Origin: Flavobacterium nitratireducens
GTDB taxonomy: Bacteria; Bacteroidota; Bacteroidia; Flavobacteriales; Flavobacteriaceae
Assembly: GCF_029625335.1 (NCBI RefSeq)
Contig: NZ_CP121111.1
Coordinates: 2,418,001-2,482,000 of the forward strand
Length of the DNA: 64,000 bases
Direction: 5' to 3'
A model generated the notes under the pieces. That model made no database searches. It was not told the DNA's origin and was given only the letters and a program-made list of their open reading frames with translations. A program made the position numbers and the translations under genes. Shown here one piece after another: positions 1 to 64,000 of this stretch (its first letter is position 1; each line of letters begins with the position of its first letter).

Positions 1-972
1 TTTCAGCCTGATATGGCAAAATCCTGTTTGGATTACCGTTCTGACCGTTTAGAAAAAGCCAAGCAAAAAGCGATTGTTTACGGTTACAAAGGAGCAATGT
101 ATCCCTGGGAATCTGATGATACTGGTGAAGAAGCTACCCCAACCTGGGCATTGACAGGAATTTTTGAACAACATATTACCGCAGATGTTTCAATTGCATT
201 TTGGAATTACTTCTCTTATACGCAAGATAAGGTTTGGTTAAAAAAAGAATGGAATGTTTTAAAAGAAACTGCCGATTTTTGGGTTAGTCGTGTGCATAAG
301 AATAGTGATGGGAGTTATTCGATTTTAAATGTTGTTGGTGCAGATGAGTATGCACAGCACATTGATGATAATGCATTTACAAATGCATCTGTAATTGAAT
401 CTTTAAAAAACACTATTAAGGCAGCTACAATTCTTGGTGAGCCAATTGATAAGCGGTGGGTAGAGGTGTCTGAGCGTTTATTAATTCATGCCAAAAATGG
501 TATTACACAAAATTACAGAGGTTATGATGGGCAAATGATTAAACAGGCTGATGTAAATTTGTTAGCTTATCCATTGCATGTAATTACAGATACAAAACAA
601 ATTGAAAGAGATTTAGAGTATTATTCTGCTAAGATTGATCCTAAAGATGGTCCGGCTATGGCATCCGGTGTATTATCTGTTTTATATGCCCGTCAGGGCA
701 ATGCCCAAAAAGCTTATGATTATTTTGTAAAATCGTATTTACCAAATAGTCGACCTCCATTCGGAGTGTTTTCTGAATCGGCTAATAGTAATAATCCCTA
801 TTTTGCTACAGGCGCTGGAGCTATGCTGCAAGCAGTTATTTATGGTTTTGGAGGAGTTGAGTTAACGGATAGTGGTTTGAAATTCAATAAAGGAATTTTA
901 CCCGAAAAATGGAAATCTTTAAAAATTATTGGTGTAGGTTCTGAAGAAAATACAATTGTAATCAAAAAATAA
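1..972 (+). CDS. GH65 family glycoside hydrolase/phosphorylase, C-terminal part (5' truncated by window)
   Basis: The reading frame is open from base 1, so the gene starts upstream and only about the last 323 residues are present. The fragment matches the (alpha/alpha)6 catalytic barrel of GH65 (acid trehalase, kojibiose hydrolase and ATHL1 type). It has the block GYKGAMYPWESDDTGEEA near its start, then GADEYAQHIDDNAFTNA, which corresponds to the xDEYHxxVxNNAYTN block carrying the general acid Glu. Later come GPAMASGVLSVL, VFSESANSNN and a C-terminal TGAGAMLQAVIYGFGGVEL. The VFSE glutamate is a candidate general base of an inverting hydrolase; that assignment is inferred. The substrate is probably an alpha-glucosyl disaccharide such as trehalose or kojibiose. 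The N-terminus, and so any signal peptide, is not visible. A strong terminator follows, so it ends a transcription unit just before the SusC promoter. Family confidence is high; substrate is unknown. Confidence 0.85.
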   Translation, partial: FQPDMAKSCLDYRSDRLEKAKQKAIVYGYKGAMYPWESDDTGEEATPTWALTGIFEQHITADVSIAFWNYFSYTQDKVWLKKEWNVLKETADFWVSRVHKNSDGSYSILNVVGADEYAQHIDDNAFTNASVIESLKNTIKAATILGEPIDKRWVEVSERLLIHAKNGITQNYRGYDGQMIKQADVNLLAYPLHVITDTKQIERDLEYYSAKIDPKDGPAMASGVLSVLYARQGNAQKAYDYFVKSYLPNSRPPFGVFSESANSNNPYFATGAGAMLQAVIYGFGGVELTDSGLKFNKGILPEKWKSLKIIGVGSEENTIVIKK

Positions 973-1021
973 AAATCGAAAAATTAAATAAATCTTTTAT
1001 CGTTTTTGAAAAAGTTTTTTT

Positions 1022-1058
1022 AAGGACTGTCTCGGCTTTTGAGGCAGTCCTTTTTTTA
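1022..1058 (+). terminator. Rho-independent terminator after the GH65 gene
   Basis: A 12-bp stem (AAGGACTGTCTC at 1022-1033 pairing with GAGGCAGTCCTT at 1041-1052, one G-U pair) has a 7-nt loop and is followed by a T tract. It lies 50 bases after the GH65 stop codon and separates that gene from the SusC unit. Confidence 0.9.
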
Positions 1059-1228
1059 TATTAATGATGAAGTTGTCTTAAAATCTTATAAAAGTTAAAG
1101 TTTTACTAATTTGTGAATCACAAAGCAAATCCTGTAAAAAATGTAATATGTGTTTTTTTTAAATTAAATAATTATTATTAATGTAAAATTAATATTGATA
1201 TTGATATTTTATAATATTATCATCTAAA

Positions 1229-1267
1229 AATCGAAAACGTTTTCGATTCATCTAAAACGTTTTCGAT
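1229..1267. promoter_or_regulatory. Two tandem LacI-type operator palindromes upstream of susC
   Basis: Bases 1229-1248 form a perfect 20-bp palindrome, AATCGAAAACGTTTTCGATT. Bases 1250-1267 hold a second copy (ATCTAAAACGTTTTCGAT) with one mismatched pair. The centres are 20 bp apart, about two helical turns, so two dimers would bind the same DNA face. The CG-centred AAAACGTTTT core is typical of LacI/GalR-family operators. The pair lies just upstream of the probable -33 element, a position more usual for activation than for steric repression. A matching pair occurs at 14968-15000 before the second sugar operon. No regulator gene is present in the window. Confidence 0.8.
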
Positions 1268-1275
1268 TTTCGATT

Positions 1276-1309
1276 TTGATTATTTAACATAATTTTATCA
1301 TTATGTTTA
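1276..1309 (+). promoter_or_regulatory. Probable susC promoter (Bacteroidota type)
   Basis: TTG at 1276-1278 is followed after 23 bp by TATGTTTA at 1302-1309, one base from the TAnnTTTG consensus. The predicted start of transcription near 1316 would give a leader of about 48 nt before the susC ATG. The match is imperfect. Confidence 0.4.
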
Positions 1310-1363
1310 TCCTCGAATTTAAAAACCATTCAAAATTATTATTAACCAACTTATTTATTACGT

Positions 1364-4318
1364 ATGAAAAATAGTCTACTTAAAGGCTTGATGGTGCTTG
1401 TAACCATTCTATGTACAAGTTTGACATATTCGCAGGATGTGTCAGGAACTGTATCAGACGCAGGAGGTCCTCTTCCGGGGGTTACTGTATCAATTAAAGG
1501 AACTACTAAATCAACTCAGACAGATTTTGCTGGTAAATACACCATCAAAAATATTGGGTCTAAAGCTGTATTAGTTTTTACTTTTATTGGTTTTAAAACA
1601 CAAGAAATTAGTGCGGATGGCAAGTCGACGGTAAATGTAACTTTAAAAGAAGAGTCAGCAGAATTGAAAGAAGTTGTTGTAGTTGGTTACGGATCCGTGA
1701 AGAAAAAAGATGCAACTGGAGCAGTAGATCAAATTTCAGCAAAGAAATTTGATAATGTGGCTGCTACAAACCCAGCATCATTGTTACAAGGAAAAGTAGC
1801 AGGTGTTCAAATTACATCTTCAAGTGGTGAGCCAGGAGCTTCAAATTCAATCAGAATTCGTGGTAATGGTACATTGCGTTCAGGAAATGGTCCTCTTATC
1901 GTTGTAGACGGTGTGCCTTTGGCTGGAGGAGACGTTAGTGCTGGAGGTGCAAGTTTAGGTAATGGTACAATGAGTGCCAAAGATCCATTAAGTTTCATCA
2001 ATCAAAATGATATCGAAAGTATGACTATTTTGAAAGATGCTTCTTCTACTGCAATTTATGGTGCTCGTGGTGCAAATGGGGTAATTATCATTACAACTAA
2101 AAAAGGAAAATCTAAAGATCCTGAATTGACTTATTCTACATCTTTTGCAACTTCTTCTTTTGCTTCAGACTTTGATGTTTTGTCAACTTCAGAATTCATT
2201 AAGCTTACTGCGCCAGAAAAACAATTTGGAGGGTCTTATAACTGGAAAAAACAAGTGTTACAAACAGGAGGGGCTATGAATCATGATTTATCATATTCAA
2301 GCGGTACAGATAAATCAAATACAAGAATTTCCTTGGGTATGTCTAATACTGATGGTATTATCAGAAATACTGGATTAGATAAATACACTGCTAGTTTGTA
2401 TAATTCAAATGATTTAATAGATGGAAGAGTGAAATTAGAAACTCGTATTTCTTATTCAAATCTAAAAGATCAAAGAGCTTTAACAACTACCAATACTGGA
2501 TATATTGGTGACGTATTAAGTTCTGCATTGTACTGGAATCCAACAAGAAATGTTAAAAATTCTGATGGGTCATATGTTAGAGTTTCAGGAGATTATATTA
2601 ACCCTGTTCATTTGTTGAATTCTTATTCTAACAGAGGTGATTTGTCTAAATTTTTAGGAAGTCTTACGACTACTGTAAAATTGACTGATAATTTGAAATA
2701 TACTGCATTGATAGGTTTTGAAACATCTAACTCTATAGTTAAACAACAAGCTACACCGGATTTAGATATTCAAGATTTTGCAAGAGCTACAAACCCTTCT
2801 GATTTGAAAGAGTATAGAGGGCAAGCTGTTGTATCAAACGATGAGAGAGTGAATAAAACAGTTGAGCATAATATTACTTACAATAAAGAATTTAGTAAAA
2901 ACTTTAGTTTAAATGCAGTTGCAGGTTATTCTTACTATAATTACTTATCTACTGGAAATTTTGTATCTGCTAAAGGATTTGCTTCTACGCAAAGAAATTT
3001 ATTGGAAAATATGGAGGGAGGAATTTCGACTGAAACCAGAACAGCTTCTTACAAAGGTTTGGTTGAAATGCAATCTGTTTTCGCAAGAGCTTCTATGGCT
3101 TTTTATGATAAATTAAATGTAGATTTAACAATCCGTCGTGACGGTTCTTCTAAAGCTGCTGCTGGTAAAAAGTATGGTAATTTCCCTTCTTTAGGTCTTG
3201 CATATAAATTAGTTTCTGGAAAAGACGGAAATGTAAATGACTTGAAATTAAGAGCTAATGTTGGAAAAACTGGTAATACAGAATTCCCTCGTAACTCATC
3301 TGTTAGTATTATTGAGTACCAAGATCCTTATAAATTTAATGTAGTGAATAATGCTAATCCAAATTTATCTTGGGAAACTACTACGTCATATGGTGTTGGT
3401 GTTGATTTTACTTTGTTAAAAAATAAATTATCTGGATCTGTTGATTATTTCCAAAAAAATACAACTGATTTGATTGTTGGTATTCCTTCAACATCTGGAC
3501 AGCCATCACCACAAGGTATTAAATATGTTAATTTACCAGCGAATTTAATTAATAAAGGTGTTGAAGTTGCATTAAATTACAATGTAATTGATACTCAAGA
3601 TTTAAGATGGGATGTTTCAGGAAATGCTGCTTTCTTAAAAAATGAAGTAAAAGATTTAGGCGCATCTAATATTTATAATGTTGGTGCAATTGATGGTGCA
3701 GGTTTAACTGATTCTTATGTTCAAAGAATACAAGATGGATATCCTTTGTATAATTATTACTTAGCTGAATTCACTGGGTATGATGCAAATGGTCTTTCTC
3801 AGTATGCTGACGGAGGTGCTCCAAAAATGTTGAATAAACAACCTCTTCCAAAAATGACTTTAGGATTTTCAACAAGTTTAGCTTATAAAGATTTCGATTT
3901 CTCAACATCACTTTATGGTAATTTTGGTCATTATTTATTCAATAATACTAATGTAGCTTTGTTCTATAAAAACCAATTGGGAGGTAAAAACGTAACTCCG
4001 GAAGTTGCTAATTCAGTTCAATCAAATTCTGATGCTAATACACCATCTACTAAATATCTTGAAAAAGGTGATTTCTTGAGATTAGGACAGTTGACTCTTG
4101 GTTATACTTTTAAAAGCAATCTTTTAGAACGTTTTAAAATGAAATCAGCTCGTTTATATGTAAATGGATCAAACTTATTTGTAATTACTAAATATTCAGG
4201 TTTTGATCCGGAAGTTGACACAAACAAAGTTAAAGATGGTATTCCATCAGCTGGTATTGATTATTTGTCTTATCCAAGAGCAAGAACTTTCTCGGTAGGT
4301 CTTAATGTAACATTTTAA
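1364..4318 (+). CDS. SusC/RagA-family TonB-dependent outer-membrane transporter
   Basis: This 984-residue protein is the outer-membrane channel of a Sus-type glycan uptake pair, which imports oligosaccharides using TonB energy. It has a signal peptide (residues 1-24, ending TYSQ) and a carboxypeptidase-regulatory-like beta-sandwich (about 25-100, with GTVSDAGGPLPGVTVSIKGT). The SusC signature KEVVVVGYGSVKKKD follows, then a plug domain (about 110-235) with SIRIRGNGTLRSGNGPLIVV and DASSTAIYGARGANGVI. The rest is a 22-strand barrel ending in the aromatic F that BamA recognises. At 984 residues it is a typical length. The susD gene follows 11 bp downstream, so the two are co-transcribed, probably under the operators at 1229-1267. 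The substrate is inferred from neighbouring genes to be a glucosyl disaccharide or alpha-glucan. Confidence 0.95.
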   Translation: MKNSLLKGLMVLVTILCTSLTYSQDVSGTVSDAGGPLPGVTVSIKGTTKSTQTDFAGKYTIKNIGSKAVLVFTFIGFKTQEISADGKSTVNVTLKEESAELKEVVVVGYGSVKKKDATGAVDQISAKKFDNVAATNPASLLQGKVAGVQITSSSGEPGASNSIRIRGNGTLRSGNGPLIVVDGVPLAGGDVSAGGASLGNGTMSAKDPLSFINQNDIESMTILKDASSTAIYGARGANGVIIITTKKGKSKDPELTYSTSFATSSFASDFDVLSTSEFIKLTAPEKQFGGSYNWKKQVLQTGGAMNHDLSYSSGTDKSNTRISLGMSNTDGIIRNTGLDKYTASLYNSNDLIDGRVKLETRISYSNLKDQRALTTTNTGYIGDVLSSALYWNPTRNVKNSDGSYVRVSGDYINPVHLLNSYSNRGDLSKFLGSLTTTVKLTDNLKYTALIGFETSNSIVKQQATPDLDIQDFARATNPSDLKEYRGQAVVSNDERVNKTVEHNITYNKEFSKNFSLNAVAGYSYYNYLSTGNFVSAKGFASTQRNLLENMEGGISTETRTASYKGLVEMQSVFARASMAFYDKLNVDLTIRRDGSSKAAAGKKYGNFPSLGLAYKLVSGKDGNVNDLKLRANVGKTGNTEFPRNSSVSIIEYQDPYKFNVVNNANPNLSWETTTSYGVGVDFTLLKNKLSGSVDYFQKNTTDLIVGIPSTSGQPSPQGIKYVNLPANLINKGVEVALNYNVIDTQDLRWDVSGNAAFLKNEVKDLGASNIYNVGAIDGAGLTDSYVQRIQDGYPLYNYYLAEFTGYDANGLSQYADGGAPKMLNKQPLPKMTLGFSTSLAYKDFDFSTSLYGNFGHYLFNNTNVALFYKNQLGGKNVTPEVANSVQSNSDANTPSTKYLEKGDFLRLGQLTLGYTFKSNLLERFKMKSARLYVNGSNLFVITKYSGFDPEVDTNKVKDGIPSAGIDYLSYPRARTFSVGLNVTF

Positions 4319-4329
4319 TTAGAATAAAA

Positions 4330-5895
4330 ATGAAAAATATAAAATTTTTAAAGTACAGTATTTATGCAGGAGCATTGGTTCTTGGAGTTAGTTGTACTGA
4401 TTTAGATGAAAAAGTGCTAGACGCAACTTTAACTGAAAACGCAAATGCGGATGCAGTAATTAATTCGGCATATAGCGGTCTTCTTAAAATACAAACTCAA
4501 GATGGTGTTTTTGCGGTTCAAGAAGTAACTACTGACTTTGTTATTGTTCCAACCCGTGCAGGTGACTGGGGTGATGGTGGAGCATGGTTAGAAAATCACT
4601 TTCATACATGGACAGCTAATAGTAGAGAAGTGAATACAGCTTGGAAACATATGTTATCAAGTGTTTATAATTGTGATTTGGCATTAAGTCTGAAAACAAT
4701 CACTCCTTCAAATAAAGCGCAAGCTCAATTTTTGAAAGCGTTCTATTATTACATGGCTATCGATATGTATGGTCAAGTTCCTTATCGTGAAGCAGGTAGT
4801 GATCCTAATGATTTTCCAAAAGTATGGGACTCTCCTACTGCGACTGCTCAAATTATTGCTTTGTTAGAAGAGGCTTTGCCAAATTTACCTGATAAAAATG
4901 CATCAGATCCTTCAATCGCAAATAAAGATGCTGCAAGATTTTTGTTGGCTAAAATTTATTTGAACAAGGCAGTTTTTGATTCGCCTTCACATACAGGTTT
5001 TAATGCTAACAATGCTGATAATATGAACAAAGTTATTCAGTATGTTGATCAAATTTCTTCTTCTGTAACTTTAGCTAATGATTATTGGGATAACTTTAAG
5101 CCTTCTAATAATACTTCTCCAGAGTTAATTTTAACTGCTAGAAACGTTTTAGGTGTTGATGCTGTTGCTGGTTTAGGAGTAAATGGTATGAGATCAAGAT
5201 GGTATATGGCTAACCACTATAATCAAGTGCCTTCAGGATGGAATGGATTTTCAGTATTACAAGAATACTATAATCAATTCAATCCTACTGATAGACGTAT
5301 TTTGAATAATGATGAAGCAATTATCAAAACTTTTGGAAGTCCTTTAGGAATGCGTATTGGTCAACAATATGCTCCAGGTGGTACTGTTGCTTTAAAAACC
5401 AGAGGTCAAAATGGTGATCGTCCATTGAACTTTCAGAGTGACCTTGCTGGTTTGCCAGCAGACGGAAAAATTGTTGCCGAAGACTGGTTAGAAAGATGGG
5501 GTATCCGTCCTCAAAAATATATTCCGGATGTTTCTAATATGGATAAACCAGAAAATGATTATGTTTTATTCCGTTATGCAGATGCATTGTTGATGAAAGC
5601 TGAGGCTATCTTAAGAGGAGGAACTAGTACTACAACTACAACAGCAATCGCAGCTCAATTACAAAGTCGTCAAGGAATTACTACTATTGTTGATTTGTCA
5701 ACATTAGATGGTTTGTATAAAGCTAGAGCTACTGAATTATGGGAAGAAGGTTGGAGAAGAAATGATATGATTCGTTTTGGTAAGTATACTACATCTAGAG
5801 CAACTATGACAAACACAGATGCATATAGAGTGTTGTTACCTATTCCAACGACTGCTTTATTAAATCCAAATATTAAACAAAATCCTGGTTATTAG
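4330..5895 (+). CDS. SusD/RagB-family glycan-binding outer-membrane lipoprotein
   Basis: The 521-residue protein is the surface lipoprotein that caps the SusC channel and binds the glycan. The N-terminus carries a lipoprotein signal with lipobox LGVSC and acidic residues right after the Cys (TDLDEK), consistent with surface export. The N-terminal helical region contains FLKAFYYYMAIDMYGQVPYRE and KDAARFLLAKIYLNKAVF, which are TPR-like segments typical of SusD. The C-terminal part has the family blocks VLFRYADALLMKAEA and ATELWEEGWRRNDMIRFGKY. It lies 11 bp after susC, and a strong terminator follows it, so susCD form a compact unit. Confidence 0.95.
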   Translation: MKNIKFLKYSIYAGALVLGVSCTDLDEKVLDATLTENANADAVINSAYSGLLKIQTQDGVFAVQEVTTDFVIVPTRAGDWGDGGAWLENHFHTWTANSREVNTAWKHMLSSVYNCDLALSLKTITPSNKAQAQFLKAFYYYMAIDMYGQVPYREAGSDPNDFPKVWDSPTATAQIIALLEEALPNLPDKNASDPSIANKDAARFLLAKIYLNKAVFDSPSHTGFNANNADNMNKVIQYVDQISSSVTLANDYWDNFKPSNNTSPELILTARNVLGVDAVAGLGVNGMRSRWYMANHYNQVPSGWNGFSVLQEYYNQFNPTDRRILNNDEAIIKTFGSPLGMRIGQQYAPGGTVALKTRGQNGDRPLNFQSDLAGLPADGKIVAEDWLERWGIRPQKYIPDVSNMDKPENDYVLFRYADALLMKAEAILRGGTSTTTTTAIAAQLQSRQGITTIVDLSTLDGLYKARATELWEEGWRRNDMIRFGKYTTSRATMTNTDAYRVLLPIPTTALLNPNIKQNPGY

Positions 5896-5926
5896 TATTT
5901 GTTTAAAATTGGTTAGTTAGTGTGAA

Positions 5927-5959
5927 AAGGAGGGCAATCATTGCCCTCCTTGTTTTTTT
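5927..5959 (+). terminator. Rho-independent terminator after susD
   Basis: An 11-bp perfect stem (AAGGAGGGCAA at 5927-5937, TTGCCCTCCTT at 5941-5951) has a 3-nt loop and is followed by GTTTTTTT. It lies 32 bases past the susD stop. Read-through may still feed the FG-GAP genes downstream. Confidence 0.9.
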
Positions 5960-6081
5960 ATAGAAATTTATTTACCATTTTTTTTACTATTAAATAAGTA
6001 TTTCTGTGTGAATTTTATTTTTTTGAATAACAATATCCATAAATTGCAAGTGTAATTAATTATAAATTAAACGATTTTAAA

Positions 6082-9000
6082 ATGTACAGGATTCTTCTAC
6101 TTTTTATTTTATTAAATACTATTTTGAGTTGTTCCAAAGATAATGAGGATACACTTTTTAGCAAATTAGATTCTTCTGAAACAGGAATTCAATTCGTAAA
6201 CGAGGTTAAAAATGAGAAGAATATGAATATATTCAAATATCGTAATTTTTATAATGGAGGAGGCGTTGCTATTGGGGATATAAACAATGATGGTTTAGCC
6301 GATGTTTTTTTTACTTCAAATCAAGGTAAAAATAAATTATATCTGAATAAAGGTAATTTTAAATTTGAAGATATATCAGCTAAGTCTGGAATTGAAGGGA
6401 AAAAAGCATGGTCTACCGGTGTGGTTATGGTTGATATTAACAACGATGGTTTTTTAGATATTTATGTATGTGATGCCGGAAGTAATATTGATGCAATCAG
6501 AAAAAGTCAATTATATATTAATAATGGCAATAATACATTCACTGAAAAAGCAGCAGAATATAATTTAGCCGATACAGGAATTACTACACATGCAGCATTT
6601 TTTGATTATGATAAAGATGGAGATTTAGATTGTTATATATTGAATAATAGTTTTATTCCGGTAAGTTCTTTAAATTACTCTAATAAACGTGAACTACGAG
6701 ATAAAGACTGGGATGTACCTGAAATTCTAAAAGGAGGTGGTGATAAATTGCTTAGAAACGATGGGGGTAAATTTGTTGATGTAAGTGAAGAATCTGGTAT
6801 ATTTGGAAGCCTAATTGGTTTTGGTTTAGGAGTTACTGTAGGTGATGTTAATGGAGATACATACCCAGATATTTATATTTCAAATGATTTTTATGAGAGA
6901 GATTATTTATATATAAACAATACAAATGGTACTTTCTCTGAAAAAATCCAAGATATGACTACACACATTAGTCAGTCGTCAATGGGAGCTGATTTTGCAG
7001 ATATTAATAATGATGGTCGGGGTGATATTTTTACAACAGATATGTTACCTGAAGGAGATGAACGACTTAAAAATACCACAAGTTTTGATAATTATGATCT
7101 TTTGACTCGTAAGTTGAGCATGGATTTTTATAATCAATATATGTCTAATGCCTTGCAGCTTAATGATGGAGACCGCTTTACTGAAATTGCAAATTATGCT
7201 GGTGTAAGTAAAACAGATTGGAGTTGGGGAGCATTAATATTTGATATGAACAATGATGGCTACAAAGACATTTATGTTTGTAATGGTATTTACAATGATT
7301 TGACTAATCAGGATTTTATGGATTTTTTTGCTAATGAATTGATGCAAAAAATGGTGGTTACGGGTAAAAAAGAAGAAATGGAGACGATAATTGCCAAAAT
7401 GCCAAGTACGCCTATTTCTAATTATGCATTTCTAAACAACGGCAATCTTTCTTTTACAAATAAAGCAACTAACTGGGGGTTAGCTACACCAAGTTTTTCA
7501 AACGGTGCTGCTTATGGGGATTTAGATAATGATGGCGACTTAGATTTAGTAGTCAATAATGTGAATATGGAATCGTTTGTTTATAGAAATAATTCAGAGA
7601 AAAACAAAGCAAATCATTATCTTAAAGTCAAATTAAAAGGAGATAAACAAAATACATTTGCTATTGGAAGTGTTGTTGAATTGTATAGTGGGAAGGAGAT
7701 TATTCGTCAAGAACTAATTCCTTCAAGAGGGTTTCAATCTTCAGTAGATTATGTAATGACATTTGGTTTGGGTACTAAAAAAATTGATTCTTTGCAGGTT
7801 ATCTGGCCTAATGGGAAAACTCAAATTGTAAAGCAACCACGTCAAAATTATACACTTAACTTATCAATTGGAAATGCCAAAACGAATTATTTGGTAAAAG
7901 CGAATAAATCAAAACCTTTACTTAAGTCTGTTAAAACAAATTTCTTAACTCATAAGGAAAATGATTATATAGATTTTGATTATGAAGGTTTAATTTCAAA
8001 AATGCTCTCTCAGGAGGGACCATCACTTGCAATTGGTGATGTTAATGGTGATGGGAATGAAGATGTTTTTATTGGAGGGGGAAAAGGACAATCCGGTAAA
8101 ATCTATCTTAATAATGCTGCTAATAATTTTGCCATTACCAATCAAAAAGTATTTGAATTAGATTCTGCTTTTGAAGATACAGCTGCAAGTTTTTTTGATG
8201 TCGATAATGACGGAGATCTGGACCTGTTTGTAGGGTCGGGAGGTAATGAAAATATTGATATTGCTAATTATTCTAACCGCTTGTATTTGAACAACGGGAA
8301 AGGTATATTCACTAAATCCACTTCCAAAATACCTACAGCTAATACCAATGTTTCGGTAGTTACACCTTATGATTTTGATAATGATGGCGATATGGATGTT
8401 TTTGTTGGAAGTAGAAGTGTACCGGGAATATATGGAATAGATCCGAAACATCTTTTGTTGGAAAATGATGGAAAAGGAAATTTTGTTAATGTTATTGATA
8501 AAAAAGCCTTTAAGGTGAATTCGGTTGGAATGATTACCGATGCTGTTTGGGAGGATATCGATAATGATGGGAAGAAAGATTTGATAATTGTAGGAGATTG
8601 GATGGCGCCACAAATTTTTAAAAATACTGGCAGACGTTTAGCAGTATTTAATTCAAATTTGGCAGGGTTTTCAGGTTTTTGGAATTCAGTACAATGTGTG
8701 GATTTGAATAATGACGGCAAAAAAGATTTAATTTTGGGTAATAAGGGTACAAATACTTCTTATAAAGCAACGGTTAAAAACCCTATGAGATTGTTTACAA
8801 ATGATTTTGATGGAAATGGTACTATTGAACAAATTTCTACCAGATATATAGATGGAAAGGATAAACCTATTAATCTTAAACAGGAAATGGCGAAACAAAT
8901 TCCTTCAATTAAGAAGAAAAATTTGAGTTATGCAGATTATGCCAAAAAATCTGTTCAGGAAATATTTTCTACTGATGTAATAAACAGTTCATTGAAAAAA

Positions 9001-9384
9001 ACGGCTGTAATTCAGGAAAGTGTTGTGGCAATAAATAATGGAAAAGGGAATTTTAAAGTAAAAAAATTACCAACTCCTGTCCAGCTTTCATCAGTTAATA
9101 CTATTTGTGTTACTGATGTGAATCATGATGGGAATTTAGATCTAATTCTAGGAGGAAATCAATACGAGTATAAGCCACAATATAATCGTTTAGATGCCAG
9201 TTTTGGTAGTCTCTTATTAGGAGATAAAAAAGGTGATTTTTCTTGGTTGCCCTATGATAAATCTGGATTATTTATAACTGGAGAAGTACAAAAAATTAAA
9301 TGTATTAAATCTAAAAACAATTCGATAGCTGTACTAGCTGTTGTAAATAATAATACACCAAAACTATTTATAAGTAATGAATAA
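6082..9384 (+). CDS. FG-GAP/VCBS repeat lipoprotein with ASPIC/UnbV domain (CRTAC1-like), copy 1
   Basis: This is a 1100-residue exported lipoprotein; the signal peptide ends in the lipobox LSC (MYRILLLFILLNTILSC). About a dozen calcium-binding DxNxDGxxD loops (DINNDGLADV, DINNDGFLDI, DLDNDGDLDL, DVDNDGDLDL and others) mark two FG-GAP/VCBS beta-propellers, roughly residues 60-500 and 640-1090. An ASPIC/UnbV domain sits between them (about 511-590, with SRGFQSSVDYVMTFGLG and SLQVIWPNGKTQ). Such proteins often accompany SusC/SusD pairs in Bacteroidota and are thought to bind glycans at the cell surface, but no precise role is known. The next gene is a diverged paralogue that overlaps it by 8 bp, indicating tandem duplication. 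It probably starts its own transcription unit after the susD terminator. Confidence 0.9.
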   Translation: MYRILLLFILLNTILSCSKDNEDTLFSKLDSSETGIQFVNEVKNEKNMNIFKYRNFYNGGGVAIGDINNDGLADVFFTSNQGKNKLYLNKGNFKFEDISAKSGIEGKKAWSTGVVMVDINNDGFLDIYVCDAGSNIDAIRKSQLYINNGNNTFTEKAAEYNLADTGITTHAAFFDYDKDGDLDCYILNNSFIPVSSLNYSNKRELRDKDWDVPEILKGGGDKLLRNDGGKFVDVSEESGIFGSLIGFGLGVTVGDVNGDTYPDIYISNDFYERDYLYINNTNGTFSEKIQDMTTHISQSSMGADFADINNDGRGDIFTTDMLPEGDERLKNTTSFDNYDLLTRKLSMDFYNQYMSNALQLNDGDRFTEIANYAGVSKTDWSWGALIFDMNNDGYKDIYVCNGIYNDLTNQDFMDFFANELMQKMVVTGKKEEMETIIAKMPSTPISNYAFLNNGNLSFTNKATNWGLATPSFSNGAAYGDLDNDGDLDLVVNNVNMESFVYRNNSEKNKANHYLKVKLKGDKQNTFAIGSVVELYSGKEIIRQELIPSRGFQSSVDYVMTFGLGTKKIDSLQVIWPNGKTQIVKQPRQNYTLNLSIGNAKTNYLVKANKSKPLLKSVKTNFLTHKENDYIDFDYEGLISKMLSQEGPSLAIGDVNGDGNEDVFIGGGKGQSGKIYLNNAANNFAITNQKVFELDSAFEDTAASFFDVDNDGDLDLFVGSGGNENIDIANYSNRLYLNNGKGIFTKSTSKIPTANTNVSVVTPYDFDNDGDMDVFVGSRSVPGIYGIDPKHLLLENDGKGNFVNVIDKKAFKVNSVGMITDAVWEDIDNDGKKDLIIVGDWMAPQIFKNTGRRLAVFNSNLAGFSGFWNSVQCVDLNNDGKKDLILGNKGTNTSYKATVKNPMRLFTNDFDGNGTIEQISTRYIDGKDKPINLKQEMAKQIPSIKKKNLSYADYAKKSVQEIFSTDVINSSLKKTAVIQESVVAINNGKGNFKVKKLPTPVQLSSVNTICVTDVNHDGNLDLILGGNQYEYKPQYNRLDASFGSLLLGDKKGDFSWLPYDKSGLFITGEVQKIKCIKSKNNSIAVLAVVNNNTPKLFISNE

Positions 9385-12300
9385 AATTATTATAGCAGGT
9401 CTGTTTACATTTCTTTTCATTAATTGCTCAAGAAACGAAAATCAATTATTTGAAAAACTTTCATCTGAAAAAAGTAATGTTAAGTTTAATAATAAATTAG
9501 ATGCTTCTAAAAATATTTCAATTTTAGACTATTTGTATTATTACAATGGTGGTGGAGTAGCTTTAGGAGATATTAATAATGATGGATTAGTTGATATTTA
9601 TTTTACATCTAATCAGGGAAAAAATAAATTATATCTCAACAAAGGAGGGAATGTTTTTGAAGATATTTCCGTAAAAGCAGGAGTAGAAGGGGAAAGTGAC
9701 TGGGAAACGGGTTCTATTATGGCTGATGTCAATGGAGACGGATATCTTGATATTTATGTTTGTGCGGTCGTTGGTATTAATGGTTTTGAAGGTCATAACG
9801 AATTGTATATTAATAATGGAGATAATACGTTTACCGAAAGTGCCGCCGAATATGGTTTGGATATTGATAATTATTGCAGTTCAGTGGCTTTCTTTGATTA
9901 TGATAATGACGGCGATTTAGACATGTATTTATTAAATCACGCAATACACTCCGAATTATCTTATGGTAAAGCAGAAATTCGAAATAAAAGAAATTATGAA
10001 AGTGGTGATAAATTATTTAGAAATGATGCTGGTAAATTTGTTGATGTAAGTGAGCAAGCAGGAATTTTTGGAGGAGCGAACGGATACGGTTTAGGAATTG
10101 CAGTTTCTGATTTTAATTTGGATGGTAATCAAGACATTTATATCTGTAATGATTTCCATGAAGACGATTATTATTACTTGAATAATGGGGATGGTACATT
10201 TACAGAATGTATGAAAAATTATTTTGGACATACGAGTCGATTCTCTATGGGAGTTGATGTGGCTGATATTAATCACGATGGTTTTCCAGATATAATAACC
10301 TTAGATATGTTGCCAGAGGATGAAAAAGTTTTAAAATCTTCAGCCGGTGATGATAATCCTCAAATGTTGAAGGTGAGAACAGAAAGATTAGGGTATCATT
10401 ATCAGTATACCCGAAATATGTTGCAAATCAATCAAGGAGGGAATCACTATACAGAAACGGCCTTGTTGAGTGGAGTAGCGGCATCAGATTGGAGTTGGAG
10501 TTCATTATTTGCGGATTATGATCAAGATGGGGAACAAGATATTTTTATTTGTAATGGAATTCCAAAACGACCAAATGATCTAGATTACATAAAGTATTTT
10601 TCAAATGACAATGTCAAAACCAAACTTAGCACCACTAAGTTATTAGATAAACAGGCGTTGAACAAAATGCCTAAAGGTAATGTAACCAATTATGTATTTC
10701 AAGGGGGTAAAGATTTACAATTTAAAAACAAATCTAAGGAATGGATAGAAAATGATTCGATTATTTCGAATGGTGGTGCTTATGCCGATTTAGATAATGA
10801 TGGGGATTTAGATGTAGTAACTAATAATTTAAACAATATTGCTTCAATCTATATTAACAAGACGAATGATAAAGCGCATTATTTGAAATTAAAATTGCGT
10901 TTTGGCGGAAAGAACACTTTCGGAATTGGAAGTAAAGTGATTTCGTATGTAAAGGGCAAAAAACAATTTAAAGAAATTCAAACGACTCGTGGTTTTCAAT
11001 CGAGCTCAGAGCCGATAATTCATTTTGGCTACGGGAAAATAAATAAAGTAGATTCTATACAGGTAATTTGGCCAGATAAAACGATTCAAACCCTTAAAAA
11101 TGTAAAAACAAATCAAACTCTTACTATAAAAGCCAATAATAGTAGAAAAGCTTTTGATTATAGAAAATTACATCCTTTGGTTTTGCCTGTTTTCAAAAAA
11201 GTTGCCAATAATTTGGGACTCGATTTTATACATCAGGAAAATAACTTTGTTGATTTTACAGCTCAAAAACTGATACCGTATCAACGTTCTGATCGAGGTC
11301 CTGCAACTGTTGTTGGAGACATGAATAATGATGGTAAAGAAGATGTTTTCTTTGGAGGTTCGCAAGGAAAATTAGCCGCAGTTTACCTTCAAAGCGGAAA
11401 AGGATTTTCTAAAAAAACATTCCATTCCATTTCCTCAGATTCCATTTATGAAGATGCGTCGGCTGTGATTGCTGATTTCAATGGAGATAGACAAAATGAT
11501 TTGATAGTTGCATCTGGAAGTGGGCAATATGCAGCTGATTTAGTTCACAGATTGTATTTAGGAAATGCGTTTAATAAGAGTACTTTTCCAGACACCAAAG
11601 CAATGAATGCTTCTGTAATTAAAACCATTGATTATGATAAAGATGGTGATTTGGATTTATTCATCGGAAATAATTCAAAGTATAATAGTTTTGGACGAAT
11701 GCCGGATTGTTACTTGTTAAATAATAACAAAGGAGTCTTTTCGATTGTTCAAAACAAGATTTTTGAAGAAATCGGAATGGTTACCAATGCGTTAGTTACC
11801 GATTTTAATAATGACGGAACCCCAGATTTGATTGTAGTGGGGGAATGGATGAAACCAAAATTTTTCGCCAATAAAAAAGGAATCTTCAAAGAAGTTACAG
11901 AAAATCTTTTGCCTGGAAAACAAAATGGGTTGTGGCAGTCTATTTGTGCATTTGACATTGATCATGATGGTGACCAAGACTATTTAGTGGGTAATTGGGG
12001 GATGAATTCAAAATTTAAGGCTTCTCAAGAATTCCCCATGAAAATGTATTATGATGATTTTGATACTAACGATATGTTCGAAACCATTGTTACTGTTGAG
12101 AAAAATGGGAAATACTATACCACAATGGGATTAGATGAATTAGCAGAAGAGTTCAGTGGTATGTTAAAAAAGAAATTCAACACCTATAAATCTTTTGCAG
12201 GTAAAACTGTTGATGAAGTTTTTGATACCAAAATGTTAGAAAAAGCAAAATTGTATGAAGTTCATAATTTAAAATCAGGCTATTTGAGAAATGACAAGGG

Positions 12301-12646
12301 GAAATTTACTTTTGTTCCCTTTTCAAATAAAATGCAAGTAAGTCCTATAACAAGTTTTGTAAAAGCTGATTTTGATGGAGATGGACAAGACGAAGTATTT
12401 ACCGCAGGGAATTATTTTGGTGTGACACCCTATCATAGCCGATTTGATGGCTTTTCGGGAGCGTTAATTAAAAATCAAAAAACAATCTATTTAGGAAATC
12501 AAATCGGAATTGATTTGACACAAAAAGCAGTACGTCACTTAGATATTATTCCATTTAATGGTAAAAACTATTTGTTGGTGACGGTAAATAATAAAAAAGC
12601 AGAAGTATATGAACTTCCAATGAAAAAAAATAAAACAATCAAATAA
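9377..12646 (+). CDS. FG-GAP/VCBS repeat lipoprotein with ASPIC/UnbV domain (CRTAC1-like), copy 2
   Basis: This 1089-residue paralogue of the preceding gene has the same architecture. It has a lipoprotein signal (lipobox FINC), an N-terminal propeller with DINNDGLVDIYFTSNQGKN, an ASPIC/UnbV domain at about residues 500-570 (QTTRGFQSSSEPIIHFGYG, DSIQVIWPDKT) and a second propeller. The ATG lies inside the end of the upstream gene (8-bp overlap), so translation is probably coupled. The two proteins align end to end but have diverged considerably, so they may form a pair or bind different ligands. The haloperoxidase-like gene starts 5 bp later and belongs to the same operon. Confidence 0.9.
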   Translation: MNKIIIAGLFTFLFINCSRNENQLFEKLSSEKSNVKFNNKLDASKNISILDYLYYYNGGGVALGDINNDGLVDIYFTSNQGKNKLYLNKGGNVFEDISVKAGVEGESDWETGSIMADVNGDGYLDIYVCAVVGINGFEGHNELYINNGDNTFTESAAEYGLDIDNYCSSVAFFDYDNDGDLDMYLLNHAIHSELSYGKAEIRNKRNYESGDKLFRNDAGKFVDVSEQAGIFGGANGYGLGIAVSDFNLDGNQDIYICNDFHEDDYYYLNNGDGTFTECMKNYFGHTSRFSMGVDVADINHDGFPDIITLDMLPEDEKVLKSSAGDDNPQMLKVRTERLGYHYQYTRNMLQINQGGNHYTETALLSGVAASDWSWSSLFADYDQDGEQDIFICNGIPKRPNDLDYIKYFSNDNVKTKLSTTKLLDKQALNKMPKGNVTNYVFQGGKDLQFKNKSKEWIENDSIISNGGAYADLDNDGDLDVVTNNLNNIASIYINKTNDKAHYLKLKLRFGGKNTFGIGSKVISYVKGKKQFKEIQTTRGFQSSSEPIIHFGYGKINKVDSIQVIWPDKTIQTLKNVKTNQTLTIKANNSRKAFDYRKLHPLVLPVFKKVANNLGLDFIHQENNFVDFTAQKLIPYQRSDRGPATVVGDMNNDGKEDVFFGGSQGKLAAVYLQSGKGFSKKTFHSISSDSIYEDASAVIADFNGDRQNDLIVASGSGQYAADLVHRLYLGNAFNKSTFPDTKAMNASVIKTIDYDKDGDLDLFIGNNSKYNSFGRMPDCYLLNNNKGVFSIVQNKIFEEIGMVTNALVTDFNNDGTPDLIVVGEWMKPKFFANKKGIFKEVTENLLPGKQNGLWQSICAFDIDHDGDQDYLVGNWGMNSKFKASQEFPMKMYYDDFDTNDMFETIVTVEKNGKYYTTMGLDELAEEFSGMLKKKFNTYKSFAGKTVDEVFDTKMLEKAKLYEVHNLKSGYLRNDKGKFTFVPFSNKMQVSPITSFVKADFDGDGQDEVFTAGNYFGVTPYHSRFDGFSGALIKNQKTIYLGNQIGIDLTQKAVRHLDIIPFNGKNYLLVTVNNKKAEVYELPMKKNKTIK

Positions 12647-12651
12647 TAAAA

Positions 12652-14010
12652 ATGAAAGCTAAAATTTTTCTTTTAGGAATTGTGATTCTTTTTTTAACGT
12701 CTTGTAAAAAAGAAAAATCCATTGTTATTACAGCCAATGATTATTGTTCAGCTGTTGATACAGTAACAGGAATTATGGTTCATGATATTTTTTCTCCTCC
12801 TGTGGCTAGTAGAATTTATGTTTATCCTAATGTGGCAGCTTATGAGATTATTGCACAAAACAGTAATAAATATGAAAGTCTTCAGGGGCAGTTAAAAGGA
12901 TTGGATTCTATTCCAGTTTTAGATCCTAAAAGTGGAGTCAACCAAAAATTAGCAGCTTTGATTGCTCACATGGAAATAAGTAAACAGCTTATTTTTTCAG
13001 AACAAGCATTGGAAAAATATAGGGATAGTTTGTATGAAAAATGGGGTTCCGAAAACCAAAAAGAATTTGAAGTATCAAAAGACTATGCGCTAAAAGTAGT
13101 AGATAGAATTAAAGCGTGGATGGGAAAAGACAATTACAAACAAACCCGAACCTTTCCTAAGTATTCTGTTCATACGGATCAAGCAGGAAGATGGCAACCC
13201 ACTCCTCCCGCTTATATGGATGGAGTTGAGCCACATTGGGGAGAAATACGAACTTTAGTAATGGATTCTGCTTCACAATTTAAACCAAAAGCGCCTCATC
13301 CTTTTTCTACTGATAAAAACTCTTTGTTTTACAAAGAAGCTAAAGAAACCTATGATGTAGGTAATGAAATGTCTAAAAAATTATTAGCCATTGAAAACGC
13401 CAAGACAAATGTAATTCCGGAAGAATCAGCTATTGCTACTTTTTGGGATTGCAACCCGTATGCGACAGTAACACAGGGTCACATGATGTTTGCAAAAAAG
13501 AAAAACACACCCGATGCACACTGGATCAATATTACTAAGATTGCTTTAAAGAAAACAAAATCAAATTTTGAGACTACGGTTTTTGCTTATACAAAAGCAT
13601 CAATAGGTATTTTTGAAAGTTTTATTAGCTGTTGGCATGAAAAATACAGAACCAATGTGATTCGCCCAGAAACCTATATTAATTTATATATTGATGAAAA
13701 TTGGAAACCACAATTGCAAACGCCTCCTTTTCCAGAATATACCAGTGGGCATTCTGTCGTTTCGTCTTGTTCGTCCATTATTTTAACCTCTATTTTTGGA
13801 GATAATTTCAGTTATATTGATGATTCTGAAATCCCTTTTGGTTTGCCAAAAAGAAGTTTTCAATCCTTTAAACAAGCAGCTTCGGAAGCATCTATTAGCA
13901 GGTTGTATGGAGGAATTCATTACAGAGCCGCAATTGAGAATGGTGTAGTCCAAGGAACAAATATTGGAAACTATATTAATAGTAAAATCAAATTTTTTAA
14001 ATCTAAATAA
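12652..14010 (+). CDS. Vanadium-dependent haloperoxidase/PAP2-superfamily lipoprotein
   Basis: The protein has 452 residues with a lipoprotein signal (lipobox LTSC). Its C-terminal half carries the PAP2/vanadium-haloperoxidase phosphate- or vanadate-binding signature. This comprises K331-x6-R338-P, then T365-type SGH with H367 as the acid-base His, then S416-R417-x5-H423 with H423 as the vanadate- or phosphate-linking His. The usual HxxxD Asp after H423 is replaced (HYRAAIENG). Members of this group in Bacteroidota are annotated as haloperoxidases, but many may be phosphatases; sequence alone does not decide. Repeated association with SusCD and FG-GAP/UnbV proteins is known in the phylum, and the gene sits 5 bp after the second FG-GAP gene. 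Whether it halogenates or dephosphorylates a sugar-linked substrate is open. Confidence 0.85.
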   Translation: MKAKIFLLGIVILFLTSCKKEKSIVITANDYCSAVDTVTGIMVHDIFSPPVASRIYVYPNVAAYEIIAQNSNKYESLQGQLKGLDSIPVLDPKSGVNQKLAALIAHMEISKQLIFSEQALEKYRDSLYEKWGSENQKEFEVSKDYALKVVDRIKAWMGKDNYKQTRTFPKYSVHTDQAGRWQPTPPAYMDGVEPHWGEIRTLVMDSASQFKPKAPHPFSTDKNSLFYKEAKETYDVGNEMSKKLLAIENAKTNVIPEESAIATFWDCNPYATVTQGHMMFAKKKNTPDAHWINITKIALKKTKSNFETTVFAYTKASIGIFESFISCWHEKYRTNVIRPETYINLYIDENWKPQLQTPPFPEYTSGHSVVSSCSSIILTSIFGDNFSYIDDSEIPFGLPKRSFQSFKQAASEASISRLYGGIHYRAAIENGVVQGTNIGNYINSKIKFFKSK

Positions 14011-14025
14011 ATCAAACATATTAAA

Positions 14026-14940
14026 ATGAATACTAAGTTAAAGAGGTTGTCAGTTGTAGTTTTACTTTCTTTTTTAGGATGGTATTTTGTATTAAAGCAA
14101 TCGGATTATACTATTACTTTTAAAGTTAATACCGCTACAGGAACTATTTTTCAAGGGATTGCGGAATGGACATCAGCTCAATCTAAAAACCAAAATGAGA
14201 TTTATACTGTTTTAGAAAAAAGAAATTTTGATTTCATAAAACAATCAATGGTAAAAGATAATGAGGAATTTGTTTATACCTGGGAATTAAAGTCATTGAA
14301 TGATAGTGTAACTTCAGTTACTGTTGGTATAAAAGATTTAAATCATTCAATATACAATAGGTTGACTGTGCCTTTTATTTCAACAAAATTTACAGAAGAG
14401 CAAATAGAGAAAATTAGAAATTTCAAGAGAGGTCTTGTAGAACATATCAGTAATTTTAAAGTGAAAATTGATGGTGAAACTACTTCAGAAGAAATTTTTG
14501 TTGCCTATATATCGATGGAAAGTGTTTTGCAGGAAAAAGCTCAGAAAATGATTATGAATGATATAGATATTGTTGGTTATTTGGATAGAAATAAAATTAA
14601 GATTATTGGATTTAGACCCTATTTAGAAATTGTTGATTGGAATCAGGAAAAAGAATTATTAAAATTTAATTATTGTTTTCCAATACCTAAAAACACAAAA
14701 TATATTCCGGATCAACATGTTAAGTTTAAAAAAATCCCAGCAATGAGAGGTATTCAGGCAACGTATTTTGGGAATTATAGGACATCAGATAGAGCTTGGT
14801 TTGCCATTTTAGATTATGCAAAACGAAATAAAATAAAACTACAAAATAGGGTTTTAGAACATTTTTTAGCTAACCCATTTAATGGTGGAAATGAGTTAGA
14901 ATGGGAGGCTAAAATTATTATTCCATTTGAAGATAAATAA
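14026..14940 (+). CDS. Membrane-anchored SRPBCC-like plus GyrI-like effector-binding protein
   Basis: This 304-residue protein has one N-terminal membrane segment (about residues 8-24, VVVLLSFLGWYFVL) with the rest predicted outside the cytoplasm. Residues about 28-150 resemble an SRPBCC/polyketide-cyclase-like fold (ITFKVNTATGTIFQGIAEW, a middle EFVYTWEL). Residues about 155-300 look like a GyrI-like (AraC effector-binding) small-molecule-binding domain. They contain VAYISMESVLQEKAQ, IPAMRGIQATYFG and a C-terminal ending LEWEAKIIIPF. No DNA-binding domain is present. Similar fusions are common in flavobacteria but have no established role. It is the last gene of the FG-GAP/haloperoxidase operon, 15 bp after it, and the second operator pair follows directly. 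Confidence 0.65.
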   Translation: MNTKLKRLSVVVLLSFLGWYFVLKQSDYTITFKVNTATGTIFQGIAEWTSAQSKNQNEIYTVLEKRNFDFIKQSMVKDNEEFVYTWELKSLNDSVTSVTVGIKDLNHSIYNRLTVPFISTKFTEEQIEKIRNFKRGLVEHISNFKVKIDGETTSEEIFVAYISMESVLQEKAQKMIMNDIDIVGYLDRNKIKIIGFRPYLEIVDWNQEKELLKFNYCFPIPKNTKYIPDQHVKFKKIPAMRGIQATYFGNYRTSDRAWFAILDYAKRNKIKLQNRVLEHFLANPFNGGNELEWEAKIIIPFEDK

Positions 14941-14967
14941 CTTAAGTTTAAATTTTTATTAATGTTT

Positions 14968-15000
14968 CGATAACGTTTTCGGGTTTAACGAAAACGTTTT
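14968..15000. promoter_or_regulatory. Two tandem LacI-type operator palindromes upstream of the MFS/sucrose operon
   Basis: CGATAACGTTTTCG at 14968-14981 has one mismatched pair. CGAAAACGTTTT at 14989-15000 keeps the left half and core of the same palindrome. The centres (14974/14975 and 14995/14996) are 21 bp apart, nearly the same spacing as the pair before susC. This common layout argues for one LacI-family regulator acting on both units. The MFS start codon is about 88 bp downstream; no clear TAnnTTTG element could be assigned. Confidence 0.75.
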
Positions 15001-15083
15001 TTATTTTAAATAATGACCATGTTATTTTTTTTAAATTAATTTTAAAAAAATAATTTAATGTCATTTAATAAATAGTCGGAATA

Positions 15084-16391
15084 ATGGGATATAAATACAA
15101 ACTTAGTTTTTGGCAAATCTGGAATATGAATGTCGGATTTTTTGGTATTCAATATAGTTTTGGATTACAACAAAGTGCGGTAAATCCTATTTATGATTTT
15201 TTAGGGGCAAGCCCTGATCAAATACCCTTGTTGAATTTGGCGGGGCCAATGACAGGATTATTAGTTCAACCTTTAATAGGTGCATTAAGTGATAAAACCT
15301 GGAGCCCAAGATGGGGAAGGAGAAAACCTTATTTTTTAATAGGAGCTATTTTGTGTAGTATAGCCTTATTATTGTTTCCTTTCAGTAGTTCATTATGGAT
15401 GGCGGCAGGTTTATTATGGATTTTAGACGCTGGTAATAATACAGCGATGGAGCCTTACAGAGCCTTTATTGCAGATAAATTAGATGATGAGCAATTGCCT
15501 TTAGGTTTTCAAATGCAGAGCTTTTTTACTGGTTTTGGACAAACATTAGCTAATATTTCATTGTTTATTTTTCCAATGATTTTTATTGGCAAAACAGGGT
15601 CTCTGCCCACTTGGGTTTATGCTTCTTTTTTTCTCGGGGCTATTTGTTCTATTGGGACAATTTGGTGGAGTATGAGAACAACACAGGAAATTCCTCCCAC
15701 AGCAGAAGAACTTGCTCATTTAAAGGAAAATAAAGGAGGCTTATTTGATCCATTGATAGAAATTTTTTCAGCCATTGGAGAAATGCCCAAAGTAATGTGG
15801 CAACTGGCATTGGTGTATTTGTTTCAATGGTATGCATTATTCTGCTATTGGCAAAATTCTTCCAAAAGTATCGCTTTATCCGTTTGGAATGCTACTCCTC
15901 AGAATAATCCTGTAGCATATGAGGAAGCAGTGAGCTGGACTGGTTTAGTGAACGGATGGTATAATGTGGTCACATTCATCTCGGCTTTTGCTTTAGTTGG
16001 ATTTACTAAAAAATATAGTCCTAAAACGGTTCATGCTTTCTGTTTGTTATTGGCAGCACTTGGATTTTTAGCTTTTCCAAATATACATGATAAGAACTTT
16101 TTGTTTTTTGCAATAACCGGTTTTGGGATAGGTTGGGCAAGTATGATGGGGATTCCTTATCTGTTGGTTGTTTCTGAGATTCCCAAAGAAAGGTATGGTG
16201 TATATATGGGGATTATTAATATGATGATTGTTATCCCAATGATTATCCAAAATCTCTCATTTGGTTTTATCCTAAAACATTTTTTAAATAATGACTCCAG
16301 ACTGGCAATAACTTTTGCAGGGGTATTATTGATTTTGAGTGCTGTCTGTACATTATTGATTAAAACAAAAAAAGCAAAATTAAGTGAATAA
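15084..16391 (+). CDS. MFS sugar transporter, SLC45/sucrose-transporter (GPH-like) type
   Basis: This 435-residue inner-membrane carrier has about 12 hydrophobic segments. The signature between helices 2 and 3, DKTWSPRWGRRKPYF, is the RxGRRxP(F/Y) motif that defines sucrose/maltose proton symporters of the SLC45/SUT type. The preceding block GPMTGLLVQPLIGALSD also matches. It is expected to move a disaccharide such as sucrose, maltose or trehalose from periplasm to cytoplasm. It leads an operon with a PfkB kinase (17 bp later), a GH13_18 enzyme, a second MFS carrier and a trehalase, directly behind the second operator pair. The disaccharide is inferred from that context. Confidence 0.85.
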   Translation: MGYKYKLSFWQIWNMNVGFFGIQYSFGLQQSAVNPIYDFLGASPDQIPLLNLAGPMTGLLVQPLIGALSDKTWSPRWGRRKPYFLIGAILCSIALLLFPFSSSLWMAAGLLWILDAGNNTAMEPYRAFIADKLDDEQLPLGFQMQSFFTGFGQTLANISLFIFPMIFIGKTGSLPTWVYASFFLGAICSIGTIWWSMRTTQEIPPTAEELAHLKENKGGLFDPLIEIFSAIGEMPKVMWQLALVYLFQWYALFCYWQNSSKSIALSVWNATPQNNPVAYEEAVSWTGLVNGWYNVVTFISAFALVGFTKKYSPKTVHAFCLLLAALGFLAFPNIHDKNFLFFAITGFGIGWASMMGIPYLLVVSEIPKERYGVYMGIINMMIVIPMIIQNLSFGFILKHFLNNDSRLAITFAGVLLILSAVCTLLIKTKKAKLSE

Positions 16392-16408
16392 TTCAAATAA
16401 ATAATGAG

Positions 16409-17334
16409 ATGGATAAAATAGATATCCTTTGTGTTGGAGAAGTGCTAGTAGATTTTATTGGACATCAGGAAGGTGTTCTTATTAATGAGACTAGAGATTA
16501 TCATAGGTATTTAGGGGGGTCTCCTACTAATGTAGCAATGAATTCAACACGATTAGGTTTAAATACTATAATGGTTGCAACGGTAGGTAATGATGGTTTT
16601 GGTTCCTACATTACAGAACGATTAACTAGTGTTGGTATAAACACAAGCCACATTAAAATATTAGATGATAAATCGACTAGTGTAATTTTTGTTTCAAGAT
16701 CTCAGGGGACGCCAGATTTTATTCCATATCGTGCAGCAGATTGTTGCATTTATGAAGAACAAATTTCAAGCGAAATATTATCTAATACTACTATATTTCA
16801 TACCACTTGTTTCGCCTTAAGCAAAAATCCTGCACAAAAAACAATTTTAAAAAAGGCTCAAGAAGCTTATGATTTAGGCTGTAAATTAAGTATTGATGTA
16901 AATTATGCCAGAAAGCTTTGGAAGAGTCAAAAAAAGCGTTCAAGGTTATCAAAACCTATTGCCAATTCAATCCTTTAATAAAAATTAGTGAAGATGATAT
17001 GTTGCGTCTTTTTGAAAAGGAACTTCCTCATGAAGAGATATTTCAATTTTTTCACGATCAGGGAGTAGATACTGTTTGCTTAACTTTAGGTAGTAAAGGA
17101 GTAAAATTATCTCAAAAAGGAAAAGAAGTGATACAATTGCCAGCTATTAAAATAGATAGAGTTATGGACTCCACCGGAGCGGGTGATGCTTTTTGGTCTG
17201 GATTTTTATTTGCGTATATCAAGAAAAAAACAATTAATGAATGTTTGGATATCGCGTTAAAATTAGCAGCTTTAAAACTGCAAAATGTTGGTCGATTACC
17301 GGATAACATCAATATCTTATCTAAACTTTTATAA
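16409..17334 (+). CDS. PfkB-family sugar kinase (probable fructokinase), frameshifted in this sequence
   Basis: Two adjacent frames together give a complete ribokinase/PfkB-type kinase of about 308 residues, the usual length. The 5' part (from ATG 16409) has DILCVGEVLVDFIGH, GGSPTNVAMNSTRLG and LSIDVNYARKLW. The 3' part has DTVCLTLGSKGVKL and the PfkB signature DSTGAGDAFWSGFLFAY with the catalytic Asp in GAGD. The frame changes at about 16919-16921; adding one G there (TGG GAA GAG) restores NYARKLW-EESKKAF. The likely role is ATP-dependent phosphorylation of fructose, fitting the sucrose-phosphorylase-like enzyme encoded 6 bp later. Either the kinase is a recent pseudogene or the base loss is a sequencing error, as seems likely elsewhere in the window. 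Fructose versus another hexose is inferred. Confidence 0.8.
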
Positions 17335-17340
17335 AAAACA

Positions 17341-19077
17341 ATGCAACAGAATAATAAAAATATCATTAATGGAGTAATGCTTAATGCATATCCAGACAGT
17401 ATTGGTGAAAAATTTAGTGATACAGTTGACATGCTTAAAATGAACGAGTTTAAGGATGTATTTTCTTTGTTATACGTATTGCCTACCTTTTTTAATAGTG
17501 ATTTAGACAGAGGTTTTTCTATTATTGATTACAATATAAATAAGGATTTAGTAAACCCAAAAGATTTAAAGGATTTAAATGAGCTTAATATAAAGCTGAA
17601 ATTTGATATTGTATTAAACCACCTTTCTGTAGCTTCACCTCAATTTAAAGATTTATTACAACACGGAAATGAATCTAAATTCAAAGATTTTTTTATCAAT
17701 TGGAATGAGTTTTGGGAGGGAAATGGAATAAAAAATGATGATGGAATTGTAATTCCTGAACCAGAGTTTCTAGATAAACTGTTTATGAGAAAGTCAGGTT
17801 TGCCAATATTAAAAGTGCGTTTTCCTGATGGTACAGAACAACCTTATTGGAATACTTTTTATCAACAAGTAACTTATAATCCAATTACTGTTCAGGATTT
17901 ACAAAATATAAAAGGCTTAACTGAAGCGCAAAGTTTATTTATAGTTACTAAAATTAATGAAGCGATAGCCCATAATCAGGATTTTACGACCGTTAATTTT
18001 GAAGATTGCAGTGCTTTAAAACAAGAAATTGTAGCAATTGTAGAACAAAAGCGTTCTTACTTAGGACAAATGGATGTCAATGCTACATCGCCTTTAGTAT
18101 GGGATTTCTATGAAGAAACATTAAAAAAATTAAATGGTTACGGTTGTAATATTCTTCGCTTAGATGCTTTTGCTTATTTGCATAAACAAGTAGGGGAATC
18201 TAATTTTTTTAATAAACCGGGAACTTGGGAATATTTAGAGCGTATCAAACAAATAGCGCAAAAAAACGACTTGATACTGTTACCAGAAATTCATGCGGAG
18301 TATGGTTTGCATTTACATGATGAAGTGGCCAATGAAGGATATTATATCTATGACTTTTTCTTACCTGGTCTAACGATACATACAATTGAAAATAAAACAA
18401 GTAAAGCGTTATTAAGTTGGGCTAAAGAAATTGTAGCTAAAGGATACAAAACAGTAAACATGCTTGGTTGTCATGATGGAATTCCTGTTCTGGATTTGAA
18501 AGGCAAGGAGGTAAATGGAGTTTACAACAAAGGATTGTTGGAAGATGCTGAGATAGAAAGTATCATGAACAAAATCATGGAACGTGGTGGTCGCGTAAAA
18601 AATCTTTACGATCCATCAGGAAAGAAGATTTCTTATTATCAAATAAATGCGACATTTTTTAGTGCTCTTGGTGAAGAGGAACAAAAGTTACTTCTTGCCA
18701 GAGTCATTCAAATGTTTATGCCGGGAATACCACAGGTTTGGTATCTGGATATTTTTGCGGGTAAAAATAATTATGAAGCGGCAGATAATGGTGGTAGTGC
18801 AGGTCATAAGGAAATTAATCGTACCACATTATCAATGCTCGACATTGAGCGAGGGTTAGAAACAGAAGTTGTAAAAAAACAATTAGAAATTATTCGTTTA
18901 AGAAATACCTCAAATGCATTTTTAGGTCAAGTAGAAATAAATGATACTATTGACGAAGTTATAGATATCAAATGGGTAAATGGTGATGCAGTTGTACACT
19001 TAAAGGCAAATCTTCAAACTACTGGTTTTACAATACAGCATACAGAGAATGGGATCACAAATAATATGAGTTTTTGA
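17341..19077 (+). CDS. GH13 subfamily 18 sucrose-phosphorylase-like enzyme
   Basis: This 578-residue cytoplasmic protein has no signal peptide. The (beta/alpha)8 barrel carries the GH13_18 catalytic triad. The nucleophile is Asp275 in NILRLDAFAY, the acid/base is Glu316 in LLPEIHAEYG, and the transition-state Asp379 is in GCHDGIPVLD. Other family blocks are FDIVLNHLS, ATSPLVWDFYEETL, YQINATFFSALG and RVIQMFMPGIPQVWYL. Such enzymes convert sucrose and phosphate to glucose 1-phosphate and fructose. Relatives act on sucrose 6-phosphate, glucosylglycerol or glucosylglycerate, so the acceptor is not certain. The flanking PfkB kinase and the sucrose-type transporter support sucrose. The protein is longer than the roughly 490-500-residue classical phosphorylases, mostly through an insertion at about residues 135-240. 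Confidence 0.85.
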   Translation: MQQNNKNIINGVMLNAYPDSIGEKFSDTVDMLKMNEFKDVFSLLYVLPTFFNSDLDRGFSIIDYNINKDLVNPKDLKDLNELNIKLKFDIVLNHLSVASPQFKDLLQHGNESKFKDFFINWNEFWEGNGIKNDDGIVIPEPEFLDKLFMRKSGLPILKVRFPDGTEQPYWNTFYQQVTYNPITVQDLQNIKGLTEAQSLFIVTKINEAIAHNQDFTTVNFEDCSALKQEIVAIVEQKRSYLGQMDVNATSPLVWDFYEETLKKLNGYGCNILRLDAFAYLHKQVGESNFFNKPGTWEYLERIKQIAQKNDLILLPEIHAEYGLHLHDEVANEGYYIYDFFLPGLTIHTIENKTSKALLSWAKEIVAKGYKTVNMLGCHDGIPVLDLKGKEVNGVYNKGLLEDAEIESIMNKIMERGGRVKNLYDPSGKKISYYQINATFFSALGEEEQKLLLARVIQMFMPGIPQVWYLDIFAGKNNYEAADNGGSAGHKEINRTTLSMLDIERGLETEVVKKQLEIIRLRNTSNAFLGQVEINDTIDEVIDIKWVNGDAVVHLKANLQTTGFTIQHTENGITNNMSF

Positions 19078-19163
19078 ATCTCATAATGTATCCAAAATTT
19101 AAAATTGCAAGTCGGTAGTGGCTGCATAAAATATTGAAATCATAATTATAAAAAGGATTAAAA

Positions 19164-20411
19164 ATGAAGAAAAGCACCGTTAAGATTGCTATGTATCTCA
19201 ATTATTTTGTGTTTGCAATTTTGCTAAATAGCGTAGGAATTGTAATTCTAAAGTCTCAGGCTAATTATGGGGTCGATGAATTGCAAGCCAGTATTCTGGA
19301 AGCATTTAAGGATTTACCTATAGCAATTGTGTCTTTTTTGGTGGCTTCTTTTTTGCCTAGAATTGGATACAAAAGAGCCATGCTTATTGGTTTGGGATTA
19401 GTTGCTTTAGCGTGTGTTAGTATGTATTTTGGAAATTCTTTTACAGCTGCTAAAATTCTTTTTGCAACGGTTGGTGTTTCTTTTGCTTTGATTAAAGTTT
19501 CTGTTTATTCTCTTATAGGAACAGTAACAGAGAGTCAAAAAGAACACAATAGTTTGATGAGCAGTATTGAAGGGGTTTTTATGATAGGGATTGCATTAGC
19601 GTATTTCTTGTTTCCAGCTTTCAATTCAGATACGAATCCTGATTCATGGTTAAATGTGTATTGGTTATTGGCAGGGATTTCATTGGTTTCTTTTGTGTTT
19701 TTGTTTTTTACAAAATTTGAGAATCAGATGGAAATTCCAGGAGTGAATTTAGCAGATGATTTTGCTCAAATGTTGAAACTATTGGCTAAGCTTTTAACGA
19801 TTGTTTTTGTAATTAGTGCTTTTTTGTTTGTAATGATTGAACAAGGAATCATGTCTTGGTTACCTACTTTTAATAGTAAAGTGCTGCATCTTCCGCAGAA
19901 TATAAGTATCATGATGGCAAGTATATTGGCAGTGTCCTTGGCAATAGGACGGCTTCTTGCCGGTGTTTTGACACAAAAAATCAACTGGATTTGGGTGTTG
20001 AGTTTTTGCATTCTAATTGCAATGTTGATTGTGATTTTTATTCTCCCTAAAGCTGTTGGATTAGAAGTGAAAGAAATTAATTCACTTGGTGATATTCCTT
20101 TGATAGGATTCGCATTTCCATTAGTAGGACTATTTATTGCGCCTATTTACCCACTTTTAAATTCGGTTGTTTTGAGCGCTTTACCACAAAAAATGCATAG
20201 TTCCATGACTGGTTTGATTGTGGTTTTTTCTGCCTTGGGAGGGACTCTCGGTTCCAGAATTATTGGTTATTTGTTTAAAAATGAAGGTCCGGAAAATGCA
20301 TTTTATTATACGTTGATTCCGATGTCCTTGTTGTTTGTTTCTTTTTTTATTCTAAAAAAACTTACTTCAAATAATACTCAGGAATTGAAGTTTAAAAACT
20401 TTAGTCATTAA
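19164..20411 (+). CDS. MFS transporter, FucP-like sugar permease
   Basis: This 415-residue protein has about 12 hydrophobic segments and belongs to the major facilitator superfamily. The loop between helices 2 and 3 contains LPRIGYKRAMLIGLGL, the MFS motif A position, and helix 4 has GVSFALIKVSVYSLIG. Overall it resembles fucose/glucose permease-type carriers rather than the SLC45-type carrier encoded 2.8 kb upstream. It may import a monosaccharide or disaccharide; the following trehalase gene (19 bp away) suggests trehalose or glucose. The 86-bp gap before it has no clear terminator, so it is probably in the same operon. Confidence 0.75.
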   Translation: MKKSTVKIAMYLNYFVFAILLNSVGIVILKSQANYGVDELQASILEAFKDLPIAIVSFLVASFLPRIGYKRAMLIGLGLVALACVSMYFGNSFTAAKILFATVGVSFALIKVSVYSLIGTVTESQKEHNSLMSSIEGVFMIGIALAYFLFPAFNSDTNPDSWLNVYWLLAGISLVSFVFLFFTKFENQMEIPGVNLADDFAQMLKLLAKLLTIVFVISAFLFVMIEQGIMSWLPTFNSKVLHLPQNISIMMASILAVSLAIGRLLAGVLTQKINWIWVLSFCILIAMLIVIFILPKAVGLEVKEINSLGDIPLIGFAFPLVGLFIAPIYPLLNSVVLSALPQKMHSSMTGLIVVFSALGGTLGSRIIGYLFKNEGPENAFYYTLIPMSLLFVSFFILKKLTSNNTQELKFKNFSH

Positions 20412-20430
20412 TAGTAATTAGTGTTTCAAA

Positions 20431-22299
20431 ATGAAAATTTTACTTAATATAGAAAAGACATTCAGAGAACTTTTGCAGCAAGAGGATACTGATCAAGATA
20501 AAAAAATTACAAAAGACGATCTTGGTCCTAAAAGATTTGTTCTGGTGGATGAATTATCTAAAAAAGAACAAATTATAGAAGGAACCTATCATTTGTCTAA
20601 TTTGCTTCAGGAATTGGCAACACTTAAAGAGAAAGGAGAAATAACTGCAGAAGTTGATTTAGATTCTATTATAGAAGAACCTGTTCAAAGAATATCGAGA
20701 AAGATAAGAGATGATTATTGGAATGAACTCACCCGTACAATTGATAAAAAAGGGTTGGAACAAATTCTAAAAGATGAAAAAACATCTAATGATATTGCAA
20801 CACTATACGTTTCGGCCAAAGATAAACAAGGAGTTGCTTATTTTCAAGAATTAGAAAAAGAATTAAAAAGTTTTAAAGTAGCCATTTTGCCAGAGAATTA
20901 TACAATGGATTATGTGGATACTTTAAATTCAAAACCAGGTATTTTAGCGCTGGCATTAGAAAAAAATAAATCAGAATTACAGGGAGTCCCTTTTGTTGTT
21001 CCCGGTGGTCGATTTAATGAGATGTATGGCTGGGATAGTTATTTTATTGCTGTTGGATTGTTAATAGACAATCAATTGGATAAAGCCATGGCTATTGCTG
21101 AGAATTTTAGATACCAAATCATTCATTATGGTAAAATTTTAAATGCTAACAGGAGTTATTATTTAACAAGGACTCAGCCTCCGTTATACTCTTCTTTGCT
21201 GGTTGATATATCCAAACAAAAAATACCTGATTTGAATTGGTTGAGGCTGCATTTGGAAACAGTGATATTAGAATATAATACCGTTTGGATGGTTCAAGGA
21301 GGAAGGTTGACTTCAACAGCTTTGAATCGGTATAAAGCAGATGGAGTGGGAATGCCTTTTGAAGTGGAACCAGGTCACTTTGATGATGTATTAATTTCGT
21401 ATGCTAAAAAATATAACTTACCTATTAGGGAATTTGAAAAACAGTATTTGAACAGGACATTAGTTGATGCGGAACTCGATATGTATTTTGTTCATGACCG
21501 TAGTTTGAGAGAAAGTGGACATGATACAACCGATAGATTGATAAATACCTGTGCCAATTTAAATTCTGTAGATATCAACAGTTTTCTTTATAAATATGAA
21601 AAAGATATCGCTTACCTGATTAAAGAGTATTTTGATAATGCTTTTTTATCAGATAATTTGGTTCACACCTCTGAGCAATGGGAGCAAAAAGCCCTTGCCA
21701 GAAAAGAAAAAATGAATGAGTTGTGTTGGAATGAAAAGGCAGGAATGTATTTTGATTATGACTTTGTGAATAAAAAACAGCTTCCTTTTGAGGCTGCAAC
21801 AACCTTTTTCCCTTTGTGGGCAAAATTGTGCAGCGAGGAACAAGCCAAACAATTGTTGGAAATTGCTTTGCCAAAATTTGTAAAAACAGGGGGGATTACC
21901 GGAAGTACAAAAACAAGCAGTATTGCATATTCTCATGAAAATGCTCCGCAAAGACAATGGGATTATCCTTTTGGGTGGGCACCACACCAAATGTTATTAT
22001 GGGAAGGACTGATTAATTATAATTATTTGGATAAAGCACAAGAAATGGTCTACAGATGGCTTTGGTTAATTACCAAAAATGCTGTAGAATACAATGGAAC
22101 CATTCCTGAAAAGTTTGATTTAGAAATTAGTTCCCATAAAGTATTTGCTGAATATGGTAATGTGGGGACAGAGTTTGATTATATTGCCAAAGAAGGATTT
22201 GGCTGGGTAAATGCTTCCTATCAATTGGGATTACAGATTTTAAATTGTAGTTTGAAACAGGAATTAAATAAAATGACTTCGCCGGAAGATTTATTTTAA
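20431..22299 (+). CDS. GH37 alpha,alpha-trehalase of the (fungal-like) neutral type with an EF-hand-like loop
   Basis: This 622-residue protein has no signal peptide, so it is predicted cytoplasmic, hydrolysing trehalose to two glucose. Both trehalase signatures are present: PGGRFNEMYGWDSY (about residue 191) and QWDYPFGWAP (about 510). The candidate general acid is the Asp in RESGHDTT (about 360-366), and the candidate general base is the Glu in AEYGNVG (about 573). The N-terminal 130 residues are unlike periplasmic TreA. They contain an EF-hand-like loop, D19-T-D21-Q-D23-K-K-I-T-K-D-D30, followed by LGPKRF and GTYHLSNLLQEL. These blocks resemble the calcium-binding domain of yeast neutral trehalase Nth1. 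It closes the sugar operon. Confidence 0.92.
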   Translation: MKILLNIEKTFRELLQQEDTDQDKKITKDDLGPKRFVLVDELSKKEQIIEGTYHLSNLLQELATLKEKGEITAEVDLDSIIEEPVQRISRKIRDDYWNELTRTIDKKGLEQILKDEKTSNDIATLYVSAKDKQGVAYFQELEKELKSFKVAILPENYTMDYVDTLNSKPGILALALEKNKSELQGVPFVVPGGRFNEMYGWDSYFIAVGLLIDNQLDKAMAIAENFRYQIIHYGKILNANRSYYLTRTQPPLYSSLLVDISKQKIPDLNWLRLHLETVILEYNTVWMVQGGRLTSTALNRYKADGVGMPFEVEPGHFDDVLISYAKKYNLPIREFEKQYLNRTLVDAELDMYFVHDRSLRESGHDTTDRLINTCANLNSVDINSFLYKYEKDIAYLIKEYFDNAFLSDNLVHTSEQWEQKALARKEKMNELCWNEKAGMYFDYDFVNKKQLPFEAATTFFPLWAKLCSEEQAKQLLEIALPKFVKTGGITGSTKTSSIAYSHENAPQRQWDYPFGWAPHQMLLWEGLINYNYLDKAQEMVYRWLWLITKNAVEYNGTIPEKFDLEISSHKVFAEYGNVGTEFDYIAKEGFGWVNASYQLGLQILNCSLKQELNKMTSPEDLF

Positions 22300-22373
22300 T
22301 CGTTTTTTTTGTAATAAGCTTAAGGTTTGTATGTTATTTTTTTTTAAATTTATATTTCTTTAAATTTTTTAAT

Positions 22374-22808
22374 ATGACTGTAAATCAAATATTAAGCACG
22401 AAAGGAAACGATGTGTATTCGGTTGTTTCTACTATTAGCGTATATGACGCTATTAAAATAATGAGTGAGAAAAATGTTGGAGCAATCTTAGTCATTGAAG
22501 AAGGTCAGCTAAAAGGAATTTTCTCAGAAAGGGATTATGCCCGAAAAATTATTCTGAAAGATAAGTCGTCTAAGACAACTATGGTTCAAGAAATCATGGT
22601 GAGTAATGTGTTTACTGTGCAGCCTACTGATGATTTGGATAATTGTATGGAAATGATGATTTCAAGAAGGATTAGACATTTACCTGTTGTAGAAGATGAT
22701 AAAGTTATTGGACTGATTTCAATCGGAGACGTGGTAAAATGTATTATTGAAAAACAAAAAGAAACTATTCAGTTATTAGATTCATATATAAACGGAACAC
22801 AATCTTGA
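22374..22808 (+). CDS. CBS-domain pair protein
   Basis: This 144-residue protein consists of two CBS motifs: residues about 5-60 (YDAIKIMSEKNVGAILVIE, LKGIFSERDYARKI) and about 75-130 (DDLDNCMEMMISRRIRHLPVVED, VIGLISIGDVVKCII). CBS pairs bind adenosine nucleotides and regulate partner enzymes or channels, but no effector domain is attached here. The partner is therefore unknown. It lies between the sugar island and ruvA and is followed by a terminator, so it is probably monocistronic or the tail of the trehalase unit (74-bp gap). Confidence 0.9.
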   Translation: MTVNQILSTKGNDVYSVVSTISVYDAIKIMSEKNVGAILVIEEGQLKGIFSERDYARKIILKDKSSKTTMVQEIMVSNVFTVQPTDDLDNCMEMMISRRIRHLPVVEDDKVIGLISIGDVVKCIIEKQKETIQLLDSYINGTQS

Positions 22809-22849
22809 TTTAAAGAAAATGAATATTTTAAATCAGATATATTGTATAG

Positions 22850-22872
22850 CCACTCTTTTGAGTGGTTTTTTT
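22850..22872 (+). terminator. Rho-independent terminator after the CBS-domain gene
   Basis: A 6-bp stem CCACTC/GAGTGG (22850-22855 and 22860-22865) with a TTTT loop is followed by seven T residues. It lies 41 bases after the stop codon. Confidence 0.85.
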
Positions 22873-23129
22873 TGGGGAATTATTTTCCTTGTTTTTTTAA
22901 AAGAATTAATAAAATGTTAACTATTTAAGTTAAGACTTCTATCTTTGTATATAAGATAAAACTGCTATTCTATTTTTTTAGAATTAAAAAGATGTAATAG
23001 TAAAAAAATGTTTCAATGCAAAGGAAGTACACGTTTGTAACAAAGTGTTGTTATGAATAACTTGTTTTTAAGTTGCTAAGGAGAGGCTAAAACAATCTTA
23101 ATTAAACTTTTTCAAAAAATAAACATTAG
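22873..23129. other. AT-rich leader region of ruvA, no gene
   Basis: Gene-free stretch between the CBS-gene terminator and ruvA. A TATCTTTG box at 22940-22947 fits the Bacteroidota -7 element, but no TTG is found at the right distance. If that promoter is real, the ruvA leader is about 175 nt, which is unusually long. No tRNA and no recognisable riboswitch was seen; a weak GTTATGAATAAC hairpin lies near 23052-23063. Confidence 0.5.
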
Positions 23130-23711
23130 ATGATTGCGCATTTACAAGGAAAGTTAGTTGAAAAAACACCTACACATTTGGTTATTGATTGTGGAGGAGT
23201 AGGTTATGAAGTTCATATATCATTGTACACCTTTTCATTACTTCCTAATTCTGATTTCATAAAAGTATTTACTCATCTTCAAATCAAAGAAGATGCACAT
23301 ACTATTTTTGGTTTTGTAGAGAAATCAGAAAGAGAAATATTTAAATTGTTGTTGTCGGTTTCTGGTATTGGAGCAGGTATTGCCCGAACAATGTTGTCTT
23401 CGCTTGATCCAAAACAAATTACTCACGCTATTGCATCTGGGGATGTTACTACTATTCAAACCATCAAGGGAATTGGAAGTAAAACAGCGCAAAGAGTTAT
23501 TTTGGATTTAAAGGAAAAAGTTTTGAAGTTGTATGATTTAGACGAAGTTTCTGTGTCGCAAAGCAATACAAATAGAGATGAAGCGTTATCTGCATTAGAA
23601 GTTTTAGGTTTTGTTAGAAAAGCTTCTGAAAAAGTGATAGATAAAATTGTAAAAGAAAATCCTGAGGCATCAGTTGAATCGATTATTAAACAAGCATTAA
23701 AAAGCTTATAA
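23130..23711 (+). CDS. ruvA: Holliday junction DNA helicase subunit RuvA
   Basis: This 193-residue protein is the tetrameric Holliday-junction-binding subunit that directs RuvB during branch migration and repair. It has the N-terminal OB-fold domain (MIAHLQGKLVEKTPTHLVID, CGGVGYEVHIS, DAHTIFGF). Two helix-hairpin-helix motifs follow (LLSVSGIGAGIARTMLSSL and IQTIKGIGSKTAQRVILDL), then a linker and the small C-terminal domain III that contacts RuvB (DEALSALEVLGFVRKASEKV). Length is typical. It is immediately followed by sprA (21 bp), the usual flavobacterial order, so the two are probably co-transcribed. Confidence 0.97.
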   Translation: MIAHLQGKLVEKTPTHLVIDCGGVGYEVHISLYTFSLLPNSDFIKVFTHLQIKEDAHTIFGFVEKSEREIFKLLLSVSGIGAGIARTMLSSLDPKQITHAIASGDVTTIQTIKGIGSKTAQRVILDLKEKVLKLYDLDEVSVSQSNTNRDEALSALEVLGFVRKASEKVIDKIVKENPEASVESIIKQALKSL

Positions 23712-23732
23712 AGCACAGCAAAAACCAATTGT

Positions 23733-26700
23733 ATGCATAAAATTTGTATTGTTTGGGCAGTTTTATTATGCGGTTTTGTGTCTTTGGCTCAGGTTAATGA
23801 ACCAGTTCAGGATACAACAAAAAGAAGATATTCAATAGGGAAAGTTCAAATGAAGGACCCTAAGAGTATCCTTTCTGCTTATACTTATGACCCAAAAACA
23901 GATAGATATATTTACACCCATTCGGTAGATGGATTTTCTATCAAGTACCCCATTATACTAACTCCAAAAGAATACGAAAATTTAGTTTTGAAAGAATCTA
24001 TGAAGGATTATTTCAAAAAAAATCGGATGCAATTGATGGGAAGAAAAAAGGTAGTGAAGCTGATAAAAAAGATTTATTACCCAGATATTATGTCAATTCG
24101 GGATTGTTTGAATCTATTTTTGGTAGTAATACAATTGATGTAAAGCCTACCGGTTCCGTTGAAATGGATATGGGTGTTCGATATACCAAACAGGACAATC
24201 CTTCCTTTTCTCCCAGAAACAGGTCTAATCTTGCTTTTGATTTTGATCAAAGAATTAGCATGAGTTTGATGGGGAAAGTGGGAACCCGACTGAATGTAAA
24301 TGCTAATTATGACACCCAATCTACATTTGCTTTTCAAAACTTACTGAAATTAGAATATGCGCCAACTGAAGATGATATTATTCAAAAAATTGAAGTTGGA
24401 AATGTGAGTATGCCTTTAAACAGTTCTTTAATTAGAGGAGCACAGAGTTTGTTTGGTGTCAAGGCACAGTTACAATTTGGTAAAACAATGGTAACAGGTG
24501 TTTTCTCTGAACAAAAATCCCAGACTAAGACAGTGGTTTCACAAGGAGGAGGAACTATTCAGGATTTTGATCTCTATGCTTTGGATTATGATAACGACAG
24601 ACACTTTTTCTTATCGCAATACTTTAGAAATCGATACGATGCGGCTTTAAAAAATTATCCATTTATTGATAGTAGAGTACAAATTACAAGAATTGAGGTT
24701 TGGGTAACTAATAAGCAAACACGTCTTAATACCACGGCTAATAATTTAAGAAACGTAATCGCAATCCAGGATTTAGGAGAAGCACAGTTAACGGGTTTAA
24801 ATGATAATGAAGTGGTGGTTTTAAATCCTTCGACAGGAATGTTTAATACTCCCGCTGATACTCCATCAGATAATGCAAATAATAAATATGATCCTGCAAA
24901 AATTGGACTCGCAGATGGTTATTTAAAAACAGATATTCGTGAAATTGCTACCGCTAGTGCAGGTTTTAAAGTGTCTGTAAGTGAAGGACAAGACTATTCA
25001 AAACTGGAGAATGCTCGTAAATTAACGACTAATGAATTTACCTATCATCCACAATTAGGATATATTTCTCTGCAACAAAGATTGTCGAATGATGAAATTT
25101 TGGCTGTAGCTTATGAATATACAATAGGTGATCAGGTTTATCAAGTGGGAGAGTTTGGTAATGATGGCGTGGATGCAACGCTTGTTACCGGAACACCACA
25201 ATCAACGCAGGCTGTTGTGACTCAAAGTTTGGTGTTAAAAATGTTGAAAAGTAATCTGACTAATGTTTCTAATCCTGTGTGGAATTTGATGATGAAGAAT
25301 ATTTATCAAATCCCTGGTGCTTACCAAATCAAACAAGAAGATTTTAGATTTAATATCCTTTATACTGATCCTTCACCTTTAAATTATATAACTCCCGTAA
25401 CAGGAAATCCATTTCCCGTGAATCCTTCTCCGGATGATAAGGTGGCCGAAACTCCATTGTTGAATGTGTTTAATTTAGATAAGTTAAATTATAACAATGA
25501 TCGTCAAACGGGTGGTGATGGGTTTTTTGATTTTGTTTCCGGATTGACAATGGATACTCAAAATGGACGTATCATTTTTACTACTAAAGAACCTTTTGGG
25601 GAGTTGTTATTTAATAAGTTGACTACTAATACAGTTGAAGATTATAGTAATACAGCTACATATAATCCTAACCAAAGTAAATACGTTTTTGGAGCCATGT
25701 ATCGAAAAACACAGGCCAAGGCATTAGAAGATAGTGATAAAAATAAATTTTTATTAAGAGGAAAATACAAATCATCCAGTGGTGATGGTATTCCTATTGG
25801 AGCATTCAATGTGCCTCAGGGTTCGGTTGTAGTAACCGCCGGAGGAAGAGTTTTAGTTGAAGGAGTAGATTATAGTGTTAACTATCAATTGGGGAGAGTT
25901 CAGATTCTGGATCCATCATTACAAGCTTCCAATACGCCTATTAATGTTTCTTTGGAAAATAATTCCATTTTTGGTCAACAAACTAGACGATTTATGGGAG
26001 TGAATGTAGAACATAAATTTTCGGATAATTTTACATTAGGTGGAACCTTTTTGAAGATGACTGAAAAACCATTTACCCAAAAATCGAATTATGGTCAGGA
26101 ATCTGTAAACAATACTATTTTTGGATTCAATACTAATTTCTCAACTGAGGTTCCTTTTTTTACAAGATTAGTAAATATGCTTCCTAATGTTGATACTGAT
26201 GTGCCATCAAATTTATCCGTTAGAGGTGAAATTGCGTTCTTAAAACCTGATACCCCGAAAGCAGATCAATTTCAAGGACAATCAACATTGTATGTAGATG
26301 ATTTTGAAGGTACTCAATCATCTATCGATATGCGTTCGGCTTATGCCTGGAGTTTAGCTTCAACACCTACTAATCAAGATGCTAAGTTTCCAACGGCGTA
26401 TGAGTTTAATGGAACGTCGAATGATTTGTCCTATGGGCATAAAAGAGCAAAATTAGCTTGGTACACTATAGATCCTGTTTTTTATGTTCAAAAACCCTCT
26501 GGCGTTTCAAATGATGATATTTCTTTGAACTCAACCAGAAGAATTTATAGCAAAGAGTTGTATCCAACATTGGATATAGCTCAGGGACAAACACAGGTAA
26601 TTAATACCCTGGATTTAACTTATTTCCCATCCGAAAGAGGACCGTATAATAATAATTCAAATTTTGGTTTAACTCCTAAAGAGAATTACGGAGGAATTAT

Positions 26701-29700
26701 GCGTTCGTTAAGCTCTACTAATTTCGAACAGGGAAATGTGGAATACATTCAGTTTTGGGTATTAGATCCTTATGTGGGTAATGGAAGTACAACGCCTACT
26801 AATACAGGTAAAATTTATTTCAATCTTGGGGAAATTTCAGAAGATATTTTGAAAGACGGAAGGAAACAGTATGAAAATGGATTAGGACCTGATCAAATTT
26901 TAGTAAATCCAAGACCAATTTGGGGAGATGTTCCTGCTTCCCAATCATTAATTTATGCTTTTGATGCTAATGCTGATAGTAGAAAAAATCAAGATGTTGG
27001 TTTAGATGGTTTATCTAATAATGGAGAGGCAACAGTATATACTAATTTTGCCGGAGAATCAGATCCGGCAGCGGATGATTATACTTATTATTTGAATACT
27101 TCAGGTGGAATTAAAGAGCGTTATAAAAATTATAACGGAGTTGATGGTAACTCGGCTGTTGATATCAATGATCCTAATAGGGGAGCCTCCACCGTTCCTG
27201 ATGTTGAAGATATCAACAGAGATAATACAATGAATACTATTAATGCTTATTATGAATACAGTATTGATATGAAGCCGGGGATGCAAGTAGGGGAAAATTA
27301 TGTTACTGATATTCGTGTAGTAAATGATGAGCCTTTACCAAATGGAGAAATGATTAATGCCAGATGGATCCAATTTAAAATACCGGTTTCACAACCGCAA
27401 AATGTTATTGGGAATATTAGTGATTTTAGATCGATTCGTTTTATGAGAATGTTCATGACAGGTTTTGATGAAGAAGTAACCATGCGTTTTGGAGCATTGG
27501 ATTTGGTTAGAGGAGAATGGAGAAGATATACGAGTACACTAGATCCTACTGATACAAATGTGGATAATGATAATACAGAGTTAGATATTACAGCTGTTAA
27601 TATTCAGGAAAATGACACCAGATGTCCTGTTAATTATATAACACCGCCAGGTGTTACAAGAGAACAATTGTATAATAACAATACCTTGATTAATCAAAAT
27701 GAGCAATCATTATCGTTAAGAGTTGCAGGAGATGGTTTAGAAATTGGAGATTCAAGAGCGGTTTTTAAAAATGTAAGTGTAGATATGCGTCAGTTTAAAA
27801 AACTGCAAATGTTTTTACATGCTGAATCTTTAAAAGGAGAGATTCCTTTAACAGATAATCAAATGGTTGGATTTATTCGTTTTGGTAATGATTTTACGCA
27901 AAATTTCTATCAGGTTGAAATTCCATTAAAAGTTACGGCTGCAACGGATGGTAATTGTAAATATACAGCAGAAGAAGTTTGGCCTGAAGCCAATGAAATC
28001 GATTTGTCTTTAGCATTACTGACTAAGTTAAAAGTCAAATCCATGAGTGTAGATGCAAGTTCACTGCCTTTGGAAGGTGTTTATTATTTAGATGATGATA
28101 CTAATGTTCCCGGGAATCCTAATGAACGTGATGGTGATAGTAAATTGAAATTAGGAATAAAAGGAAATCCTAATTTTGGAATGGTGCGTACTTTGATGGT
28201 GGGGGTAAAAAGCAATGAAACTCATCAGAAAATTAAAGGAGAAGTTTGGTTCAATGAACTTCGTTTGGCTGAGATGGACAATCACGGAGGGATGGCTGCT
28301 GTATTGAATGTGGATACAAATTTTGCCGATTTTGCCACTGTTTCTGCAACAGGGAAAATGAGTACGGTAGGTTTTGGAACCATTGAACAAGGACCAAATG
28401 AGAGAAGTAGAGAAGATATTCAGCAGTATAATATTGTAACCAATATTAATTTGGGGAAACTGCTACCAAACAAATGGGGTGTTAATTTGCCTTTCAATTA
28501 TAGTGTAGGTGAAGAAACTATTAAACCGGAGTACGATCCTTTTAATCAAGATATCAAGTTGAAACAACTTTTAAGTGAAACGGATGATGCAGATGTTAGA
28601 GCTAATTTAAGAAATCGCGCTATTGATTATACGAAACGTACAAGTATTAATTTTATTGGGGTAAGAAAACAAAGAGGAGCCGAACAAAAGCCTCATATTT
28701 ATGACCCAGAAAATTTTACTTTTTCACAATCGTTTAATAAAGTAGAACGACATGATTATGAAATTGAAGATTATTTGGATCAACAGGCAAGTACGTCAGT
28801 AGATTATGCGTACAGTTTTGATAATAAACCGGTAGAGCCTTTCAAGAAAACAAAATTCATGAAAAAAAGTAGCTATTGGAAGTTGTTGAGTGATTTTAAT
28901 TTTAATTACTTACCTTCTAATGTTACTTTTAATACCAATATTAACAGACAATACAATCGTCAACAATTTAGACAGGTGGATAATGTTCCTGGTTTAGAAT
29001 TACAACCTTTGTACCGAAGAAATTTTGGATTTAATTATAACTATGGTTTCAATTTTAATTTGACTAAATCATTGAAGTTTAGTTATGCAGCAACCACTAA
29101 TAATTTGGTTAAAAATTATTTGAATGATCTTGACCAACCTATAGAAGATTTTACAATTTGGGATAGCTATTGGGACATTGGCGATCCTAACCGTCATACA
29201 CAACAGGTGGTTTTAAATTATGATCTTCCAATTAATAAAATACCGTTGTTTAGTTTTGTAAAAGCAAATTATTCTTACACAGGAGATTATAGTTGGCAAA
29301 AATCAGCAAATGCACTTTCGGAAATTATAGTTGATGGAGTTAATTATAATTTAGGAAATACAGTTCAAAATGCACGAACTAATGCCTTGAATGCGAGTTT
29401 CAATATGGAAACCTTGTATAAGTATTTAGGCTTGACTAAATCAAAAGCTCCTGTGAGAAGACCTCCAGCAGTAGTCCCTAAACCAGGACAAAAAATAGCT
29501 GCTGCGCCTAAACCGCAAGCACAATCAAATGAATTTGTGGATGGATTGTTAGGGGTATTAACGAGTATTAAAAATGTTCAAATCAATTATACTGAAAATA
29601 GCGGAACTCTCTTACCTGGATATACGCCAAGTATAGGTTTCTTAGGTTCTTCAAGACCTTCATTAGGTTTTATTTTTGGAAGTCAAGATGATGTGCGTTA

Positions 29701-30967
29701 TGAAGCGGCTAAAAATGGATGGTTGACTAATTACCAAGAGTTTAATCAAAATTATACTCAGGTAACCAATAAGGTGTTGCGAGCCACAGCTAACGTGGAT
29801 TTATTTCCAGATTTCAAAATTGATTTGAATATGGATCGATCGTATTCGAATAATTTTTCAGAACAATATGATATTGCTTCTGATGGGACTTACAATTCGC
29901 GTTCACCCTACAATTACGGTATGTTCTCTATTTCGACTGTGTTGATTAAGACTGCTTTTTCTAAAAGTGATGAGTTTTCTTCAGTTGCTTTTGATGAATT
30001 TAGAAACAATCGTTTGATTATTGCTAATCGCTTAGCCGAAGATTATTATGGGGCAGGAAATCCAATTCCAAGATATGGTGATAGTGCTAATCCGATACCA
30101 ACTGATCCAATAGACCCAAACAATGATCCTGAACAAAAGAAAAGAGAGATATATACGAATAATCAAGGTTATCCAATAGGTTTTGGAAAGAACAGTCAGT
30201 CGGTATTATTGCCAGCATTTGTAGCTGCTTATACTGGTTCGGATGCGACGAGTGTATCCAAAGGTATTTTTAGAAGTTTCCCAATTCCAAACTGGAATGT
30301 AAAATACAATGGCTTGATGCGTTATGAGGTATTCAAGAAAACGTTCCGACGTTTTTCTTTACAACACGCCTATAGAGCCTCTTATACCATCAATCAATTT
30401 AGATCTAATTTTGATTTTGACAAAGATCCTTCAGGAGTAGACGATAGTGGTAATTTTTATAATAAGACATTAATTTCTAATGTCAATTTGGTGGAGCAAT
30501 TTAGCCCTTTAGTTAGATTGGATTTTGAGTTGAAAAATTCGCTAAAAGTGCTTACTGAGATTAAAAAAGACCGTGCTTTGTCCATGAGTTTTGATAATAA
30601 CTTATTGACGGAAGTAAAAGGGGTTGAATACATAGTTGGTTTAGGATATCGTTTCAAAAATGTCGTTTTTTCGTCAAGATTGGCCGATAATCCAACAGGT
30701 GTTATTAAAGGTGATATTAATTTGAAAGCCGATTTGTCTTATCGTAACAATCAAACTATAGTTCGCTATTTGGATTACGATAACAATCAGTTGGGAGGAG
30801 GACAAAATTTATGGTCATTAAAAGTCACAGCTGATTATTCGTTTAGTAAAAACCTTACGGCTATTTTTTACTATGATCATTCTTTTTCTCAAGCGGTAAT
30901 TTCAACTTCTTATCCGATTACTAATATTCGTTCCGGATTTACTCTTAGATATAATTTTGGTAATTAA
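23733..30967 (+). CDS. sprA: Gliding motility/type IX secretion translocon protein SprA, frameshifted near the N-terminus in this sequence
   Basis: SprA is the giant outer-membrane barrel that forms the type IX secretion translocon. The ATG at 23733 begins a signal peptide (MHKICIVWAVLLCGFVSLAQ) and continues with RRYSIGKVQMKDPKSILSAY and VDGFSIKYPIILTPKEYENL. The frame then breaks at an A8 run (24015-24022); adding one A restores YFKKKSDAIDGKKKG and joins the long downstream frame. The repaired protein has 2411 residues, close to the roughly 2400 expected for SprA. Characteristic blocks include GLFESIFGSNTIDVKPTGSV, NRSNLAFDFDQRISMSLMGK and LYVDDFEGTQSSIDM, and the end is GFTLRYNFGN. Without the lost base the large frame would start at an internal codon and lack the signal peptide, so it could not be exported. 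ruvA lies upstream and gcvH downstream, as in other flavobacteria. Confidence 0.95.
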
Positions 30968-31050
30968 TTTCTAATTTAGAAGTAAAATTTAATTGGAAGA
31001 TTGTTACATTTGCAAAAAAAATATATTTTATACTATAAATACTTATTATT

Positions 31051-31431
31051 ATGAGCATACCAGCAAATTTAAAATACACTAAAGACCACGAATGGGTAAG
31101 TATAGAGGGTGATGTTGCTACTGTAGGAATCACACATTTTGCTCAAAAAGAGTTGGGTGATATCGTTTATGTTGAAGTGGAAACTTTAGATCAAACACTT
31201 GATAAAGATGAAGTTTTTGGTACTGTAGAAGCTGTAAAAACAGTTTCTGATTTGTTTTTACCATTATCTGGTGAAATTATCGAATTCAATACTGGTTTAG
31301 AAGACGCTCCAGAATTAGTAAATTCTGATCCTTATGGAGATGGATGGATGATTAAAGTTAAAATTTCTGATGCATCCGAAATCGATAGTTTGTTAAGTAG
31401 TGAAGCTTATCAAGAACTTATCGGTGCTTAA
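31051..31431 (+). CDS. gcvH: Glycine cleavage system H protein
   Basis: This 126-residue lipoyl carrier shuttles the aminomethyl group between the P, T and L proteins of glycine cleavage. The lipoylation Lys sits in the hairpin [18 protein letters not shown]. The N-terminal [20 protein letters not shown] and the ending DGWMIKVKI are family blocks. Length is typical. A TACATTTG box at 31005-31012 fits a -7 element for its own promoter. Its last eight bases overlap the proposed GTG start of the VanZ-like gene. Confidence 0.97.
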
Positions 31432-31812
31432 GAAAATTAGTTTAGGGGCTGCTATTTTTTGGGCAGTCATTATTTTGTATTTCTGCCTAAAAAAATAAGT
31501 GAGTTACCTGAAATTAAGATTGCTTACATTGATAAATACATACATGCTTTCTTTTATTTTGTATTTAGTGTTTTGTGGTTTTATGCCTTGCGTTTTTATT
31601 TAAAAACACAAAAAAGAACCAATCTTTTAGGGATAGTATTTATGATGTCGCTATTATTTGGATCGGCAATAGAATTATTTCAAACCTATTTTACAGCTTA
31701 CAGAAGTGGCGATTTAACCGATGTAATCGCTAATACAGCGGGATCTTTACTGGCGTTAATAGCTATTTGTTTATTAGATAAGAATGACTTTTTAAGTAAA
31801 ATTGAGATATAA
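31424..31812 (+). CDS. VanZ-like small membrane protein, frameshifted in this sequence
   Basis: Reading from GTG 31424, which overlaps the gcvH end, gives [20 protein letters not shown], a first membrane helix. The frame is lost at an A7 run (31489-31495) and resumes with [20 protein letters not shown] in the next frame. One extra A makes a single 129-residue protein with four membrane helices and the VanZ-family block [17 protein letters not shown]. It also has [30 protein letters not shown]. VanZ-like proteins are of unknown function outside teicoplanin resistance. gcvH followed by a VanZ-like gene is common next to sprA in flavobacteria. Choosing the internal TTG at 31459 would remove helix 1, so the repaired form is preferred. 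Confidence 0.75.
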
Positions 31813-31814
31813 TG

Positions 31815-31840
31815 AATCCCGCTTAGGCGGGATTTGTTAT
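31815..31840 (+). terminator. Probable terminator after the VanZ-like gene
   Basis: An 8-bp perfect stem AATCCCGC/GCGGGATT (31815-31822, 31827-31834) with a TTAG loop is followed by a short, interrupted T tract (TGTTATTT). It separates the gcvH unit from deoC. Confidence 0.7.
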
Positions 31841-31947
31841 TTATGCCTGTTTTGAATTGAAAAATCGGATAATCTAAAAATATTTCATTTAGGCTTTAGA
31901 ATTTTAAATGTATTTTTGTGAATCAACTAAAGACAAAAAGCTAATTA

Positions 31948-32691
31948 ATGGATATTAAATCGTTTATAGATTCCACTTATTTAAAGACAGCGGCTCAAGC
32001 TGGACTTGACGAGAATCAAAATCAAGAAGTTCTTAAGACATTTGTAAACGAAGCGATACAGGAAGGTTTTAAGTTGATAATGATTCGACCAGAAATGGTT
32101 TCTTTAGCCAGAAAAATTGTTTTAGATACTTCGGCTAAGCTTTTGATAGGAACCGTAATCGATTTTCCATCTGGAAATTCAACTATCGAAACTAAATTAA
32201 ATGAAGCCAGTCAAGCCATTACAGAGGGCGCCGATGAATTGGATTTTGTATGTAACTACGAAGCCTTCATAAATGGAGAAATTGATTTGGTTAAAAGCGA
32301 AATTTTAAAGGGAACTCAATTGGCATTAGCTAATAATAAAATCATCAAATGGATTATTGAAGTAGCAGCTTTGACGGACCAACAGATTATTCAATTATCG
32401 GCTTTGATAAAAAATGTAGTTTTGACTCATTTTTCAGAAGCGGATTATAATGCTGTTTTTGTCAAATCTTCTACTGGATTTTATAAAACGGCTAATAATG
32501 AACCTAATGGTGCTACCATCCAATCAATAATTATGATGTTAGAAAATGCTTCTCCTTTGCCAGTAAAAGCAGCAGGAGGTGTTCGTACCTATGAAGATGC
32601 AGTAGCCATGATACAATTGGGTGTAAAAAGAATTGGAACTTCATCGGCAAAAGAAATTGTCCATAGAAGGCATAATCAAAATGAATATTAA
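31948..32691 (+). CDS. deoC: Deoxyribose-phosphate aldolase
   Basis: This 247-residue class I aldolase splits 2-deoxyribose 5-phosphate into glyceraldehyde 3-phosphate and acetaldehyde in deoxynucleoside breakdown. The Schiff-base Lys is in YNAVFVKSSTGFYKTA, and the second active-site Lys is in LPVKAAGGVRTYEDAV. The catalytic Asp region is EGADELDFVCNYEAF. Length is normal. A TATTTTTG box at 31911-31918 fits the -7 element of its own promoter. The RemB-like gene begins 3 bp after the stop codon, so both are probably co-transcribed. Confidence 0.95.
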   Translation: MDIKSFIDSTYLKTAAQAGLDENQNQEVLKTFVNEAIQEGFKLIMIRPEMVSLARKIVLDTSAKLLIGTVIDFPSGNSTIETKLNEASQAITEGADELDFVCNYEAFINGEIDLVKSEILKGTQLALANNKIIKWIIEVAALTDQQIIQLSALIKNVVLTHFSEADYNAVFVKSSTGFYKTANNEPNGATIQSIIMMLENASPLPVKAAGGVRTYEDAVAMIQLGVKRIGTSSAKEIVHRRHNQNEY

Positions 32692-32694
32692 ATA

Positions 32695-34815
32695 ATGACC
32701 CTCATTCCTATGAATAAAGTTGGATTAATTTTATTGTTCTGTATTTCTGCTTTTGTTAGTAATGCCCAGACTGACAAGCCTTCATCGGCAGAACGATTTC
32801 CTGTATTTCCTAACTGTAGTAATTGGGAAGACAAAGCATTAGAAAAATGTTTTTATACAGAAGTACAAGAATTCATTTTTCAAAATTTTGTTGTTCCAGA
32901 ATCATTGGTTCAAAATAAATTCAATGGGAATGTAAAAGTCCTTTTTGAAGTGGATGCCAATGGTGCTTTTAAAGTGATATATGTCAATGCAGTTGATGAA
33001 AAATTGATGACAGAAACCAAGCGGGTTTTTGCAAAGTTTCCAATAATTGCTCCTGCTACTTACAATGGTAAACCTACTTATTCTACTTATAATATAACAA
33101 TTGCGATTCCTTTAAAAAGTTCAGCTACTTTAGAAGCTGAAAATTTAGCAAAAGCCAATGTAATCAGAAATACAAATGAACCATTAACTGAATTGGATAG
33201 TATTGTGTATAAAAAATACAATAATCCAGAGTTTGAAAGTCACTTAAATATTCCATTCTCTCATAGTTATTATGCGCACTTTGATGCCGAAATGAATAAG
33301 GTGGGAAGTAATAATCATACGGCTTCAAAACCCTATAATTATTCGGAGGTAGCGCGTTATTTTAATTTTAAACAAGAAAATGAAAAATTAAAAAAGAAAG
33401 CCTCTGATTGGTGGTCGAGAAAATTATGGAATGAGAATACAGTTGAAATTCGTGGTGAGGATTATTGGTTTACGCTGAATCCAGTTTTGGATTTACAAGT
33501 AGGAAGGGCATCTGGTGCTACATCTGTCAATACTTTTGTGAATACCAGAGCAATTAACTTTAGAGGAGGATTGGGTGATAAACTTAATTTTTCAACTACT
33601 TTATTTGAAAGTCAAGGTCGATTTGCAGATTATTACAATCGTTATGCCGAGTCTATTTTGCCATCTGGGGGAAATCCTGCCATTATTCCAGGGATAGGTA
33701 TTGCTAAAGGATTCAAATCAGATGCTTATGATTTTCCTTTGGCGGAAGCCAATATAACTTTTGCACCTAATCAATTTATGGATATGCAATTAGGGTATGG
33801 TAGAAATTTTATTGGGGATGGCTATCGTTCTTTGTTGGAAAGTGATGGTGCAAGTCCGTATCCGTATTTTAAGTTGAATACCAAGTTTTGGAAAATAAAA
33901 TACACCAATACTTTTATGTGGCTCAAAGATGTGCGTCCAGAAGTGACGGTGGATAAAACGTATGCCACTAAATTTATGGCAAATCATTACTTGAGTTGGA
34001 ATGTCTCCAATCGATTGAATTTAGGCTTCTTTGAATCTGTTGTTTGGACAAATAGCAATGACAGAGGGTTTGATGCTAGTTTTGTAAATCCTATTATTTT
34101 TTATCGTGCCGTTGAGTTTGGTTCTTCTTCTAAGTCCGGAAATGCACTTCTTGGTTTGACATTCAAATACAAATGGGATAACCAAATTAATTTTTACGGA
34201 CAGTTTCTTTTAGATGAATTTTCGTTGAATGATATGAAGGAAGGTGATGGAAGTTGGAAAAACAAATATGGGTATCAAATAGGAGCGAAGTATTACAATG
34301 CCTTCAATGTGCCTAATTTGTTAGTGCAATTGGAATACAATAGAGTGAGACCTTATGTGTATTCGCATAGCGAACCTATCACAAATTATGGTCATAACAA
34401 TCAAAGTTTAGGGCATCAGTGGGGTGCAAATTTTGGTGAATTTGTTGCTATTGCTCGTTACCATCAAGGTAGATGGTTTGCCGATATGAAAATAACCAGT
34501 GCTGTTAGAGGTTTTGATTTTGCTGCTTCGGGGGCTAATTCTAATTATGGAACGAATATTTACCGCGATTACGATTTGGAACGTTTTGCTGATAAGAATG
34601 TGAAAGTAGGACAAGGAAATAAAACCAATTTCTTTATGACGGATGTTCAGGGTGGCTATTTGATTAATCCATACACTAATTTGAAATTGTTTGGGAGTTA
34701 TATCTACAGAAATTTTAACCCAATGCAGAATACTCTAACTACATTTAAAGAGAGTACTAATTGGTTCTCAATAGGAGTGCGTTCGGATATTTTTAATTGG
34801 TATTTTGATTATTGA
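32695..34815 (+). CDS. RemB-like gliding-associated outer-membrane protein (TonB-C-like domain plus Wzi-like barrel)
   Basis: This 706-residue protein has a signal peptide. An alternative ATG at 32710 gives a cleaner signal, MNKVGLILLFCISAFVSNAQ. Residues about 45-140 look like a TonB C-terminal-type fold (VPESLVQNKFNGNVKVLFEV, TYSTYNITIAIPL). Residues about 190-700 look like an outer-membrane beta-barrel of the capsule-assembly Wzi type (NFSTTLFESQGRFADYYNRY, MQLGYGRNFIGDGYRSLL), ending with a terminal aromatic Y. RemB of Flavobacterium johnsoniae, linked to gliding and encoded near sprA, has this form; the location here 1.7 kb after sprA fits. The exact role in motility or secretion is not established. 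Confidence 0.75.
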   Translation: MTLIPMNKVGLILLFCISAFVSNAQTDKPSSAERFPVFPNCSNWEDKALEKCFYTEVQEFIFQNFVVPESLVQNKFNGNVKVLFEVDANGAFKVIYVNAVDEKLMTETKRVFAKFPIIAPATYNGKPTYSTYNITIAIPLKSSATLEAENLAKANVIRNTNEPLTELDSIVYKKYNNPEFESHLNIPFSHSYYAHFDAEMNKVGSNNHTASKPYNYSEVARYFNFKQENEKLKKKASDWWSRKLWNENTVEIRGEDYWFTLNPVLDLQVGRASGATSVNTFVNTRAINFRGGLGDKLNFSTTLFESQGRFADYYNRYAESILPSGGNPAIIPGIGIAKGFKSDAYDFPLAEANITFAPNQFMDMQLGYGRNFIGDGYRSLLESDGASPYPYFKLNTKFWKIKYTNTFMWLKDVRPEVTVDKTYATKFMANHYLSWNVSNRLNLGFFESVVWTNSNDRGFDASFVNPIIFYRAVEFGSSSKSGNALLGLTFKYKWDNQINFYGQFLLDEFSLNDMKEGDGSWKNKYGYQIGAKYYNAFNVPNLLVQLEYNRVRPYVYSHSEPITNYGHNNQSLGHQWGANFGEFVAIARYHQGRWFADMKITSAVRGFDFAASGANSNYGTNIYRDYDLERFADKNVKVGQGNKTNFFMTDVQGGYLINPYTNLKLFGSYIYRNFNPMQNTLTTFKESTNWFSIGVRSDIFNWYFDY

Positions 34816-34883
34816 TTTTCAGATTTTCCTTGTTTTGTGTTATTAACTTTTAAATCAGCTAAATTTTATAATTAATTATAAAA

Positions 34884-35333
34884 ATGAATAAAAATAGGTA
34901 TTTCTTTATTCTCTTATTTGTGTTAATCTCAAGTGTTGGTTTTTCTCAAAAAGGATTTTATGTTCAAAAAGATTCTAGAATTAAAAAATATCAAAAAGAT
35001 ATGATACTTTTTTTAATTGAAGATAAATTGTTGGAAAAGAAAGAAACTGGTAAGATAGATGTTGATAATTATTCAGGGAGTATGGGTGTAGCAAAATATT
35101 TAGAAATTTTTCCCGTAGAACCCAATAGGGATAAAGTTTTACTAGTTCGGTTTTATTCTTTAGGTAGTCATGCTCTTTCTTATTGGGGTTTGCTTGAAAA
35201 TAAGAGTAAATTTCTATTTTATTTTGATGAAAAGAATGTTAAGGAGTTAGAATGTTATTTGAAAAGATATGATGAAAGTACGAGTAAAATTATTTTGAGT
35301 ACTTTAAAAATATGCGATGGTTTTAATAAATAG
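34884..35333 (+). CDS. Exported hypothetical protein
   Basis: This 149-residue protein has a clear signal peptide (MNKNRYFFILLFVLISSVGFS, cleavage near residue 21). The mature part is rich in Lys and in aromatic residues (YLEIFPVEPNRDKVLLVRFY, SHALSYWGLLENKSKFLFYF). I do not recognise a family. The periodic pattern of short hydrophobic strands suggests a small beta-rich periplasmic or secreted protein. It stands alone between remB-like and the cytochrome oxidase cluster; no terminator is obvious on either side. Confidence 0.65.
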   Translation: MNKNRYFFILLFVLISSVGFSQKGFYVQKDSRIKKYQKDMILFLIEDKLLEKKETGKIDVDNYSGSMGVAKYLEIFPVEPNRDKVLLVRFYSLGSHALSYWGLLENKSKFLFYFDEKNVKELECYLKRYDESTSKIILSTLKICDGFNK

Positions 35334-35473
35334 TTTAAATGGAGAGTTTTTTACACTTAACTGTTTAATTAAAAATAAATTTTAACGTTCTCAATTTGGT
35401 TAATTGGTTTTTTTGAAAATTTTGTTTTGAAAAAACTTAAATTTTTCTTCAACAATATTTTATGATTAGTTTT

Positions 35474-35504
35474 TTGTCAATTCCCTTTCGATGCCTTACT
35501 TTTG
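35474..35504 (+). promoter_or_regulatory. Promoter of the cyoE/cytochrome oxidase cluster
   Basis: TTG at 35474-35476 and TACTTTTG at 35497-35504 are separated by 20 bp, an exact match to the Bacteroidota TTG-N19-ish-TAnnTTTG promoter. Transcription should begin near 35510, which rules out start codons inside the box and favours TTG 35538 for cyoE. Confidence 0.7.
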
Positions 35505-35537
35505 CAGCAGTTTTACAAAAACCTAATAGAAAAGGCA

Positions 35538-36440
35538 TTGAGCGCAACCACAAATACATTTTCCCTTAAAGCAATTTTTACCGATTTTAAAGAAATCACC
35601 AAAGCTGGATTAGCTATTAGTGTGTTGTTTTCTTCCATTGCGGGTTATTTTTTGGGTTTCAATGATTCGCAACCTTTTCAATGGTCTGTTTTATTGATGT
35701 TGTGTGTAGGTGGCTATTGCATGGTAGGGGCTTCTAACGCCTTTAATCAGGTAATTGAAAAAGATTTGGATATTTTGATGGATCGTACAAAGAATCGTCC
35801 GGTTCCTTCAGGAAGAATGTCTTCGACAATGGCGGTTTTTGTGGCGAGTTTGCTTACGATTATTGGGTTAGTGTTGCTATATATGATTAATCCTAAAACA
35901 GCGATGTTTGGGGCGATTTCTATTTTTTTATATACCTGTGTTTATACTCCGCTTAAAACAATAACCTCTTTATCGGTATTTGTGGGGGCTTTTCCAGGTG
36001 CTATACCCTTTATGTTAGGTTGGGTAGCAGCTACGGGTGATTTTGGTATTGAGGCAGGAACCTTGTTTTTAATTCAGTTTTTCTGGCAATTCCCTCATTT
36101 CTGGGCTATTGGTTGGTTTTTGTATGACGACTATGCTAAGGCTGGTTTTTATATGTTGCCTACAGGGAAAAAAGATAACGGAACGGCTTTGCAGGTTATT
36201 TTGTATACAGTTTGGTTAATTATAGCTTCATTATTACCTTGTTTAGGCTATACGGGAAAATTATTTATCTCGGAAATTGCTGCCGTTGTTGTTTTTTTAT
36301 TGGGACTTTGGATGTTGTATTATGCAGTACGGCTATATAAAATTAAAACAGCCAAAGCAGCTCGTACATTAATGTTAGTAAGTGTGTCTTATATTTCATT
36401 ATTACAATTAGTATATATAATTGATAAATTTTTAAGATAA
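35538..36440 (+). CDS. cyoE: Protoheme IX farnesyltransferase (heme O synthase)
   Basis: This UbiA-family inner-membrane enzyme farnesylates heme b to heme O, needed for heme-copper oxidases. It has about 300 residues and nine hydrophobic segments. The prenyl-diphosphate motif is ASNAFNQVIEKDLDILMDRT, followed by KNRPVPSGRMS; the second motif region is WVAATGDFGIEAGTLFLIQFFWQFPHFWAI. The start was chosen as TTG 35538 (LSATTNTFSLKAIFTDFKEI), because an upstream in-frame TTG at 35502 falls inside the -7 promoter box. It leads a cluster of oxidase subunits and assembly factors, 2 bp before the first subunit III gene. Confidence 0.93.
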   Translation: MSATTNTFSLKAIFTDFKEITKAGLAISVLFSSIAGYFLGFNDSQPFQWSVLLMLCVGGYCMVGASNAFNQVIEKDLDILMDRTKNRPVPSGRMSSTMAVFVASLLTIIGLVLLYMINPKTAMFGAISIFLYTCVYTPLKTITSLSVFVGAFPGAIPFMLGWVAATGDFGIEAGTLFLIQFFWQFPHFWAIGWFLYDDYAKAGFYMLPTGKKDNGTALQVILYTVWLIIASLLPCLGYTGKLFISEIAAVVVFLLGLWMLYYAVRLYKIKTAKAARTLMLVSVSYISLLQLVYIIDKFLR

Positions 36441-36442
36441 TT

Positions 36443-37030
36443 ATGGGTGTTACTTTTACAGCAGAAGAGCAAAAAATAAGAAGTGCAAGGTCGTCTAAGA
36501 TGATTTTGTTGTTTGCTATGGTGAGTATGTTTATGATGTTTGCCGGTTTAACTAGTGCTTTTATTGTGAGTAAGTCAAGAGTAGACTGGTTGAAAGATTT
36601 TCAGTTGCCAACCGCTTTTTATGTCAGTACAGTTTTAATTGTGGCTTGTAGTGTTACTTTTCATTTGGCTAAAAAAGCAATTCAAAAAGACAATCGTAGT
36701 CTAACAATGATGATGTTATTAGCGACGTTGTTATTAGGAGTGTCATTTGTTGTTTCACAATTTGAAGGTTTTGGGCAGATAATAGCTAGTGGATATTATA
36801 TGACAGGACAAGGGAGTTCAATTACGGTGACTTTCTTATACATTATAGCTTTTATGCACTTATTGCACTTGGCTGGAGGCTTAATTTCGCTTTTAATTAT
36901 AATTTATAATCATTTTAAACAAAAATACAATTCGACTCAAACTCTTGGTATAGAACTAGGTGCAATGTATTGGCACTTTCTGGATTTACTATGGGTTTTA
37001 TTATTTTTATTTATATATTTCTTTAAATAA
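36443..37030 (+). CDS. Cytochrome c oxidase subunit III (heme-copper oxidase), short form
   Basis: This 195-residue inner-membrane protein has five hydrophobic segments. Family blocks are SKMILLFAMVSMFMMFAGLT, FIVSKSRVDWLKDFQLP and the C-terminal YWHFLDLLWVLLFLFIYF, which is the subunit III end motif (WHFVDxVW). It is one of two subunit III-like genes in tandem and begins 2 bp after cyoE. It supports stability and proton uptake of the terminal oxidase. Catalytic subunits I and II are not in the window. Confidence 0.9.
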   Translation: MGVTFTAEEQKIRSARSSKMILLFAMVSMFMMFAGLTSAFIVSKSRVDWLKDFQLPTAFYVSTVLIVACSVTFHLAKKAIQKDNRSLTMMMLLATLLLGVSFVVSQFEGFGQIIASGYYMTGQGSSITVTFLYIIAFMHLLHLAGGLISLLIIIYNHFKQKYNSTQTLGIELGAMYWHFLDLLWVLLFLFIYFFK

Positions 37031-37072
37031 GAAAAAAACGTAAATTTGGGAACTTTTTAACGAATAACTTTT

Positions 37073-38047
37073 ATGGAAGCGACAGTTACTACTGCAAATA
37101 ACGAAGAAACAACTTGGGGAGGCGGCAATGAGCCAATGGGAGCAAGTTATGGTAAAATGATGATGTGGTTCTTTATCATGTCTGATGCCTTGACTTTTTC
37201 TGGATTCTTAGCAGCTTACGGTTTTTCAAGATTTAAATTTATTGAAACTTGGCCATTGGCCGATGAAGTGTTTACTCACTTCCCATTTATGCACGGAGTA
37301 ACTGCTCCTATGTATTATGTGGCATTTATGACTTTTATTTTGATTTTTTCATCTGTAACAATGGTATTAGCTGTTGACGCAGGTCACCAAATGAAGAAAA
37401 ATAAAGTGATAATCTACATGTTTTTAACTATTATTGGTGGTTTGATTTTCGTTGGTTCTCAAGCCTGGGAGTGGAAAAACTTCATTAAAGGAGAGTACGG
37501 AGCTATTGAAACTAAAGGTGGAAGTATTTTACAATTTGTTAATAAAGAAGGAAAACAAATTGCTCTTGCTGATTTTGCTGTAAAATTACCTGAAGAAAGA
37601 GAGCAATTGTCAAGAAGTAAAGCAACTTGGTTTATGGAAGAGGCTACTTTGCCTACTTATTCAGTAGCTGAAGTTCAAGCTGGTTTCAAAGCACATCCGG
37701 ATGTGTTAATAAGAACCGAAGTAATCAAAGACAAGCAAAAAACAATCCTTTCAAGAGCAGAGTCTGAAGCTAGATTAAAAGATGCTGCTTATGTTGTAGA
37801 AGGAGCTAACTTGGTAAGAAATGAGTACGGAAGTAAATTATTTGCTGATTTCTTTTTCTTTATTACAGGTTTCCACGGATTCCACGTATTTTCTGGAGTT
37901 ATTATTAATATTATCATTTTCTTCAATGTGTTACTAGGAACATACGAGAAAAGAAAAAGTTATGAAATGGTAGAAAAAGTTGGATTGTACTGGCACTTTG
38001 TAGACTTAGTGTGGGTATTTGTATTTACAGTTTTCTATCTAGTTTAA
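37073..38047 (+). CDS. Cytochrome c oxidase subunit III, long form with an extramembrane insertion
   Basis: This 324-residue protein has the subunit III helices at both ends. The N-terminal part has GKMMMWFFIMSDALTFSGFL and the C-terminal part has FFFFITGFHGFHVFSG and GLYWHFVDLVWVFVFTVFYL. Between helices, residues about 145-255 form a hydrophilic insertion rich in Lys and Glu (EERE, RSKATWFMEEAT, KDKQKTILSRAESEARLKD), not found in standard subunit III. It follows the short form by 42 bp and precedes subunit IV. The insertion could contact cytochrome c or another complex; that is inference only. Confidence 0.92.
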   Translation: MEATVTTANNEETTWGGGNEPMGASYGKMMMWFFIMSDALTFSGFLAAYGFSRFKFIETWPLADEVFTHFPFMHGVTAPMYYVAFMTFILIFSSVTMVLAVDAGHQMKKNKVIIYMFLTIIGGLIFVGSQAWEWKNFIKGEYGAIETKGGSILQFVNKEGKQIALADFAVKLPEEREQLSRSKATWFMEEATLPTYSVAEVQAGFKAHPDVLIRTEVIKDKQKTILSRAESEARLKDAAYVVEGANLVRNEYGSKLFADFFFFITGFHGFHVFSGVIINIIIFFNVLLGTYEKRKSYEMVEKVGLYWHFVDLVWVFVFTVFYLV

Positions 38048-38066
38048 TTTTTTAAAGTTTTATATT

Positions 38067-38417
38067 ATGGCACATGCACATGAATCAAATGCAGGTAGAA
38101 TCTGGAAAGTATTTGCAATTTTATCAGTAGTTACAATTATAGAGGTAATATTAGGGATTTACAAACCAGATGCTTTACACCGAGGGTATTTACTTGGTAT
38201 GAGTTTGTTAAATTGGATATTTTATGCACTTACAATTTTTAAGGCATATTATATTGTTTGGGCATTTATGCACATAGAAGGTGAAAAATCTAGTCTTAAA
38301 TGGTCTATCGTTTTACCTATTGTTTTTCTTGTCTTATACTTACTTTTCATTCTGTTGACTGAAGGGGATTATATTTATGGGGTTTTTAAAGATTCAACTA
38401 TTAAATGGAATTTTTAA
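38067..38417 (+). CDS. Cytochrome c oxidase subunit IV (prokaryotic caa3-type)
   Basis: This 116-residue protein has three membrane segments, starts with MAHAHESNAGRIWKVFAILS and contains YYIVWAFMHIEGEKSSLKWS, typical of the small prokaryotic subunit IV. It is the last gene of the oxidase subunit operon; a strong terminator follows 15 bp after its stop. Confidence 0.88.
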   Translation: MAHAHESNAGRIWKVFAILSVVTIIEVILGIYKPDALHRGYLLGMSLLNWIFYALTIFKAYYIVWAFMHIEGEKSSLKWSIVLPIVFLVLYLLFILLTEGDYIYGVFKDSTIKWNF

Positions 38418-38432
38418 CACTATATTAATTCA

Positions 38433-38464
38433 AAAAAAGGGCACGCTATTGCGTGCCTTTTTTT
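38433..38464 (+). terminator. Rho-independent terminator after subunit IV
   Basis: A 7-bp GC-rich stem GGCACGC/GCGTGCC (38440-38446 and 38451-38457) has a TATT loop, an A tract before it and a T7 tract after it. Confidence 0.92.
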
Positions 38465-38471
38465 ATTTTTG
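38464..38471 (+). promoter_or_regulatory. Candidate -7 box of the Sco-like operon, abutting the terminator
   Basis: TATTTTTG fits TAnnTTTG and begins at the end of the T tract of the preceding terminator, 25 bases before the Sco-like ATG. No TTG lies at the ideal upstream distance, so the call rests on the single box. Confidence 0.4.
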
Positions 38472-38495
38472 CACTTAATAAATGTACTTCCCCAG

Positions 38496-39137
38496 ATGAA
38501 AAAAAATATAGTTCTTTTTGTTCTTTTTATCCTACCTATTGTTGCCTATTTGTTTTTTGCCTCTGGTGTAAATAGTTTTATAAAACTTCCAATAATTACT
38601 CCTAAAATTGCCGATATAGGGAATTGGACTTCTTTAAATGGTGAAAAGGTTACTTTAGATAAAAAAATTACCATTTTAGGGTTTTCGGGTACACAGCTAT
38701 TAAAAAATCGAGGAAATCTTTTTAATCTAAACGAAAAAATCTATCAACGTTATCATGGATTTAAAGATTTGCAATTTGTTATGATTTGTCCTCTTGGGAC
38801 AGAAAAGGATGTTAAAAGTATTATGGATGCTTTTGATGATTTTACGGATGTTTCACATTGGTATTTTGTTTTTACTACGCCAGATGAAATTAAAAGCTAT
38901 TATAATCAATTGCATTTAGTTAATAAGTTAGATGCTAATTACGGTACTTCTAATGTTTTTATCATTGATAAAGAGCGAAATTTAAGAGGGCGAAAAGATA
39001 AGAAAGAATATAAAGAAGGTTATGACACTTTTCATCCTTCGGAATTAAGTAATGAAATGCTAGATGATTTTAAAATCATTTTGTATGAATACCGTGCCGC
39101 TCTTAAAAAAAATAATAATGCTACTAAGCAATTGTAA
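38496..39137 (+). CDS. Sco/thioredoxin-fold-like membrane-anchored protein lacking the CxxxC motif
   Basis: This protein of 213 residues starts at the ATG of MKKNIVLFVLFILPIVAYLF, which gives a membrane anchor. The remainder follows the Sco/AhpC thioredoxin-like layout: IADIGNWTSLNGEKVTLDKKITILGFSG, then GLQFV-type strands, DKERNLRGRKDKKE and a C-terminal helix. The position where Sco proteins have CPxxCP reads GFSGTQLLKNRG, so both copper-binding cysteines are absent. It lies 11 bp before a canonical Sco gene and may have a structural or chaperone role in oxidase assembly. Family placement is moderate because sequence similarity is low. Confidence 0.65.
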   Translation: MKKNIVLFVLFILPIVAYLFFASGVNSFIKLPIITPKIADIGNWTSLNGEKVTLDKKITILGFSGTQLLKNRGNLFNLNEKIYQRYHGFKDLQFVMICPLGTEKDVKSIMDAFDDFTDVSHWYFVFTTPDEIKSYYNQLHLVNKLDANYGTSNVFIIDKERNLRGRKDKKEYKEGYDTFHPSELSNEMLDDFKIILYEYRAALKKNNNATKQL

Positions 39138-39148
39138 ATAGTTTAGTT

Positions 39149-39835
39149 ATGATTAAAAATAAATCCTTTATTGGAATTGCCTTTATTATCCTGATTTTTG
39201 GAATTTATGCCGTTCCAAAAATTGTTTCCAGAATTCAAAATAGCGATGTTGTAAAAGGCGATCGTTTGGATAAAGTTTCTTCATCTTCTAGTGCTGAAGA
39301 TGCTTTAGTTAAAATAGGACCAGCTCCTAAATTTGAACTAACGAATCAAAATGGAGAAAAAATTACAAACGACACTTACAAAGGCAAAGTATATGTTTTA
39401 GAATTTTTCTTTACGACTTGTCCGTCTATTTGTCCAAAAATGAATCAAAGTATGTTGATTATTGAAAAGAAATTTTTTGGTAATCCTAATTTTGGAATTG
39501 TTTCAATAACCATTGACCCTGTACATGATACTCCCGCAGTCTTAAAATCCCATGCAGTGTTGTTAGGTGTTAAATCATCTAATTGGAATTTTTTAACAGG
39601 TGACAGGCAAACTATTTTTGATTTGGCTAATAAAGGTTATAATTTATATGCTGGAGAAAATAGTAAAGTAAACGGTGGATTTGAGCATTCTGGAATGTTT
39701 GCTCTAATTGATAAAAACGGAAACATTCGTTGTAGAAAAGATGAGTTTGGTAATCCTATTTTATATTACGATGGGTTAGAAAAAGCGGGCGTTAGAGATA
39801 TACAACAAGATATAAGTATTTTATTAGCAGAATAG
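39149..39835 (+). CDS. SCO1/SenC-family copper chaperone for cytochrome oxidase
   Basis: This 228-residue protein has one N-terminal membrane anchor (residues 5-24) and a periplasmic thioredoxin-like domain. It has the copper-binding TTCPSICPKMN (CxxxC), the conserved ITIDPVHDTPAVLKSHA and the third ligand His in NGGFEHSGMFALID. Sco proteins deliver copper to the CuA site of subunit II. The gene is 11 bp downstream of the Cys-less paralogue and 3 bp upstream of a DUF420 gene, so they form one operon. Confidence 0.94.
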   Translation: MIKNKSFIGIAFIILIFGIYAVPKIVSRIQNSDVVKGDRLDKVSSSSSAEDALVKIGPAPKFELTNQNGEKITNDTYKGKVYVLEFFFTTCPSICPKMNQSMLIIEKKFFGNPNFGIVSITIDPVHDTPAVLKSHAVLLGVKSSNWNFLTGDRQTIFDLANKGYNLYAGENSKVNGGFEHSGMFALIDKNGNIRCRKDEFGNPILYYDGLEKAGVRDIQQDISILLAE

Positions 39836-39838
39836 ATC

Positions 39839-40378
39839 ATGGAAAAACAAAATTTAGAAACAAAATATAATAAGTGGATTGTAGTTTTATCTGTTGCTAT
39901 TCCTTTGGTAGTAGCATTACTTTTTGGAGTTAATTTACGTAAACTAGGTTATGATGTTGAGCCTCTTTCTTTTTTACCTCCTATCTACGCAACTATTAAT
40001 GGTATCACAGCTGTTTTGTTAGTGTTGGCAGTAGTAGCGATTAAAAAGGGAAAAGTAACACTTCACGAAAATCTTATGAAAACGGCTATTGCTTGTTCGG
40101 TAGCTTTTTTAGGGATGTATGTGGCATATCATATGACTTCAGATTCTACTAAATTTGGTGGTGAAGGTGCCATTAAGTATGTCTATTATTTTATTCTTAT
40201 TACACACATCATTCTTTCGGTAATAATTATTCCTTTAGTATTGATTACCTATGTTAGAGCTTTGGCACAAGTATTTGATAAGCACAAAAAAATAGCAAAA
40301 ATTACATTTCCAATTTGGTTATATGTGGCTGTAACAGGTGTGATTGTTTATTTAATGATTGCTCCTTATTATGTGTAA
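39839..40378 (+). CDS. DUF420 membrane protein (cytochrome oxidase-associated)
   Basis: This 179-residue protein has five hydrophobic segments. Conserved parts include SFLPPIYATINGITAVLLVL, KVTLHENLMKTAIACSV and YYFILITHIILSVIIIPLVL with spaced His residues, typical of DUF420. Family members cluster with Sco and oxidase genes and are thought to help assembly, but the activity is unknown. It starts 3 bp after the Sco gene. Confidence 0.9.
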   Translation: MEKQNLETKYNKWIVVLSVAIPLVVALLFGVNLRKLGYDVEPLSFLPPIYATINGITAVLLVLAVVAIKKGKVTLHENLMKTAIACSVAFLGMYVAYHMTSDSTKFGGEGAIKYVYYFILITHIILSVIIIPLVLITYVRALAQVFDKHKKIAKITFPIWLYVAVTGVIVYLMIAPYYV

Positions 40379-40427
40379 AGAAATACAAAATCTCAATTTT
40401 AAAATTCCAAATTCCAAGACTAAGAAG

Positions 40428-40640
40428 ATGTTTTTTGGAATTTGTTTTTTGTTTTTTGGAATTTCAACTTATGCACAATGCGCCATGTGTCGTGCGGCAT
40501 TAAATAATGATGCGAATGTAGAACAAGCTAAAGCAGTCAATGACGGTATCGTTTTTTTGATGGCTGTTCCTTATCTATTGGTTGCTATTGTGGGTTATTT
40601 TATTTATAAAATGAGAAAATCCAAAACAAAAGTAGATTAG
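40428..40640 (+). CDS. Small membrane protein with CAMCR motif
   Basis: This protein of about 70 residues was given the ATG at 40428, so that a signal peptide (MFFGICFLFFGISTYAQ) begins the protein. An upstream in-frame start at 40359 would overlap the DUF420 gene and add a charged, non-signal extension. The mature part begins CAMCRAALNNDANVEQAKAV and has one membrane helix (IVFLMAVPYLLVAIVGYFIY) with a basic tail. The two cysteines just after cleavage could bind metal or heme. It is the last gene of the Sco operon; its role is unknown. Confidence 0.75.
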   Translation: MFFGICFLFFGISTYAQCAMCRAALNNDANVEQAKAVNDGIVFLMAVPYLLVAIVGYFIYKMRKSKTKVD

Positions 40641-40648
40641 TGATTAGT

Positions 40649-42055
40649 TTATTCTAAGCCATCTACTGTGATGTTGATTTCGCCATTTACTTTTATGAAG
40701 GCAATAATTGCGTTTTGACTTAATTCAATTTTCTGGAATTGAATATCGTCCATTTTTCCATTTACAAAAACTCCAGTCATAGGTGAATAATTGTTTAGGT
40801 AATTCAGCGTTGTTTTTTTGCCTTCCTCCAGGTTAGGTTTTATGGAATAACGGCAATTTTGTTGGATTTTTTTCAAAATTAAACCTTGTGCCAGCCAGTT
40901 AGCAGTGCGTAATAATTTGTTTTTGGTGTCCAATACATAATCTAACTCGTCAAAATAAATTTCTTTTTTCTCTGCATTGTATTTTGGAAATCCTGCTAAA
41001 TAGATGGTTCCGTTTAAAGAACCTGTTAAATCAAGACCAATGACCATTTTGCCACTTTTGTGCCAAATATTGACATCCTGTACTGTTACTTTTTTAGAGC
41101 CAGATGTAAATTCTTGACCAGCAAAATTCTTCTTCATAATTCTGGATGCGTCCTGATAACTGGAAACCGCTACAATATTGGCATTTACGTGACTTGGAAT
41201 TTTGTTTACTATCTTTAAAGCTATTTTGTTAGCGTCAAATTTAGTTTCGGGTACCTGCCCGATAATGGTTTCCATATTGCATTTTATTCCCATTTGAAGT
41301 AAGAAGGAATCGTTTTTTAAATGTGAGCTTGTCGTGTATATTTCTTGAGGGACAATTCGTAACCAGCTTTCATAAGCTTCATTCATTTGAAATGGCGTGC
41401 AAATTTTTTCTAAGACAGCAAATACATTCGGTTTAAAATTGGTTGCTTTTTCGATAGCTTCGTCAATTTTTTTCTGAATTTTAGCTTTGAATAATTTTAT
41501 GGAAGGATTGATTAAATAAGTAACAGGCATGTTTTTACCAAAAACGGTCATCGTAGGACTTTCGTTCCAATCTAATCCAATTAGTTCTGTTTCGGTTTTA
41601 AGTCTCCAGTTGTTTAAATTTACTTTACTATTTAGGGTTACAATTCCATTTAGATGAAATTCTTTGGTGTTATAGAGATTTAGGCCCATTGTTTTGGTGC
41701 CAATTCGATATTTTATGGTCGCTTTTAAAGGGAGGATGGTTGTGATTTTTTCAGCATTGGTTTCTTTGCTGTTTTTTATAGTGATAGGTGCTAATTTCCA
41801 TATCTTCATTTCAATGTCATCATCTTCGATGTCATTGTCTTCGTAAATCAAACCATTTAAATAACTATTGGTTTTATTTTCAATGTCTTTAAGCTTTACA
41901 TTGATAGGTAAGCTAATAAAAGAAGGGACATTTTGATATATAATTGGGCTGGCATCGTCTGGTTCTGGTTTTAAAGTGGCCAGTTTGTGCGATGTAGAAC
42001 AGCTTAGTAGACATAGAAAAGCGAAAGTTAGTAAAGAGAGGGCTATTTTTTTCAT
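40649..42055 (-). CDS. DUF4403 family lipoprotein
   Basis: This 468-residue lipoprotein has the signal MKKIALSLLTFAFLCLLSC. The mature part is beta- and helix-rich with blocks such as SFISLPINVKLKDIENKTNS, PVTYLINPSIKLFKAKIQKK and VNIWHKSGKMVIGLDLTGSL, as in DUF4403. These proteins show a repeated lipid-binding (SMP/BPI-like) type of fold by prediction, but their function is not established. It converges with the Sco operon (8 bp between stop codons) and is divergent from the TolC gene. Confidence 0.85.
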   Translation of the reverse strand: MKKIALSLLTFAFLCLLSCSTSHKLATLKPEPDDASPIIYQNVPSFISLPINVKLKDIENKTNSYLNGLIYEDNDIEDDDIEMKIWKLAPITIKNSKETNAEKITTILPLKATIKYRIGTKTMGLNLYNTKEFHLNGIVTLNSKVNLNNWRLKTETELIGLDWNESPTMTVFGKNMPVTYLINPSIKLFKAKIQKKIDEAIEKATNFKPNVFAVLEKICTPFQMNEAYESWLRIVPQEIYTTSSHLKNDSFLLQMGIKCNMETIIGQVPETKFDANKIALKIVNKIPSHVNANIVAVSSYQDASRIMKKNFAGQEFTSGSKKVTVQDVNIWHKSGKMVIGLDLTGSLNGTIYLAGFPKYNAEKKEIYFDELDYVLDTKNKLLRTANWLAQGLILKKIQQNCRYSIKPNLEEGKKTTLNYLNNYSPMTGVFVNGKMDDIQFQKIELSQNAIIAFIKVNGEINITVDGLE

Positions 42056-42192
42056 TTAGGTTTATTTGATAGTGTAAATTTAGGAAAAGCATTGAATTTT
42101 TATATTTGAAAATGTAAATGTTAAATTATGCATATACTTTTTTTAAGATATAAATGTTTGTTACTATGTGAGATTTCTAACTATAAAAAAGC

Positions 42193-42200
42193 TATTTTTG
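42193..42200 (+). promoter_or_regulatory. Candidate -7 box of the tolC-like/hlyD-like operon
   Basis: TATTTTTG matches TAnnTTTG and lies 33 bases before the TolC-like ATG. No TTG is found at the standard spacing. Confidence 0.35.
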
Positions 42201-42232
42201 TGTAGTAACTTTACTTCATTTATTCGATTGAT

Positions 42233-43606
42233 ATGAATCTAGCCAAATATGGTAGTTTGCTACTTTTGTTTTTTCTTAGTTTTTACTCCAACGGACAAAT
42301 AAAAAAATGGTCATTAGAAGAGTGCGTAAAATATGCTCTTGATCATAATATATCCATTCGTCAATCGGAGTTGGATACTCAAAATGCAGTAATTGATAAA
42401 AAAGACGCTTTTGGTAATTTTTTGCCTTCCATTTCGGCCTCAGCTTCTCATTCTTGGAATATTGGTTTGAATCAAGATATTACTACTGGACTTTTAAAAA
42501 ATCAAACAACTCAATTTACTTCAGCTGGAGCTAATATTGGGATTGATATTTATAAAGGTTTACAAAATTTGAACACCTTAAGAAGAACTACACTTTCGGT
42601 TTTGGCTTCTAAATATCAGCTGCAAAAAATGAAAGAAGATATCGCTTTGAATGTGGCTAATGCATTTTTACAAGTTTTATTTAATAAGGAAAATTTAAAA
42701 GTTCAAAATGAGCAATTGGTTATCGATAAAAAACAATTGAATAGAACGGAAGAATTAGTCAATGCGGGTAATTTGCCTAAAGGTGATTTGTTGGATGTTA
42801 AAGCGACCATAGCTTCGGATAATCAAAAAGTAATTGCTGCCGAAAATGCTTTGTTGATTGCTAAATTAAGTCTTGCTCAGTTGTTACAATTAGACAGTTT
42901 TGAAAACTTTGATGTAGATGACGCCAGTACTTTTCAAATGGATCAAAATATATTGGGGCAAACACCAACATCTATCTATGAGAAAGCAAAACTAGAACGC
43001 GTGGAATTAAAAATTGCGCAGACTAATCTAGAAATTGCACAAAAAAATGTTCTGATTGCTAAAGGTGCTTACCAGCCTACTTTGAGAGGCTTTTATAATT
43101 TTAATAGTCGTGTTTCTTATGCCGATGTTGCTTTAAGAGATCCTACTACTGGTGCGGTTATTGGAACGCAAGCGCCACCTAAGTTTTTTGATCAGTTTAG
43201 TGATAATAAAGGACAGTCCTTTGGTGCTCAATTGAATATTCCCATTTTTAGTGGTTTTGCTGTGCGAAATAATGTAGAACGTTCCAAAGTGAATTTTGAG
43301 AAATCAAAAATTGCTTTAGAACAACAGGAATTGGATTTACAACGCAACGTATATACGGCTTTTACCGATGCTAGAGGAGCTTTGAAAGCTTATGAATCGG
43401 CAATTGAAGCTTTGGATGCTAGAACACAATCTTACAATTATTCGAAAGATAAATTTGAAGTTGGTTTAATGAATGCGTTCGAATTGAGTCAGTCGCAAAC
43501 CTTACTTTCTACAGCACAATCAGAAGTATTGAGAACCAAATACGATTATATTTTTAAAACAAAAATATTGGAATTCTATTTTGGAATTCCTATCATAAAA
43601 AATTAA
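42233..43606 (+). CDS. TolC-family outer-membrane efflux protein
   Basis: This 457-residue protein has a signal peptide (ending YSNGQ). It has the typical N-terminal WSLEECVKYALDHNISIRQSE and long coiled-coil helices in two repeats, such as NVANAFLQVLFNKENLKVQN and NVYTAFTDARGALKAYESAI. It forms the outer-membrane tunnel of a tripartite exporter. The periplasmic adaptor gene follows 6 bp later. No inner-membrane ABC or RND component is present next to them. Confidence 0.95.
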   Translation: MNLAKYGSLLLLFFLSFYSNGQIKKWSLEECVKYALDHNISIRQSELDTQNAVIDKKDAFGNFLPSISASASHSWNIGLNQDITTGLLKNQTTQFTSAGANIGIDIYKGLQNLNTLRRTTLSVLASKYQLQKMKEDIALNVANAFLQVLFNKENLKVQNEQLVIDKKQLNRTEELVNAGNLPKGDLLDVKATIASDNQKVIAAENALLIAKLSLAQLLQLDSFENFDVDDASTFQMDQNILGQTPTSIYEKAKLERVELKIAQTNLEIAQKNVLIAKGAYQPTLRGFYNFNSRVSYADVALRDPTTGAVIGTQAPPKFFDQFSDNKGQSFGAQLNIPIFSGFAVRNNVERSKVNFEKSKIALEQQELDLQRNVYTAFTDARGALKAYESAIEALDARTQSYNYSKDKFEVGLMNAFELSQSQTLLSTAQSEVLRTKYDYIFKTKILEFYFGIPIIKN

Positions 43607-43612
43607 AACCTT

Positions 43613-44909
43613 ATGTCAAAAAAGAATATTTATATCCTAATTGCTGTTTTTGTTGTTGTAATAGGAGTGTTGCTTTACTTAGGTAAAAAAGGGATTCTAG
43701 GTAATAAAACGGATGCAAAAGAAATTGAAATAGCCAAAATAGTTCCAATGACTATTGTGGAAACGGTTTCGGCGACTGGAAAAATCCAACCTGAAATTGA
43801 AGTTAAGATAGCTTCGATGGTTTCAGGAGAAATTATTGCTTTGCCAGTCAAAGAAGGTCAGGTTGTTAAAAAAGGCGACTTGCTAGTAAAAATCAATCCT
43901 GATTTGTATTTGTCAAGCTTGAATAGAACAGTGGCAGGATTATCGGGGTCAAAAGCAGGCTTAACCCAAAGTGAAGCACAGTTCAAAGAAACAAAATCAA
44001 GTTATGAACGAAATAAGGTTTTGTTTGAAAAAGGTATAATTTCCAAATCAGATTGGGATAAATCGGTTGCTTCGTTTGAGGTAGCTAAAGCGACGACGTC
44101 AATCTGCTTATTATAGTGTTCAGAGTGCTTCTGCTTCGGTTAATGAAGCAAAAGATAATTTGGGAAGAACCTCTATTTATGCTCCTGCCGATGGTACTAT
44201 TTCGGTATTAAATGTTGAGTTGGGCGAGAGAGTATTGGGTACACAGCAAATGGCTGGAACCGAATTGATGCGTGTAGCCAATTTGAACAATATGGAAGTG
44301 GAAGTAGATGTCAACGAAAATGATATTGTCAAAATTAAAGAAGGTGACTTGGCTGATGTAGAAGTAGATGCTTATTTGAAGAAGAAATTCAAAGGAGTAG
44401 TAACCAGTATTTCTAATTCGGCTAGTTCTACCTTAACAGCTGATCAAGTAACTAATTTTAAAGTAAAGGTTCGAATAGTAAAAGAATCTTATCAGGATTT
44501 ATTAGTGGGTAAACCAGCAACCTATTCTCCATTTAGACCAGGAATGACAGCCACAGTTGATATTATTACAAAAACAAAAAGAAATGTTTTGGCTGTGCCT
44601 ATTAGTGCAGTTGTAGTTAAATCAGATACGACAGCAGTTTCTATCTCGGATAAAAAAATACCCGATCCGAAAGAAGATAAAAATGTAGTTCCTAAAAATG
44701 AGAAAAAATTAGAATGTGTTTTCTTAAAAGTAGGCGACAAAGCTAAAATTAAAATTATAAAAACAGGTATTCAAGATGATACTAATATTGAGGTTTTAAG
44801 TGGTGTTAAAAATGGAGATGTAGTGATTACTGGGCCTTATACAACAGTGAGTAAAGAGTTGAATTCTGGTGATATGGTAAAACTCAAATCCAAAGAATCG
44901 GAGAAATAA
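43613..44909 (+). CDS. HlyD/MacA-like periplasmic adaptor protein, frameshifted in this sequence
   Basis: Two frames together give a membrane-fusion protein of about 431 residues. The first part has an N-terminal anchor (IYILIAVFVVVIGVLLYLG), then ETVSATGKIQPEIEVKIASM, the lipoyl half VKEGQVVKKGDLLVKINPD and the first helical hairpin. The second part continues QSAYYSVQSASASVNEAKDN, then GRTSIYAPADGTISVLNVE and the beta-barrel and membrane-proximal domains. The shift lies at about 44097-44100. Removing one base, or adding two, joins AKATT to QSAYYS. Unlike the other shifts this is not in a homopolymer run. It partners the TolC protein encoded 6 bp upstream; the tsaB gene follows. Confidence 0.85.
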
Positions 44910-44973
44910 ATTTCAAGATTATCACCGCTTTTTTTGATTTTTTTCTGAATTTTGTCAAATAAAACAAATACCA

Positions 44974-45642
44974 TTGAACTATATACTTAACATAGAAACA
45001 GCAACTAAACAATGTTCGGTTTCAATTGCTAAAGAAGGAAAAACAATTGTTTGCAATGAAATTGCCGAAGAAGGGTATTCTCATGCCGAGCGTTTGCATG
45101 TATTTATTGAAGATTGTGTAAAAGAAGCCGGAATTAGTTATAAAGACTTAGCTGCTATTGCCGTTAGTCAAGGACCAGGTTCTTATACAGGACTTCGAAT
45201 AGGAGTTTCGGCAGCAAAAGGATTGTGTTTTGCGCTAGGAATTCCGTTGATTGCTGTGGATACTTTACAGGCTTTAGCAGCTCAGGCAAGCGTTGCTAGT
45301 GGTTTAATTGTTCCCATGCTGGATGCTCGAAGAATGGAAGTGTATAGTGCTGTTTTTTCAGCCGGTTTAGAGTCTAAAAGAGCAATTCAGGCTGAGATAA
45401 TTACTGAAGATTCTTTTCGGGAATTTGATGAAACCTTATGTTTTGTAGGTGATTGTGCAGCAAAATGCAAAACGGTTTTAACCAAATCTAATTTTGTGTT
45501 TTTAGAAGATGTAGTCTATCCTTCTGCAAAGGAAATGAGCGCTTTTAGCTATGAAAAATACTTAAATGAAGACTTTGCAGATGTAGCTTATTTTGAGCCT
45601 TATTATCTGAAAGATTTTATGATGACAACTTCGAAGAAATAG
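44974..45642 (+). CDS. tsaB: tRNA threonylcarbamoyladenosine biosynthesis protein TsaB
   Basis: This 222-residue ASKHA-fold protein partners TsaD in making t6A37 of tRNA. The N-terminal LNIETATKQCSVSIAKEGK and the block AVSQGPGSYTGLRIGVSAAK are diagnostic. The start is TTG 44974, because no ATG fits upstream and the family begins right before YILNIETAT. The 64-bp gap from the adaptor gene has no terminator, so it may be co-transcribed. A long bidirectional terminator follows. Confidence 0.93.
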   Translation: MNYILNIETATKQCSVSIAKEGKTIVCNEIAEEGYSHAERLHVFIEDCVKEAGISYKDLAAIAVSQGPGSYTGLRIGVSAAKGLCFALGIPLIAVDTLQALAAQASVASGLIVPMLDARRMEVYSAVFSAGLESKRAIQAEIITEDSFREFDETLCFVGDCAAKCKTVLTKSNFVFLEDVVYPSAKEMSAFSYEKYLNEDFADVAYFEPYYLKDFMMTTSKK

Positions 45643-45675
45643 TAAAACTAAATGTTGTGTTTACATTTAAGAATC

Positions 45676-45723
45676 ATAAAGACAAAAAAAGCGTTTCAAT
45701 CGAAACGCTTTTTTTGTCTTTAT
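45676..45723. terminator. Bidirectional terminator between tsaB and the Nfu gene
   Basis: A perfect 22-bp inverted repeat with a 4-nt loop has the GC core GCGTTTC/GAAACGC (45691-45697, 45702-45708) flanked by A7 on the left and T7 on the right. It therefore serves both converging genes. Confidence 0.93.
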
Positions 45724-45737
45724 AAGTTGAGTTTGTT

Positions 45738-46637
45738 TTAAGCATTAATCGCTTCCACCTGAATTTTTTCATCGTTAAGCATGCTTTTTAACATGTTTTC
45801 GATTCCTGATTTTAGGGTAAAAGTAGAAGATGGACAACCACTACAAGCACCTTGCAGAATCACTTTTACAATTTTGCTTTCCTCATCAAAAGATTCAAAA
45901 GCAATATTTCCACCATCGGCAGCAACGGCCGGTTTTACATATTCTTCTAAGATATTGATAATTTGTTGCGAAGTAACATCCAGTTTGTCAAATTCTTCGG
46001 TTTTAATTTGTTCTTGTTTTTCGGCATTGATTACCACGCTGTCGTCAAGAACAATTCCGCCATTCTCAATGTATTGTTTGATAAATGTTCTCAGTTCCAG
46101 TGTGATTTCGTCCCAGCTGTTCAATTCGTATTTTGTAATCGAAATGTAATTTTCGTCAATGAAAATTTCTTTTACATAAGGGAATTTGAATAATTCTTTT
46201 GCCAAAGGCGAAGAAGCTGTTTGATCGATATTTTTGAATTCAATAGCATTTTTAGTCAGCATTCGGCTCACAACAAACTTCAAAGCCGAAGGATTAGGAG
46301 TAGTTTCTCCGTAAACCGTAATGGGTTGTTTTTTAGGTTTGTTCTCATCAAGGTTGATGATAACGCCGCCATTGTTTACAAAGTTTTCAATTTGCTCAGC
46401 AACAGCTTCTTTAACGTCGTCCCATTCTACAATGCTAAATCTTTCAATAGCAATAAAATTGCCCGAAATGTAAACAGTTTTCACAAATGGTAAGTAAAAT
46501 AATTGTTGAGCAAGAGGAGAAGATTTGGCTTCATCTATGTTTTTAAACTCAAAACTTTCGTTTCTGGTGATAAAATCCTCAAATTCAAACTTTAATATCG
46601 TAGGGTTTTGTGTTTCTTTAACGGTTATTTTTGTCAT
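45738..46637 (-). CDS. NifU/Nfu-type iron-sulfur scaffold protein with two N-terminal Nfu domains
   Basis: This 299-residue protein carries Fe-S clusters to apoproteins. Residues about 1-95 and 104-200 are two tandem Nfu N-terminal domains. Both have NPT/NPSxLKF, a segment SSPLAQQLFYLPFVKTVYIS or SSPLAKELFKFPYVKEIFID, and a final IENFVNNGG-type helix. Residues about 220-299 form the NifU C-terminal domain with the cluster-binding CSGCPSS (CxxC) after AADGGNIAFESF. Standard Nfu proteins have one N-domain; the duplication seems usual in flavobacteria. It converges on tsaB at a shared terminator and is divergent from porP/sprF. Confidence 0.92.
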   Translation of the reverse strand: MTKITVKETQNPTILKFEFEDFITRNESFEFKNIDEAKSSPLAQQLFYLPFVKTVYISGNFIAIERFSIVEWDDVKEAVAEQIENFVNNGGVIINLDENKPKKQPITVYGETTPNPSALKFVVSRMLTKNAIEFKNIDQTASSPLAKELFKFPYVKEIFIDENYISITKYELNSWDEITLELRTFIKQYIENGGIVLDDSVVINAEKQEQIKTEEFDKLDVTSQQIINILEEYVKPAVAADGGNIAFESFDEESKIVKVILQGACSGCPSSTFTLKSGIENMLKSMLNDEKIQVEAINA

Positions 46638-46784
46638 GATGTTTGTAAATTTTCACAAATTTACTAAAGTTATTTTCTATGATTAACTATATTTGAATTA
46701 TTAATGAATAAATTAACTTAACTTTAGTTTTTGGACAAAATTTAGGTTGTTTTATCGAGCATCCTGATTAACATCATCTATTAC

Positions 46785-47783
46785 ATGAATACTAAATTCA
46801 ACTATTTTTTAATCTGTTTTTTTATTGGTTTGTATTCTTATTCTCAAGAAGGAATTCCGGTATATTCAGATTATCTTTCGGATAATTACTATCTGCTTCA
46901 TCCGTCGATGGCCGGAGCTTCTAATTGTGCTAAATTAAGACTGACTGCCCGTAAACAATGGTTCGATCAGGAAGATGCACCTTCGCTGCAAACGCTAAGT
47001 TATAATGGCAGAATAGGAGAGAAAGCCGGTGGAGGTATTATTCTTTTTAATGATAAAAATGGTTATCATTCACAAAAAGGAGTGAAGTTGACGTATGCCT
47101 ATCATTTGATGTTTTCCAGAGATGAAATTGATTTGAATCAGCTGTCTTTTGGTATTAGCGGAGGTTTGATTCAGAGTCAGTTAGATGAAACTTCTTTTCT
47201 GCAATCAGGAGATTTTGATCCAATTGTAGATGGGACAATTGTTCAAAAATCGTCTTATTTTAATGTCGATATAGGAATGTCTTACAACTATTTGGATTTT
47301 TATGTTCATGGAACCATTAAAAATGCTATTGAAACCCGACGTAAAATCTATTCAGGATATGAAAGTGATAATTTGAGAAAGTTTATCTTGAGTACGGGTT
47401 ATATTTTTGGAGACAGAGATCGAATTTTATGGGAGCCTTCGGTATTGTTTCAATATACCAGTCAAACTACCGAAAAGGCAGTCGATCTTAATTTGAAAGC
47501 TTATAAAGCTATGGATTTTGGTACTGTATGGGGCGGACTTTCTTATAGAACCAGTTTTGACGAAGCCGAATTTAATAACGGAAATGGTACATCAAGACAA
47601 AGATACCAGTCTATTTCGCCAATTTTAGGTGTGAATTACAATAATTTTATGTTCGCTTATACTTATTCTCATTTAGGGGGAGATGTGAAATTTGGCACAG
47701 GAGGTTTTCACCAAATTACATTAGGACTTAATTTGTTTTGCAAACGTGAGAAATACGAATGTCACTGTCCTGCAATCAACTAA
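46785..47783 (+). CDS. PorP/SprF family type IX secretion outer-membrane protein
   Basis: This 332-residue protein has a signal peptide (ending YSYSQEG). It begins the mature part with PVYSDYLSDNYYLLHPSMAG, the family start (YxxNxxxxNPAxAG-like), and contains LRLTARKQWFDQEDAPSLQT. It is a small outer-membrane barrel. PorP/SprF proteins help attach or secrete partners of the type IX system, usually beside a large adhesin gene. No adhesin is next to this copy; a gamma-carbonic-anhydrase-like gene follows 18 bp later. Confidence 0.9.
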   Translation: MNTKFNYFLICFFIGLYSYSQEGIPVYSDYLSDNYYLLHPSMAGASNCAKLRLTARKQWFDQEDAPSLQTLSYNGRIGEKAGGGIILFNDKNGYHSQKGVKLTYAYHLMFSRDEIDLNQLSFGISGGLIQSQLDETSFLQSGDFDPIVDGTIVQKSSYFNVDIGMSYNYLDFYVHGTIKNAIETRRKIYSGYESDNLRKFILSTGYIFGDRDRILWEPSVLFQYTSQTTEKAVDLNLKAYKAMDFGTVWGGLSYRTSFDEAEFNNGNGTSRQRYQSISPILGVNYNNFMFAYTYSHLGGDVKFGTGGFHQITLGLNLFCKREKYECHCPAIN

Positions 47784-47801
47784 AATAATTTACATTTAGA
47801 A

Positions 47802-48314
47802 ATGGTAATAAAATCGGTTAATGGAAAATCACCTAGTATTCCTGAGGATTGTTATGTAGCCGAAAATGCTACTATTGTTGGCGATGTTAGTTTTGGAAAC
47901 TCTTGTAGTGTTTGGTTTAACGCTGTAATTAGAGGCGATGTCAATTATATCAAAATTGGTAACAAAGTTAATATTCAGGACGGTGCTGTGATTCATTGTA
48001 CGTATCAAAAATACCCAACCATTATAGGAAATAATGTTTCTATTGGGCACAATGCCATTGTACACGGCTGTGTGGTTCACGACAATGTTTTGATAGGAAT
48101 GGGTGCTATCGTTATGGATAATTGTATTGTAGAAAGTAATTCTATTATTGCAGCTGGAGCAGTTGTTACTCAAAATACTGTAATTACTTCGGGGTCTATC
48201 TGGGCAGGAGTACCAGCCAAAAAAGTAAAAGACTTAAATCAATCCGGTTTTGCAGGAGAGATTGAACGAATTGCTAATAATTATTTGAAATATTCCAGCT
48301 GGTTCAAGGAATAA
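47802..48314 (+). CDS. Gamma-carbonic-anhydrase-like hexapeptide-repeat protein
   Basis: This 170-residue protein is a left-handed beta-helix with repeated hexapeptides (ATIVGDVSFGNSCSVWFNAV, VNIQDGAVIHCTYQ, GNNVSIGHNAIVHGCVVHD). The three expected metal-binding His residues are in VIHC, SIGHN and IVHGC, so a Zn- or Fe-bound trimer is plausible. Similar proteins (YrdA/PaaY type) may be carbonic anhydrases or thioesterase-like. It sits 18 bp after porP/sprF. The start ATG 47802 is the only fitting one. Confidence 0.9.
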   Translation: MVIKSVNGKSPSIPEDCYVAENATIVGDVSFGNSCSVWFNAVIRGDVNYIKIGNKVNIQDGAVIHCTYQKYPTIIGNNVSIGHNAIVHGCVVHDNVLIGMGAIVMDNCIVESNSIIAAGAVVTQNTVITSGSIWAGVPAKKVKDLNQSGFAGEIERIANNYLKYSSWFKE

Positions 48315-48880
48315 TAAACTTTATGTTTATTCATTTTGAAAAAATATGTCAGCTTTTTTAATAGGATTTTATTCAAATTATAATTTCGTTTCTGTTATTA
48401 TCAAATGTTCTTTGATGGCGTATGTTATGAAATTTAGGACCAAATGGAAAATTTAATACGTATTAAAATCGTAACAATGGTTATAGCTATTGTTAGATAG
48501 AGCGTGTATCTCTTTTTCAAAATAAAATTAGGTACAAAACAGAAATAATTATCGTAAAATAATAGAATGTACTTGATCATTGAGCATAAATTCTGTATTA
48601 ATACTGGTAAAATTTTGATCAAAAGGTAATAAGGAAGCAGTAATAGTAGAACACCAAATGATGGTATTTAATTAGAATTGTAGTTTGTATTCTTTCTAAG
48701 TTTTAGGTTTTATTGGTAATAAAAATAAACAATACGCTTTTTGCTGTTGGCTTCTTTCAGTTCTCGCTATTCAATTTTTATTTAGGATACTAGTATGAGT
48801 CTGATTTTTGTTCGATTTCTAGTATTGGTTCTTCCGGAATAACTTTGTTATGTCGATATGTAAAATAAAAAATCAATAGT
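48315..48880. other. Gene-poor region between the hexapeptide-repeat gene and murI
   Basis: This is about 566 bp with no recognisable protein family on either strand. It contains a perfect 16-bp palindrome TTTAATACGTATTAAA at 48452-48467 and, near its right end, a 38-codon minus-strand frame that overlaps murI (described separately). No terminator hairpin with a T tract was evident for the plus-strand gene. The region may be a decayed gene or insertion site. Confidence 0.6.
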
Positions 48881-48906
48881 TTAAAAATCTTTTTCTTGTA
48901 CAACAT
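48790..48906 (-). CDS. Possible small membrane peptide overlapping the murI 3' end
   Basis: This is a 38-residue frame starting at ATG 48906 within the last codons of murI in another frame, with GGAGGT seven bases upstream. The peptide has a basic start (MLYKKKIFK), a short hydrophobic stretch (LLIFYFTY) and an acidic tail (IPEEPILEIEQKSDSY). I do not recognise it. The amino-acid pattern of the tail looks protein-like, but the length allows chance. Confidence 0.25.
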   Translation of the reverse strand: MLYKKKIFKLLIFYFTYRHNKVIPEEPILEIEQKSDSY

Positions 48907-49654
48907 ATTTACCTCCTAAAATTTTTTCTAAAACTTTAGGATTGGTATTGGTGTAAAAAATGGGCTCGTGGTCATTACCAGGATTAAAACCGATTTCTTT
49001 TAATACATTTTGTGTTTGTCTTGCCACGGCCAAACCGGAATCAATTATTTGAATATGATTGGGGATAATTTTTCTTATTTGAGGGATGAGATAGGGATAA
49101 TGACTACAGCCTAGTACAAGAAAATCAATGTTGGCTTCAATCATTGGTTCAAGGTAGGAGTGAAGTAACTGATCCATTTCAGGCGAATCGATTTGTCCAT
49201 TTTCAATGAGTTCAACTAATCCATAGCCTATTTGTTCAATGATTTTGGTTTCATAGAACATTTCGGTGGTTTTGTTGAATAATTCGCTATTTAAAGTGCC
49301 TTTAGTAGCTAATATGCCTATTACCTGTGTTTTTGAATTGATTGCTGCCGGTTTAATTGCAGGTTCAATTCCTATAAAAGGCACATTGTATTTTGCTCTT
49401 AATTCCCTAATGGCATTAGTGGTTGCGGTGTTGCATGCCACCACAATCAACTTGCAATTCATATCAAGCAGAAAATCGGTGTTTTTCATGCTTAATCGAA
49501 TGATTTCCTCTTTAGATTTTTCGCCGTAGGGAGCATTTTTACTATCGGCTAAATAGATGGTTTTTTCGGTAGGTAAAAGATTGTGAATCTCTTTCCAAAT
49601 TGAAGTGCCTCCAATGCCTGAGTCAAAAACGCCTATGGGTTGCTTGTTATCCAT
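48881..49654 (-). CDS. murI: Glutamate racemase
   Basis: This 257-residue enzyme makes D-glutamate for peptidoglycan. The two catalytic cysteines are in VACNTATTNAIREL and VLGCSHYPYL, and the N-terminal IGVFDSGIGGTSIW holds the catalytic Asp and substrate-binding Ser. Length is normal. It is the last gene of the minus-strand envelope cluster, after a terminator that separates it from ompH. Confidence 0.97.
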   Translation of the reverse strand: MDNKQPIGVFDSGIGGTSIWKEIHNLLPTEKTIYLADSKNAPYGEKSKEEIIRLSMKNTDFLLDMNCKLIVVACNTATTNAIRELRAKYNVPFIGIEPAIKPAAINSKTQVIGILATKGTLNSELFNKTTEMFYETKIIEQIGYGLVELIENGQIDSPEMDQLLHSYLEPMIEANIDFLVLGCSHYPYLIPQIRKIIPNHIQIIDSGLAVARQTQNVLKEIGFNPGNDHEPIFYTNTNPKVLEKILGGKYVVQEKDF

Positions 49655-49702
49655 TAAAACAAATTTAATAGCTAGGAATTAATTTTCCTAAAAAATATGG
49701 TA

Positions 49703-49743
49703 TAAAAAAACCGCTCAATTCTGTGTACAAAGAAGAGCGGTTT
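49703..49743 (-). terminator. Terminator between the small ompH gene and murI
   Basis: On the minus strand AAACCGCTC (49743-49735) pairs with GAGCGGTTT (49716-49708) around an 18-nt loop, followed by a T run to 49703. The plus strand also has a T-rich flank, so it might work both ways. Confidence 0.75.
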
Positions 49744-49769
49744 GTTTTAAGTTTTATGAGTTGTAACTC

Positions 49770-50270
49770 TTAGAATCCTAAGTCTTTTTTAACATCAGCA
49801 GTAATGTTTGGACCATCAGCTAATAAAAGAGAAGAACCATCTAAAATGTATTGGAAACCTTTTGCTTTACCTACTTTTTGGATTGCAGCTCTCACTTTTT
49901 CCATTAATGGTTTTACGATGTCAGATTCTTTTTGTTGTAATTCTTTTTGAGCGTTATCTCTAAAGTCTACAATTCTTTTTTGCATATCTTGTACTTCTTT
50001 ACCACGCTCTGTATTAACAGCTTCAGTTACTGTAGTTGATTCAGCTTCGTATTTTTTTAATTTAGCTTGGTATTCTTCTACCATTTTTTTGTAATCTGCG
50101 TCATATGTAGTGCTTAATTTCTCAAGTTGATTTTGAGCATCTAGCATAGCTGGCATTTTTGACATGATCTCACTTACATCTACATGGGCTACCTTTGCTT
50201 GTGCATTGATGGTTTGGTTTGCTCCTAAAAATAATACAGCAGCAATTAATAAAGATTTAACTTGTTTCAT
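49770..50270 (-). CDS. OmpH/Skp-family periplasmic chaperone
   Basis: This 166-residue protein has a signal peptide (MKQVKSLLIAAVLFLGANQT, cleaved before QAKVAHVD). The mature part is the Skp fold: a beta-strand start KVAHVDVSEIMSKMP, then two long charged helices (YKKMVEEYQAKLKKYEAEST, RGKEVQDMQKRIVDFRDNAQ), ending KGFQYILDGSSLLLADGPNI. Skp-like trimers hold unfolded outer-membrane proteins for BamA, whose gene lies two genes upstream. A second, longer paralogue is directly upstream. Confidence 0.93.
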   Translation of the reverse strand: MKQVKSLLIAAVLFLGANQTINAQAKVAHVDVSEIMSKMPAMLDAQNQLEKLSTTYDADYKKMVEEYQAKLKKYEAESTTVTEAVNTERGKEVQDMQKRIVDFRDNAQKELQQKESDIVKPLMEKVRAAIQKVGKAKGFQYILDGSSLLLADGPNITADVKKDLGF

Positions 50271-50291
50271 TGGTTTTAAAATATTAAGTAA

Positions 50292-51517
50292 TTAATTTAT
50301 AGTTTTTAAATTTCCTTCTCTAGCTTTTTTGATAGAGTCTCTTTGTTGAATAATTTTTAATCTTCTTTCTTCTAATTCTTTTTTGCGATCTTCAATAATT
50401 TTTTTCTTTCTTCAATAGTTTTAGCTTTTGCCTCTTCTATTTTTTGTTTTGCTAAATCGGCTTCTGTTGTTTTATTGGTATCGTTTGTTTTTAATACCTC
50501 CGTTTTAGCGCTGTTAGTACTTTCGGCTTTCTTAGCTGTTTCAGAAACAGTAGTTGTTTTTTTAGCTTCTCTTTCGTTTATAATTTGTTGTCTTCTTTCT
50601 TCTAAGGCTTTTTTTCGATCTTCTATTGTTTTGTTTCTTTCTTCAATTGCTTTTGCTTTAGCATCGGCAGCTTTTTGTTTGGCTAATTCAGCTTCAGTTG
50701 GAGAGTCAGATGTTGCAACTTTTTGAGTCTCATTTTTAGCTGATTCAGAAACCGTGCCATTTTTTTTAGCAGCTCTTTCGTCTAGGTGTTTCTGTCTTCT
50801 CTCTTCGTACTCTTTTTTCTTTTGTTCTACGGCTGCTTTTCTGTCGGCCATGATTTTTTCTCTCGTAGCCTTTCTCTCGTCTAATATTTTTTGTCTTTCA
50901 GCAAGTTCAGGATTATTGTTTATTGCATCTTCTTTACTTTCTTTTTCCTGTTCTGCAGCTAATTCTTTTTTACTTAATTGCTCTCTTTTTTCTGTTCGGT
51001 TGATAATTCGCAATACTTGTTCACTTACATCATATCTTTTATCTGCAAAAAGCAAGCTTAAATCGGATGATTTATCAAATATGAAATCAAATTTTTTAGC
51101 TTCTGCAATGTCTTGAACTGCTGTAAAAACTTGGTCTTGAATAGGTTTTACTAATAAAGCCTTTTGGGTCATTAACAAGCCATTTGGACCAAATCTTTTT
51201 TGTTGCAATTCTAATAAATCATTTTCTAAAAAACTAATTTCTGTTTCACGTTCTTCAATTAATGATTTTGTTAAAAGCGGTTTTTCTGCAGAAAGCGCAT
51301 CTTTGATTTTTTTGATTTCTACTTTCTTTGCTTCAATTTCTTGTTTCCATTTTTCGGCTTTCTCTTCCAGTAGAGCATTTGATTCTTTATAACTATTTAC
51401 ATTTTCCAAGATATACTCCATATCAATAAAACCCACTCGATTACCTCGGTTGGTTTGTGCACAAATACTATTGAAGGTAATTTGTACAAGTAATAGAAAT
51501 AAAAAATGTTTTCTCAT
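50292..51517 (-). CDS. Long OmpH/Skp-family chaperone with a charged repetitive tail, frameshifted near the 3' end
   Basis: Residues about 1-190 form a Skp-like domain with signal peptide (MRKHFLFLLLVQITFNSICA) and mature start RVGFIDMEYILENVNSY, with FDFIFDKSSDLSLLFADKRY later. Residues about 190-400 are a highly charged helical region of repeats (EERNKTIEDRKKALEERRQQ, AKTIEERKK). The frame stops early at a T7/A7 run (50399-50405). Adding one base continues the repeat as KKIIEDRKKELEERRLKIIQ and ends at 50292, giving about 408 residues. The continuation keeps the repeat, so it was once coding. It lies 35 bp after bamA and 21 bp before the short ompH. Confidence 0.85.
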
Positions 51518-51552
51518 AATTTAAAGTTTTAGAAAATCAACAATCAATTGTA

Positions 51553-54243
51553 TTAGAATTGTTGTCCAATTATGAAATGGGTTTCCCAACCATTTGGAGT
51601 ATTAGATCCTGGTACGCCATCAAATCCATGTCCAAAATCGATTCCTAATAATCCAAATGCAGGCATGAATACTCTTAAACCAAATCCTGCTGAACGCTTA
51701 ATATCAAAAGGATTATAACTTTTGAAATTTGAAAAAGAATTTCCTGCTTCTAAAAATGCTAAGGCATAAATAGAGGCCGCAGCTTTCAATGTTATGGGAT
51801 AACGTAATTCCATAGAGAATTTATTGTATACCGTTGCTCCAGCTTGTGTCCCATTTTCAACAGGTGTTAAGGAGTTGTTTGGATACCCTCTTAATTGTAC
51901 GGTTTCTCTACCATCCATTGAGTAGTTAGCCATACCATCTCCTCCAACAAAAAATCTTTCAAAAGGTACTAATCCTCGGTCTTGGTTATAAGCACCTAAG
52001 AATCCAAATTCAGTTAGTGTTCTTAATACAAATTTACCATAAACTTTTGTATACCAGTCTGCTTTGAATTTAATTTTGTAATATTCTAACCAATCGTATT
52101 TTTTTTGGTCTACTTTAGACTGATCAGCAGAAGCATCCGATACTGAATTTGCTTTTATATAAATCCCAGATTCCGTTCTTTTTAAGTAATCAACTCCCGA
52201 AATTGGAACTCCATTGCTTTCATCAACTGTTATTCCTGAATTTGAATCGTATTTTAATTTGTATGCATCTTGATTCTTCAAATCACCATAATCAATTCCA
52301 TTAAATAATGAATATGGAGGGGTAAATTTTGCTGATATACTAAATTCAGAACCATATGTTGGGAAAATAGGATTTACCCCTTTATTGCTTCTGGATAGTC
52401 CTACTGTGTAGGCTATGTTTTTTGAAGATCCATCTCCGAAAGTGAATAATCCAACATTGTAATTATTCAAGTCATAGCTTTGGTAACTGATTGATTGAGA
52501 TAATACAAAGAAATCATCAGGTACAGTTAATCTTTTGGCTAAACCTACCGATACTGTGAAAATATTAAAACTTCGGCTCTTGTCTACTGTGAATGTTGTA
52601 AAGTTATTTGCAAATTGTTTACTGTAGGAAATAGAAGAGCTAAATTGTACCGGTTTCTTTTGTCCAAACCAAGGTTCCGAGAACGATAAACTATAGGTTT
52701 GGAAATAGGTACTTCCTTGTAAACGCAAGGCTACTTTTTGACCGTCTCCCATAGGAAGTGGTTTGTAAGCAGATTTGTTTCCAATATTTCTTGCCGAGAA
52801 GTTATTAAATGAAAGTCCTAAGGTTCCAATGAAACCTCCTCCTCCGTAACCTCCCTGAAGTTCGATCTGGCTAGATCCTTTTTCTACCAGATTGTATTCA
52901 ATATCAACAGTTCCAGCTGCTCCATCTACATTCTTGAATTTAGGATCAATCGCTTCTGGGTCAAAATAGCCTAATTGACCAATTTCTCGTACGGTTCTAA
53001 TAAGTTCTTCCTTATTGTATTTTTCACCTGGTTTTGTTCGTAGTTCACGATAGATAACACGGTCGTTCGTTTTGTCATTTCCTACTACAGTAATGTGATT
53101 GAAATATGCAATAGGACCTTCTGTAATTCTAATTTCAAAATCGATGGTGTCATTAGCCGTTTTTACCTCTACCGCATTGATATTTGAGAAAAGGTATCCA
53201 TTGTTTTGGTATAAATTGGTAATATCCTCACCGTCTGGTTTCGATTTATCAGCTATTCTCTTTTCAAGTAATACTCCGTTGTAGGTTTCTCCTTTTTTGA
53301 TCCCAACATATCGATTTAAAAATTGATCAGGATATACCGAGTTACCTAAGAATTTAATTGTACCAAAATAATACTTGTTTCCTTCTTCAACATTGATTTT
53401 TATTGCAAGGGCATTTTTTTCTTTATTGTATGCAACAGTATCCGAAACAATGCGGGCATCTCTATAACCTTTTTCTTTGTAGGCTTCAATTACTTTTTCT
53501 AAATCTTCTTTGTATTTGTCTTTAATGAATTTGGAAGCTTTTAAAACACGTATAGGATTTCTTTGTTTGGTGTTTTTCATCGCTTTACGTAATTTTTTAT
53601 CAGTAATCTTACTGTTATTTACAAAATCGATGCTGCTAATTTTTATTTTATCTCCTTTGTCTACACTAACAACCATGTTAACTTGGTTAGTGGCAGAAGT
53701 ATCTTTTACAATATTAATATTGGTTTTTGTATTGAAAAAACCGTCTTTTTTATACTTGTTTTCAATGTAGTTCTTTGTCGTAGTTATAAGGTTTTCGTTG
53801 ACTACTTTTCCTTTTGTAAGACCATTATCTTTGATAAAAGTTTCAACTTTTCCTTTTTTTACTCCTACAAATTTTACATCATTTAGTTTAGGAAGCTCTT
53901 TAATGTCTAAGTCAAGATAGATACTGTCATTGTCTATTCGGTTTACATAAAAAGCAATTTCATCAAAAAGCCCTAGTTTACCAAGTTTTTTAATCGCTGC
54001 ACTAATTTCCTCCCCAGGTACAGTGATTTCTTGACCTTTTTGTAAGCCAGCAAATGTTACAACTGTTTGGTTGTTAAAACTAAGTTTGTTAGTTAGTTCA
54101 ACCTTAGCTAAAATATATCTTTTTCCCTGATCAAATGGTACTCTGTCTTGTGCCTTAATTTGTGAGAAACTACCCAGTAATACAAGGGTAAGTAATGCTT
54201 TTATACTTTTATTCAACACTAAAAAATTATTTAATTTGTTCAC
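51553..54243 (-). CDS. bamA: Outer-membrane protein assembly factor BamA
   Basis: This Omp85 protein inserts beta-barrels into the outer membrane. GTG 54243 was chosen as start. It overlaps the uppS end by 17 bp, gives VNKLNNFLVLNKSIKALLTL as signal region cleaved before QDRVPFDQG, and yields 896 residues, the usual flavobacterial size. Upstream starts would add uppS-encoded residues. About five POTRA domains fill residues 30-440 (KGDKIKISSIDFVNNSKITD, KYYFGTIKFLGNSVYPDQFL). The barrel follows, with ELQGGYGGGGFIGTLGLSFN, the lid-lock RGYP motif in ETVQLRGYPNNS and the terminal GWETHFIIGQQF. The genes for its chaperones (ompH type) follow. Confidence 0.97.
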   Translation of the reverse strand: MNKLNNFLVLNKSIKALLTLVLLGSFSQIKAQDRVPFDQGKRYILAKVELTNKLSFNNQTVVTFAGLQKGQEITVPGEEISAAIKKLGKLGLFDEIAFYVNRIDNDSIYLDLDIKELPKLNDVKFVGVKKGKVETFIKDNGLTKGKVVNENLITTTKNYIENKYKKDGFFNTKTNINIVKDTSATNQVNMVVSVDKGDKIKISSIDFVNNSKITDKKLRKAMKNTKQRNPIRVLKASKFIKDKYKEDLEKVIEAYKEKGYRDARIVSDTVAYNKEKNALAIKINVEEGNKYYFGTIKFLGNSVYPDQFLNRYVGIKKGETYNGVLLEKRIADKSKPDGEDITNLYQNNGYLFSNINAVEVKTANDTIDFEIRITEGPIAYFNHITVVGNDKTNDRVIYRELRTKPGEKYNKEELIRTVREIGQLGYFDPEAIDPKFKNVDGAAGTVDIEYNLVEKGSSQIELQGGYGGGGFIGTLGLSFNNFSARNIGNKSAYKPLPMGDGQKVALRLQGSTYFQTYSLSFSEPWFGQKKPVQFSSSISYSKQFANNFTTFTVDKSRSFNIFTVSVGLAKRLTVPDDFFVLSQSISYQSYDLNNYNVGLFTFGDGSSKNIAYTVGLSRSNKGVNPIFPTYGSEFSISAKFTPPYSLFNGIDYGDLKNQDAYKLKYDSNSGITVDESNGVPISGVDYLKRTESGIYIKANSVSDASADQSKVDQKKYDWLEYYKIKFKADWYTKVYGKFVLRTLTEFGFLGAYNQDRGLVPFERFFVGGDGMANYSMDGRETVQLRGYPNNSLTPVENGTQAGATVYNKFSMELRYPITLKAAASIYALAFLEAGNSFSNFKSYNPFDIKRSAGFGLRVFMPAFGLLGIDFGHGFDGVPGSNTPNGWETHFIIGQQF

Positions 54244-54967
54244 TTGTTTTTCCAAATCTACGTTCTCTTTTTTGATAACTAATAAGCGCCTCATATAGGT
54301 GCTCTTCTCTGAAATCAGGCCACATAACTTCAGAAAAAAACAATTCAGCATAAGCAATTTGCCAGAGGAGGAAATTGCTTATCCTGTGTTCTCCACTTGT
54401 TCTGATTAATAAATCTACATCAGGTAAATTTTGCGTGTAAAGATGCTGATTTATAATTGAATCGTCAATAGCGTCTATTGAAATTATATTATTTTTAACT
54501 TTATCAGAAATCCTTTTTACAGCATTTACTATCTCTTCTCTAGAACCATAACTTAGGGCAAGTGTTAAGGTCATTCGAGTGTTGTTTTTGGTTTTTTCCA
54601 TTACCTCTAGGAGTTCTTTTTGAGCTGTTTTAGGCATCATTTCGATATTTCCTATGGCATTCAGTTTGATGTTGTTGTTTTGCAACGTAATTAATTCTTT
54701 TTGTAGCGATTTAATTAGCAGCTTCATCAAGGTTTCTACCTCAAGTTTAGGGCGGTTCCAGTTTTCAGTAGAAAAAGCATATAAGGTTAGGTTTTCAATT
54801 CCTAATTTTGCGCAATTTTCGATAGTTATACGTACCGATTTAGTACCACTTTCATGACCGATGGTTCTTAATAATCCTTGTTTTTTTGCCCAACGGCCAT
54901 TGCCATCCATAATAATAGCAAGGTGTTTGGGTAGATTTTCTTTATTTATGGTATCTAATACACTCAT
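54227..54967 (-). CDS. uppS: Isoprenyl (undecaprenyl) diphosphate synthase
   Basis: This 246-residue cis-prenyltransferase makes the C55 lipid carrier for peptidoglycan. The diagnostic LAIIMDGNGRWAKKQGL contains the catalytic Asp, followed by RTIGHESGTKSVR. The C-terminal DLLIRTSGEHRISNFLLWQI and ELFFSEVMWPDF are also family motifs. ATG 54967 (MSVLDTINKENLPKH) was chosen over an upstream in-frame ATG at 55003 that would overlap the preceding gene. bamA overlaps its end. Confidence 0.97.
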   Translation of the reverse strand: MSVLDTINKENLPKHLAIIMDGNGRWAKKQGLLRTIGHESGTKSVRITIENCAKLGIENLTLYAFSTENWNRPKLEVETLMKLLIKSLQKELITLQNNNIKLNAIGNIEMMPKTAQKELLEVMEKTKNNTRMTLTLALSYGSREEIVNAVKRISDKVKNNIISIDAIDDSIINQHLYTQNLPDVDLLIRTSGEHRISNFLLWQIAYAELFFSEVMWPDFREEHLYEALISYQKRERRFGKTSEQIK

Positions 54968-54971
54968 TTTT

Positions 54972-55661
54972 TTATTCTGCACAATAGCAAGGTTTTTCTC
55001 CAAAGGTATAAGTAACAGTTATCCCTGAGAAGACATACCAATCATTATTATTTAAATTTCCAAAACGCAAAACACTCAAATTGGTGTCTTTAGGATTACT
55101 TCCGTCCAGATTATCTGTATAGGTGTAGCGTGCTCCTACTTCTGCTCCCAGTACCAAGCTTCTTGAGATATTTGTTTTTATTCCCAGAATCATAGGTATT
55201 GCGATGGCGTTTTTTCCTCTGTTTTTTATTGTTTCTCCTAATTCGACATATAAATCGTCATACGCGAAAAAATTTATTCCCGAAGCCACATACGGTGTAA
55301 ATTTGTGGGCTAATGTATGAAGATTAAAATCAAAAAAATTGAATTCAAGGCCTAAAGATAGTTCTTTTATGCTATTTTCAAAATGATATCCTCTCAGTCT
55401 TCTGCTTGGTTCTTCTGAATTAAAGTCGTCAGCACTTATTGTAGATTGAGTATAGGAAATTCTCCAAGCATGTCTAGGACTTCGATTCCATTTGTATACT
55501 ATTCCAAAAGCAGGCTCATTTGGAGCAATATAGGTTGTGTTTCCTACGTCGCCTATATAGTTGCTTCCTCCTAAAAAAACACCTATTTCATGAATCTGAG
55601 CTTGTGAATAGATACTAAGAAATAAACAAACTAGTATGCTTAAATTTTTTTTCATTTTCAT
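54972..55661 (-). CDS. DUF6089-like outer-membrane beta-barrel protein
   Basis: This protein of about 229 residues starts at MKMKKNLSILVCLFLSIYSQ, a signal peptide; a longer start at 55703 is less likely. The mature part opens AQIHEIGVFLGGSNYIGDVG, the hallmark of the flavobacterial family encoded before uppS, and has alternating strands with aromatic ends (PRHAWRISYTQSTISADDFN, VLGAEVGARYTYTDNLDGSN). It probably forms a small outer-membrane barrel; function is unknown. uppS starts 4 bp after its stop codon. Confidence 0.85.
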   Translation of the reverse strand: MKMKKNLSILVCLFLSIYSQAQIHEIGVFLGGSNYIGDVGNTTYIAPNEPAFGIVYKWNRSPRHAWRISYTQSTISADDFNSEEPSRRLRGYHFENSIKELSLGLEFNFFDFNLHTLAHKFTPYVASGINFFAYDDLYVELGETIKNRGKNAIAIPMILGIKTNISRSLVLGAEVGARYTYTDNLDGSNPKDTNLSVLRFGNLNNNDWYVFSGITVTYTFGEKPCYCAE

Positions 55662-55820
55662 CGAAAATTGCTTGCAAATATAATAATTATCAATACCAAA
55701 CAATGCGCATTAAAATAAATGTACTTTTTTTAAAAAAATAGTTGATTTATTCTAATGAGAATCTTTCCATTAAAACGGAAAACTTCTATTGTATTGTGTG
55801 GTGTTGGGAATAATAAAAAT

Positions 55821-56704
55821 TTAATTTCTTTTATCTTCTCCCCAAAGCAATTTACTTCGTAATGTTTTTAAGAAAGTTTCATTTGGAATTTCTACCATAT
55901 TAATTTGGAACGGTGTCTTTTTAACGGTTAATATGGTTTCGTTTTTAACGGAAGTGATTCGGGAGTCTAATGAAACTAAATAGTTTTCTTCACGACCAGA
56001 TACTTTTAAAGTAATTTCTGTTTCGTCTGGGATTACTAATGGGCGAGCATTAAGGTTGTGTGGAGCAATAGGTGTAATTACTAAGCTTTTTACATCAGGA
56101 GTTAAAATAGGTCCGCCACAACTTAACGAGTAACCCGTTGAACCAGTAGGAGTAGAGATAATTAAGCCATCAGCCCAATATGAATTTAAAATTTCGCCAT
56201 TTAAGTAGGTTTCAATCGTAATCATCGATGTAGTGTCCTTACGGCTCACTGAAACTTCGTTCATCGCAAAATTGATGTCCTTTAATGCCTCATTTTCTGG
56301 TGAAGAAGTCAAGCTTAAAAGCGTTCTTTTAGACAGACTGTATTTTTCGTCAATAACCAGTTGCAGAAATTCGTCAATATTTTCTTTTTGAACTGTTGCT
56401 AAAAAACCTAATCTACCTGCATTGATTCCTAAAATTGGGATTCCAGAATCTCGAACCAGTGTAGCTGCTCTTAAAATGGTTCCGTCGCCCCCAATGCTTA
56501 GTAGCATCGAAAAACTAGCGTCTAGTTCGGTATGTGAGGAAAAGGTTTTGTATTCCTTTTCGATAATTTTTTTTCTTGAATTAATGCTAAAAAATTAGCT
56601 TCGATTACAATTTCGATATTTCTTTTATTAAAAAATACGAAGATGTCTTTTATGATAGGTTCTGTACTATTTTGATAATATTGACCGTAAATGGCTATTT
56701 TCAT
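55821..56704 (-). CDS. nadK: NAD kinase, frameshifted in this sequence
   Basis: NAD kinase makes NADP from NAD and ATP or polyphosphate and is essential in most bacteria tested. ATG 56704 gives MKIAIYGQYYQNSTEPIIKD and runs to about residue 45, where the frame is lost at a T8 run (A8 on the coding strand, 56567-56574). One extra A continues KKIIEKEYKTFSSHTELDAS into LLSIGGDGTILRAATLVRDS, giving about 294 residues. The catalytic GGDGT, then NAGRLGFL and TPTGSTGYSLSCGGPI are intact. It begins 5 bp after the CBS-domain gene. Because the gene should be indispensable, the shift is probably a sequence error or is suppressed. Confidence 0.93.
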
Positions 56705-56709
56705 TGAAA

Positions 56710-57366
56710 TTACATGTTTAGGTATTTGTCCAAATAGTCGGAACGTTCTTTTAGGTTAGCGATATAAGAATCTTCGTGGTGTTCTGATATGATTTCGTAA
56801 TTGTATCTTCTGAAAGTTTGTATAATTTCATTAATAGCACCAGAACTTATTTTGATAGTAACTTCTACGCTACTAATATCCGATTCAGAGATGAATACTC
56901 CTAATAGCTTACCATTATTGCTTTCCACAATTTGAGCGATTTGGCTCATAGAATAATCCAGAATTCCTTTTCTTACTTTCACAACGGCTCCTTGTTCTTT
57001 GATAAAAGGGGTTTGGTTAAGGAAAATAATAATGTCTTCTAGTTCATAGTAACCTACGTATTTATTGTTTTCGTCTAATATCGGAATTAAATTAGAATGG
57101 TTTTTGGCAAAAACCTCTAAAACTTCAAGCCAAAGCGCATTTGTACTGATAAAAAAAGTTTCTAAACTGTATTTGTAGTCGGCTACTTTTTTCTGTTCTT
57201 CAAAAGTTTCTACATCTTCTGCAGAAATACTACCAATATAAATACCGTCTTCAGTTACTGGGAAATGAGAAAAATTGAAATCTCCTAAAAAATCTCTCAC
57301 CACCGCAATAGATTCTTGGCTATCAATAGGTTTAAAATCAGCTGTTATGTAGTTTGTAATTTCCAT
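56710..57366 (-). CDS. CBS-domain protein with C-terminal ACT-like region
   Basis: In this 218-residue protein, residues about 1-130 hold two CBS motifs (SQESIAVVRDFLGDFNFSHF with IYIGSISAEDV, and ALWLEVLEVFAKNHSNLIPI with YVGYYELEDIIIFL). Residues about 140-210 (LDYSMSQIAQIVESNNGKLL, SVEVTIKISSGAINEIIQTF) look like an ACT-type ligand-binding fold. It is encoded 5 bp before nadK and divergent from pdxJ, an arrangement widespread in flavobacteria, so it may sense adenine nucleotides in connection with NADP supply. That link is inference. Confidence 0.88.
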   Translation of the reverse strand: MEITNYITADFKPIDSQESIAVVRDFLGDFNFSHFPVTEDGIYIGSISAEDVETFEEQKKVADYKYSLETFFISTNALWLEVLEVFAKNHSNLIPILDENNKYVGYYELEDIIIFLNQTPFIKEQGAVVKVRKGILDYSMSQIAQIVESNNGKLLGVFISESDISSVEVTIKISSGAINEIIQTFRRYNYEIISEHHEDSYIANLKERSDYLDKYLNM

Positions 57367-57434
57367 TTTGTGTGAGTACTCAATTTTTATGCAAAATAAT
57401 CAAAAAAAGGCAAAAACCCCTAGCTTTTACTTTG

Positions 57435-57442
57435 TATTTTTG
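57435..57442 (+). promoter_or_regulatory. Candidate -7 box of pdxJ
   Basis: TATTTTTG matches TAnnTTTG and lies 40 bases before the pdxJ ATG. No TTG is at the ideal spacing. Confidence 0.35.
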
Positions 57443-57481
57443 CTGCCAAAATATTGTTTTTCGTAATCAAAAATTGTTCCA

Positions 57482-58195
57482 ATGACAAAGTTAAGTGTAA
57501 ACATCAATAAAATAGCTACTTTACGTAATGCTCGTGGCGGTAATGTGCCTGATTTATTAAAAGTAGCGACCGATATTCAGAAATTTGGAGGAGAAGGAAT
57601 CACCATTCATCCTCGTCCTGATGAGCGACACATTCGTTACCAGGATGCCCGCGATTTGAAATCGATTGTTTATACCGAATATAATATCGAAGGAAATCCG
57701 CAACATAATTTTGTGGATTTGGTTTTAGAATGCAAACCAGACCAAGTGACTCTAGTCCCAGACGCTATTGGAGCGATTACTTCATCAGCAGGTTGGGATA
57801 CGATTCAGTATCAGGATTATTTATCTGAAATGATTCAGGAATTTCAACGCAACGGAATCCGTACTTCTATCTTTGTGGATCCAGTTTTAGAAATGATTGA
57901 AGGAGCTAAGAAAACAGGAACAGACAGAATTGAATTGTATACAGAGTCGTTTGCGCACCAATACAGTTTGGGAAATGAAAAGGGAATTACTCCTTACGTG
58001 GAAGCAGCTGTTTTGGCAAACGAATTAGGTTTGGGAATCAATGCCGGACACGATTTAAGTTTGGATAATATTCAGTTTTTCAAACAAAATATTCCTGGAT
58101 TATTAGAAGTTTCTATTGGTCATGCATTGATTTCAGAAGCCTTGTATTTAGGATTGGATAACGTTGTCAATATGTATTTGCGAAAATTAAAATAA
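57482..58195 (+). CDS. pdxJ: Pyridoxine 5'-phosphate synthase
   Basis: This 237-residue TIM-barrel enzyme condenses 1-deoxyxylulose 5-phosphate with 3-amino-2-oxopropyl phosphate to make vitamin B6 phosphate. Diagnostic blocks are LSVNINKIATLRNARGGNVP, GITIHPRPDERHIRYQDARD, QVTLVPD, RIELYTESFA and GLGINAGHDLSLDN with IGHALISEALYLGL at the end. Length is typical. It is divergent from the CBS-nadK operon. Confidence 0.97.
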   Translation: MTKLSVNINKIATLRNARGGNVPDLLKVATDIQKFGGEGITIHPRPDERHIRYQDARDLKSIVYTEYNIEGNPQHNFVDLVLECKPDQVTLVPDAIGAITSSAGWDTIQYQDYLSEMIQEFQRNGIRTSIFVDPVLEMIEGAKKTGTDRIELYTESFAHQYSLGNEKGITPYVEAAVLANELGLGINAGHDLSLDNIQFFKQNIPGLLEVSIGHALISEALYLGLDNVVNMYLRKLK

Positions 58196-58232
58196 TATAA
58201 TTGGTTGGAAGATTTGGTTGCCTAGCTATTTT

Positions 58233-58270
58233 CTGCAATCTAAAATCTGCAATCTAAAATCTAAAATCTA
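58233..58270 (+). repeat. Short tandem repeat directly before the hydrolase start codon
   Basis: Two perfect 14-bp copies of CTGCAATCTAAAAT (58233-58246, 58247-58260) are followed by a partial copy CTAAAAT and CTA, ending one base before the ATG at 58271. Copy number could vary and alter spacing of the ribosome-binding region, which lacks a usual AGGA. Confidence 0.8.
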
Positions 58271-59032
58271 ATGCTTTATTCAAAAATAGAAGGGGAGGGA
58301 AAACCATTTTTAATTATACATGGATTTCTTGGAATGTCCGACAATTGGAAAACCTTAGGACAGCAATTTGTCGAAGATGGTTTTCAGGTTCACATGCTAG
58401 ATATGCGCAATCATGGTCGTAGTTTTCAATCGGATGAATTTAGTTATGAGTTGATGGTTAAGGATGTTTATGGCTATTGTCAGGAACATTCATTGAAAAC
58501 CATTCATATTCTAGGTCATTCTATGGGAGGAAAAATCGCTATGCTGTTCGCAACTCGTTATCCAGAAATGGTCGATAAATTAATAGTTGCCGATATTGGA
58601 CCGAAATATTATGCGCCACATCATCAGACTATTTTAGCGGCTTTGAATGCGGTAGATTTTTCAATTAAGCCAAGTCGTGCACAAGTTGAAGCGACAATTG
58701 GTGAGTATATTCACGATTTTGGCACCAAACAATTTTTGCTGAAAAATTTATATTGGGTGGAACCTGGACAATTGGCTTTCCGATTCAATTTGGCAGTTTT
58801 CAATGAAAAAATAGAAGAGATTGGAGTTACATTGCCTGAGGAGTTAGTGTTTGAAAAACCAACTCTTTTCATACGTGGAGGAAATTCAAATTATATTTTA
58901 GATTCTGACATTGAAAATATTGCGATGCATTTTCCAATGATGAAGTTAGAAACGATTCCTAATGCTGGACACTGGCTCCATGCCGAAAATCCGTCTTTGT
59001 TTTATCAAATGGTTATTTCTTTTTTGAATTAA
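58271..59032 (+). CDS. Alpha/beta-fold hydrolase (YbfF-like esterase)
   Basis: In this 253-residue cytoplasmic protein the nucleophile Ser is in the elbow ILGHSMGGKIAMLFA and the oxyanion region is FLIIHGFLGMSDNWKTL. The conserved DMRNHGRSFQSDEFSY matches the YbfF/epoxide-hydrolase-like group, and the catalytic His is in IPNAGHWLHAENP. The substrate is unknown; family members are acyl-CoA or short-chain ester hydrolases. It follows pdxJ after 75 bp that include a tandem repeat, and a terminator ends it. Confidence 0.9.
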   Translation: MLYSKIEGEGKPFLIIHGFLGMSDNWKTLGQQFVEDGFQVHMLDMRNHGRSFQSDEFSYELMVKDVYGYCQEHSLKTIHILGHSMGGKIAMLFATRYPEMVDKLIVADIGPKYYAPHHQTILAALNAVDFSIKPSRAQVEATIGEYIHDFGTKQFLLKNLYWVEPGQLAFRFNLAVFNEKIEEIGVTLPEELVFEKPTLFIRGGNSNYILDSDIENIAMHFPMMKLETIPNAGHWLHAENPSLFYQMVISFLN

Positions 59033-59048
59033 AAGTCGATTAAAATAG

Positions 59049-59078
59049 AAACAGTAACATTGGGTTGCTGTTTTTTTG
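59049..59078 (+). terminator. Probable terminator after the alpha/beta hydrolase gene
   Basis: ACAGTAAC (59051-59058) pairs with GTTGCTGT (59064-59071, one G-U) with a 5-nt loop, followed by a T run. Confidence 0.75.
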
Positions 59079-59085
59079 TTTGAAT

Positions 59086-59117
59086 TTGGATAAATGTGTA
59101 AAAAACACTTATGTTTG
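59086..59117 (+). promoter_or_regulatory. Promoter of the GH43 gene pair
   Basis: TTG (59086-59088) and TATGTTTG (59110-59117) are spaced by 21 bp, a full match to the Bacteroidota promoter, about 38 bases before the ATG. Confidence 0.65.
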
Positions 59118-59155
59118 TTGTTTGCATTAAAAACATACAAACCAACTAAAATAAT

Positions 59156-60258
59156 ATGAAACCACATCTTTTTTCAATTCAAAAAAATAAATTAAACAAA
59201 CAACTTGTTTTATTGTTACTCTCTGTATTCCTGTTTTCTGCCTGCAAAACGACTAAAGACTCCACACAGAAATCGTTAAAAGAAAAGTTGAGTGCTTATT
59301 TAATGGTGTATTTTAAAGATGATACCCACAGTTTGTATTTTGCATTAAGTAATGATAGTTATACGATTTCCGATGTGAATAATGGAAAACCAGTTATTGC
59401 AGGTGATACTATTGTAGAGCAAAAAGGAATTCGTGATCCTTATATCATGCGTGGCAATGATGGTTATTTTATATGGCAATGACTGATTTGCATATTTATG
59501 GAAAACAAAAAGGCTATCGAGATACCGAATGGGAACGTCCTGGAGATAAATATGACTGGGGAAATAACCGTGATTTAGTTTTGATGAAATCAAAAGATTT
59601 AATTCATTGGACGCATTCTATTTTAGACATTGATAAGATGTATCCGGAATGGAACGTAGGTTGTGTTTGGGCTCCTGAATTGATTTTTGACGAAGCCAAA
59701 GGTAAAATCATGATATATTTCACGATGCGAAAAGGAAAAACGAAGTTGTATTATGCTTATATGAATGATGCTTTTACTGCTTTGGAATCTACTCCCGAAA
59801 TTTTATTTGAATATCCAGATAGTAGTAAACAAATTTTAGATGCTGATATTACTAAATTGCCTGATGGGAGATTTTGTATGATGTATGTGGCACAGGAAAA
59901 TCCGGGTGGAATTAAAATTGCTTTTTCAGACAAGGTCAATTAGGGTTATGTGTACCAACCAGAACAAATTGATTTTGAGAAAAAATCATGCGAAGCACCT
60001 AATGTTTTTAAACGTTTAAGTGATGATAAATGGGTGTTGATGTACGATATTTTTAGTGTCAATCCGCATAATTTCGGTTTTGCTGAGACAACTGATTTTA
60101 AAACGTTTAACAATTTGGGACATTTTGACGAAGGGGTAATGAAACGTACTAATTTTTCGGTTCAAAAGCATGGTTCGGTTATTCATTTAACTAAAAAGGA
60201 AGCGGAACGTTTGGCTAAACATTGGGGAATGAATTTTACTCCTAAAAATACCAAATAG
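59156..60258 (+). pseudogene. GH43-like glycosidase lipoprotein gene disrupted by a frameshift and a nonsense codon
   Basis: The reconstructed protein of about 367 residues has a lipoprotein signal (lipobox FSAC) and a five-bladed GH43-type propeller. It contains GIRDPYIMRGNDG, WNVGCVWAPELIFDEA and a C-terminal KHGSVIHLTKKEAERLAKHW. Two lesions are visible. A missing T in the run 59467-59470 breaks the frame after DGYF (one T restores YFYMAMTDLHIYG). An in-frame TAG at 59941-59943 interrupts DKVN-GYVYQPEQID. It is a paralogue of the N-terminal half of the next gene. Two independent lesions make true decay more likely here than elsewhere in the window, although the frameshift alone could be a sequencing error. 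Confidence 0.8.
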
Positions 60259-60260
60259 TC

Positions 60261-62180
60261 ATGAAGTTATTCTTAAAGATAGTGTTGTGTAGTTTGTTCT
60301 TTGTTACAAACATAAGTGCGCAAAAGAAAGATTATAAGGGATATCTTTTTGCTTATTTCGAGGGTAAAGGACCTGCTGAAAAACAAGAACAGCTTCGTTT
60401 TGCCGTGAGTGATGATGCAGTTAATTGGAAAGCTTTGAATAATAATGAACCGATAATCGCTTCTAAAGATATTTCAAATACAGGAGGAATTCGTGACCCT
60501 CATATTTTAAGAGGTGCTGATGGCTATAGTTTTTACATTGTTGCCACGGATATTTATACCGTAAAAAATGGATGGGATTACAATCCGGGAATTGTTTTGA
60601 TGCATTCTAAAAATCTTTTGGATTGGAAATCATCCGTAATTGATTTAGAGAAATTGTATCCAAAGAAATTTAAAGACATTAAATGGGTATGGGCACCACA
60701 AACTTTTTATGATACAAAGACTAAAAAGTATTTGGTGTATTTCACGGTTCGTTTTAGATACAATGAAAAATTAGATTTTTATTGTGCATATGCTAATAAA
60801 GATTTTACGGCCTTTGAGGCCGAACCAAAATTACTATTCAGTCCTAAAGATGGCGCCATTGATGGAGACATCATATACAAAGACGGTGTTTATCATATGT
60901 TTTACAAAGGAAATACCAAGGATGAAAACGGTAAAGAAATTAAAAACGGAATTAAACAGGCAACGAGCAAAAAATTGTTAGGACCTTGGAAGGAAAGTTT
61001 TGAGTATTTGGATTATTATGCAGATAAAAAAACAGGTGTTGAAGGTACTTATGTATTTAAATTGAATAATAGCGATGATTATATTTTAATGTATGATTTG
61101 TATTCGAGTGGTCGTTATGAATTTCAACGATCTAAAGATTTATATCAATTTACAGATAAAACGGAATCGTTTACCAAAGATTTCTTTCCAAGACATGGTA
61201 GTGTTGTGAGTATTACAAAAGAAGAAGCACAACTATTAAATGAAAAATGGGGTGGAGTACCTCAAAGCTTATTAACTGCTAAAGATGGAACTTATCGGTT
61301 TAAATCGGAAGGGAATCCAATAATCAAGCATAAATTCACGGCTGATCCTGCTGCTTTTGTGGAAAAAGATACGCTTTGGTTATTTACAGGACATGATTTT
61401 GAAGGCGGTCAAAAAGGATATAAGTTGAAAGATTGGTTGGTATTTTCAACCACCGATTTAAAAAATTGGACAGAGTATCCAATTCCTTTAAAAGTTGAAG
61501 ATTTTAAGTGGGATAAAACAAATGATGCATACGCTGGTCAAGCCATAAAGAGAAACGGTAAATACTATTGGTATATCAGTACTAATGGTTCAGGAATTGG
61601 GGTTGCCGTTGCCGACAAGCCGCAAGGACCTTATAAAGATGCCATTGGAAAACCACTTCTAACCAATGCTGATTGTTTTGCTTCTACACATTCATGGACT
61701 TGTATTGATCCTGCTGTTTTTATTGATGATGATGGACAAGCATGGTTGTTTTGGGGTAATGGAGTGTGTTATTATGCGAAGTTGAAAGCGAATATGATTG
61801 AAATTGAAGGACCAATTAAGAAGTTCGATTTTGAAGGATTACAATTTACTGAGGCACCATGGATTCATAAGCATAATGGTTATTATTATTTGAGTTATGC
61901 TACTGGGTTTCCCGAAAAAATAGCCTACGCAATGTCTAAAAATATAGAGGGACCCTATGAGTTTAAAGGGATTTTGAATGAAATTGCAGGAAATTCAAAT
62001 ACGAATCATCAAGCAATACTAGATTTTAAAGGACAATCGTATTTTATTTATCACAATGGCGCAATTCAAACTAATGGCGGTAGTTACAGTCGTTCGGTTT
62101 GTATTGATAATTTACAATATAATAATGATGGATCCATCAAGCGCGTTAGTATGACTACCGAGGGAGTTTCTCAACATTAG
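60261..62180 (+). CDS. Exported protein with two GH43-like five-bladed propeller domains
   Basis: This 639-residue protein has a signal peptide (MKLFLKIVLCSLFFVTNISA). Residues about 22-340 form the first domain (GGIRDPHILRGADGYSFYIV, IKWVWAPQTFYDTK, FPRHGSVVSITKEE), the same type as the preceding broken gene. Residues about 345-635 form a typical GH43 domain. Its features are a candidate base Asp in HKFTADPAAFV, a candidate Asp in WTCIDPAVFIDDDG and a candidate acid Glu in LQFTEAPWIHKHNGYYYLSY. The second domain resembles beta-xylosidase/arabinofuranosidase-type GH43. The first domain conserves RDP, but activity is uncertain. It starts 2 bp after the broken gene, in the same operon. Confidence 0.88.
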   Translation: MKLFLKIVLCSLFFVTNISAQKKDYKGYLFAYFEGKGPAEKQEQLRFAVSDDAVNWKALNNNEPIIASKDISNTGGIRDPHILRGADGYSFYIVATDIYTVKNGWDYNPGIVLMHSKNLLDWKSSVIDLEKLYPKKFKDIKWVWAPQTFYDTKTKKYLVYFTVRFRYNEKLDFYCAYANKDFTAFEAEPKLLFSPKDGAIDGDIIYKDGVYHMFYKGNTKDENGKEIKNGIKQATSKKLLGPWKESFEYLDYYADKKTGVEGTYVFKLNNSDDYILMYDLYSSGRYEFQRSKDLYQFTDKTESFTKDFFPRHGSVVSITKEEAQLLNEKWGGVPQSLLTAKDGTYRFKSEGNPIIKHKFTADPAAFVEKDTLWLFTGHDFEGGQKGYKLKDWLVFSTTDLKNWTEYPIPLKVEDFKWDKTNDAYAGQAIKRNGKYYWYISTNGSGIGVAVADKPQGPYKDAIGKPLLTNADCFASTHSWTCIDPAVFIDDDGQAWLFWGNGVCYYAKLKANMIEIEGPIKKFDFEGLQFTEAPWIHKHNGYYYLSYATGFPEKIAYAMSKNIEGPYEFKGILNEIAGNSNTNHQAILDFKGQSYFIYHNGAIQTNGGSYSRSVCIDNLQYNNDGSIKRVSMTTEGVSQH

Positions 62181-62203
62181 ATAAAATTTCTTATTCAAAC
62201 AAA

Positions 62204-62232
62204 TTGACATTGTTAAAATAGTAGTATTTTTG
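62204..62232 (+). promoter_or_regulatory. Promoter of the small four-helix membrane protein gene
   Basis: TTG (62204-62206), an 18-bp spacer and TATTTTTG (62225-62232) match the Bacteroidota consensus, 19 bases before the ATG. Confidence 0.6.
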
Positions 62233-62251
62233 AATTTTAAATATTAAGTAA

Positions 62252-62593
62252 ATGAAAACACTCGTTCGAATCCTAACTACATCCATATTAGTTTTGCTTA
62301 TCTCTCATTTTATGGATGGGGTAGATGTGGACAGTTTTACAACCTCACTTTTGGTAGCTATCGTTTTAGGTTTGCTTAATATTTTTATAAAGCCTATTTT
62401 GGTTTTATTTACTTTACCAATTACTTTTTTTACACTTGGACTATTTTTATTAATCATCAATGGGTTGATTATTATTATATGCGATAAAATTGTAGGCGGT
62501 TTTGATGTAGATAATTTCTTTACAGCTTTGTTGTTTAGTATTATTTTATCTGTTTCTCAATCCTTAGTGAATTTGTTTTTAGGTAAAAAGTAA
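62252..62593 (+). CDS. Phage-holin-family-4-like small membrane protein
   Basis: This 113-residue protein has four hydrophobic segments (LVRILTTSILVLLISHFMDG, LLVAIVLGLLNIFIKPILVL, FTLGLFLLIINGLIIIICDK, FTALLFSIILSVSQSLVNLF). The NIFIKPILVLFTLPITFFTLG block is the hallmark of the family (COG1950 type). Despite the family name, it occurs widely as a housekeeping-like membrane protein; no phage genes are nearby. It has its own promoter and no known function. Confidence 0.85.
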   Translation: MKTLVRILTTSILVLLISHFMDGVDVDSFTTSLLVAIVLGLLNIFIKPILVLFTLPITFFTLGLFLLIINGLIIIICDKIVGGFDVDNFFTALLFSIILSVSQSLVNLFLGKK

Positions 62594-62681
62594 GCTTTAG
62601 AAGTTCTAAATAAATCATAAAAAGGTAATGCTATTCGACATTAAAGGATATATTGTTTAAATTTGTGTATGTAATCGTTTT

Positions 62682-63044
62682 ATGATGAACAAAATCTACT
62701 TCATATTGTTACTATTGCTCGGTTTCTTAATGATGCCAAGCACTACTTATGCTTGTGGATTGGCCTCTAAAGGACATTCTTGTAAGATGGAAATCGCTAC
62801 AAAATCTAAGAATCACGATTGTTGTAAAAAACAATCAAAATCTTCAAATAAGAGGTGTACAGGTAAATGTGGACAAGCAATGTGCAGCGTTTCTTCTTTA
62901 GGATCTGGAATTTCGATATCTGTACAATATGATTTATATAGACCATTATTCAATATTTTAAAAATCAAGCAAAATTTTTCGCAAGTATTGTCTGTTCCTT
63001 CGGATGGTTATACTAGCTTATGGGTGATTCCAAAAATAGGTTGA
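62682..63044 (+). CDS. Exported Cys-rich protein upstream of a metal-handling cluster
   Basis: This 120-residue protein has a signal peptide (ending TTYA). The mature N-terminal half is rich in Cys and Lys (ACGLASKGHSCKMEIATKSK, HDCCKKQSKSSNKRCTGKCG, AMCSVSS), which would suit metal binding. The C-terminal half has no recognised motif. A TAAATTTG box at 62658-62665 fits a -7 element. The following genes carry an HMA domain and a heavy-metal-binding motif, so a role in copper or other metal handling is inferred. Confidence 0.65.
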   Translation: MMNKIYFILLLLLGFLMMPSTTYACGLASKGHSCKMEIATKSKNHDCCKKQSKSSNKRCTGKCGQAMCSVSSLGSGISISVQYDLYRPLFNILKIKQNFSQVLSVPSDGYTSLWVIPKIG

Positions 63045-63190
63045 ACTTTTCTTGATAGCCAAAGGTGTATCAAATTACAAGCAATTTTTGCTTTCTAAAA
63101 TTATTTATTTTACAGTTAATCCGATAGTATAATAGGTTTTGAACTATTGTTACTCGGTTGACATTTTCACAATTTTAAAAAAATACAATC

Positions 63191-63619
63191 ATGAAATCAT
63201 TAAACAAAATAATGATCGCAGCAGTACTAGTATTGTTGTCATCAGTGAGTCTAAAAGCACAAATTAAAAATGAAAAAACAGCAGAAGTAAAAATTTCTGG
63301 TAACTGTGGGATGTGCAAGAAAAATATAGAAAAAGCAGCGAATGTAAACAAAGAATCAGCTGTAGTATGGGATACCAAAACTAAAATAGCCAAAATTAGT
63401 TATGATTCGACTAAAACAAATCAAGATGCTATTTTAAAACGTATTGCAAATGCAGGATATGATAGTGAAAAGTTTAAAGCAACTGAGGAGCAATACAATA
63501 AGCTAAGTAAATGTTGTCAATACGATAGAGAAGCTGCAACAAGTACAGAGACAGATAAATCTGAAAAAAAGAAAACCATGAAGAGCATAAACACTAATGC
63601 AGTAGCATTTTTTATATAA
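63191..63619 (+). CDS. Periplasmic heavy-metal-associated (HMA) domain protein
   Basis: This 142-residue protein has a signal peptide (MKSLNKIMIAAVLVLLSSVS, cleaved near KAQIKN). Residues about 30-95 form an HMA fold with the metal-binding motif GNCGMCKKNIEKAA and the typical strand ISYDSTKTNQDAILKRIANA. Further cysteines occur in LSKCCQYDREA. It likely binds Cu(I) or a similar ion outside the cytoplasm. The tail is Lys- and Thr-rich. A heavy-metal-binding lipoprotein gene follows 28 bp later. Confidence 0.85.
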   Translation: MKSLNKIMIAAVLVLLSSVSLKAQIKNEKTAEVKISGNCGMCKKNIEKAANVNKESAVVWDTKTKIAKISYDSTKTNQDAILKRIANAGYDSEKFKATEEQYNKLSKCCQYDREAATSTETDKSEKKKTMKSINTNAVAFFI

Positions 63620-63647
63620 GATAATTAGTTGAATTTAAATCAATAAG

Positions 63648-64000
63648 ATGAAAAAAATAATCCTTTTCACATTCGTATTAGCTTTGGTAATGCTTAGTTG
63701 TAATTCGAAAAATAAAGAAGTAAAAGCGGCAGAAGGACAAGAAGTTGTAAATACTGAGGCTCAATATAGTTGTCCGATGCATCCAGAAATCACGGGAAAA
63801 GCAGGAGATGTATGTAGTGAATGCGGTATGGAACTGGAAGCAAAGTCAACAGAAATTGTTGAAGATACCAAAGTAGATATTCCAGAAGTTACTGAGGCAG
63901 TAAAATCGACTGTTTCTACTGAAGCTATTGTTAATGGTTATTTGAAAGTTAAAAATGCTTTGGCAAATGATAATTCGGAAGAGGCTGCAACAGCTGCCAA
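63648..64000 (+). CDS. Heavy-metal-binding-domain lipoprotein (DUF3347-type), 3' end beyond window
   Basis: ATG 63648 opens a frame that is still open at the window end (117 codons visible). The signal MKKIILFTFVLALVMLSC has the lipobox LSC. Residues about 43-66 hold the heavy-metal-binding motif YSCPMHPEITGKAGDVCSEC followed by GMEL. The later EAIVNGYLKVKNALANDNSE resembles the start of a DUF3347 domain, common in flavobacterial copper/heavy-metal efflux clusters. It probably begins or continues such a cluster with the HMA gene 28 bp upstream. Confidence 0.85.
   Translation, partial: MKKIILFTFVLALVMLSCNSKNKEVKAAEGQEVVNTEAQYSCPMHPEITGKAGDVCSECGMELEAKSTEIVEDTKVDIPEVTEAVKSTVSTEAIVNGYLKVKNALANDNSEEAATAA

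Follow-up and report, generated by a model that had tools for sequence, protein, structure and literature searches.

Single-base indels at homopolymers have been described in long-read assemblies (PMC12007338; PMC9262707), and gains of bases in long-read sequences that are not tied to a homopolymer are also described (PMC12007338). For the endosymbionts Blochmannia and Buchnera, it was proposed that slippage during transcription corrects frameshifts at homopolymer tracts (PMC3017870; PMC5009743); the account of Blochmannia refers to polyA tracts of at least 9 in coding sequence (PMC3017870), and slippage in bacteria is described on runs of 9 As or Ts (PMC5009743). Here we examined a window, meaning the whole analysed stretch of 64,000 nucleotides at positions 2418001-2482000 of the Flavobacterium nitratireducens genome (G000), which is a single contig of 2,992,352 bases with a completeness rating of 99.98%. 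The protein encoded next to nadK in this window shares 91% identity with its counterpart in Flavobacterium glycines, and across the ten best named loci the identity is 83-91%. The species of the nearest named loci, e.g., F. glycines, are environmental. We are highly confident that most of the frame breaks in this genome are residual consensus errors, as they occur in long-read genomes without accurate polishing. The observation made in the initial annotation is thus right, and the biology behind it is very probably not there.

Inspection of the ORF table and of the sequence showed that the seven genes reported as split by one-base frameshifts are indeed split in the written sequence. After each break the gene continues in another frame, as had been described, while the orthologue of a relative is one uninterrupted frame, and measured against these intact relatives six of the genes are one base short and the hlyD-like gene is one base long. 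The pfkB-like sugar kinase gene (16409..17334, plus strand) is written as two ORFs with a net shortage of one base relative to its relatives. Its break had been placed at 16919-16921 and was thought to need one G, but the protein of the relative stays in the first frame beyond that place, and the alignment to the relative puts the loss in the A7 run at 16929-16935 (scan position 16932). Consequently, the missing base is not a G, and all six losses in the window, rather than five of six, fall in A/T runs. The intact 315-aa orthologue of this gene in the relative G010 matches 5-dehydro-2-deoxygluconokinase/fructokinase-like NCBIfam models below their cut-off. The sprA gene (23733..30967, plus strand), coding for the outer membrane translocon of the T9SS, is one base short in an A8 run at 24015-24022; the orthologue in a second relative, G005, passes TIGR04189, the gene is a single intact frame in most genomes of the genus, and in both G005 and G010 the run is shorter and interrupted and the gene is read in one frame. 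A megablast search of the sprA ORF against plasmids gave no match.

The gene named VanZ-like in the initial annotation (31430..31812, plus strand) lacks one base in an A7 run at 31489-31495 and has an intact 126-aa orthologue in G005, with no match in NCBIfam. The gene for an HlyD/RND-type periplasmic adaptor (43613..44909, plus strand), whose orthologue in G005 matches TIGR01730, has a net surplus of one base at about 44093-44100, where there is no homopolymer. On the minus strand, the long ompH-like gene (50303..51517) is broken near its 3' end by the loss of one base in a T7 run at 50399-50405 and corresponds to a 413-aa orthologue in G010 that had no NCBIfam match at 1e-10, and nadK (NAD kinase; 55821..56704), whose orthologue passes NF002521, is one base short in a T8 run at 56567-56574. 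Finally, the GH43-like gene (59156..60258, plus strand) is one base short at a T4 run at 59467-59470 and additionally carries an in-frame TAG at 59941-59943. It is the sole gene in the window in which two lesions were found, and the claim that each gene is broken once fails for this gene.

Beyond the window, samples of 744 kb (G000, window included), 731 kb (G005) and 760 kb (G010) were compared by searching the ORF products of every genome against the other two, and frame changes with a net offset of ≤2 and a score gain of ≥60 were kept. In G000 this yielded 49 distinct raw frame changes, 45 of which were kept (30 of -1, 12 of +1, two of +2 and one of -2), in 43 reference genes. Related to the 503.9 kb that the two references cover, under a coverage rule that is looser than that of the scan, the 45 kept breaks correspond to 8.9 per 100 kb. 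As controls, G005 was scanned with G010 as reference (205 kb), without a single raw frame change, and G010 with G005 as reference (203 kb), with two raw changes of which neither was kept. At the rate of G000 the Poisson chance of finding no breaks in 205 kb is 1e-8, so that this genome has a clear excess of frame breaks over its close relatives. The kept breaks are scattered across the 744 kb, with 2 to 10 in each 93-kb eighth. The number of 45 is a lower bound, with at least the VanZ-like, the ompH and one GH3-family break left out. The strict scan recovered five of the seven window breaks and missed those of the VanZ-like and ompH-like genes, and therefore undercounts; it showed no eighth break in the window, which for the same reason is weak evidence of absence. 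Four of the 49 raw events were dropped (net offset >2 and gain <60), among them event 623044 in the GH3-family gene, where the alignment shows that one base is missing from a T run. By eye, some of the 45 look weak (concatenated positions 1655, 18575 and 631797).

Scanning in the reverse direction, with the broken ORFs of G000 as queries, gave three raw events in G005 (two passing) and five in G010 (all five passing), of which two in G005 and three in G010 lie opposite breaks of G000. Event 450302 reflects two genes that run together in G000, and event 437105 in G010 looks like a genuine break of G010 itself, so the relatives are not wholly free of breaks. A single kept break was found in 41 of the 43 broken reference genes and two kept breaks in the remaining two, and identity to the relatives is generally high on both sides of the breaks. 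A PAS/histidine kinase gene outside the window carries two kept breaks and has about 64% identity to its relative.

The kept breaks comprise 31 losses and 14 gains. By automatic assignment, which takes the longest nearby run and is approximate, all losses belong to A/T runs (23 A and 8 T) with a length of 4-8 as written, 27 of them at runs of at least 5, 17 at runs of 7 or 8 and three at runs of 8. The share of A/T runs that are broken in the covered sequence climbs with run length, from 4 of 3407 runs of five, 7 of 1372 of six and 3 of 441 of seven to 14 of 89 of eight and 3 of 6 of nine, as expected for consensus errors at longer homopolymers. Among the gains, 10 of 14 are at sites with runs of ≤3 and hence outside runs of ≥5; inspection by eye revealed no shared motif at the gain sites, a few of which look palindromic. 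The idea of systematic homopolymer undercalling is well supported insofar as it prefers wrong base calls over biology, but 14 of the 45 breaks are gains, and since no run longer than three is present at 10 of these, undercalling alone does not describe the errors.

A shortening of runs was also observed outside of genes. In noncoding DNA, the ratio of A/T runs of exactly nine to runs of seven plus eight is 9/346 for G000, compared with 37/289 for G005 (Fisher p 5e-6), 21/278 for G010 (p 0.008) and 52/389 for 80 named loci (p 4e-7); noncoding runs of nine are 3-5 times rarer here than in the relatives. For noncoding eights relative to sevens, a difference was seen against the 80 loci (p 0.006) and none against G005 (p 0.72) or G010 (p 0.28). 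In coding DNA, eights relative to sevens are low in G000 compared with G005, G010 and the 80 loci (p 2e-4, 2e-4 and 4e-8), and nines are low compared with G005 (p 0.03) and the 80 loci (p 0.01), not significantly so compared with G010 (p 0.32). Noncoding runs of ≥10 are not scarce, with 9 in 71 kb of G000, 6 in 65 kb of G005, 2 in 58 kb of G010 and 9 in 112 kb of the 80 loci, and the loss is therefore not a simple ceiling; the shortening of noncoding runs agrees only partly with what such a ceiling would predict. The shortage of noncoding nines would be predicted neither by gene decay nor by rescue at the RNA level.

The nature of the broken genes gives a further hint. Their intact orthologues match NCBIfam families for translation initiation factor IF-2, dihydroorotase, class 1 fructose-bisphosphatase, PstB, SprA, NAD kinase, an RND-type adaptor, RpoN, PdxA, FeoB, DNA polymerase IV and L-glutamate gamma-semialdehyde dehydrogenase. 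A class I fumarate hydratase gene, with its best models below cut-off, carries a loss and a gain 388 bases apart, and a 259-aa orthologue at L173 matched no NCBIfam family at 1e-90. Cells cannot do without IF-2 and NAD kinase. Elsewhere in G000 there is another match to the NAD kinase family, which at 26.4 bits is just above cut-off. The nadK gene is unbroken in all 80 named loci, in 79 over its full length and in one to the end of its contig, and its A run is nine long in all of the ten nearest named loci (L003-L012).

We searched for intact copies of three proteins, NadK, the HlyD-like protein and SprA. Among 120 listed proteins, six are 99-100% identical to the C-terminal piece of NadK, all with 294 aa (P0001-P0006); the longest contigs carrying them range from 1,432 to 1,699,233 bases, and not one has the size of G000. 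One of the six proteins, P0002, includes the N-terminal piece in full as residues 1-43 and follows the C-terminal frame without a mismatch from residue 45 to its C-terminus. Likewise, one of the 120 listed proteins for the HlyD-like query, P0121 (431 aa), corresponds to the N-terminal piece over residues 1-161 except for residue 127 and to the C-terminal frame from 162 to the end. Intact copies that probably come from the same species were thus found on other contigs for NadK and the HlyD-like protein, whereas for SprA no same-species match was found, the best of the 120 listed proteins being 94% identical.

Together, the excess of breaks over the relatives, the error spectrum, the shortage of noncoding nines, the breaks in indispensable genes and the intact near-identical proteins favour consensus error. 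The cause would then lie in base calling or consensus building, probably on a long-read platform, as judged from the assembled letters. A/T runs of eight and nine would often be written one base short, a smaller class of spurious gains would fall outside runs, and the living strain would most likely keep its genes intact.

Against this stands the suggestion of the initial annotation that the frameshifts are real and that the strain relies on slippage of the RNA polymerase on poly-A or poly-T runs to produce enough full-length mRNA, as proposed for Buchnera and Blochmannia. The frames are otherwise clean on either side of the breaks, the genes are core genes, and 27 of the 31 losses lie at A/T runs of ≥5, all of which would suit this explanation. 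However, the runs at the losses are only 4-8 long as written, no kept loss is in a run of ≥9, 14 of the 45 breaks are gains, 10 of them without a run to slip on, and slippage would not deplete runs of nine from noncoding DNA. Moreover, the frameshift of nadK is not shared by related strains or species, being absent from all 80 named loci and from the six near-identical proteins. Together, these points make slippage extremely unlikely. A broader version, in which the bases are right and the strain tolerates about 240 coding frameshifts genome-wide (an extrapolation from about 9 per 100 kb), those in IF-2 and NAD kinase included, by an unusually high rate of slippage or of ribosomal frameshifting, both at short runs and at run-free sites, deserves scarcely any credence. 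Real frameshifts in a strain whose genes are decaying, either as a mutator or under relaxed selection, would explain why losses rise steeply with run length, as under replication slippage, and would accommodate the two broken reference genes with two kept breaks and the combination of break and TAG in GH43. Nevertheless, the mutS (870-aa) and mutL (643-aa) frames are open, with no stops and hence no sign of mismatch-repair loss, several lesions per gene were seen in the window only for GH43, and 41 of the 43 genes have one kept break with generally high flanking identity; considering also that the breaks affect the indispensable IF-2 and NAD kinase and that intact versions from near-identical strains exist for both genes for which such a match was found, we regard gene loss as very unlikely. 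Programmed frameshifting conserved in the clade, to which the A run of nine in nadK in the ten nearest named loci could point, has next to no chance of being correct, as those same loci read nadK in one frame, all 80 loci are unbroken, and at sprA the run in G005 and G010 is shorter, interrupted and read in one frame. Slippage rescue, mutator or decay processes and conserved programmed frameshifting were all rejected as general explanations.

A mixed situation, in which most breaks are errors and GH43, perhaps together with the PAS/histidine kinase gene, is a true recent pseudogene, is a serious possibility, although with somewhat less than an even chance. In GH43, the frame break is accompanied by the TAG at 59941, which is a sense codon in all nine aligned relatives, and the same short run of four T is shared by F. 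pokkalii (L007), with an ORF of 257 aa, while no change of frame length is seen at this run in the eight remaining aligned relatives; for the kinase, the two kept breaks and the identity of about 64% to its relative point in the same direction. On the other hand, both lesions of GH43 could be errors, and its C-terminal part is about 90% identical to that of F. glycines at the protein level. A recheck of the window with the unfiltered ORFs of 24 loci, covering 22.4 kb, pointed to 22 positions, 59941 among them, at which two or more references indicate an in-frame stop, and many of these may reflect spurious reference ORFs. GH43 may therefore be a true recent pseudogene within the noise of errors, perhaps one that arose independently in F. 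nitratireducens and F. pokkalii, or it may carry two sequence errors.

Returning to consensus error as the preferred explanation, a genome rated 99.98% complete can still show apparent frame breaks at a rate of about nine per 100 kb, and claims of gene loss based on this genome (gliding/T9SS, NAD kinase, GH43) should await accurate reads. The scarcity of noncoding nines compared with relatives offers a simple, read-free hint of such assemblies. In comparison with the known systems, the breaks resemble those of Blochmannia and Buchnera, as far as these are described in PMC3017870 and PMC5009743, in that core genes seem to be split at A/T runs and are otherwise in frame. In contrast to these systems (PMC3017870; PMC5009743), the runs here are 4-8 long, a third of the breaks are gains that are mostly free of runs, near-identical strains are intact, and the host is a 3-Mb Flavobacterium genome rather than a reduced endosymbiont genome. 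With the long-read assembly errors described in PMC12007338 and PMC9262707, this genome shares single-base losses at homopolymers, gains that are often off homopolymers, one lesion per core gene and a high completeness, and among the features compared, known here from the assembled sequence alone, we saw no difference from the errors described in those two reports.

In the genome that holds the window (G000), a single 466-aa ORF at C1 ~2154160-2155560 spans two adjacent genes, both of which are separate in the related genome G010, and this ORF probably reflects an additional frame break. G010, one of the two references of the frame-break scan, in turn shows a frame change within a gene whose G000 orthologue is whole (C1 ~817105, position 437105 in the concatenation of its pieces L131-L186), which is likely a break in G010 itself.

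The sprA match in a further genome of the genus (G011:C12:422078-429000) falls into two pieces with one internal stop each, and this sprA is perhaps a broken copy. For the NAD-kinase family, a weak second match (26.4 bits) was observed at G000:C1:769427-769552, inside a 339-aa frame.

In F. undicola (L008, 6023-7096), the gene adjoining GH43 appears to be an ORF of 357 aa, compared with 638-644 aa in the remaining relatives listed, and might represent one more broken gene. The GH43-like gene of the window combines a frame break at 59467-59470 with an in-frame TAG at 59941-59943. While absent from the other aligned relatives, the short T run of this break is also present, at the identical position, in F. 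pokkalii (L007).
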